This document shows positions 1 through 32,903 of a stretch of 32,903 nt of DNA, in pieces (the first letter of the stretch is position 1; every line of letters begins with the position of its first letter). The translations under genes and the position numbers were made by a program. The notes beneath the pieces were generated by a model. The model had not been told where the DNA came from and searched no databases. It saw only the letters and a program-made list of their open reading frames with translations. Location: the NCBI GenBank assembly GCA_020443325.1, contig JAGRIK010000165.1, positions 1-32,903 on the forward strand. Reading direction: 5' to 3'. The stretch is from Halioglobus sp. GTDB taxonomy: Bacteria; Pseudomonadota; Gammaproteobacteria; Pseudomonadales; Halieaceae.

Positions 1-378
1 GCAGACCGGGCGCGGATCGCCGCCGAGATTTACCAGATTTCCCTCGGGTACTTGCAGAGCCAGCTGTCCGGCAAGCGCGAAGATCGCCTGCTGGAACTCG
101 CCTTCCACCATGAATCTGTGCGCTACCCGACGCTGCACGAGATGGTCGTCCGTGAGGGCAAAGAGCAGCTGGCCTACCTGGAGATAGTGCATCGTGCGCT
201 GGGTTCCACGGCACCGGAAGAGGACGCGGGCCTGACGTTTGCGCTGTTTCGACAGCTGGAGCAGTCCGCTGCGATCGAGGGGCGCCCTCGCCTGGACATG
301 ATGCGAATACGGCGTGTGCTGCACCGCCATATCACACTGTGTTCTGGCATCGATTTACCCGCCGGCGACGGCGCGTAG
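1..378 (+). CDS. Partial gene: probable C-terminal ligand-binding part of a TetR-type regulator
   Basis: The frame is open from the first base, so the gene begins outside the window and only about 125 C-terminal residues are visible. The fragment is all-helical in character, with amphipathic stretches such as EDRLLELAFHHESVRYPTL and LFRQLEQSAAIEG. The 'VRYPTLHEMVVREGKEQLAYL' type of helix resembles the ligand-binding/dimerisation half of TetR-family regulators. No DNA-binding helix-turn-helix is visible because the N-terminus is missing. The gene ends 22 bases before the GH105-type hydrolase gene on the same strand, so it could control or be co-transcribed with that sugar unit. A different helical regulator family, such as the effector domain of a GntR protein, is possible. 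Certain: a coding tail. Uncertain: the family. Confidence 0.5.
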   Translation, partial: ADRARIAAEIYQISLGYLQSQLSGKREDRLLELAFHHESVRYPTLHEMVVREGKEQLAYLEIVHRALGSTAPEEDAGLTFALFRQLEQSAAIEGRPRLDMMRIRRVLHRHITLCSGIDLPAGDGA

Positions 379-400
379 TCCGGCACAACAAGGAGGCACT

Positions 401-1507
401 ATGTCAGGGCTTGCGGAAGGGCGACAGGATCTGTCCGCCGACAGTTATTTCACACGCGTACTGGAACTGGCCGATGACTCGGTCAAGCGCTACGATCCTG
501 CAAAATTGAAGTGGATGTGGGGTGAGGCGCTGTACACCTACTCGCTGCATTTGCTGGATACCGCGCTGGGGGAAGACCGCTATCTCGACTACATCTGCCG
601 CTACCTGGATGCCCACATCAAGGCGGGCTACCGGGTTGACCAGTCGGATACCATGGCACCGGCGCTGGCGGCCTACGCCGCGTACCTGCGAACCGGGGAA
701 GTGCGCTACAAAGTGGTAGTCGACCGTGTGGTTGACTATCTACTGCATTCCGAGCGCGTGCTGGACTATATGCCCAATCACCTGGGCTCTTCCTGGGAAG
801 GGAAGCTCTATCCCAAGAGTGTGTGGGTCGACTCCGTGATGATGTACGGCGTATTTTCCGGCTGGTACGGCAGTGTTGCCGACGATGCGGCAATCTATGA
901 TTTCGCCCGCCGCCAACCCGCCCTGTTCGCCCGCTATCTGCAGGACCCGCAGGACAAACTCTTCTATCACTGTTACTGGACCCGCCAACAGCACACCTAC
1001 CCCAAAAACAAGGTGTACTGGGGCCGGGGCAACGGCTGGGTGATCGCCGGGCTGCCGCTGGCGCTTGATCATTTTGCACCGGACAGCGAAGAGCGCAGCG
1101 AGGCCATTCGTATCCTGCGGGAGACCTCGCAGGCGTTACTGCCCTACCAGCGCAGCGACGGATTCTACGAGACCGTGTTCAACCGCCCGGGTAAGACCTA
1201 CATTGAAAGCAGCGCCACCGCGCTGATCGCCAGTGGCTGGATGCAGGGCGTGGCCGACGGCTATCTGGACGAGCGTTATCTTGCACCCGGCCTGAAAGCC
1301 TATCGTGCCGTGGTCGATACGCTGGAGATAAAGAACGGGCTATTGAGCATGCCGCTTATCAGCGCGCCGACGATCCCGTTGCAAGGGTTCCCTTACCTCG
1401 GCTACAAGTACACCCCCCGGGGCAATGACTGGACATACGGCCTCGCCTCCCTGTTCTTCGCAGGGCTGAACTACAAGAAGTTACTGGACCAGGGCAAGGT
1501 TAACTGA
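401..1507 (+). CDS. GH105/GH88-type unsaturated uronyl (rhamnogalacturonyl) hydrolase
   Basis: The 368-residue product matches the (alpha/alpha)6-barrel family that hydrates the 4,5-double bond of unsaturated uronic acids left by polysaccharide lyases, releasing the sugar next to it. Visible hallmarks are KSVWVDSVMM with the candidate catalytic Asp144, which sits where YteR-type enzymes carry theirs, the motif WGRGNGW at 207-213, and the late segment YIESSATALIASGWMQG. The length is typical of the family. The open frame extends upstream to 314, but an AGGAGG ribosome-binding site at 391-396 sits 4 bases before ATG 401, which decides the start. No signal peptide is seen, so it is probably cytoplasmic and acts on imported unsaturated oligosaccharides. 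The stop overlaps the next ATG by one base (TGATG), so it is coupled to the transporter gene. The exact sugar (galacturonate, glucuronate) cannot be read from the sequence. Confidence 0.9.
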   Translation: MSGLAEGRQDLSADSYFTRVLELADDSVKRYDPAKLKWMWGEALYTYSLHLLDTALGEDRYLDYICRYLDAHIKAGYRVDQSDTMAPALAAYAAYLRTGEVRYKVVVDRVVDYLLHSERVLDYMPNHLGSSWEGKLYPKSVWVDSVMMYGVFSGWYGSVADDAAIYDFARRQPALFARYLQDPQDKLFYHCYWTRQQHTYPKNKVYWGRGNGWVIAGLPLALDHFAPDSEERSEAIRILRETSQALLPYQRSDGFYETVFNRPGKTYIESSATALIASGWMQGVADGYLDERYLAPGLKAYRAVVDTLEIKNGLLSMPLISAPTIPLQGFPYLGYKYTPRGNDWTYGLASLFFAGLNYKKLLDQGKVN

Positions 1508-2949
1508 TGTCTACTCCGCCCCCCATCACCCTGCGTGAAAAACTGATTTTCGGCTCCGGTGATATTTTCATCGGCGGCTCACAGGTCATCATGGCGTTCT
1601 ACTATTTGCGCTTCCTGACGGATGTGGTGCAAATCTCGCCTGCCCTTGCCGGCACTGTCGTACTGATCTCCAAGGTATGGGACGCGATCTCCGACCCGGT
1701 CATGGGCGTGATTACCGACAACACCCGCACTCGCTGGGGACGGCGCAGGCCCTATTTCGCGCTGGCCGTCATCGGCATTCTCACCTCCTTCATCCTGCTC
1801 TGGTACCCGGTGGACTTCGATTCGGAACTGAAGAAGTTCCTCTACGTGCTGTGTACCTACGTTTACTTCTCGACGGTCTCCACGGTGTGCCTGATCCCGT
1901 ACGCGTCGATGAGCAGTGAGATCAGTACGGACTATGAAGAGCGCAATGCGATCAACGGGATGCGGCTGTTCTTCTCGCAGGTATCCTCGCTGGTGGCTGC
2001 CGTGTTGCCGCTGACCATCGTGGAACTGTTCGACGACGCCTCCATGGGGTGGCTGGTGATGGCCGCGGTATTCTCCGTTTTTTATGCGATCCCGTGGCTA
2101 TTGATGTTCCTGTTTACCCACGAGCGCGTTCCGATGACCCACGAAAAGAGCCAGTTTTCGGTGGCGTCTTTCCTGCGCCCGTTCGAGATAAAAACCTTTC
2201 GCAAGTTACTGGCGATGTACTTCCTCGCCTACCTGTCGATGGACGTGGTCGCGGCGGTGTTCCAGTACTACATGTACTACTACCTCGACAGGAAGAACGA
2301 GGCGGACCTGGTCATCGGCACGATGCTGGTCACTCAAATTGTGCTGATCCCGGTGGTGGTAACCCTGTCAAACCGTATCGGCAAAGCGACCGTGTACCGC
2401 TACTCCATCGTGCTGTGGTTGCTTGGTGCCTGCCTGATGGCCATCTACCGTCCGGACTGGCCGGATTATACGATCTACCTCGTAGCGGCGCTCGTCGGCA
2501 GCGGCGTGGTGGGTTGTGTGGTGATGCCGTGGTCGATCTTTCCCGATGTCACCGATATCGGCGAGCTGCGCTTCGGGCAGCGCATCGCGGGATCGTTCAG
2601 TGGGGTGATGACGTTCTCGCGCAAGTTCTCCGGCGCGATCGGCATCTTCACCGTGGGCATGATACTGGAGGTGTCCGGTTACCTGCCCCCGATCCGCGAG
2701 ATGCAGGACGGCCGCTATACGGAAATCCTGCAGGTGCAACCTCCCAGCGTGATCACTGCGCTGCAATGGATCGTATTCATGGTACCGATCGTGTTGCTGG
2801 TGCCGGCGTTTATCACCGCCAGGACCTACGCGCTGGATAAACTGACCCATAATCGCCTGCGTCGCTACCTGGAATTCCGGCGTGGCGAACTGCCCACATC
2901 CAACCTGGATGAGAGCGAAGTTGAGGCGATGAAACGGCTTCTTATTTAG
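1507..2949 (+). CDS. GPH-family (MelB-like) sugar:cation symporter, MFS superfamily
   Basis: The 480-residue protein has about twelve hydrophobic segments. It also carries the loop typical of glycoside-pentoside-hexuronide:cation symporters: DAISDPVMGVITDNTRTRWG followed by RRRPYF near residues 57-84. MelB and the uronide symporters have the same arrangement (D-x-x-x-D-P then GRRRP). Its role is inner-membrane uptake of a sugar, uronide or short glycoside with a cation. It overlaps the GH105-type gene by one base, so the two are translated together and the carrier probably brings in the hydrolase's substrate. The C-terminus is charged and cytoplasmic. Substrate and coupling ion cannot be decided from sequence. 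About 150 bases follow before the next, oppositely oriented gene. They contain only a weak 5-bp hairpin around 3030-3045 without a T tract, so no convincing terminator is seen. Confidence 0.9.
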   Translation: MSTPPPITLREKLIFGSGDIFIGGSQVIMAFYYLRFLTDVVQISPALAGTVVLISKVWDAISDPVMGVITDNTRTRWGRRRPYFALAVIGILTSFILLWYPVDFDSELKKFLYVLCTYVYFSTVSTVCLIPYASMSSEISTDYEERNAINGMRLFFSQVSSLVAAVLPLTIVELFDDASMGWLVMAAVFSVFYAIPWLLMFLFTHERVPMTHEKSQFSVASFLRPFEIKTFRKLLAMYFLAYLSMDVVAAVFQYYMYYYLDRKNEADLVIGTMLVTQIVLIPVVVTLSNRIGKATVYRYSIVLWLLGACLMAIYRPDWPDYTIYLVAALVGSGVVGCVVMPWSIFPDVTDIGELRFGQRIAGSFSGVMTFSRKFSGAIGIFTVGMILEVSGYLPPIREMQDGRYTEILQVQPPSVITALQWIVFMVPIVLLVPAFITARTYALDKLTHNRLRRYLEFRRGELPTSNLDESEVEAMKRLLI

Positions 2950-3060
2950 TTTAGCCGGGGCACATTAGTCGATTACCCAAGGATGCCGCCTTTAATTCAT
3001 CCGATTTTACATTTGGCGTTAGGCACTCACACGCTCGAAGGCGTGGCATCTCCCATCGCA

Positions 3061-3096
3061 CCCAAGGCACCCAAGGCACCCAAGGCACCCAACGCA
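3061..3096. repeat. Four tandem copies of a 9-bp unit
   Basis: The unit CCCAAGGCA occurs three times in perfect tandem (3061-3069, 3070-3078, 3079-3087), and a fourth copy (3088-3096) has one change, CCCAACGCA. The array ends one base before the stop codon of the minus-strand oxidoreductase, so it lies in the convergent gap between that gene and the symporter gene. It is probably a replication-slippage microsatellite whose copy number may vary between strains. No function is evident. Confidence 0.9.
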
Positions 3097-3097
3097 A

Positions 3098-4099
3098 TCA
3101 CTCGGACGCCGCAATCGCAGAATTATTGCCTATCACTGCTGTAGCGAGATTCAGGCCTGACAGGTAAGCGTTTTCAACCGTCCCACCAAGACTCCAGTCC
3201 CCACCTATCCAGATGTTGTGCTCCGGCAACGAGACGAGGCCGGAAGGTGTCCACTCGTCATTCTGGCTGGCATATAACCAGCGATGCGCCACCACATCCT
3301 CGACGGCTCCCTCCAGGCCCAGATCGTTCGATAGAATATCGCGGGCTTCGTTAAACCAGAACTCTGCAGCCTGCTCCAGATTATCCTGACTGAACGTCGC
3401 GTTAAAATGCAGCACATAGCAACTTTTACGCCCCGGCTTGCTCTCCTGATGACTGATAAACCGCAGTCGGGGATGCTCACAAAAAATGGCATGGCCCGGT
3501 ACGGCACCTTCAGCTTGAACAGCCACAGCCCAGCAGGGTTCGAGTACGGAGGTGGGCGCGACAAACAGCTCCGACAGTCCACTTTGTGCCAGGAGGTGCT
3601 CCGTCTGCACTGGCGGCATGGTAAGCACAATGTGATCAAAGCCGGAGTACTGTTCGCCGTTATCACTGGTCAGAGTCCATTCGGTCTCGACACGGTGCAG
3701 CTTCTCGATACGACAGCCGGTTCTCAGGGGAATATCTGCCAATAGAAATTTCACAGGACTTTGCTGGGAAGGCACGCCGATGAAACGCGTTTGTTGGTCT
3801 GGCGAGGCCTGCAAAGATGCGGAGACACCATCGGATGCCAGCGAGGCTGTGCTGCACGACCACTCCTGAGCACAGCCAGCCTCCAGCCATAGCTGCACCT
3901 GATGTTGAAAATCCGCACTTCGCGCCGTGAAATACTGCGCGCCCATATCTAGATAGCCTGACCCGGTTCGCTTGCTACTCATCCGACCGCCCGCAGAGCG
4001 ACCTTTATCGAACACAGTGACCTCAAAACCGGCTTGCACGAGTTTGGCAGCGGCAGTTGCGCCGCACAGTCCCGCACCAATGATGGCTACTGTATTCAT
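3098..4099 (-). CDS. Renalase-like FAD-dependent oxidoreductase
   Basis: The 333-residue protein begins with a Rossmann dinucleotide-binding motif, IIGAGLCGA at 6-14, and an acidic residue at the end of beta-2 (FDKG, Asp31). GGRMSSKR (37-44) and DMGAQYFTAR (51-60) follow, the signature of the renalase/COG3380 branch of the amine-oxidase-like flavoproteins. Near the C-terminus, IWIGGDWSLGGTVENAYLSG is the second FAD-contacting motif. No signal peptide is present. Bacterial relatives are described as oxidising isomeric dihydro-nicotinamide dinucleotides or as amine-oxidase-like enzymes; the substrate here is unknown. It stands alone between a repeat and a 192-base gap holding a candidate promoter, and does not appear to belong to either flanking pathway. 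The ribosome-binding site is weak. Family assignment is strong and the exact reaction is not. Confidence 0.85.
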   Translation of the reverse strand: MNTVAIIGAGLCGATAAAKLVQAGFEVTVFDKGRSAGGRMSSKRTGSGYLDMGAQYFTARSADFQHQVQLWLEAGCAQEWSCSTASLASDGVSASLQASPDQQTRFIGVPSQQSPVKFLLADIPLRTGCRIEKLHRVETEWTLTSDNGEQYSGFDHIVLTMPPVQTEHLLAQSGLSELFVAPTSVLEPCWAVAVQAEGAVPGHAIFCEHPRLRFISHQESKPGRKSCYVLHFNATFSQDNLEQAAEFWFNEARDILSNDLGLEGAVEDVVAHRWLYASQNDEWTPSGLVSLPEHNIWIGGDWSLGGTVENAYLSGLNLATAVIGNNSAIAASE

Positions 4100-4235
4100 A
4101 AGACTTCGCTAATACCCGGCTGGTTGCTCAAGGTGGAGAGCAACCGTGAACCGGGTGACCTCTCCTGTACGCGTTTGCCGTTTTACATCACGGCTGACCC
4201 GCAAATGTTACGTGGCAGATGCGGGGAACGTCCCA

Positions 4236-4263
4236 AGTATAGGGTATATAGACGGTCTGTTGA
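4236..4263 (-). promoter_or_regulatory. Candidate sigma70 promoter for the renalase-like gene
   Basis: Read on the minus strand, TCAACA (4263-4258) and TATACT (4241-4236) are 16 bases apart, which matches four and five of six consensus positions. It lies in the gap between the lipoprotein stop and the oxidoreductase start, about 130 bases before the latter. This is only a sequence match. Confidence 0.35.
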
Positions 4264-4291
4264 GAGATGATTCGCTACACACCTTTGCCCG

Positions 4292-5314
4292 TTAGCGATT
4301 AGCCGCCATTGCGGAAACCAGTTGCGCATTCGCATCCTTGAGCAGCCCCTCGGTAAGGGACTCATACGTCTTGGGGTTTGCCGTTACAGCATACGTTCCG
4401 CTGTTTGTTGAGCTGATGCCCGCCAGGCCACCCACCACCATGCTGAAGGTACCCGCTGCGCTCTCTGCTGCCGATGTGGTTTCCTCAATGGAGCCAAACT
4501 CATCCAGTGTGTAGACAGGCTGACCCAGTGCAATGGAGCCGATGTTCTTGCTGAATGTGCCGTCATAACCACCGACGATGCCAACCGAACTGCCCGGCAC
4601 AACCGAGAGGCCCGGATCCAGCGATACCGATGACACGGTGCGATGCGAACCACCGTAACCTTCGGTATTGACGAAGTTAACCACATAGTTGGCTGTCACT
4701 ATCGCCAGTTTCTCAGTATCTGCTACCGCCTGGAATGCCATGCCGGGATTGCTGAATCCAATGCCACTGCTGAGGCCGCCAAACGCGCTGGATTTCTCAC
4801 CCACCATGAAAAACAGCTCCTGCCCGGTCGGTGCAAAATACCGAACGTCAGATTTCATCGCCAGCGTGATATCGTCATACTGCGTCGGACTGGTTGCGCT
4901 GGTCGCTTTTTTGTAGGCATCCAGGGATGTCAACTTCGAGCGATCGAGTACGTTGTAACCATTGGCTTCCAACTGGGCGACGAAATCCTTATAGGCTGCG
5001 TCTGTAATCGCCTGCATAGTACTTTCGGGCACACCCACCAGGTTGGCCTTTACCCTTGTAGTCGCCGCCGCACTATTGGAGAACATACCGCCACCCGCTG
5101 TCTCGGAAGCCCGCTTGTACTCAATAAAGCCCACTTTGAAACTGCCGATGACGACATCTTTTTTACCTTTGAATGCCTCAGCAGTCGTCACACTGACCTT
5201 GTCCTTCTCCTGCCCGAACACCCCCGTTTGCGTCTCCGGTGCAATCGAACCGCCGCCTGCTGCACAGCCCGCCAGAACGAATGCGCTCGCCAGTGCCAAA
5301 GTTATTTTTCTCAT
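4292..5314 (-). CDS. Unrecognised lipoprotein
   Basis: The 340-residue product starts with a clear lipoprotein signal: MRK, then a hydrophobic core, then the lipobox LAGC with the acylated Cys17. It should therefore be exported, diacylated and held on the inner or outer membrane. The mature protein is rich in Ser, Thr, Gly and Ala and contains no further cysteine after the lipobox that I can see. It is probably a beta-rich periplasmic domain with one helical stretch (ESTMQAITDAAYKDFVAQLE, near residue 100) that precedes a 'GYNVLDRSKL' segment. I do not recognise the family. The layout of a helix followed by 'GYxVxDR' is loosely like proteins that collect outer-membrane or curli-type factors, but this is not enough to name it. 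The ribosome-binding site AGGGGAT precedes the ATG. It is transcribed separately from the downstream oxidoreductase gene, 192 bases away. Confidence 0.8.
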   Translation of the reverse strand: MRKITLALASAFVLAGCAAGGGSIAPETQTGVFGQEKDKVSVTTAEAFKGKKDVVIGSFKVGFIEYKRASETAGGGMFSNSAAATTRVKANLVGVPESTMQAITDAAYKDFVAQLEANGYNVLDRSKLTSLDAYKKATSATSPTQYDDITLAMKSDVRYFAPTGQELFFMVGEKSSAFGGLSSGIGFSNPGMAFQAVADTEKLAIVTANYVVNFVNTEGYGGSHRTVSSVSLDPGLSVVPGSSVGIVGGYDGTFSKNIGSIALGQPVYTLDEFGSIEETTSAAESAAGTFSMVVGGLAGISSTNSGTYAVTANPKTYESLTEGLLKDANAQLVSAMAANR

Positions 5315-5556
5315 TTTTAATCCCCTGAAAATTTGAAAATCCCACTAAACACGAAGAAAACCGGAAAAGTCCCGGCCGTTCTGTTGCCAAAAATTGTAAA
5401 ACCAAGTTTCGCCCCACCCGTGATCATAGCGCCAGGGGAATCACCCCAGCACCCCCAATATTGGTGTGACGGGGACAGGTTACTTAATTAATGTCTTCGG
5501 CCGGGCTTCAGCCTGATCAAACGAGTGAAGTCTGCTTCAAATTCAGCGCGGCACCT

Positions 5557-6327
5557 TCACCGCGGTACCATGCCACCATCAACGAAAACGGTCTGTCCTG
5601 TGCAGAAACTGCCCGCATCGGATGTCAGCATTAAGGCCGGCCCAACGATTTCATCGGGATGTGCCATGCGCGGCATAATTTGTATGGACGTCATTACCGC
5701 CTGTTCCTCGGGCGTGTTCTTGCGCACCATATCCGTTTCCACGGTGCCGGGAGACAGCGCGTTGACGCGAATACCCAGGGGCTGGAATTCCGCCGCCATG
5801 GCCCGTGTCGCGGCTGCGAGACCCGCCTTGCCGATGGCATAGAGCGAAATGGTGGAGGCGAACAGGTAGGCAGCGCCGCTGACGATATTCAATACGGCGG
5901 CGTGGGGGCTCTGCTTCAGCCAGGGCAACGCTTCCTGCACGAGGAACACGGGGCCGCGCAGATTGACATCCAATGACTTGGACCAGGCCTCGGGAGTGAA
6001 CTCACCAAGTGGCTGGGCAAGTGCGTTGGCGGCGTTGTTGACGACAACGTCAATGGCACCAAAGGTTTCCACGGTTTTTGCGACCAGCGCGCGCAGGGAT
6101 TCGATGTCGCCGAGGTGGGTCGGTATGCCCAGTGCTTCGGCGCCCATCTCGCGCAGGTGGCGCTCGGTTTCGGCGCAGGCTTCAGGCTTGCGGCTGGCAA
6201 CTACCACTTTTGCTCCTGCGGCAGCGTAACCTTCTGCCAGAGAAAGGCCAATGCCGCGGGTGCCCCCGGTGACGATCACTACGCGGTTGGTCATGTCGAA
6301 AAGTTTTTCCAGTTGGGCCTTATTCAT
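5557..6327 (-). CDS. Classical short-chain dehydrogenase/reductase (SDR)
   Basis: The 256-residue protein has every classical SDR mark: TGGTRGIG at 20-27 for NAD(P) binding, NNAA at 97-100, catalytic Ser150, and YAIGK with Tyr163 and Lys167. The C-terminal segment CTGQTVFVDGGM is typical of FabG-like enzymes. It should oxidise or reduce a hydroxyl/keto group in the cytoplasm. It follows the acyl-CoA ligase on the same strand with a 109-base gap and no obvious terminator, so the two probably form one unit. That neighbour suggests a hydroxyacyl-CoA or cyclic alcohol substrate, but this is inference. An AGGAAA ribosome-binding site precedes the ATG. Confidence 0.9.
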   Translation of the reverse strand: MNKAQLEKLFDMTNRVVIVTGGTRGIGLSLAEGYAAAGAKVVVASRKPEACAETERHLREMGAEALGIPTHLGDIESLRALVAKTVETFGAIDVVVNNAANALAQPLGEFTPEAWSKSLDVNLRGPVFLVQEALPWLKQSPHAAVLNIVSGAAYLFASTISLYAIGKAGLAAATRAMAAEFQPLGIRVNALSPGTVETDMVRKNTPEEQAVMTSIQIMPRMAHPDEIVGPALMLTSDAGSFCTGQTVFVDGGMVPR

Positions 6328-6436
6328 GGAGTTTCCTGTTCGGCGATAGTTGCAGGTAAAATTTAGTCTTTTTTCTCATTACGCGGCGGAGAAGCAAACA
6401 AGTACGCACCACCAGTGGAGGCCATAATGCGCAATA

Positions 6437-8017
6437 CTAGTGAGAACTTTCATCTCGAAACACTTCGCTATAAGTCTCACGTAGATTGCGCTTCAAGATT
6501 TTCCCGGAAGGATTCCTCGGCAGCGAATCAACGAAGAGCACCTTCTTGGGTACCTTGAACCCCGCCAACAAACTCGCGCAATGGCGGATAACCGCTTCTT
6601 CGCCGGTCTCGACACCCCGGTGCAACACCACCACCGCCGTCACTGCTTCAATCCAGTGCGGGTGCGGCAAGCCGATCACTGCGACTTCGGCGATGTCGGC
6701 ATGCTGGTACAGCGCTTCCTCGACCTCCCGGCCAGCCACATTTTCTCCACCGGTTTTGATCATGTCCTTCTTGCGATCGACGATGGTGATGTAGCCCTCG
6801 TCGTCGATCGTCGCAAGATCGCCGCTGTGGAACCAGCCGCCGGCGAAGGCCTGCGCGGTGCGCTCTGGATCCTTAAAGTACTCCGTGAGCAATTGCGGCG
6901 AGCGATGCACGACTTCCCCGATATCTCCTGCTGCGACGTCCCTCATGGCGTCGTCGACGATGCGGGTTTCCACGTGCAGCACGGGTTTGCCGGCAGAGCC
7001 GGGTTTGCGCAACTGGTCTTCGGGTTTGAGGATTGTCGCCACGGGGGCGATTTCGGTTTGTCCATACAGGTTCCACAGCCTAATCTGCGGCAGGCTGCGC
7101 TGTATGCGTTTCATGATTTCGATGGGCATGATCGAGGCGCCGTAGTAGCCTTTTCTCAAGCGCGACATATCAGTCTGTTCGAACTGCGGCGAATTCAGCA
7201 GGGATATCCAGACGGTAGGCGGAGCAAAAAAAGAGGTAATCTGTTCCGCTGCGAGCAGTGCTAACAGGTTTTCGGGGCTGGGATCATCCGTGATGATATT
7301 GCTGCCCCCGACCTGAATGGACGGACCGAGGAAACAATCCAGTTGCGCACAGTGATAGAGCGGCATGGAGTGGAGCAATGTATCCGCCTCGGCAATCTCT
7401 GCGTCCACCAGGCAGCTGCCATACTGCCAGATAATTGCCGCGTGACTCAGCACCGCCCCCTTGGGCGCGGACTCGGTGCCACTGGTGTATATGATCTGCG
7501 CCGGGTCGTCGGTGCGGATGGCATGCGTCGGCTGCGCAGCAGTAGATACGGTCAGTTCAGCAAAAGGGTACATTCCGGGTGGCGTAGGGAGTCCGGCTTC
7601 GCTGCCGAGCCAGATCATCTTTTCAATATCGGGGCACAGAGACGCCAGTGCTTGCGCTTTACCCTGTTCCTCTGCACCTACCAGCAGCAGGCGCGCCCCA
7701 CTGTGGTTGAGGATATAGGCGGCCTCCTGCGGGTTCAGCATAAAATTCACCGGTACCAGCACCGCGCCGGTCGCAGCGATAGCGTAGCGGCTGACCGCAA
7801 AGGCGCTGGAGTTTTTCGACAGTATCGCCACGCGGTCGCCGGGCTGAATTCCCAACTGCTGCAGCCCCCCGGCAACTTGCAGGCAAACCTGGTAAAACTC
7901 GCTATAGCTCCGGCTTTCAGGTCCCTGCCTGATGGCCAGTTTGCCAGGGTGTTTCGCTGCAGTACGACGCAAGGTATCAAATAATGTCTGGCCGGATAGC
8001 GCATTGGAGGACGACAT
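6437..8017 (-). CDS. AMP-forming acyl-CoA ligase (fatty-acyl or cyclic-acid type)
   Basis: The 526-residue enzyme belongs to the ANL superfamily, activating a carboxylic acid with ATP and then joining it to CoA. Visible motifs are the phosphate loop YTSGTESAPKG (177-187), YGQTE (318-322), WFHSGD (395-400), DRKKDMIKTGGENV starting at Asp414, and the C-terminal PSGKI with the candidate catalytic Lys506. The length is normal. It has no signal peptide and should be cytoplasmic. The gene is read divergently from the VOC/hydrolase/MDR operon, and the shared 289-base gap carries two copies of the CTTAT-N2-ATAAG palindrome. Co-control with the BVMO pathway is therefore likely, and the ligase would activate the acid released when the Baeyer-Villiger ester is hydrolysed. 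The chain or ring specificity cannot be told from sequence. GGGGAA precedes the ATG. Confidence 0.92.
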   Translation of the reverse strand: MSSSNALSGQTLFDTLRRTAAKHPGKLAIRQGPESRSYSEFYQVCLQVAGGLQQLGIQPGDRVAILSKNSSAFAVSRYAIAATGAVLVPVNFMLNPQEAAYILNHSGARLLLVGAEEQGKAQALASLCPDIEKMIWLGSEAGLPTPPGMYPFAELTVSTAAQPTHAIRTDDPAQIIYTSGTESAPKGAVLSHAAIIWQYGSCLVDAEIAEADTLLHSMPLYHCAQLDCFLGPSIQVGGSNIITDDPSPENLLALLAAEQITSFFAPPTVWISLLNSPQFEQTDMSRLRKGYYGASIMPIEIMKRIQRSLPQIRLWNLYGQTEIAPVATILKPEDQLRKPGSAGKPVLHVETRIVDDAMRDVAAGDIGEVVHRSPQLLTEYFKDPERTAQAFAGGWFHSGDLATIDDEGYITIVDRKKDMIKTGGENVAGREVEEALYQHADIAEVAVIGLPHPHWIEAVTAVVVLHRGVETGEEAVIRHCASLLAGFKVPKKVLFVDSLPRNPSGKILKRNLRETYSEVFRDESSH

Positions 8018-8140
8018 GGACGTAATTCCCCGGTTAATTGTGGTTTTGCCCGAACATCTTCGAGTCGTTGTGACTGCGTTGGCTCCGGTTGAACTATGGC
8101 AGCAGAACCTGGCGCAGCAGTGGCGGGCAAAGCAATATAT

Positions 8141-8152
8141 CTTATCTATAAG
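8141..8152. promoter_or_regulatory. Putative TetR-type operator, copy 1
   Basis: CTTATCTATAAG is an inverted repeat with 5-bp arms (CTTAT/ATAAG). It lies 124 bases before the acyl-CoA ligase start. On the minus strand it is followed by TATATT (8139-8134), and TTTAAT (8162-8157) lies 17 bases upstream of that hexamer. The palindrome would therefore sit inside the spacer of a candidate ligase promoter, a usual place for repressor binding. The same palindrome recurs at 8265, 16060 and 32508. Confidence 0.6.
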
Positions 8153-8256
8153 TTTAATTAAAGGGACAGATGGCGACAGCCCAGTGCGCGGGAGAGCTCA
8201 CGCACCCGACCCGACGCTACGCAAGCCTTGACTAATCCACCGGTCTTATATAGTTT

Positions 8257-8276
8257 TATAATTTCTTATATATAAG
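8257..8276 (+). promoter_or_regulatory. Candidate -10 element plus putative operator, copy 2, for the VOC operon
   Basis: A perfect TATAAT lies at 8257-8262, and the full palindrome CTTATATATAAG at 8265-8276 covers the expected transcription start. The VOC start codon is 30 bases further on. The -35 is unclear: TTGACT at 8228-8233 is too far from this TATAAT (23 bases) and is 15 bases from an alternative TATAGT at 8249. A repressor bound at the palindrome would block either promoter. Confidence 0.55.
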
Positions 8277-8306
8277 TTATTTAATCTCCCACACTCCGAG
8301 GTCACC

Positions 8307-8729
8307 ATGTCACAGCTTAACCAGGCCCACTTTGGCTTCACCAAACTACTTGTGCAGGATCTGGAAGCGTCGGCAAAGTTCTATACTGAAGTCTGCGGGC
8401 TGACCGAACTGGCGCGGGTGGATGCCGAGATCGCCAGCCGCCCCATTTCCGAGATCATGTTCAATCCGACCGGTGCGGGTGCCGCCATGTTTGTCCTGCT
8501 GTCGTTTACCGACACCGGTAACAAGGGTGGTCACAGCGTGATCGTGGGCTTCCAGACCGAGGATATCGCCGCGTTCGTGCAGCGCGCCGTGGACGCGGGC
8601 GGCAGTATTGTCGACCCTGTAAAGGACAATCCGGATCACGGTGTGCGCGTTGGCTTCGTCAGCGACCCGGAAGGAAACCTGATCGAGGTCGTGCAGGTGC
8701 TGGAGCAACTTGAAATATACAAACACTGA
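8307..8729 (+). CDS. VOC-superfamily protein (glyoxalase/dioxygenase fold)
   Basis: The 140-residue protein has the paired beta-alpha-beta-beta-beta halves of the vicinal-oxygen-chelate fold. The first half contains LLVQDLEASAKFYTEVCGL and the second EDIAAFVQRAVDAGG, ending in FVSDPEGNLIEVVQ. The 'DPEGNLIEV' strand with Glu is typical for a metal ligand at the end of VOC domains, and the first-strand His may be His8 in QAHFGF. Such single-domain proteins include lyases, isomerases, epimerases and small dioxygenases, so the reaction is not settled. It is first in a plus-strand operon ahead of an esterase-type hydrolase and an MDR oxidoreductase, just downstream of an operator copy. GAGGT precedes the ATG. 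Confidence 0.85.
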   Translation: MSQLNQAHFGFTKLLVQDLEASAKFYTEVCGLTELARVDAEIASRPISEIMFNPTGAGAAMFVLLSFTDTGNKGGHSVIVGFQTEDIAAFVQRAVDAGGSIVDPVKDNPDHGVRVGFVSDPEGNLIEVVQVLEQLEIYKH

Positions 8730-8853
8730 GCACCGAATTCCGGTTGTGCTGGATAGCCACTTTCGAGATCACCACTTGACGACTGCTGCACCGAACTGAC
8801 ACCCGTTACCACTCGCACTACAGGTGCGTTACAACCTGAGAGAATCCTGCACC

Positions 8854-9843
8854 ATGGCCTATGACATAGACGACAACGGCACAGTAGACCTCGGCGGCAA
8901 CGATGTGCCCGTGCCGGGCACTATCAGCCCCGAAGCGCAGAGTTACATCGCCCAGGACTTGTGGGGTACAGACACCTCCGCCGCGCCGATGGCGATGTGG
9001 GAGACACGCCAGGTCACTGCACTGGCCTTCGATGCGCTGAACCAGCAGGCGCAGGCCATGTTCCCGGTTACTATTGAGGAGACAAAGATCGACGGTGTGC
9101 GCTGCCACCGTGTATCTCCCCTTCAGGTGACGGCGGAAAATCGCGATAAAGTGCTGATCAATTTTCACGGCGGCGGTTTCGTGATCGGTTCTGGTAGCCT
9201 GGTAGAGGCCATTCCCATTGCCCACCTCACCGGCATTGAGGTGATCGCGGTGGACTACCGCCTGGCACCGGAACACCCCTACCCCGCAGCCGTGGACGAT
9301 GCCATTGCGGTCTACCGCGACACGCTGAAAACCCGCTCCCCTGCCGACATCGCCATCTATGGCAGTTCAGCGGGCGGATTTATTACCGGGCAGTTGCTGG
9401 CGCGAGCCGGCAAAGAGGGGCTGCCCATGCCCGCCTGTGCCGGTGTGTTTTCCGCCGGCGGCGACCTGATAGACTTCGGCGATACCAGTCACATATTCAC
9501 CCTGAACGGTTTCTTCGGCCACCTGCTGTTTCCACTGGATCATGAACTGAGTGAAGTGCGCGCCTACCTCGGTGGTGCCGATCCGCGCGACCCGCTGATC
9601 TCCCCGGTGCTTTCCGACTTGTCCGGGTTTCCGCCGGTGTTACTCATGTCCGGTACCCGCGATGCGATACTCAGCGCCACCTCGAATTTTCACCGGGCGC
9701 TGCGCCGGGCCGGCGTCGACGCCGATCTCATGGTATTCGACGCGATGCCGCACACCCACTGGTACGCCCTGCATCTGCCTGAGACCAACGAGGCCCTGGG
9801 TGTCATGGCGGAATTCTTCACACGCCATTTATGTCCTGAATAG
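8854..9843 (+). CDS. HSL-type alpha/beta hydrolase (carboxylesterase)
   Basis: The protein has the hormone-sensitive-lipase family marks. The oxyanion motif HGGG lies at 105-108, the nucleophile elbow GSSAG has Ser172, a late MSGTRDA supplies the Asp, and MPHTHWY supplies the His. It should hydrolyse a carboxylic ester or lactone in the cytoplasm. The frame is open from a GTG at 8824, but ATG 8854 fits better because it has a GAGA-type ribosome-binding site upstream and gives a family-like N-terminus of 329 residues in total. It is followed 11 bases later by the MDR gene. In a cluster that contains a Baeyer-Villiger monooxygenase, this is the natural candidate for opening the ester or lactone product; that role is inferred from context. 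Confidence 0.9.
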   Translation: MAYDIDDNGTVDLGGNDVPVPGTISPEAQSYIAQDLWGTDTSAAPMAMWETRQVTALAFDALNQQAQAMFPVTIEETKIDGVRCHRVSPLQVTAENRDKVLINFHGGGFVIGSGSLVEAIPIAHLTGIEVIAVDYRLAPEHPYPAAVDDAIAVYRDTLKTRSPADIAIYGSSAGGFITGQLLARAGKEGLPMPACAGVFSAGGDLIDFGDTSHIFTLNGFFGHLLFPLDHELSEVRAYLGGADPRDPLISPVLSDLSGFPPVLLMSGTRDAILSATSNFHRALRRAGVDADLMVFDAMPHTHWYALHLPETNEALGVMAEFFTRHLCPE

Positions 9844-9854
9844 AGGAACCACCC

Positions 9855-10838
9855 ATGTACGCGATGATTATTGAAGAAACCGGGGGCCCTGAGGTGCTCA
9901 GGTACAGCGAGTTGCCGACGCCCGTGCCGGGGGCAGCAGACGTGCTAGTCCAAATAGCCTATGCCGGCGTCAATCCGGCGGACTGGAAGAACCGCCAGGG
10001 CCTGTTGGCTGCGTATCGTCCGTATTTTTTCCCGTACATCATCGGTTTTGATGCGGCCGGCGTGGTCGCCGCTGTCGGTGACGATGTGACCGCCTTCAAA
10101 CCCGGCGATCGCGTGTTCACGCCTACCAATCACGGCCAGGGCGGACAGGGGAGCTACGCGCAGTACACGCTGGCCAACCAGGACCGGGTGGCACACATCC
10201 CGGATGGCCTGAGTTTCGCCCAGGCCGCTGCGCTGCCTGTCGCCGCGCTCACAGCCTGGCAGGCAGTATTTGATCGCGGCGGCGTGCACGCCAACCAGAA
10301 GGTGATGATCCACGGTGGCTCGGGCGGCCTTGGCGGATTCGCCGTGCAGTTCGCGCGCTGGGCGGGAGCGCAAGTGGCCGCCACGTGCAGCACAGTGAAT
10401 GTCGAGTACCTGCAGGGGCTCGGTGTGGAACGCGTGATCGATTATCGCGAAGAGGACATCACTCAAGCCGTCAATGCCTGGGCGCCTGATGGCCTGGATT
10501 ACTTGCTGGACGCAGTCGGCGTCAGCACGCTGCCCAACGCGCTGGACCTGGTCCGCACGGGAGGCACGCTGGTCAGCATCCCCACCCTGGTCGACGACGG
10601 TGATTTCGAAGCGGCGGCGACAGCGGCGCAGGCGAAGAACGTGATGCGGGTGTTTTCTACCATGGATGATGTGGGATGTTCAGCGACATTGGGAAAGATT
10701 GCTGATCTACTTGGCAGTGGCGATATTTGCCTGCCACCGATTCGGGAGTTTCCGCTGGCGGAGGCTGCCGAGGCGCACCGGGTGATTCAGTCGGGGCATA
10801 ATCGGGGTAAGCTGGTCTTGAAGGTCGCGGAGCTTTGA
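9855..10838 (+). CDS. MDR-superfamily quinone-oxidoreductase-like protein (zinc-free)
   Basis: The 327-residue protein belongs to the medium-chain dehydrogenase/reductase superfamily, quinone oxidoreductase branch. It has the GroES-like N-terminal half (ILVQIAYAGVNPADW-type segment, then GFDAAGVV) and the nucleotide-binding loop HGGSGGLGGFAVQFA at 153-167. The cysteine and histidine zinc ligands of alcohol dehydrogenases are absent, which fits NADPH-dependent reduction of enones or quinones. It follows the hydrolase gene by 11 bases with AGAGGAA before ATG, so it is in the same operon. It may reduce an unsaturated ketone before or after ring oxidation. Substrate unknown. Confidence 0.9.
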   Translation: MYAMIIEETGGPEVLRYSELPTPVPGAADVLVQIAYAGVNPADWKNRQGLLAAYRPYFFPYIIGFDAAGVVAAVGDDVTAFKPGDRVFTPTNHGQGGQGSYAQYTLANQDRVAHIPDGLSFAQAAALPVAALTAWQAVFDRGGVHANQKVMIHGGSGGLGGFAVQFARWAGAQVAATCSTVNVEYLQGLGVERVIDYREEDITQAVNAWAPDGLDYLLDAVGVSTLPNALDLVRTGGTLVSIPTLVDDGDFEAAATAAQAKNVMRVFSTMDDVGCSATLGKIADLLGSGDICLPPIREFPLAEAAEAHRVIQSGHNRGKLVLKVAEL

Positions 10839-11025
10839 GCCTACACACAGGCCAGTACTGGCGCTTTCCTGTTCCTCCTCCGGCCGGCCACCTACGGCCC
10901 ACGCCGCCCGCGTTGAAGCGGGAGCCTCCTGTCTCCGAACGCTTTAATTGAAGAACGCTTGTCGCATTATCCTTCAGTCCATCGTTCATGTTTTCAAACC
11001 GGGCCATATCTTTACCATTCATCAC

Positions 11026-11063
11026 TTGTGAGCTAATTTACTTATATATATAATATTTGTAAG
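11026..11063 (+). promoter_or_regulatory. Promoter of the BVMO operon with a degenerate operator
   Basis: TTGTGA (11026-11031) and a perfect TATAAT (11049-11054) are 17 bases apart, a strong sigma70 match. The stretch 11041-11063 starts with CTTATATATATAA and ends with TTGTAAG. It therefore has the same CTTA and TAAG ends as the operators elsewhere, but with wider spacing, and it covers the -10 and the expected start near 11061. The expected start makes GTG 11069 an unlikely translation start and favours ATG 11114. Confidence 0.6.
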
Positions 11064-11113
11064 TTTTTGTGGCCGACCAGCCCCATTCAACACCCCAACC
11101 GTGGATAAACACT

Positions 11114-13096
11114 ATGACGCAGCCGGTTTCCGCAATCACCCCGATTACCGCAGTATTGCCTATCAAGGATCACGACCGACTCAGGGCCGCCCTAGCGGTG
11201 AGCGAGGCGGCGCCCTTGTTAATGGTCTATACCCACTTCTCGCGCGACGAGGCTTTTCTCGCACGTGTTGCCCCGTTCATCAGCTCCATTTTCGATCCAC
11301 AGAAGCAGGTGCCGGCAGACCTGGTTGCGGAGTTGCATGAGCGCGTGTTTGATCTGCTGACGCAATCGCCGCCACCGGCGGATATTGCGCCGGACGATGC
11401 CCTGCTGCAAAAAATGCTCAGTGCGGCGGTCGCGGAACCGGTGGGGGAAGAATTCATTCCCATGCTGCGGGAGCAGATGGGCTTCAATCCACCGGAGAAG
11501 CGCAGCGCGCGCGAAGGGCGGGACGCACCGGCGGCGGATTTCAAGGTGCTGGTGATCGGCGCTGGCCTGACCGGGTTGTTGGCGGCAATCAAATTGCAGG
11601 AGGCGGGTTACAGCTTCGAGGTCATCGAGAAAAATCACGACATCGGCGGCACATGGCTGGAAAACACTTACCCGGGTGTCGCGGTCGATACGCCGAGCCA
11701 TTTCTATTCTTACTCGTTTGAGCTGAATCCCAACTGGTCGCACTACACACCCAACGGGCCAGAATTCCAGCGCTATCTGCTGGGCATTACGGAGAAATAC
11801 AAGCTACGAAGCAATATCGTATTCGATACGCAGGTGACAGAGTGCCGTTTTGACGAGGTGCGCGATTGCTGGCAAGTCACAGTGCAAAGCGCATCCGGTT
11901 CGCGGGTGATTGCCGCCAACGCGGTGATTAACGCCCACGGCCCGCTAAACCGCTGGCGGTATCCGGACATTCCAGGCCTGCGGGAATTTGGCGGAACGCT
12001 GATGCACACGGCGGCGTGGGACCATTCGATCGATCTGCGCGGCAAGCGCGTCGCCCTGCTGGGCACCGGCGCCAGCGGCGTGCAGGTGGGTAACGCGATG
12101 GCGGCTCAGGTGGAACATCTAACGGTGCTGCAGCGCTCCCGGCACTGGCTGATGCCGAATTACTATATAGAAGTACCCGAACCGGTGCGCTGGGCGCAGC
12201 AGCATATTCCGCACTATGCGCAGTGGATGCGATTTCGCGCTTACTGGTTCGCGGCGGACGGACTGTTCGAGAATATCCGCATCGATCCGGACTGGGCGCA
12301 CCCTGAGCGCTCGATCTCAGCGTTAAATGACGGCGTGCGCGATTACTGCCTGCAGAACTACCAGGCCAAGCTGGCGGACCGGCCGGACTTACTGGAAAAA
12401 CTGCTGCCGGATTACCCGGTATTCGGCAAGCGCATCGTGATGGATATCAACTGGCTCGAAAACCTGTGTCGCGACAATGTCACGCTGGAGGTTACCGGCA
12501 TCGACCACGTGGATTGCGACGCGATCGTCCTTGCGGATGGCCGCCGGGTAGAGGTAGACGTCATCGTGTGCGCTACAGGCTTTGACACGGCGAACATGGT
12601 CGGCACCCTGGAGGTGATTGGCCGCGACGGGCGCAACCTGCGCGATGAGTGGCAGGACGATCCGCGCGCTTACCTCGGCGTTGCCGTACCCGGTTATCCC
12701 AACTACTTCCTCACAGTGGGACCGAACAGCGCACCCAACCACGCCGGCGGGCAGAACATCACCTCGGAATCACAGATTCACTACATCATGGAGTGTCTCG
12801 AATTGCTGCGCAGAGAAGATGCAGCCACTCTCGAGCCAACAGCGGCCGCCTGCGACCGCTTCAACGCGGAAGTGGACGCTGCGCTGCAGGGGCTGATCTG
12901 GTTACACCCCAGCGCTCCGCAGAGCTATTATAAAAACGCACGCGGACGCAATATCATGTCCTGTCCCTATCGGTTAGTGGATTACTGGTGGATGACCCGC
13001 GCTCCCGAAGTGGCAGATTACACGCTGGCCGGTAAATGCGATGCAGCGATGGGCGAAAAGCCAGACGCACCACGGGCTGTAACATCCGGAACATGA
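11114..13096 (+). CDS. Type I Baeyer-Villiger monooxygenase, HAPMO-like, with N-terminal extension
   Basis: The flavoprotein inserts oxygen next to a ketone carbonyl using NADPH and O2. It has two Rossmann motifs, GAGLTG (149-154, FAD) and GTGASG (317-322, NADPH). Between them lie GGTWLENTYPG (178-188) and the family fingerprint F-x-G-x3-H-x3-W-D at 292-303 (Phe292, Gly294, His298, Trp302, Asp303). About 140 residues precede the FAD motif. This extension is not found in cyclohexanone monooxygenases but is typical of 4-hydroxyacetophenone monooxygenase-like enzymes, as is the 660-residue length. The frame is open from GTG 11069, but the promoter position favours ATG 11114. An SDR gene follows after 64 bases. 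The family is clear; the ketone is not. Confidence 0.93.
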   Translation: MTQPVSAITPITAVLPIKDHDRLRAALAVSEAAPLLMVYTHFSRDEAFLARVAPFISSIFDPQKQVPADLVAELHERVFDLLTQSPPPADIAPDDALLQKMLSAAVAEPVGEEFIPMLREQMGFNPPEKRSAREGRDAPAADFKVLVIGAGLTGLLAAIKLQEAGYSFEVIEKNHDIGGTWLENTYPGVAVDTPSHFYSYSFELNPNWSHYTPNGPEFQRYLLGITEKYKLRSNIVFDTQVTECRFDEVRDCWQVTVQSASGSRVIAANAVINAHGPLNRWRYPDIPGLREFGGTLMHTAAWDHSIDLRGKRVALLGTGASGVQVGNAMAAQVEHLTVLQRSRHWLMPNYYIEVPEPVRWAQQHIPHYAQWMRFRAYWFAADGLFENIRIDPDWAHPERSISALNDGVRDYCLQNYQAKLADRPDLLEKLLPDYPVFGKRIVMDINWLENLCRDNVTLEVTGIDHVDCDAIVLADGRRVEVDVIVCATGFDTANMVGTLEVIGRDGRNLRDEWQDDPRAYLGVAVPGYPNYFLTVGPNSAPNHAGGQNITSESQIHYIMECLELLRREDAATLEPTAAACDRFNAEVDAALQGLIWLHPSAPQSYYKNARGRNIMSCPYRLVDYWWMTRAPEVADYTLAGKCDAAMGEKPDAPRAVTSGT

Positions 13097-13160
13097 CACC
13101 GCGGATTACTCCACTTGATTCTCGCAACCTCAAATACTCGCCAACAGGGGGTACACACCC

Positions 13161-14024
13161 ATGAATGAAGCACTGGCTAAACTGACGGGGGGCGTCGCGG
13201 TAATCACCGGTGCCGGTTCCGGCATTGGCGAGGGACTCGCGCGCGAGGCCGCAGCAGCAGGCATGAAAGTCGTGCTGGCGGACATTGCCCAGGACCGTAT
13301 CGACGCACTGGCCGCAGACATTAAACGAGACGGCGGTGAGGCACTGCCCGTGGTGACGGACGTGAGCGACCCGCAGGCGCTGGAAGCGCTGGCAGACAGG
13401 GTCTTCGATACCTTCGGCAGCGTACGACTGCTGATCAACAATGCGGGCATCGAAACCCTGGGGCTCACCTGGGAGATCCCGGCAGCAACCTGGGAGAAAA
13501 CCCTCGATATCAATATTCATGGCGTCATCCACGGCGTCCGCGCGTTCGCGCCGCGCATGATCGACGCGGGCGAACAGGCCTTTATCGCCAACACGTCCTC
13601 CATCGGTGCGCTGGGTATCATGCCGGTGCAAACCTCCTACATCCTCAGCAAGCACGCCGTGCTCGCCTTCAGTGAGTGCTTGTACCTGGAAATGCAACTC
13701 AAGCAGCTCCCCATCAGCGTATCGGCCATCCTGCCGGGGCCGGTCGCCACCAGAATCTTTACTGACTCTGCCGGCACCGACGACGAGGTCAGCCGTTTCC
13801 ACCGGAAAGTCATGGAGGACATGCTGGCTGACAACGGCATGACCGGCCGGGAGGCGGCAAAAATCATCCTGCCGCAGATCGCCGCCGGCGAGTTCTGGGT
13901 ATCCACCCACCCCGAGATGACCGGAGAATACGCTGCCAACCGTGCCAGGCACCTGACCGCACTCTCGGCGCCGGCCCTGCCGCCGGAGGTGCTGGCCTCT
14001 CTGGGTGCTGCCAACACAAACTGA
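13161..14024 (+). CDS. Classical SDR dehydrogenase
   Basis: The 287-residue protein has TGAGSGIG at 16-23, NNAG at 93-96, catalytic Ser147, Tyr160 and Lys164 (YILSK). The Asp41 after beta-2 (LADI) suggests NAD rather than NADP. The C-terminal tail is longer than in FabG-like enzymes and lacks the 'DGG' end, as in SDRs acting on larger substrates. It is placed between the Baeyer-Villiger monooxygenase and the triple Dabb-like protein with short gaps, so it probably shares their operon and oxidises an alcohol to the ketone used by the monooxygenase or one released after hydrolysis. GGGGG lies 10 bases before ATG. Confidence 0.92.
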   Translation: MNEALAKLTGGVAVITGAGSGIGEGLAREAAAAGMKVVLADIAQDRIDALAADIKRDGGEALPVVTDVSDPQALEALADRVFDTFGSVRLLINNAGIETLGLTWEIPAATWEKTLDINIHGVIHGVRAFAPRMIDAGEQAFIANTSSIGALGIMPVQTSYILSKHAVLAFSECLYLEMQLKQLPISVSAILPGPVATRIFTDSAGTDDEVSRFHRKVMEDMLADNGMTGREAAKIILPQIAAGEFWVSTHPEMTGEYAANRARHLTALSAPALPPEVLASLGAANTN

Positions 14025-14069
14025 CTGCCAGGTCACAGGAAACGGACACGCCCACGGGAAGGAGAAACA

Positions 14070-15116
14070 ATGATAGAAGTTCAGGATAGAATCGAGATCG
14101 CAGGTGATAACCTGGACGGACTGCTTCAGCTGTTTCACCGCGACTATATCGCGCAGGCGGCACAGCGGGGCCTGCGGTTCGTCGAGCACCGCATCTCACC
14201 GCCGGTTAAACTTCAAAGCGCGCCCGTCACGCTCTGGCTGCGCTGGCAAGTGGAAGACACGCAAGCCTGGTGGGCGATGCGCGCCCAGTCGGGCGACCCG
14301 GGCGTCGCACGATTCTGGGCGCAGGTCGATACGCTGTGTGTTGCGCGTGAGCGAGAGTACCTGTGTGACAGCGTACCCGGCGAGTTACCCGGAGCGGAGG
14401 ACGTCAGCCGCTTTCAGGTCACGACTCACAGCTACCGCGAGACAGCGCAACTGTCCATCAAAGAGGATGTAGACGCCGAACAGCGCACAGTGCTGGAAGC
14501 GATCCTGCGCGATGCAGCGGCGGAATTGCCCGGCGTGGAACGCGTCGAGCTCGCGGCGAACTACGCACCGGAGTACGCCGTGGGACACTACACCTGGGAT
14601 ATCCTCTACCCGGACCGCGATACGGCCGAAGCGGCTCAGCGCTCAGCCTACTGGACCAACAGCGTCGCAGCGGCACTTGAGCGCTACTGTAGTGCCTGCC
14701 ACGCTCTCCGTCTCGACACCGTGAATGCCGGTGTGCGCCGCAAAGACCTGGCCAATGGCGTCAAGCGCACCGCGTTTTTTCGCCTGCTTCCCGGCACAGG
14801 CGCTGATACGGCGCAGCGTTTCGAGCAGGATCTACTGGAAATGGCCCGGCAGATTCCCGATATCCTGAACTGGCGCCTCAGTCGAGCGCAAGTGCTGCCC
14901 TGGGATACTGCGGACTGTGCGCCCTGGACGTATGTCTGGGAGCAGGAATTCGAAAGCCTGGACGGACTGCTGGGTCCGTACATGGCGCACCCGCACCACT
15001 GGGCTCATGTCGACCGCTGGTTTGATCCGGAGTCGGGCAAACAGGCCGTCGATGTGAACCTGTCCCACGCCTTCAGCGCGCTGGAAAAGAGCATTATCGG
15101 TGCTGAATCAAACTAA
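14070..15116 (+). CDS. Protein of three Dabb-like ferredoxin-fold repeats, function unknown
   Basis: The 348-residue protein reads as three consecutive units of about 100 residues. The third (about 228-321) is closest to the stress-responsive alpha/beta-barrel (Dabb) family: a first strand VKRTAFFRLLPG, a helix FEQDLLEMARQIPDIL, a strand YVWEQEFESLDGLL and the hallmark end YMAHPHHWAHVDRWF. The second (about 112-220) has the same order: SIKEDVDAEQRTVLEAIL, LPGVERVELAANY, then a DILYPDRDTAEAA segment. The first (1-100) is more diverged and Trp-rich. Dabb proteins include the polyketide cyclase of olivetolic acid synthesis and many uncharacterised proteins. No signal peptide is present. An AAGGAG site precedes the ATG, and the gene sits between two SDR genes of the BVMO operon. 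A catalytic or product-binding role in the same pathway is plausible but unproven. Confidence 0.75.
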   Translation: MIEVQDRIEIAGDNLDGLLQLFHRDYIAQAAQRGLRFVEHRISPPVKLQSAPVTLWLRWQVEDTQAWWAMRAQSGDPGVARFWAQVDTLCVAREREYLCDSVPGELPGAEDVSRFQVTTHSYRETAQLSIKEDVDAEQRTVLEAILRDAAAELPGVERVELAANYAPEYAVGHYTWDILYPDRDTAEAAQRSAYWTNSVAAALERYCSACHALRLDTVNAGVRRKDLANGVKRTAFFRLLPGTGADTAQRFEQDLLEMARQIPDILNWRLSRAQVLPWDTADCAPWTYVWEQEFESLDGLLGPYMAHPHHWAHVDRWFDPESGKQAVDVNLSHAFSALEKSIIGAESN

Positions 15117-15142
15117 CCGCAATTCGAGGCAGGGATAACCGC

Positions 15143-16012
15143 ATGGGAAATCTACTCGCAGGAAAAATCGCATTGGTCACCGGCGCCAGCCGCGGCATCG
15201 GCCGCGCACTGGCACAGCGCTTGGCCGCCGAGGGTGCGACAATTGTGGTCAGCGCCCGGTCGCTGGACGCGAGCGGCCAGTACGAGGGCACGCTTAAGGA
15301 AACCGTCGCGCTGATCGAGCAGCAGGGCGGCACCGCCTACCCGTTGGTGGCGGATCTGGAGCGGGAGGAAGAACTGGACGGTATCGTCGCCCGCGCCATC
15401 GAACTGGCCGGCGGTGTCGACATCCTGATTCACAGCGGCGGCAAAGCCAACTACGCACCCAGCGTGGACATGCCGCAACAGATGTACGACCAGACCATCG
15501 GACACTACCTGCGCTCGCCGTTCAAACTGATCCAGCAGGTCGTGCCCGAGATGCGCCGCCGCGGCGCGGGCTGGATCGTGGTGCTGGGGTCAGTCACTGC
15601 CCTGCCCCCGCAGCGTCCCTATGACGAGTGGGCCACCTACGGTGGCAGCTCGGTGTACTCCGCCATCAAGGCGGCGGTGCACCGCATGACGCAGGGGCTG
15701 GCGGCGGAACTGCTGCCTGACAATATCGCGGTGAACACGCTGGCGCCGAGTACCGCCATCCGCACACCGGGGGCGTCGGATCTTATTCCCGAGGAGTATC
15801 CATCGGAGCGCATCGAGTATATCGCCGAGACCGGACTGGCACTGTGCCATCTGCCGGCCACCGAGCGGACCGGGCTGACGGCTTACAGCCTGCACTATCC
15901 GCTGTACCACGGGATTCCCGTACACACCCTCGATGGACTGACGCGGATCGAGGACCCGGTGATTCCGCCCTATGCACATCCGGATATTGTGGCTTCGGGA
16001 GAAGGCAATTGA
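15143..16012 (+). CDS. SDR-family dehydrogenase with altered NNAG motif
   Basis: The 289-residue protein has TGASRGIG at 13-20, Ser150 and the YSAIK motif with Tyr172 and Lys176. The structural NNAG motif is replaced by HSGG (97-100). Ser150 and Tyr172 are 22 residues apart instead of the usual 13 or so, because of an insertion rich in Pro, Tyr and Trp (PPQRPYDEWATYG). The C-terminal 60 residues also differ from FabG-like enzymes. It should still be an NAD(P)-dependent oxidoreductase, but the pocket probably differs from the other two SDRs here. It begins 27 bases after the Dabb-like gene and ends about 50 bases before the operator in front of tetR. Confidence 0.85.
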   Translation: MGNLLAGKIALVTGASRGIGRALAQRLAAEGATIVVSARSLDASGQYEGTLKETVALIEQQGGTAYPLVADLEREEELDGIVARAIELAGGVDILIHSGGKANYAPSVDMPQQMYDQTIGHYLRSPFKLIQQVVPEMRRRGAGWIVVLGSVTALPPQRPYDEWATYGGSSVYSAIKAAVHRMTQGLAAELLPDNIAVNTLAPSTAIRTPGASDLIPEEYPSERIEYIAETGLALCHLPATERTGLTAYSLHYPLYHGIPVHTLDGLTRIEDPVIPPYAHPDIVASGEGN

Positions 16013-16059
16013 GTCGCGCCACTATTTTCCGGATCAGTGAGAATACGAACACCACATAC

Positions 16060-16090
16060 CTTATCGATAAGATATCCATACCTGTATACT
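16060..16090 (+). promoter_or_regulatory. Putative autoregulatory operator and promoter of the tetR gene
   Basis: CTTATCGATAAG (16060-16071) is a perfect 12-bp palindrome. TATACT at 16085-16090 is a good -10, and the weak -35 (TTATCG, 16061-16066, 18 bases upstream) lies inside the palindrome, so binding would compete with RNA polymerase. Autorepression by the adjacent TetR protein is the simplest reading. Confidence 0.6.
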
Positions 16091-16140
16091 GTCGAACGCG
16101 GCCACGCGACACAGCACGCCGCCTTCCCCAACCGTAACCA

Positions 16141-16875
16141 GTGGAAAACCCCGTGGCCAAGACAACAGGCAAATCGAAATCCCCTCGAGCAAAAACCAAA
16201 ACAGGCGCAGCGAAGAAATCCGGCGGCAGGAGTGTCGGGCGTCCCGCACGATTATCGCGGGAGGCGATCCTGGCGGCCTCCGTCGAATTGCTGGAATCGG
16301 AATCCGCCGACGCCTTTACACTGGCGCGGGTGGCACGCAAGCTCGATACGGTATCCATGGCACTGTACAACTATTTCCCGAGCCGGGAGGCGTTGCTGAA
16401 TGCCGTCGCCGACGATGTCTGTATGCGTTTCGAGATGCCGCGGACGCGTGCGAACCAGTCCTGGCAGAAAAAATTGCTGGGCTGGCTGAACGGGGTGCGC
16501 AAGCTGGCTGAACAGCATCCCGTCGTGTTGCAGGTGATGGGCGTAGACGGGCAGACGACCGCCGGCTGGCTGCGGGTCTCCCTGACCGTGTCGCGGACGC
16601 TCCACGCTGAAGGGCTGCGCGGCAAAGACCTGGCCCTGCACAGCTATGTGTTTTGCAACCAGGCGATATCGCTGCTCATCTCCGAGCATGTCGGCGCCAG
16701 TTTTCACTCTTCGCTATCACTGGCGCAACTCGATCAACTGGAACCCGAGGAACAGGACTTCCTGCTGGATCTGCGCCCATTCCATACACAGCTGACTACA
16801 AGTGATGTGCTGGATGAGGGTTTCCGGCAACTGATCAGCGCGCTCGAAGTAAAGCTGGCGGGGCTGAAGAAATAA
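16141..16875 (+). CDS. TetR-family transcriptional regulator
   Basis: The protein opens with a Lys/Ser/Gly-rich basic tail and then a TetR helix-turn-helix: GRPARLSREAILAA, followed by FTLARVARKLDTVSMALYNY and FPSREALLNAV. The C-terminal part is an all-helical effector and dimer domain. Two GTG starts are possible, 16141 and 16153. The second gives MAKTTGK and has GGAAAA about 6 bases before it, so it may be the true start. TetR proteins normally bind palindromes and are released by a small molecule. The perfect palindrome 69 bases upstream, repeated before the ligase, VOC and TonB genes, makes this the likely regulator of the whole cluster. The inducer is unknown but may be a pathway intermediate such as an acyl-CoA. 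Confidence 0.9.
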   Translation: MENPVAKTTGKSKSPRAKTKTGAAKKSGGRSVGRPARLSREAILAASVELLESESADAFTLARVARKLDTVSMALYNYFPSREALLNAVADDVCMRFEMPRTRANQSWQKKLLGWLNGVRKLAEQHPVVLQVMGVDGQTTAGWLRVSLTVSRTLHAEGLRGKDLALHSYVFCNQAISLLISEHVGASFHSSLSLAQLDQLEPEEQDFLLDLRPFHTQLTTSDVLDEGFRQLISALEVKLAGLKK

Positions 16876-16914
16876 TCACAGTACGCAAGAGCAACTATTT
16901 AAGAGGACTGCAAG

Positions 16915-18000
16915 ATGATGACCAAAGAACGCCAACAGGCATTGTCCAACCTGCTCCGCCCGGCCTCCCCTCCGCGTGAATTGAACAACATCTATACGCC
17001 GGACCAGATCCAGCGACTGCTGGATGTGGTGAGGAAGGACGGCCCCTGGAATTTGATCATCGCGCAGCATTTCGCCTCTGCCGATGAACTGATTGCCACC
17101 ATGTCGGGCGCTTTGCCGGAAGACTTCGAGTTGACCCTGGACATGTTCCTCACCCCCACCTTCCGCGGATTCTACGCCAACTATTCGGCGGCCCTGTACC
17201 CTGAGATCGAGGACTGCTTTTACAACCCGACGTTTCTGGAACATGCCAAAGCGTACTGGGGCGCGAAGTATGCCAAGCCGCAGATGATGCTGTTCAATGT
17301 CAACGGCCCCGCCGGCAATACCGACCCCGGCCATCTCGACTCGCCGAGTTTCCGCGGCGTGCGCTATGAGAACTCACCGACCTGGCTGTGCAGCGTGATG
17401 GGGAAATCCGGCCTGTTCACCGACTACCTGATCAAGATGGCGCAGGTCATCACCTGGTTTTCCCACGACGACGCCAGCGGTTTCACCTACTGGCCGGACG
17501 GTCCGCTGCAAGCGCCGCAACGCCTGCTGCCGCCCATCTACAATCGTGGCGTGGTGGTGCAGAACGAGATGATGTATCACCGCGGCGAGGCGAATGGCCC
17601 TCTGGAACAACAACGCCCTGACGGACTCGAGTTCAGTACCGTATTCTCCGGCGATCCTGCAGACAACGATCACTGGCTGCTCAAGACCGGCGACAGGGTC
17701 ATTGCCCGGCATCATACGGACGAATTGCGCTTTCTCGTGCACTGGTCCGCCGAGGTGTTTGAGGATTTCGCGGAATTGAAGAAAAACATGGATGGCAGCC
17801 ACGACCTCAGCCATGAACAGGCAATCAATATGCTGATCGACGATGCCCGCGCAAAGGGCTTCGCTATCGAAACCCCGTCCGACCCCCTGCATGATGCGAC
17901 GTTTATCCGTGCCATCAATGCAGCCTACGATATCGGCGGCCCCACCAGCTATCCGGACAACGCGCCGGTCACCCCGCTGTATATGCCCGAAGTGGCTTAG
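16915..18000 (+). CDS. Unassigned protein with HxD...H pattern, possible Fe(II)-dependent oxygenase
   Basis: I do not firmly recognise this 361-residue protein. It contains GHLDSPSFRG with His140 and Asp142, and later MMYHRGEANGP with His222. An HxD pair followed about 80 residues later by a His is the usual metal-binding spacing of Fe(II)/2-oxoglutarate oxygenases of the phytanoyl-CoA type. An Arg for 2-oxoglutarate would be expected 10-15 residues after the distal His. Candidates are Arg223, next to the His, and Arg272, rather far, so the cosubstrate is uncertain. Aromatic residues around WFSHDDASGFTYWPDG suggest a hydrophobic pocket. No signal peptide. It follows tetR by 39 bases with AGAGGA before ATG, so it is probably co-transcribed with it. 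It ends 13 bases from the convergent GH106-like gene. Confidence 0.6.
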   Translation: MMTKERQQALSNLLRPASPPRELNNIYTPDQIQRLLDVVRKDGPWNLIIAQHFASADELIATMSGALPEDFELTLDMFLTPTFRGFYANYSAALYPEIEDCFYNPTFLEHAKAYWGAKYAKPQMMLFNVNGPAGNTDPGHLDSPSFRGVRYENSPTWLCSVMGKSGLFTDYLIKMAQVITWFSHDDASGFTYWPDGPLQAPQRLLPPIYNRGVVVQNEMMYHRGEANGPLEQQRPDGLEFSTVFSGDPADNDHWLLKTGDRVIARHHTDELRFLVHWSAEVFEDFAELKKNMDGSHDLSHEQAINMLIDDARAKGFAIETPSDPLHDATFIRAINAAYDIGGPTSYPDNAPVTPLYMPEVA

Positions 18001-18013
18001 CGGCTCCAGTTCA

Positions 18014-21000
18014 TCACCGCACTTCCACCAGTGCTACCGGCCCCATCAGCCCCGCAGCCACCAGTTCGTCGCGGTATACCTCCATGTTGCCGTAGCGCGG
18101 GTCACCCGCGAGAGCGCGGCCGACAAAATCGTTGCGTAGCGGTGCCAGTACCTCAACCTCGATCACATTGTCTCCCGACTTGAGCGACGCCGTGATATCG
18201 ACCACGAAGGGCGGCAGGCTGGCGCGGCCGACCGCGACACCGTTAACCCTGACCAGCGCCGAGCCCTGCACGAGGCCCAAGTCCAGCAGGTAGCGCGCGC
18301 CGGGTTTTTTCTGCGCCAGCGTGAAGCCATGCTGGTAACGGCCCGGGCCCGATGCGTGACGCAGTGCATCCACCTCGCGCCAGTCCGTCAGCGCGAATTT
18401 GCTCGCGTTGAAATCCTCCACGGTGAGTTGCCAGTCCTGCAGGGGCCAGCGTTGTTCACCAGCGCGCACCAGTTCGGCATCAGCGCGCTGCGCAGACAGA
18501 CCGGTCGGCAGCGGCACACCGAGTACGAGGAAGCGGCTTTCGAAGCCAGACAACGTCAGTTCCAGTTGACCCTCTGCAGCGTCCACTGGCCAAGCGGCAC
18601 CGGAGAGTGCATCGAACCACCACAACGGCGTATCGGCCGCAAGATGCAGTTGCAACTGTAGAGCCTCGTCCTGCGCCGATTGATTAGCGAGGAAGTGAAT
18701 CTCGCTGCCGTCCGCCAACAGGCGACGATAGCGTTTGATCGCACTGCTGTGCTGGTAGCGCACCGGCTCCTGCGGCAGCTCGGCCAGCGCCTCCCGCCAC
18801 GCCTGCGGCATCATGTCGAGCTCGCGTGCGCCGCTGGCCAGCAGCGCGGTTACGCCCGCGCGCACGGCGGCGTCACCATTGGCGGCATCCTTAAAACCCG
18901 GTTGTCGATACGGCTGCTCGCCGCTTAAAAATATCGGCGTTCCGCCCTGCGCCATGCGCTGTAAAGTGGATAGCGTGTCGCGCTCGATGGCCTCGATATT
19001 CGGCAGAACAATTGCGGCATAGCTGCCGCCAGAGGCAGTGAGCCTGCCATCGGCCAGCTTACCGGATTGCAGCGCGTGGTCGTTCACCCAGCCCCAGCTG
19101 ATGCCATTGCGATCCAGTTCCTGTAACAACGGTTGCACGGCATTCACCCACGCCACGCGCGCGTCCTGCTCGTGTGGCGGCATGCTGACCAGCTTCCCGA
19201 GCATTTCGCGGCCCGATTGCAACAGTGCATTTTCACTGGCGACACCGGGCGGGTCGGCATCAGGCAGGCCACCCTCAAGCAGTGTCTCAATGCTACCCTC
19301 TCCCCCACTGAACCCGTGGAAGCCCAGGAACGGGTAGTAGATCAGCACATCTACCGCCGGGCTGCCCTGCCGCAAGAGGTTCTGGCTGCGCGCAATATAA
19401 CTGTTCAGGTCTGGCACATCCGGCCACAGGGCACTGTTGCCAGGGGACACGTTACTCGAAAAATGCGCCGGGTTGTCACGACCGGTAAAGGGCGCCCAGC
19501 CCTCTTCGCCGAACGGACTGGGATCACCGCCGCGAAAAGGATAGGGCGTACCGTGGTAGACAATGTGGTTAATGCCGTTCAGAAACAACTTGTCCGCTGC
19601 GATTTTGAGGCGACGGGCAGCGGGCGCGTAATCGCGATTGATCCATACGAAGGACTCGGCGCTGACCAACGGGCGGCCGTATAGCGCCGCAGCGGAGGAC
19701 GCGAATTTCAGGCCGGCGTCCGAGCCACCCGCCCACAACTGTTCAGTTTCCGGGATGGTGTTCGCCCCCAGGGCGCGGATAATATCAAGATCCATGCCGT
19801 AGCTCTGGCCGCGCGAAGCCAGCCCGCGCGCTTGCGCCCAGTTTGCCGAGGTTTCCACGAACCGCTCGATCATCAGGTCGGACAAGGTCAGCTGGTAGTC
19901 GTGCCGGATGCGGTCATCCAGTGGCGTGATCTGGAACTCCGGCGCAGCGTGCACGCCGAGCAGTTCCCTGACATAAAAGTTGTCCACACCTTCGATATAT
20001 ACCGCAGGCAGGTATGGCGCCAGATCGTATCCCCGGCGCGCCTGAAACTCCGGCAGGATGTCCTCCACTGACATTCGCCGCAGCCGGAATTCGAGGCTGT
20101 CATTGAAGAAGCCCCGCAAACCCTTGCCGTACAGTGTCGGAAGGCCGGTGCGCTCGCCAAATGCGTACTCGTAGTGGCCAATCACCTGGGGCTTTCGCAG
20201 GTGATCGACCACGAAGCCCTGAGGTTTTTGCGCAGCGCCCATCGGCGCCTCACCCGAGGGTAGCAGGTAACTGGCGATTATCGTCCAGTCGCCCTCCGGC
20301 GGCGCCCAATGCAGCACGCCGTCCTGCATGTACTGCGTCACTACCTGCACTGAATCCGGGTCCAGCGTCACTGTATCGTCCACGTTGTAAGGGTTCCACG
20401 CATGCTCACCGGCAAGGCGCTTTGCGGCAGTCACGCTCAGCAGGCGCGCATGGTCGGCGGCAAAGTTGGTAAAATCCGCGCCAGAAAATTCCGTCATGCC
20501 GAACATGTATTCACCGAGGCCCGGGGTCGGTCGCGGCAGGGGCACGGTGAGGGCTTTGCCGTTGCTACCGGAGAGCACCATCTCCGCATAGGCAAGAATC
20601 GTCAAACTGTCTTGCAGGTTCACTTCCGGCCCGCCCGGCGGCCAGCCGCTAAAGTGCGTCAGGTCCACCTGCAGGCCCAGCCTGTCCGCCGTGGCGATGC
20701 CCGCGCGGAGAATGTCGTAATAGGCCGGTGTATCGAAACTGTAAATTCGCTCCCAGATCGCGGGGTCCTCCACCGGAATCAGGCCGCTGACAAAGGGCTG
20801 TATTTCGACGCCGCCGAAACCGGATTGGTCGAGCAGCACGAGTTGCGCGTCTACAGTTGCGGCATCGACGGCGCCACCCGGCCACCACCAGCGTGTCCAG
20901 GGGCGCGCGGATTTGGGTGGCGAGGTGATAGCTTCCCAGGAAAAGGCCGGTGCCTGTGCCGGCTCGCCCTGCAGTGCTGGCGGCGGCGCCGTATCGGCAT

Positions 21001-21175
21001 AACTGGCGATACTTGGCTGCCCCGCGGGGTCGGGCGGCGGTGTGAGGAAATCGCCGATACTCACCTTCAGCCAGATGGCAGCACCAACGAGTAGCACCAG
21101 CACAAGTGCCAGCAGCGAACCGACAATCATAGCAATGCGTTTGGTCACACGACCTTCGCGGTTCTTGGTGTTCAT
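18014..21175 (-). CDS. Membrane-anchored GH106-like glycoside hydrolase (alpha-L-rhamnosidase type)
   Basis: The 1053-residue protein starts with a basic tail and one transmembrane helix (about 13-36) without a clear cleavage site, followed by a Pro-rich linker, so the catalytic part should face the periplasm. The sequence then follows the GH106 pattern: PWTRWWWPGGAV (92-103), GFGGVEIQPF (119-128), the TIM-barrel strand LQVDLTHFSGWPPGG (168-182), IPETE (474-478) and VSAESF around Glu507, which offer candidate acidic catalytic residues. The last 130 residues (GARYLLDLGLVQGSALVRVN onward) look like a galactose-binding beta-sandwich. The known family removes alpha-L-rhamnose from complex glycans or glycosides. 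The start codon directly follows the ThuA stop (TAG-ATG), so translation is coupled. It is the last gene of the long minus-strand unit. Confidence 0.8.
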   Translation of the reverse strand: MNTKNREGRVTKRIAMIVGSLLALVLVLLVGAAIWLKVSIGDFLTPPPDPAGQPSIASYADTAPPPALQGEPAQAPAFSWEAITSPPKSARPWTRWWWPGGAVDAATVDAQLVLLDQSGFGGVEIQPFVSGLIPVEDPAIWERIYSFDTPAYYDILRAGIATADRLGLQVDLTHFSGWPPGGPEVNLQDSLTILAYAEMVLSGSNGKALTVPLPRPTPGLGEYMFGMTEFSGADFTNFAADHARLLSVTAAKRLAGEHAWNPYNVDDTVTLDPDSVQVVTQYMQDGVLHWAPPEGDWTIIASYLLPSGEAPMGAAQKPQGFVVDHLRKPQVIGHYEYAFGERTGLPTLYGKGLRGFFNDSLEFRLRRMSVEDILPEFQARRGYDLAPYLPAVYIEGVDNFYVRELLGVHAAPEFQITPLDDRIRHDYQLTLSDLMIERFVETSANWAQARGLASRGQSYGMDLDIIRALGANTIPETEQLWAGGSDAGLKFASSAAALYGRPLVSAESFVWINRDYAPAARRLKIAADKLFLNGINHIVYHGTPYPFRGGDPSPFGEEGWAPFTGRDNPAHFSSNVSPGNSALWPDVPDLNSYIARSQNLLRQGSPAVDVLIYYPFLGFHGFSGGEGSIETLLEGGLPDADPPGVASENALLQSGREMLGKLVSMPPHEQDARVAWVNAVQPLLQELDRNGISWGWVNDHALQSGKLADGRLTASGGSYAAIVLPNIEAIERDTLSTLQRMAQGGTPIFLSGEQPYRQPGFKDAANGDAAVRAGVTALLASGARELDMMPQAWREALAELPQEPVRYQHSSAIKRYRRLLADGSEIHFLANQSAQDEALQLQLHLAADTPLWWFDALSGAAWPVDAAEGQLELTLSGFESRFLVLGVPLPTGLSAQRADAELVRAGEQRWPLQDWQLTVEDFNASKFALTDWREVDALRHASGPGRYQHGFTLAQKKPGARYLLDLGLVQGSALVRVNGVAVGRASLPPFVVDITASLKSGDNVIEVEVLAPLRNDFVGRALAGDPRYGNMEVYRDELVAAGLMGPVALVEVR

Positions 21176-22048
21176 CTATTGCTCCTGTTCGCCGATCGCC
21201 CAGCGCATGGCCCCGCTGAGTAATTGCTGGTACTCGGGCAACGCGTAGGTGTCTGGACGGTGGCCAATGGCTGAATAAAACACGCGGCCCTGCCCCAGCT
21301 GATGGCGCCACACCAGCGGGTGCTCGCCGATCATCCGGTCCATCCAACCCGCCATCCATCCCGATGTGGTTTCACCGTATGTGATGTAAGAGTCTTCGTC
21401 GATGGTCAGCAGAATTTCATAGCCCTTGTCGCGAGGATTGGAAGCGAAGGCGTACCACTCCTCGGAGGCCACTGTCCACGGCGAGGGCAGGTGTTCGGTG
21501 ATCGGCATTCCGGGGACGGCCACCTGCAGCTCGGCGTCCTGGAACTGCGGGTCCATCGTGTGTCCGACAAACTGCGCGCCCAGCAGGGTGTCGACATACC
21601 ACGGCCACTGGTAAGACGTATCACCACCGGAACCGTGCACCCCGACCCAACCGCCACCGCCCTCCAGCCACTGCTTCATGGAGTCACGCTGCGCCGCAGT
21701 GAGCACATCGCCGGAAACGTTATTCCACACCACCAGTTGAAATTTTCGCAGCACATCCGGGTTGTGCACCGCAGCGTTGTCGGTGACGAAGACATCCCAG
21801 CCCTGTGCCCGTGCAAGTTGCGAAAAGACTTCATCCGCCACCGGAATTGCATCCTTGTGAACGAATCCGTTGGTCTTGTTGAAAATCAACACTGCGGGAC
21901 GCGTGAATGCCGGTATCACCGGTGGCTCTGTCTCGTAATCGTGGGAGGGGATGATGCCGATAGACTTGAAGTAAAGGTACATGCCGCCCGCAGTCATCAG
22001 GACCACGGCCAGCAAGCTCAGCAAAGACAGTTTCAACCAACGGGGCAT
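21176..22048 (-). CDS. Membrane-anchored ThuA-domain protein
   Basis: The 290-residue protein has an N-terminal transmembrane helix (about 7-27) and then a ThuA (trehalose-utilisation, class I amidotransferase-like) domain. Visible parts are AVLIFNKTNGFVHKDAIP, LVVWNNVSGDVL, the GGGGWVGVHG loop, EEWYAF, and the final HPLVWRH with GRVFYSAIGHR. ThuA-type domains occur with sugar dehydrogenases and in 3-keto-sugar metabolism. The open frame extends to 22384, but ATG 22048 is preceded by AAGGAG and starts the membrane segment, which decides the start. It lies 16 bases after the unrecognised secreted protein gene and abuts the GH106-like gene. It is the second ThuA domain in this operon. Confidence 0.9.
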   Translation of the reverse strand: MPRWLKLSLLSLLAVVLMTAGGMYLYFKSIGIIPSHDYETEPPVIPAFTRPAVLIFNKTNGFVHKDAIPVADEVFSQLARAQGWDVFVTDNAAVHNPDVLRKFQLVVWNNVSGDVLTAAQRDSMKQWLEGGGGWVGVHGSGGDTSYQWPWYVDTLLGAQFVGHTMDPQFQDAELQVAVPGMPITEHLPSPWTVASEEWYAFASNPRDKGYEILLTIDEDSYITYGETTSGWMAGWMDRMIGEHPLVWRHQLGQGRVFYSAIGHRPDTYALPEYQQLLSGAMRWAIGEQEQ

Positions 22049-22064
22049 AATGCAATTCTCCTTG

Positions 22065-23216
22065 TCAGGGTGATGGCTGCGCATCCAGCACGAATGCGGG
22101 CACGCCGCGCAGACTGAACAGTACCGATATCGAGCGGCAATTACCCGTGGCAGGATCGGGATGACCATCGGCCAGACGTTGCACCGCGTAGTACTTGCCG
22201 GGACACGTGTAACCGTGAGCGTCCGCCGCGGGCTTGCCAGAGGAGAGACCGGTGCGGTCCTGAATACGAATAGCGGCGTGCGCCAGCGATTCAATATCCC
22301 AGTAACCGGCGAGGTATCCGCTGGCAACACCGGTGGCGGGGTCCAGTTCCAGCCGCAAACGCGCGTCGCGCAAATATAGCTCACTGTCCAGGCGCTGGGC
22401 CGCCTGAATGATGCGCAGGTCGAAGCGATCCGTGGTCAGCACACCATCGTGCAACTGACCGCGCGCGACATTGTGAAAGCGTTCCTCCGCCGCCACCGGC
22501 AGCGAGGCCCAGGCCAGCGGTTTCCCGTCGGTGCCGATAGTCACGGGCTCGCGGCTGGAATAGATCCCCACCTCAACCGCCTCGCCAGCATCCGAGGCGC
22601 TGGCGTCGACGGACAGCAGGATCGTCATACTGCCGTCGAGAATCGCTGAATCGGCAAACGCCGCCGCCAGGCCCTCAGGCTGGTAGCCGCGGACACAGCC
22701 CATCACCCGCCAGTACTGGTTGTCGATCGTGCGGTGCTCCAATTCGGCGGCGAATGCCTCCGGGGCTGGACACTGGCTGGGCAACTGTTCGCGCTCAGAC
22801 AGCGAACCGTCAGCTTCCATACGCAACATCGCAAGTGGACGTTCGATCGTGCGCATGCCCGGGTCCGGGAGAGCGGCAGGGTTGGCGCAGGGGTCTTGCG
22901 CGGGATCGTCGTAGTACCACGGCGCCAGCGCCTGCTGCAGCATCTGGGGGTCTTTTTCATACGGTAACCGCTCTTCGGGCGGAAGACTTGCGAGGAAGCG
23001 CTGAGAATAGCCCTCGTTAAATCCATCGGGACAATCCTCGGGGCCGGCACCGGGTATCACCAGGCGAAACTCGGTGAGCACGTACCCGCTCGTCTGACCG
23101 GACAACCCGGCATCGGCGATTCCCGCAGCGTGCGCGGGGGTGATACCCACCGACACAAACCCGAGGATGGCGCATTGTAGAGCGAATAACGCCACCGTGT
23201 TGCGTACGTTGATCAT
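22065..23216 (-). CDS. Unrecognised secreted protein in the DUF1552/ThuA operon
   Basis: The 383-residue product has a Sec signal peptide (MINVRNTVALFALQCAILGF, probable cleavage after AHA near residue 30). I do not recognise the mature part. It contains spaced cysteines, in DCPDGFNEGY, DPCANPA, SQCPAPEA, MGCVRGY, YTCPGKYY and GNCRSIS, suggesting periplasmic disulfides. It also has beta-strand-rich segments such as DSELYLRDARLRLELD and a GYLAGYWDIESL stretch. There is no CxxCH heme motif. Its ATG overlaps the stop of the DUF1552 gene by one base (TGATG; a GTG lies one codon earlier, with GAGGTG upstream), so it is made together with that protein. The role is unknown; location and coupling suggest a partner in the periplasmic DUF1552/DUF1592 system. 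Confidence 0.8.
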   Translation of the reverse strand: MINVRNTVALFALQCAILGFVSVGITPAHAAGIADAGLSGQTSGYVLTEFRLVIPGAGPEDCPDGFNEGYSQRFLASLPPEERLPYEKDPQMLQQALAPWYYDDPAQDPCANPAALPDPGMRTIERPLAMLRMEADGSLSEREQLPSQCPAPEAFAAELEHRTIDNQYWRVMGCVRGYQPEGLAAAFADSAILDGSMTILLSVDASASDAGEAVEVGIYSSREPVTIGTDGKPLAWASLPVAAEERFHNVARGQLHDGVLTTDRFDLRIIQAAQRLDSELYLRDARLRLELDPATGVASGYLAGYWDIESLAHAAIRIQDRTGLSSGKPAADAHGYTCPGKYYAVQRLADGHPDPATGNCRSISVLFSLRGVPAFVLDAQPSP

Positions 23217-24556
23217 CACGTGAGCACCTCAGTCACCGGGCGCTGCGTTTCCATGGAGCCGGTGCCCCAGCTTTCGATGGACAAGCCCATCGCCTGCTGT
23301 ACGCTGAGGCCAACGCGGGACACCGGATCGCCGTTGCCCTTGATATGCAAACCGGTGCGAACGCGTCCGCCAGCCTGCCCCGCCAGCATCAGCGGCATTC
23401 CCGTCACGTCGTGCGTCTTGGCCAGGGAGGTTTCTGAATGCGCCAGCACCAGGCTGTTGTCGAGCAGCGTGCCCTCGCCCTCCGATACGTCCTTGAGAAT
23501 GGCCAGGAATTCACTGAACGCGGCCATGCTGCGCTCCACAAACCAGGTCGATTGCGGCTGGTAGCCCAGCGCATTGTCTACCGGCTCCTCGTGCGTGAGC
23601 TGGTGATGGTCCGCACTGCTCCCCGCGCGGCGCAGTTTGGAGGCACCCGGCGAGAACACGACGTTGAACACCTTGGTCTGATTGCAAGCCAGCGCTAGCG
23701 CCAGCAGCCGTGCGAGCACCCGGTGGTTGGCCTCGACCGTCTCGATCTCCGTACCCTGAGGCATCTCTCCAGGCGCCTTCGGTACCACACAGCTTGCCAG
23801 CGGTTCGGGCTGGCGCAGCATGATTTCCAGTTGCTGTTCGCTCTGTCGCACGGACGTAAAGTACTGGTCCAGCCGCGCCCGGTCGCGGCCGCTCACCGCG
23901 CGCATCAGCCGCTGGCGATCCTCCTTCACTGCGGACAATACACTCTGGCGCATCATCAGTGCCGGGTCGGGCGTAAACGTCGCGGCGTTCGGGTCCTGAA
24001 AGCCGCTGCCGAAGATGCGTTGGTAGAACGCCACTGGCGAGACTTCCGCCGCATTGATGACACTGGTGCTGCGCCGGCTGTAACTGTGGCGGGGATCACC
24101 ACAGGCGGCGATCTCCAGCGAGCGGAAACGCGTGCCGGCACCCACAGCGTCGGCAATCAACACATCGAGACTGGGGCTGGCGAATTCGTCCGGCACCAGC
24201 GGTGCGTTTCCGGTGAGGGTGCCCACCACTCCGCTGCTGTGTACCTGATTCGGCCGCCCATCGAGATCGACGTTGAAGCCGCTGAGTACAGTAAGCTGCG
24301 GACGGTGTGGAGCCAGCACTTCCAGTTCTGGCGTCAGTGCGAAGTCTGCCCCTTCCACTGCGGGATTCCAGCGCTCGGGCGTCATGCCACAGCCCCAGAA
24401 CCAGGTACCGAAGCGCAGCGGCAGCGGACCGCCGGCAGCCAGTGCGGTGCCGTTGCCATTGAGAAACACATCCAGTAACGGCAAGCCCACGCCGACCACC
24501 GAGCCCTGGAATATACCGCGCAATACAGCGCGGCGTGAGAATCGTTTCGAAGTCAT
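23216..24556 (-). CDS. DUF1552 protein with Tat signal
   Basis: The 446-residue protein begins with SRRAVLRG (7-14), a twin-arginine signal, then a hydrophobic stretch and a cleavage region near ALAAGG, so it should be folded in the cytoplasm and exported to the periplasm. The mature sequence matches the DUF1552 pattern: LRFGTWFWGCGMTPERW, TVLSGFNVDLDG, SSGVVGTLTGNAP, SLDVLIAD, then DHHQLTHEEP and VLAHSETSLAKTHD. This family is related to the DUF1501/alkaline-phosphatase-like fold and is nearly always next to DUF1592-group genes. Its reaction is not known. The frame extends to 24664, but ATG 24556 with GAGGAAA gives the Tat motif at the right distance. It lies 10 bases from the DUF1592-group stop, and that stop overlaps its ribosome-binding site. 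Confidence 0.9.
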   Translation of the reverse strand: MTSKRFSRRAVLRGIFQGSVVGVGLPLLDVFLNGNGTALAAGGPLPLRFGTWFWGCGMTPERWNPAVEGADFALTPELEVLAPHRPQLTVLSGFNVDLDGRPNQVHSSGVVGTLTGNAPLVPDEFASPSLDVLIADAVGAGTRFRSLEIAACGDPRHSYSRRSTSVINAAEVSPVAFYQRIFGSGFQDPNAATFTPDPALMMRQSVLSAVKEDRQRLMRAVSGRDRARLDQYFTSVRQSEQQLEIMLRQPEPLASCVVPKAPGEMPQGTEIETVEANHRVLARLLALALACNQTKVFNVVFSPGASKLRRAGSSADHHQLTHEEPVDNALGYQPQSTWFVERSMAAFSEFLAILKDVSEGEGTLLDNSLVLAHSETSLAKTHDVTGMPLMLAGQAGGRVRTGLHIKGNGDPVSRVGLSVQQAMGLSIESWGTGSMETQRPVTEVLT

Positions 24557-24566
24557 GGCTTTTTCC

Positions 24567-26201
24567 TCATGCGTCCTGGTCGACCGGCGTGGATACCGCG
24601 TAAAAGTCTTCACTCGTGGCGATCTGTTGCAGCAGGTCGCGCAGACGATAACCCGAGGCGGCAAAGTGCGCCGTCAGAGACTCGAGCAACGTGCGCTGCA
24701 CGGAGGCGTCCTGCGGCCCGCCAGCATATCGGTACACCGTATCCACCAGGCATTCCGGTACACGCCGATGCTCGCTCAACGCCTGCCCGAGTCCTTTCGC
24801 GCCGGCAAATTTCCGGCCGTCCAGTTCACCACTGACATCGATCACATGACCGTTCTCGCGCGTGCGGTACATACCGACCCCGTCAAACTGCTCCAGCGTG
24901 AGACCAATCGGGTCCATCAGGTGATGACAGCCGGCGCAGACAGGTTCACTGCGGTGCCGCGTGAGCCGTTCGCGCGCGGTCGCTTCCACCGCAAACCCCT
25001 CCTCCAGCGTGAAGTCCACATCCGCCGGCGGCGGCGGCACGGTCTGGCAGAGAAACGTCTCGCGCACGAACAGGCCGCGCAGCGTAGGGGAACTGCTGCC
25101 CGCATGCGCGTGCAACGACAACAGGCTGGCCTGGCTCAGCAGGCCGCCGCGCGCAGAGGCCTCGCTGAAGCGATAAGCGTCCCACCCCTGCGGTGACGTC
25201 ACCGGCACGGTGTACACCATGCCCAGCTGCCGCTCCATTGGCATCGATTCCCGCGTAAACACGTCGCGGTAGTCAGCGTTTTCCACCAGGAGGTGTTGTA
25301 TCAGTGTCTGTAAAGTCTGCTCCTGCATCGCCTGTGCCACCGTGCTGGTGAACACCGGATACAGTTCGACATCCTTGGACAGCTCCCCGAACGTATCGAA
25401 ACGCAACATATCCGCAAACAGACTGCGCATGCCGGTCTCCAACCTCGGGGATGCCAGCAGCCGCGCAACCTGGCGACGCAGGCCCTCTGGATCGTGCAGT
25501 TCCCCACGCTGCGCTGCGACCAGCAATTGGGCGTCAGGTGTAGTGTTCCAGAGGAAGTAGCTCAAGCGCGCCGCCTTGCTGTAGGCGTTAAGGCGCGATT
25601 GCCCCAGGGACTGTGGGTCCGGCTCAACCGACTCGATGCGGAACAGGAATTCAGGTGACGTCAGCAGGCTGGCGAGTGCGTATTGCAGGCCTTCTTGGAC
25701 TGTGCCACCCACCGCGATCACCTGCGCGACAACATCCAGCCGCGACGCCAGTTCGTCTTCCGTCAGTGGCCGGCGAAACAGCTTTTCACCGTAGCCTGCG
25801 AGGAAGAACTGGATGCAGGGATCGTGGTGCGGGCTGTCCCCGTTCGGTTCACAGCTCAGGTATTGGCCCCGCAACTGCTCGCCGAGCACCTGCTCGGCAA
25901 TGCCGCGTCCCATCTGGTCGTATTGCTCGAAGCCCGAAGGCGACACACTGGCCCACGCGCTGCCTGCCGCGAGTAGACGATCGCGCCGGTAATCGGGTTC
26001 GAAGCGGCCGTAGATACGCACGCTGTCACCAAAAATATCCGCGATACTTTGTCGGTACTGGGATTGCGTTAGCCGGTACATCGCAACGATGGCGTCCCTC
26101 GCCTGCGCTTGTTGCGTCGCCGGCACCGCCGCGGGCGTGCTGGCACCCCACAGGACGAGGCACAGGAGCAGCAGTATCCGGTGGTAGTTGACATCAGGCA
26201 T
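24567..26201 (-). CDS. DUF1592/DUF1588-group protein with one heme c motif
   Basis: The 544-residue protein has a Sec signal peptide (about 1-24) and then the planctomycete-type string of domains. These are a DUF1587-like start (YRLTQSQYRQSIADIFG, about 42-58), a DUF1595-like part (FLAGYGEKLFRRPLTEDEL), DUF1592 (YSKAARLSYFLWNTTPDAQL), DUF1588 (GGLLSQASLLSLHAHAGSSS) and a C-terminal DUF1585-like segment. CAGCH at 422-426, within the DUF1588 part, can bind one covalent heme, so the protein is probably a periplasmic redox partner. It lacks a separate N-terminal cytochrome domain. The next gene downstream encodes DUF1552, the standard partner. The enzyme reaction of this group is not established; pairing here with a sugar-dehydrogenase fusion suggests electron transfer during substrate oxidation. 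Confidence 0.9.
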   Translation of the reverse strand: MPDVNYHRILLLLCLVLWGASTPAAVPATQQAQARDAIVAMYRLTQSQYRQSIADIFGDSVRIYGRFEPDYRRDRLLAAGSAWASVSPSGFEQYDQMGRGIAEQVLGEQLRGQYLSCEPNGDSPHHDPCIQFFLAGYGEKLFRRPLTEDELASRLDVVAQVIAVGGTVQEGLQYALASLLTSPEFLFRIESVEPDPQSLGQSRLNAYSKAARLSYFLWNTTPDAQLLVAAQRGELHDPEGLRRQVARLLASPRLETGMRSLFADMLRFDTFGELSKDVELYPVFTSTVAQAMQEQTLQTLIQHLLVENADYRDVFTRESMPMERQLGMVYTVPVTSPQGWDAYRFSEASARGGLLSQASLLSLHAHAGSSSPTLRGLFVRETFLCQTVPPPPADVDFTLEEGFAVEATARERLTRHRSEPVCAGCHHLMDPIGLTLEQFDGVGMYRTRENGHVIDVSGELDGRKFAGAKGLGQALSEHRRVPECLVDTVYRYAGGPQDASVQRTLLESLTAHFAASGYRLRDLLQQIATSEDFYAVSTPVDQDA

Positions 26202-26278
26202 TGTCGTAAGTCCTTACATATATCATGACGCATGCCCTCCGATACCGTAGTGGCAATATCCTTCTGGCAGCCACGCGC

Positions 26279-29200
26279 CTAGTCCCGCGAAAATTCCAGG
26301 CTAACGATGGCGTACTGAATATCGCCATCTGCATCCGTATCCGGGTCTGCCGGCGCGCCAATATACAGATCATGCACGCCATCTACCTGGCTGACATCCA
26401 GACTCACCGTCGCCGACTCCAGACTGGGAATCAATGGTATATCGACTTTCTGTGAAGCGATCGCCGGGCTGTCCTTGCTGTCGATCCTCAGCTCCAGCAT
26501 GCCTCCGCTGGTGATCGGTCTCACACCGCTTGCCATCACAAGGATGCGCTGTATTCCGGTAAGGTCGATGCCTTTTAGCATGCCGTAACTGAACGTACTG
26601 CCACTCGTTGGAGTATGCACCAGTGCGACGTCAAAGCCGTCTTGAACGCCCACAGTGGTTACCCCGTCGGTTTTGTCGAAGTCTTTGGCCAGCACGATGG
26701 GCGATCTCAACAATAATGTAGACTGACCCTGCAGGGCGGGTGCCTGCGCTGTGCCTTTATCTGTATAGCGGGCGTTGAAATAGTAGTCTCCGAGGTAGAA
26801 CTTTCCGAGATCCACGGCGACCCCCTTATCAAAGGCGACGTGGATATAGTCATCGTGGTGCTCGTCAAAGGTCAGCACGCCGCGCAATCCAAGTCCTCCA
26901 ATTTGATTGTCCTGCGTTCCGTGCAATGACATGACGAAGGCGACGATTTGCGCCAGCTCCGCTTCCGAGAGATTGGGATGTACCGGCATCACGTGATTAC
27001 CACCCCATTTGCCGCTGGCGCCCTCACTGATCGAGTGACGCAGGATCGCTGCGGCATCCTCGTCCTGTGCATAGCGCTCGGCGATTTGTGTGAAGGAAGG
27101 CCCGATGGAGGCGCTGTCCACGCCGTGACAAGCGTTGCAATCGCTACCGCGTGTGACCAGGTCACGCCCCGCCAGCACCGGGTCGACGCTTTCGGTCGCC
27201 AGCACTTTCGCCAGGTCTTCACCGCCAGCGACGTAACCAAACTTGATGGTGACATCGCTCGGCACTATGGCGCCGTTCGCAGTGTCGCCATCTTCCTGAT
27301 CGTTGATCTGGACTGCGAAACTAACGGGTTGGTCTTCCCAGTAGAAGCTGCGATTGCCGTCAGTCGAGACCGTGACCACCGGCGGCTCGTTGCCGACGAC
27401 GAAGCGCAGCATCGCCGTGGCCGTCTGACCACCGGCATCGGTCACAGTCAATTGCACGAAATGCTCGCCGGCTTCATCCAGCGTAATTGGTTGTACTTCC
27501 TGCTCGCCGATCACAGCACCCGGCCGGCCGTTTGCTACCCATTGCCACAAGTAGTTCAGTTCAGATTTCGGGCCGTCCCGATCATAGGATTCCGATGCAT
27601 CCAGTACCGTCGCCAGCGGCGCCGCACCGATGGTCGCGGTAGTCGTTGCCACCGCAATGGGGGGCGGATTTTCACCGCCGTAGTATTCAATGCGGCTTAG
27701 GTAGGAATCGACATTGCCGGAAAACCAGTCGTTGCCATACTCGACGACATACAGCGCGCCGTCGGGCCCGAACGCCATGTCCAACGGCGCACTCAAGGGT
27801 TGGTCAATTATGGGTACGATGGTTTCGGGCCGCCCCTGCGCATCGGTAGTCACCACCATCAGCCAGCGCCGAATGAAATCTGAAATGATGAGCTTGCCAT
27901 CGTAATACGGTGGAAACTTGATCGCGCTGTCGCTGTTAGCCTCGTCGGAGTAATAGATAGGCGCGACCAGCGCATTGCGACCGCCACTGGACAGTTCAAA
28001 GAACTTGTCGCTCTCCTCGTAGGGATAGAACAGCCAGGCCGGTTGGGCCGGGGGTAGCACTTTCATCCCGCGATTATTGCGCGAGCGATTCTCCGGCGCC
28101 GCTACGTTCGCCTTGTCGAGGGCTTTGTCCAGTGCATAGTCGTAGTAGGCGTAGGGTTCATTGTCCGCTATGACGAACGGCCAGCCGAAGTTCCCCGCCT
28201 CATCGGCAATATTGATTTCATCGTACCCGATGGGGCCGCGATCATCCGCTGCCCTCGCGTCGGGCCCAACCTCGCCCCAGTAGAGGCGCTGCGTGCGACT
28301 GTCGAACGCCATGGTGTAGGGGTTGCGCAGACCCATGACGTATATCTCGGGGCGCCCCTGTGTCACCGATGCGAACAGGTTGCCCTGCGGGATGTCGTAG
28401 TAGCGCCCCTCGGCATCGGGCTCTGCCCTGGGCCGGATTCGCAAAATCTTGCCGCGAAGGTCCTGGGTATTGCCAGCAGAACGCGCCGCGTCCCGCTGAA
28501 TGTGACCTGGTCTGTCGTCGATGTAGGAGGCGTCATCGGCCTGGGTGTCATCGCCGGTCGTCAGGAACAGGTTGCCCTTCGCATCGAACTGCATGTCACC
28601 GCCTGTGTGGGAGGATTCGTGTCCGGGCGTACCGTCGGCCGGCATGGTCAGCAAGACCTGCTCAGAGGCGGCATCGAAAGTGTCACCGTGCAATTTGAAG
28701 CGGGAGAGCACGTGTTCGCCAGCATCGCCTTTGCTGATGGTTCGAAATAAATAGATCCAGCGGTTGCTGGAAAAATCCGGATCGAACACGAGCCCCAGCA
28801 AGCCGTACTCAAAGTCGGAATTGACATCCTCGAACGTGTGGACGGTGACCGAATCCCGCTGGTCAAAGTCGTAGCGCTGTAGCTTGCCCCGGCGTTCCAC
28901 GTAGTAGAGATCTCCCTCCGGGCTGAAGGCCAGCTTGAGCGGCTCGTTCAGGTTGGAATCCAGCACCGTGCGGCTGAAGCGCCACGCCTGTGGTCGCGAC
29001 TTGCTGTAATCGAGCGGGGCGCCATCGCCCATCGCATAAGCCATACCGCCACGCAGAATCTCCAGGAAATATGGGTTGGCAAAGGCGGCTTCGCTGTGTC
29101 CGAGCGCCGTGTAAAAACTGCGGCCGCCGTCGAAGGGGCGGTACCACGCCACCGGGTGTTCCTCCCCGGCCCCCATCGTGGCGCCGGTGTAACTGCTTTC

Positions 29201-29800
29201 GTCGACGGTTAACAGCACCTGAATGCCGTCGGACAACCGTTGGAAGTCGTACCACTCTTCCGGCATCTGCCAGGTCTGGGGCAACGATAGCGTCGCCGGG
29301 TGCGTGTTGTCGCGAACCGTCAGCTTGCCGACCTGATCGCTGTTCTCGGGGTGTGCCGCGAATACACCCCCGACCAAACGCTGGAACCAGGGCCAGTAGG
29401 TGCCGTCCTCGACCTGCTTCCACTCGGTGTCGGCCGCCGCGTGGATACCGACGAAGCCGCCGCCCGCCTGAATATAGCGTTCGAACGCGACCTGCTGTTC
29501 CAGATCGAGGACGTCGCCGGTCGTATTGAGAAAAATAACCGCCTGGAAAGCCGGCAGAGTCTCGTCATTGAAAACTCTCGCGTCTTCGCTGGCGACCACA
29601 TTGAATTTCTGCTCGGCACCCAGCTCTGTGATCGCCGCTACTCCAGCCGCGATACTCTGGTGGCGGTACTCGACAGTCTTGCTGAACACCAGCACCTTGC
29701 GCCCGTAGTCGGGTTCGGGGCGGGATTGCCAGAAGATATAAATCGCAGCGAACAGCACCGCAAGCAACAGCATGAGAAGGGTAGTCTGTCGACCGGACAT
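26279..29800 (-). CDS. Five-part fusion: ThuA, sugar dehydrogenase beta-propeller, PKD, cytochrome c, C-terminal beta-sandwich
   Basis: The 1173-residue protein has a transmembrane anchor (about 7-24). It is followed by a ThuA domain (about 33-265; VLVFSKTVEYRHQSI, GGGFVGIHAAAD, EEWYDF, FYTALGH) and a glucose/sorbosone-dehydrogenase-type beta-propeller (about 280-720; LAFSPEGDLYYVERRGKL, GLLGLVFDPDF, HTGGDMQFDAKGNLFLTTGD, MGLRNPYTMAFD, LDMAFGPDGALYVVEYG). A PKD-like domain (about 730-815) and a cytochrome c (CNACH at 888-892, likely Met938 ligand) come next, then a C-terminal carbohydrate-binding-like beta-sandwich (about 1010-1173). The layout allows sugar oxidation at the propeller, perhaps with PQQ, and electron transfer to the fused heme in the periplasm. 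GTG 29809 also fits the frame, but GGAG eight bases before ATG 29800 decides the start. It heads the downstream part of the minus-strand operon. Confidence 0.92.
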   Translation of the reverse strand: MSGRQTTLLMLLLAVLFAAIYIFWQSRPEPDYGRKVLVFSKTVEYRHQSIAAGVAAITELGAEQKFNVVASEDARVFNDETLPAFQAVIFLNTTGDVLDLEQQVAFERYIQAGGGFVGIHAAADTEWKQVEDGTYWPWFQRLVGGVFAAHPENSDQVGKLTVRDNTHPATLSLPQTWQMPEEWYDFQRLSDGIQVLLTVDESSYTGATMGAGEEHPVAWYRPFDGGRSFYTALGHSEAAFANPYFLEILRGGMAYAMGDGAPLDYSKSRPQAWRFSRTVLDSNLNEPLKLAFSPEGDLYYVERRGKLQRYDFDQRDSVTVHTFEDVNSDFEYGLLGLVFDPDFSSNRWIYLFRTISKGDAGEHVLSRFKLHGDTFDAASEQVLLTMPADGTPGHESSHTGGDMQFDAKGNLFLTTGDDTQADDASYIDDRPGHIQRDAARSAGNTQDLRGKILRIRPRAEPDAEGRYYDIPQGNLFASVTQGRPEIYVMGLRNPYTMAFDSRTQRLYWGEVGPDARAADDRGPIGYDEINIADEAGNFGWPFVIADNEPYAYYDYALDKALDKANVAAPENRSRNNRGMKVLPPAQPAWLFYPYEESDKFFELSSGGRNALVAPIYYSDEANSDSAIKFPPYYDGKLIISDFIRRWLMVVTTDAQGRPETIVPIIDQPLSAPLDMAFGPDGALYVVEYGNDWFSGNVDSYLSRIEYYGGENPPPIAVATTTATIGAAPLATVLDASESYDRDGPKSELNYLWQWVANGRPGAVIGEQEVQPITLDEAGEHFVQLTVTDAGGQTATAMLRFVVGNEPPVVTVSTDGNRSFYWEDQPVSFAVQINDQEDGDTANGAIVPSDVTIKFGYVAGGEDLAKVLATESVDPVLAGRDLVTRGSDCNACHGVDSASIGPSFTQIAERYAQDEDAAAILRHSISEGASGKWGGNHVMPVHPNLSEAELAQIVAFVMSLHGTQDNQIGGLGLRGVLTFDEHHDDYIHVAFDKGVAVDLGKFYLGDYYFNARYTDKGTAQAPALQGQSTLLLRSPIVLAKDFDKTDGVTTVGVQDGFDVALVHTPTSGSTFSYGMLKGIDLTGIQRILVMASGVRPITSGGMLELRIDSKDSPAIASQKVDIPLIPSLESATVSLDVSQVDGVHDLYIGAPADPDTDADGDIQYAIVSLEFSRD

Positions 29801-29846
29801 GGTGATCACTCCAGATATCTAGAGACTGGCTATTGCGTTCTAAATG

Positions 29847-29874
29847 AAAAAAGGCGCCGCTCCAGGAGCGGCGC
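29847..29874 (-). terminator. Rho-independent terminator after the TonB receptor gene
   Basis: The arms GCGCCGCTCC (29854-29863) and GGAGCGGCGC (29865-29874) form a stem of about 9 bp with a very short loop. On the minus strand it is followed by CTTTTTTC (A tract 29847-29852). It lies 38 bases after the receptor stop and about 47 bases before the ATG of the fusion gene. The remaining leader is too short for a full separate promoter unless it overlaps the hairpin. The terminator therefore may be partial and set a high receptor to low enzyme ratio. Confidence 0.85.
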
Positions 29875-29912
29875 AAAAATTCCAACGCGGGAAGAACCCG
29901 GATATGCCTGTC

Positions 29913-32354
29913 TCAGCCCTCCCCGAAACTGTAGCGCAGCGTAACTCCGACCTCGCGCTCGGCCACATAGCTCACCCCATAGAAGCCGGGTTCGAAAGCA
30001 CCGAATGCAGTGCCGGGCTCCCCCTGGAATAACTGGGTATCATCGTCCAGAACGTTTTTGCCCCACAGGGTAACAGTCCAGTCGCCGGCCTCGCTGCCAA
30101 TATCCAGATACAGGTTCAGGATCCCGTAGGCGTCCGCCTTGTAGCCGCGGCCATAATCATCCTGATCGCCGTAATAGTTGTACAGCATACGGGCGTTACC
30201 TCTTAACCCGAACACCGGGAAGGAGTAGGCGGACTGCACTGTCGACACCCAGGGTGGCACCGTGGAGATGGCGTAGTCAACGGTACAGAACAGCACTGAG
30301 TTCCCACCGAAATCGGCCGGCACCAGGTTACCGATATCGCCATTGTCTGGCCGGCCGTCGCTGTTGGTATCGCGGCACGGTACATCGGCATCATCGAATT
30401 TTCCGTCGGCGTAGGCTGTGGTCAACCGCACCCACCAGTCTTCGTTCACATCGAACGTGGCATCGAGTTCAAAGCCCTGCACGGTAGCATCACCGGGATA
30501 GGTAAACCCGCCAGATTGCAGTGTATTGCCCGCTCCCACATAGGGTACATCCTCAAAACGCGCGATGAAGTTACTGTAGTCCTGATAATAGACAGATGTA
30601 TTCACGCGAAGGCGGTTATCCAGCCACTCCGAGCGAAAACCCAGTTCGTAGGAGTCGGTCTCCTCGGGATCACCGGAAAGGAGTTCGACAGGTGTCAGAG
30701 GTGACGTGATGCCCACCGTGACCCCCGCGGGGCGCCATGAATGGGCATACGTGAAATAGGCCATCATGTCATCGGTGAAGTTGTAACGAAGCGAGGCATC
30801 ATAGACCCACTCATTGTGGTTATCCGACCCACCCTGGGTGAAGTCGCTGGCATCAATCTGCAGGTCGCAATAGCCCGGATAGGTTTCAGTACCGGTAAAT
30901 GGAGGCATCGGCAGCGCTCCATCGCCACACCACCCGAGCGGGGTGCCTGGCGGCTCGCCTGCTGCGCTCGCGATATCGATCGCGATTTGGCCAGCGCCAA
31001 TATTCAGCGTCTGGGAGCGCTTGACGTCGTCTTTAAGATACCGGGCACCGACGCTGAGATCGGCCTTGTCGGTGAGATGGAACACCACATTGCCGAAGAT
31101 TGCCTGATTCTTGAACTTCACAGGAATATCGCCGGTTACATCCAGGGAGTAGGCAAAATCGGGCGGGCCGATCGGATTGGGTGAAAGGGGCGAACCAAAC
31201 GCGCCCTCCAGCACATTGGGTTGCTGGAAGCTGCTCGATGTTTTGGTCTTCTGGTACCACAGCCCCACGAGATACTCGACGAATTGTTCTTCAGTGGATT
31301 CGAGGCGCAGTTCGAACGTCCTGTCCTCATACTTCGATTGCGTATATTGCGCAGCCGCGAAGTTGGTGACGGCGTTGGAGCCATCGCCTTCTGCAAAGGA
31401 ATCGAAGGAATTGTCCTGATACGCCGCGTCGAAGACAATCCTGAAAGCTTGCAACTCCCAGTTGAGATTCAGCGTCGTCAGTTCGGATTTCAGCGTCTGG
31501 GCCGGCTTGAACTCGTTTACTGCATGCCCTGCTCCACTGATGGACCGCCCGTTATAGCCGGCTCCGGGGCCTTCAACCTCGGTCAGGTTGTTGATATCCG
31601 CGCGCATCCACTGGTACGCCAGCGTGCCGTCGAGCGATTCCGTGGGCGCCCACAGCAGCGTGGAGCGCCAACTCTCCGTCTCCCGCTTGTCTTCATGGCT
31701 GCTGTTGACACTGCTCACCTGGTTTCCGTCATTGTCATCCACCACCCCGGCCACGCGCAGCGCGAGCCTTTCGGCGATCATCGGAACAGTCACACCACCC
31801 TGGAAGTTGGTTGCATCCTGATCGCTGCCGGAAGCCTGTAGCGTCCCGCCCCAGCCCTCGAGGTCCGGTGAGCGCGTGGTGACCGTTATGGCCCCTGCGG
31901 GAGACGGCCTGCCCCTCAGGGTACCCTGGGGCCCACGCAAAACCTCGACCTGGCCGATGTCGTACAGGGTCTGGAATGCATAGTTGGCATCCATCGGCGT
32001 ACCGTTCACGTATACATCCACCGCTGGCGAGGTCGAGGAATTGCTATCGAACCCCACTCCACGCAACTGGGCGACGGAACCGAAGGCGCCATTGTTCTCC
32101 AGAGACAGTCCCGGAGAGAGCTGGGACAGATCCTGGAATTCGAAAAGTTTGTATTCAGAAATATCCTTCCCGCTGATAGCGGTAATGGTCATCGGAACAT
32201 CCTGCAAGTTTTCGGCCCGCCTTTGCGCAGTTACGACCACCTCTTCCAGAACCATTTCCCTACCGGGAGCAGCCTCCTGACCAATCGCGAATCCACCATT
32301 TCCGACCGCCGCCGCACCTGCAAGGGCTACCAATGGATACTTTTTGTAGTTCAT
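29913..32354 (-). CDS. TonB-dependent outer-membrane receptor
   Basis: The 813-residue protein has a signal peptide (about 1-25), a TonB box in LEEVVVTAQRR near residue 36, a plug domain (QDVPMTITAISG; FQDLSQLSPGLSL; QVEVLRGPQGTLRG) and a long beta-barrel with alternating aromatic strands, ending in GVTLRYSFGEG. It should import a large or scarce compound across the outer membrane using TonB energy. The plug end reads GTLRGRPSPAGAITVTT, a variant of the common GTLFGRNT form; the type occurs in receptors of unknown specificity. It is the first gene of the minus-strand unit and carries an operator-like palindrome 154 bases upstream, so it is probably induced with the catabolic genes. A role in taking up the glycosylated substrate fits the neighbours. 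Confidence 0.93.
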   Translation of the reverse strand: MNYKKYPLVALAGAAAVGNGGFAIGQEAAPGREMVLEEVVVTAQRRAENLQDVPMTITAISGKDISEYKLFEFQDLSQLSPGLSLENNGAFGSVAQLRGVGFDSNSSTSPAVDVYVNGTPMDANYAFQTLYDIGQVEVLRGPQGTLRGRPSPAGAITVTTRSPDLEGWGGTLQASGSDQDATNFQGGVTVPMIAERLALRVAGVVDDNDGNQVSSVNSSHEDKRETESWRSTLLWAPTESLDGTLAYQWMRADINNLTEVEGPGAGYNGRSISGAGHAVNEFKPAQTLKSELTTLNLNWELQAFRIVFDAAYQDNSFDSFAEGDGSNAVTNFAAAQYTQSKYEDRTFELRLESTEEQFVEYLVGLWYQKTKTSSSFQQPNVLEGAFGSPLSPNPIGPPDFAYSLDVTGDIPVKFKNQAIFGNVVFHLTDKADLSVGARYLKDDVKRSQTLNIGAGQIAIDIASAAGEPPGTPLGWCGDGALPMPPFTGTETYPGYCDLQIDASDFTQGGSDNHNEWVYDASLRYNFTDDMMAYFTYAHSWRPAGVTVGITSPLTPVELLSGDPEETDSYELGFRSEWLDNRLRVNTSVYYQDYSNFIARFEDVPYVGAGNTLQSGGFTYPGDATVQGFELDATFDVNEDWWVRLTTAYADGKFDDADVPCRDTNSDGRPDNGDIGNLVPADFGGNSVLFCTVDYAISTVPPWVSTVQSAYSFPVFGLRGNARMLYNYYGDQDDYGRGYKADAYGILNLYLDIGSEAGDWTVTLWGKNVLDDDTQLFQGEPGTAFGAFEPGFYGVSYVAEREVGVTLRYSFGEG

Positions 32355-32903
32355 AGTGATTTACCTGCCTGCTTGTTAGCTGAATGCGTGCGATTCACGA
32401 TCCGATGGTGATTGGCCGATAGACACCTGACGTGGAGAATACGTTTCTGCGTCAATGTGTTCCCTGTACTGCAATTCGCATATATTCATAATTTATTTAC
32501 TACTTTTCTTATATGTAAGTAAACTAGTTTAAATCTCGCCTGCAGTCAAGAGTGCACGCACCCTCAATTGTATTCAGCTGAAATCCACCTGGCCGGGATT
32601 TCCATCCTCGCTTGTCGTGGATTTACCAAGATCGTAGTTGGGTTTCCGGGGCGCTGGAAACCAGGACTTCCGGCTCCAGCGGAGCAAGAATGCCCACTGC
32701 CAGGCTGGGTGGGCACCATGATTTGGCCGTAATGACGGCAACAAGGATCGTGAAAACGGTAAGTATCGGCAATTTTTCTGTGGTTCACAGGAATTTCCTG
32801 TCCGGGCTCGGAAGGGTGATCACAGTAATGTTGGCCACAGATTAATCACCTCAATAATGGTGATTTATCCTCGTTGCCAGTACATCGGCAATGATCTTTG
32901 CTA
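32355..32903. other. 549-base region upstream of the TonB receptor, no recognised gene
   Basis: The part nearest the receptor (32355-32530) is AT-rich and holds the operator-like site. The rest has GC-richer sequence with several short inverted repeats: CTGTG-GTT-CACAG at 32778-32790, GTGATCAC at 32816-32823 and AATCACC/GGTGATT at 32844-32865. A 49-codon minus-strand frame (32772-32623, TTG start) encodes a hydrophobic N-terminus, LPILTVFTILVAVITA, but has no clear ribosome-binding site. It may be a relic or chance. I see no convincing gene here; the true neighbour probably begins outside the window. Confidence 0.5.
32508..32519. promoter_or_regulatory. Putative TetR-type operator upstream of the TonB receptor
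   Basis: CTTATATGTAAG matches the CTTAT-N2-ATAAG palindrome with one mismatch in the right arm. It sits in an AT-rich stretch 154 bases before the receptor start, within a likely promoter zone, but no good -35/-10 pair could be fixed there. It links the receptor to the same regulator as the ligase, VOC and tetR promoters. Confidence 0.5.

Follow-up and report, generated by a model that had tools for sequence, protein, structure and literature searches.

A palindromic operator motif points to a probable cluster-wide TetR regulon in Halioglobus sp.

The window analyzed here is a 32,903-nucleotide stretch of DNA from Halioglobus sp. in which a palindrome stands before the gene groups of one cluster and recurs before the matching genes in tetR-bearing relatives. 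This arrangement makes it very probable that one switch controls uptake and breakdown together. Judged from the DNA, the TetR-family protein encoded at 16141-16875 very likely uses the palindrome as its operator and would control uptake, glycoside attack, and aglycone oxidation jointly. The original prediction of a cluster-wide TetR regulon is supported: the operator is conserved before orthologous genes, is absent from TetR-less clusters, and lies at promoter-like hexamers. The genes and predicted operators (no strand assigned; scores are leave-one-out) are as follows.

5557..6327, minus strand: SDR, downstream of the ligase
6437..8017, minus strand: acyl-CoA ligase
8135..8158: predicted operator 1, core CTTATCTATAAG at 8141-8152, before the divergent acyl-CoA ligase gene, score 37.8
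8259..8282: predicted operator 2, core CTTATATATAAG at 8265-8276, before VOC, score 38.3
8307..8729, plus strand: VOC protein
8824..9843, plus strand: hormone-sensitive-lipase-type esterase
9855..10838, plus strand: zinc-type alcohol dehydrogenase/reductase family (ADH)
11035..11058: predicted operator 3, before BVMO, score 32.7
11069..13096, plus strand: Baeyer-Villiger monooxygenase (BVMO), N-terminal extension of ~145 residues; the true start may be the ATG at 11114
13161..14024, plus strand: SDR
14070..15116, plus strand: Dabb-domain protein
15143..16012, plus strand: SDR
16054..16077: predicted operator 4, core CTTATCGATAAG at 16060-16071, before tetR, score 23.3
16141..16875, plus strand: tetR, proposed cognate repressor, with TetR_N helix-turn-helix (HTH) and basic N-terminal tail
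16915..18000, plus strand: 2OG-Fe(II)-oxygenase-like protein, no Pfam match
18014..21175, minus strand: GH106-type rhamnosidase
21176..22384, minus strand: ThuA-domain protein, start probably internal
22065..23219, minus strand: uncharacterised protein, no Pfam match
23216..24664, minus strand: DUF1552/HXXSHH protein
24567..26201, minus strand: PSCyt/PSD-domain protein
26279..29809, minus strand: ThuA + GSDH + cytochrome c protein
29913..32354, minus strand: TonB-dependent receptor (TBDR), first gene of a putative leftward operon
32502..32525: predicted operator 5, core CTTATATGTAAG at 32508-32519, before the leftward TBDR-to-GH106 genes, score 28.2

The exact 12-mer palindrome CTTATNNATAAG occurs three times in the window, and a fourth site differs from it by one mismatch. 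All four lie between ORFs, and the original prediction had given their positions and letters correctly. Its claim that they exceed chance also holds: the exact pattern was found in none of 100 shuffles, and the pattern with at most one mismatch, present four times in the window, averaged 0.20 per shuffle with a largest count of 2. The site list proved incomplete, as a fifth site ahead of the BVMO gene (11035-11058) had been missed, and the 12-bp palindrome is the core of a motif of roughly 24 bp with A/T-rich flanks, about AWWTWWCTTATNNATAAGWWAWWT. A weight matrix built from 22 sites in seven relatives, with the window excluded, recovers the four listed sites and the fifth with scores of 22.1 to 37.7, against a maximum of 15.3 in 100 simulated windows. 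Between 5557 and 32354, all transcription units predicted from gene spacing carry a site, and no site accompanies the genes left of 5314. The position of operator 4 before tetR is the same in the relative G016.

The window's own draft assembly (4,706,817 bases in 365 contigs, about 90% complete) contains the exact 12-mer at three places, all inside the window. A genome-wide scan allowing one mismatch, which had been proposed as a check, returned 36 places, four of them in the window, versus 62 for a reversed control pattern; most off-window matches therefore look like background. Eleven of the 32 off-window places were scored with the matrix, and none reached 14. The 19 kb around a second glycoside module (G000:C274) contain no site.

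Leave-one-genome-out scoring finds 53 sites in eight Halieaceae clusters; these sites are less independent than they appear because two genome pairs are close (G065/G031 and G033/G043). Forty-four are intergenic, where 8.1% of the bases lie, and nine fall inside ORFs as called by a crude ORF caller; the same scoring finds no site in 1.6 Mb of simulated DNA. The genes downstream of the sites belong to a common set, and each of the following gene types has a site in front of it in two or more genomes: BVMO, VOC, ligase, TBDR, tetR, 2OG-like, esterase, GH106, and PSCyt. With the palindrome counted on both strands, 25 of 65 matches to TTATNNATAAG in seven relatives fall in the 0.83% of DNA around tetR. 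Exact 12-mers also occur outside the clusters (G011 C199 and C311, G031 C15, G065 C5); of these, G031:C15 alone qualifies as a site, scoring 23.8 and preceding a 2OG-like gene, and the other three have no matrix match of at least 14. Among off-cluster 11-mer matches, G033:C17:126862 scores 32.1, G011:C149 24.5, and G011:C315 up to 23.0.

The sites follow the tetR gene rather than the enzyme genes. Clusters from TetR-less genomes that carry SDR3, Dabb, ligase, and ADH (and SDR2 in five of six) have no site in any of six cases, and three more clusters are equally site-free (a second copy each in G043 and G031, and one cluster in G053). These results bear on whether the palindromes could be chance or AT-rich promoter sequence recognized by no regulator. 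The cores are indeed AT-rich and near promoters, and one-mismatch matches are scattered across the genome; however, the shuffles, the simulations, and the TetR-less clusters rule these readings out, the site-free second glycoside module also speaks against them, and we consider them extremely improbable. TetR orthologues were defined at E <= 1e-35, with scoring limited to the 7 or 14 top candidates in each genome, which gave 12 genomes with and 30 without an orthologue. A sequence model, R1, built from 42 of 48 listed sites (six omitted by hand), has at least one match in 10 of the 12 and in 2 of the 30 (Fisher p 2.6e-6). Training of R1 drew on 7 of those 12 genomes; restricted to held-out genomes, the comparison gives 3/5 against 2/30 (p 0.014). 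When R1 was run on the window's own genome, with 150 of 273 candidates scored, the sites at 8259 and 11035 were absent from the list. In the TetR-less genome G019, a 31-point match occurs on C10, apart from regulon-type genes. A site scoring at least 19.6 precedes a regulon gene in 11 of the 12 TetR-bearing genomes, the twelfth (G324) having a weak site alone. BVMO orthologues of at least 57% are present in 9 of the 12, and none was found at E <= 1e-150 in the 14 other genomes searched.

The association extends to another family, f9, which was excluded from both matrix and R1 model building. In three TetR-bearing genomes of this family the sites are spread over several contigs: before TBDR, 2OG-like/BVMO, the SDR2 operon, and SDR1 in G299; before TBDR and BVMO in G127; and before TBDR-GH106 in G169. 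The G127 and G169 sites score 19.6 to 22.8 and come from stretches chosen for a BVMO, GH106, or R1 match. The neighborhood of tetR in these two genomes, covering 26 and 40 kb, contains no site of at least 20, and searching for palindromes near the G127 tetR revealed nothing similar. Both had been considered counter-examples and were dropped as such once other contigs proved to hold sites preceding TBDR, BVMO, and the GH106 operon. The fourth outgroup genome, G324, has a TetR orthologue at 50%, no R1 match, and a single weak site (16.7) directly before tetR.

The sites could instead be a real operator that serves a different regulator, one whose gene lies outside the cluster, with tetR a merely co-inherited neighbor. 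The near absence of sites in G324 despite its tetR would fit this reading, as would G299, in which the tetR orthologue (C361) lies apart from the target genes (C358, C464, and C569). However, a site precedes tetR itself in the window, G016, G033, G043, and, weakly, G324, and TetR is the sole protein with a recognized HTH family (Pfam) among 22 window proteins scanned, 3 of which have no match at all. In addition, 10 of 12 TetR orthologues keep the segment VSMALYNYF in the recognition-helix region, whereas the tree's seven sister TetRs read PVMSLYNH, and none of their genomes has an R1 match. We therefore judge another regulator unlikely and favor the window's TetR as the binding protein. G033 and G043 also carry sister-like TetR copies (30-32%), and no separate operator for the sister clade was found near enzyme clusters.

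Promoter context was examined for the mode of control. Operator 3 overlaps a sigma-70-like promoter, TTGTGA-17-TATAAT, at 11026-11054. This is the only promoter-like site that the scan reports between 8000 and 16200, where shuffles average 3.0, so the match proves nothing by itself. A promoter-like TTGACT-17-TAGTTT pair (8 of 12) lies immediately upstream of operator 2 (VOC), and another abuts operator 5 (TBDR), although the latter was absent from the scan results for 32300-32903. Among 40 oriented sites, hand-chosen as those with an assigned gene, 18 have hexamers of 9 of 12 or better, compared with 8.4% of shuffles; TTGAC occurs upstream in 13 of 40 in the sense direction and 0 of 40 in the antisense direction (shuffles, 7.6%). 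Sites are thus frequently located within or next to sigma-70-like promoters, in keeping with repression. TetR might nevertheless bind partly as an activator, or promoter-less sites might serve another role, since 22 of the 40 lack a hexamer pair of 9 of 12 and the site-to-start distance varies. Where the hexamers are clear, however, the site falls between them or just after the -10, as would suit repression, and such an additional role appears improbable.

We therefore favor repression. A TetR dimer would occupy the five operators and block sigma-70-type promoters, sitting between the -35 and -10 at BVMO and directly after the -10 at VOC and TBDR; TetR probably also blocks tetR itself. A substrate or intermediate of the pathway would presumably release TetR and so switch on uptake through the TBDR, periplasmic glycoside attack (GH106, ThuA/GSDH, DUF1552/PSCyt), and aglycone oxidation (BVMO, esterase, SDRs, ADH, acyl-CoA ligase, VOC, and the 2OG-oxygenase-like protein). 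The last has an HxD motif and a later H that are invariant in 15 aligned sequences. Because the operator ties genes of unassigned role (PSCyt/DUF1552, ThuA-GSDH, and this protein) to the BVMO pathway and a specific receptor, a single substrate class is predicted for all of them. The matrix is ready for locating further regulon members in Halieaceae and relatives, and TetR offers a handle for inducer discovery.

The protein itself matches TetR_N (Pfam PF00440, 36.9 bits against a cut-off of 24). Its predicted structure (pLDDT 81.6) is all-helical with a C-terminal ligand domain, and all 50 listed Foldseek matches are TetR-family structures. The N-terminal tail is basic and of low confidence in the model, appearing disordered; in five Halieaceae orthologues the tails span 83-101 residues and are Lys/Ala-rich. 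According to a title cited in the references of PMC5812520, SimR uses a flexible N-terminal extension in the minor groove. It is conceivable, though doubtful, that this TetR lineage governs a core regulon (receptor, BVMO, 2OG-oxygenase-like enzyme, and SDRs) in at least two families of the order, to whose operator a periplasmic rhamnoside-attack operon was recruited in some species. Such recruitment might have joined import, deglycosylation, and ring-opening of glycosylated ketone natural products in a single regulon, with the Lys/Ala-rich tail perhaps gripping the A/T-rich flanks of the operator through the minor groove.

A search of a literature collection found no publication on the window's TetR regulon; the predicted regulon is new and well supported, and regulons of this kind are already known. 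Structures of TetR/ActR/SimR (PDB 2opt, 2hxi, 2y2z, and 3zql) rank with the top sequence or structure matches of the window TetR, with 17 to 25% identity across the listed structure matches. The known roles of these relatives lie in antibiotic export or synthesis, not catabolism. CamR of the camphor pathways is an example of a local TetR-family catabolic repressor. As CamR is generally described, the two systems share a TetR beside BVMO/catabolic genes, palindromic operators, and probable autoregulation. Compared with that description, the window differs in having five predicted operators, serving both strands, that extend to a TonB receptor gene as well as a periplasmic glycoside module.

A cluster-wide TetR regulon had been predicted from four palindromic sites in the window. 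This reading is now strongly supported by conservation of the sites, by their co-occurrence with tetR and by a held-out family, with binding being predicted. The four sites are present as described. A scan of the whole assembly with the 12-mer core, which the original prediction had proposed, finds the exact 12-mer three times, every copy in the window, which is one entire contig (G000:C92) of a draft genome that is ~90% complete. With one mismatch allowed, the 12-mer occurs at 36 places in the assembly, four of them in the window. Most of the matches outside the window look like background, because a reversed control pattern is commoner (62 places with one mismatch).

The motif recurs around seven TetR orthologues, upstream of genes from the same set, and a weight matrix was built from 22 sites of these relatives. 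On the window, this matrix yields five sites, which score between 22.1 and 37.7; the best of 100 simulated windows reaches 15.3. The fifth site, at 11035-11058, lies upstream of BVMO, which is likewise preceded by a site in six relatives. Leave-one-genome-out scoring at a threshold of 20 gives 53 sites in 335 kb, a count that overstates independence because it includes close genome pairs; 44 are intergenic and nine are not. At least three of the nine lie upstream of the gene's homologous part, inside a frame drawn too long by a crude caller (G016, BVMO; G065, 2OG-like gene; G033, BVMO). Neither the 12 comparison regions nor 1.6 Mb of simulated DNA contain a site scoring 20 or more. A 32-point operator match in G033 (locus L080, G033:C17:126862) stands ~70 kb from the cluster, close to TBDR and SDR homologues, and is a possible further regulon member.

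The window genes were assigned by Pfam and NCBIfam to an acyl-CoA ligase, a VOC protein, an esterase, a zinc-type dehydrogenase, BVMO, three SDRs and a Dabb protein, together with TetR, a GH106 rhamnosidase, ThuA, DUF1552, PSCyt, ThuA-GSDH and a TonB receptor. ThuA overlaps an uncharacterised ORF by 320 bases when longest frames are taken (21176-23219), and translation probably begins further inside these frames. Pfam assigns no family to the protein at 16915-18000, which seems to be a divergent 2OG-Fe(II) oxygenase: an HxD and a later H are kept across 15 aligned sequences, and its structure model weakly resembles such enzymes (best E 6e-5; TM normalised to the query length, 0.26 to 0.38, among the 50 matches listed). 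Several paralogues of this protein occur near Haliea clusters. A second PSCyt-DUF1552-GH106 module in the same genome (L110, G000:C274), 46-56% identical, is without a site.

TetR orthologues (E ≤ 1e-35) are present in 11 other genomes, at identities of 73% (G016), 57% (G299), 50% (G324), 39% (G011) and 45 to 54% (seven more). Among 369 genomes sampled from the class, an orthologue was found only in the window's own genome. The relatives include Parahaliea mediterranea (G065), P. aestuarii (G031), Haliea sp. EAC94 (G033), Haliea salexigens (G043) and Halioglobus sp. NAT121 (G013), which shares the window's genus label; these genera belong to Halieaceae, where the window is also placed. G127 is grouped within the window's order.

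Judged from sequence, the distribution of the motif tracks tetR, not the enzyme genes. SDR3 orthologues (E ≤ 1e-80) occur in 16 of 195 genomes. Six genomes carry SDR3, Dabb, ligase and ADH yet lack a TetR orthologue; none of them shows a site within the fetched 20 kb, and five of the six have a sister TetR with a different recognition helix. Sites are also absent from the second clusters of G043 and G031 and from a cluster in G053. With R1, a sequence model of the operator trained on seven of the 12 TetR-bearing genomes, whole-genome searches give at least one match at E ≤ 1 in 10 of these 12 versus 2 of 30 others; three of the five kept out of training have matches. BVMO orthologues of at least 57% identity occur in nine of the 12, and no BVMO match at E ≤ 1e-150 in 14 other genomes. 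GH106 orthologues of at least 58% occur in 7/12 versus 0/14, G003 among the latter having a 35% match. However, TetR-less G019 has a 31-point match, apart from these genes. In G053, which lacks an R1 match, a tetR remnant with a stop is seen (L096, G053:C23), as if regulator and operators had been lost together. In the sister TetR clade, at loci near its tetR (L027, L028, L031, L033), an AT-rich stretch similar to AATAATAGTTTCTATAATTATTTT is conserved close to where the matched part begins and may be that clade's own operator.

Genomes outside Halieaceae were also scored. G299 was left out of both matrix and model, and its sites (23.7 to 33.9) lie upstream of a TonB receptor, a 2OG-like/BVMO pair and an SDR2-Dabb-SDR3-ADH run. 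An extra 33.9 site is on one of the contigs bearing these sites, and a 24.3 site precedes an SDR1 copy (82% identity). In stretches chosen for an R1, BVMO or GH106 match, G127 has sites upstream of TBDR (22.8) and BVMO (19.6), and G169 has one (21.6) upstream of a TBDR gene that GH106 follows. Because target genes and tetR are on separate contigs in G299, G127 and G169, simple linkage fails to explain the pattern. The sole site in G324 (16.7) is immediately upstream of tetR.

Promoter context was examined for 40 oriented sites, selected for having an assigned gene. A promoter-like hexamer pair (at least 9/12) accompanies 18 of the 40 versus 8.4% of shuffles, and TTGAC lies upstream of 13 sites in sense orientation (shuffles, 7.6%) and of none in antisense orientation. 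In three relatives, the BVMO promoter has its spacer, downstream of TTGACA, filled by the site. For VOC and several of the TBDR genes, the site abuts or follows the -10. Both predicted arrangements would suit a repressor. In contrast, a general promoter scan of 8000-16200 gives one site versus a shuffle mean of 3.0, and that site falls on the fifth operator.

The regulon is an ordinary kind of control, and no description of this system was found in the literature searched. One possible substrate of the pathway is a cyclic ketone natural product in rhamnosylated form. The TetR model shows the family fold, and the 32 residues ahead of the GRP motif (16141-16236) are basic and modeled with low confidence. 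Basic N-terminal tails also occur in TetR orthologues; in five of them (L048, L050, L052, L054, L056) the tails are, by longest reading frame, 83 to 101 residues long, Lys/Ala-rich and histone-H1-like. In SimR, a structural relative of TetR, a flexible N-terminal extension is reported, in a paper cited by PMC5812520, to act in the minor groove; by analogy, our guess is that the basic tail of TetR might act likewise on the A/T-rich operator flanks.
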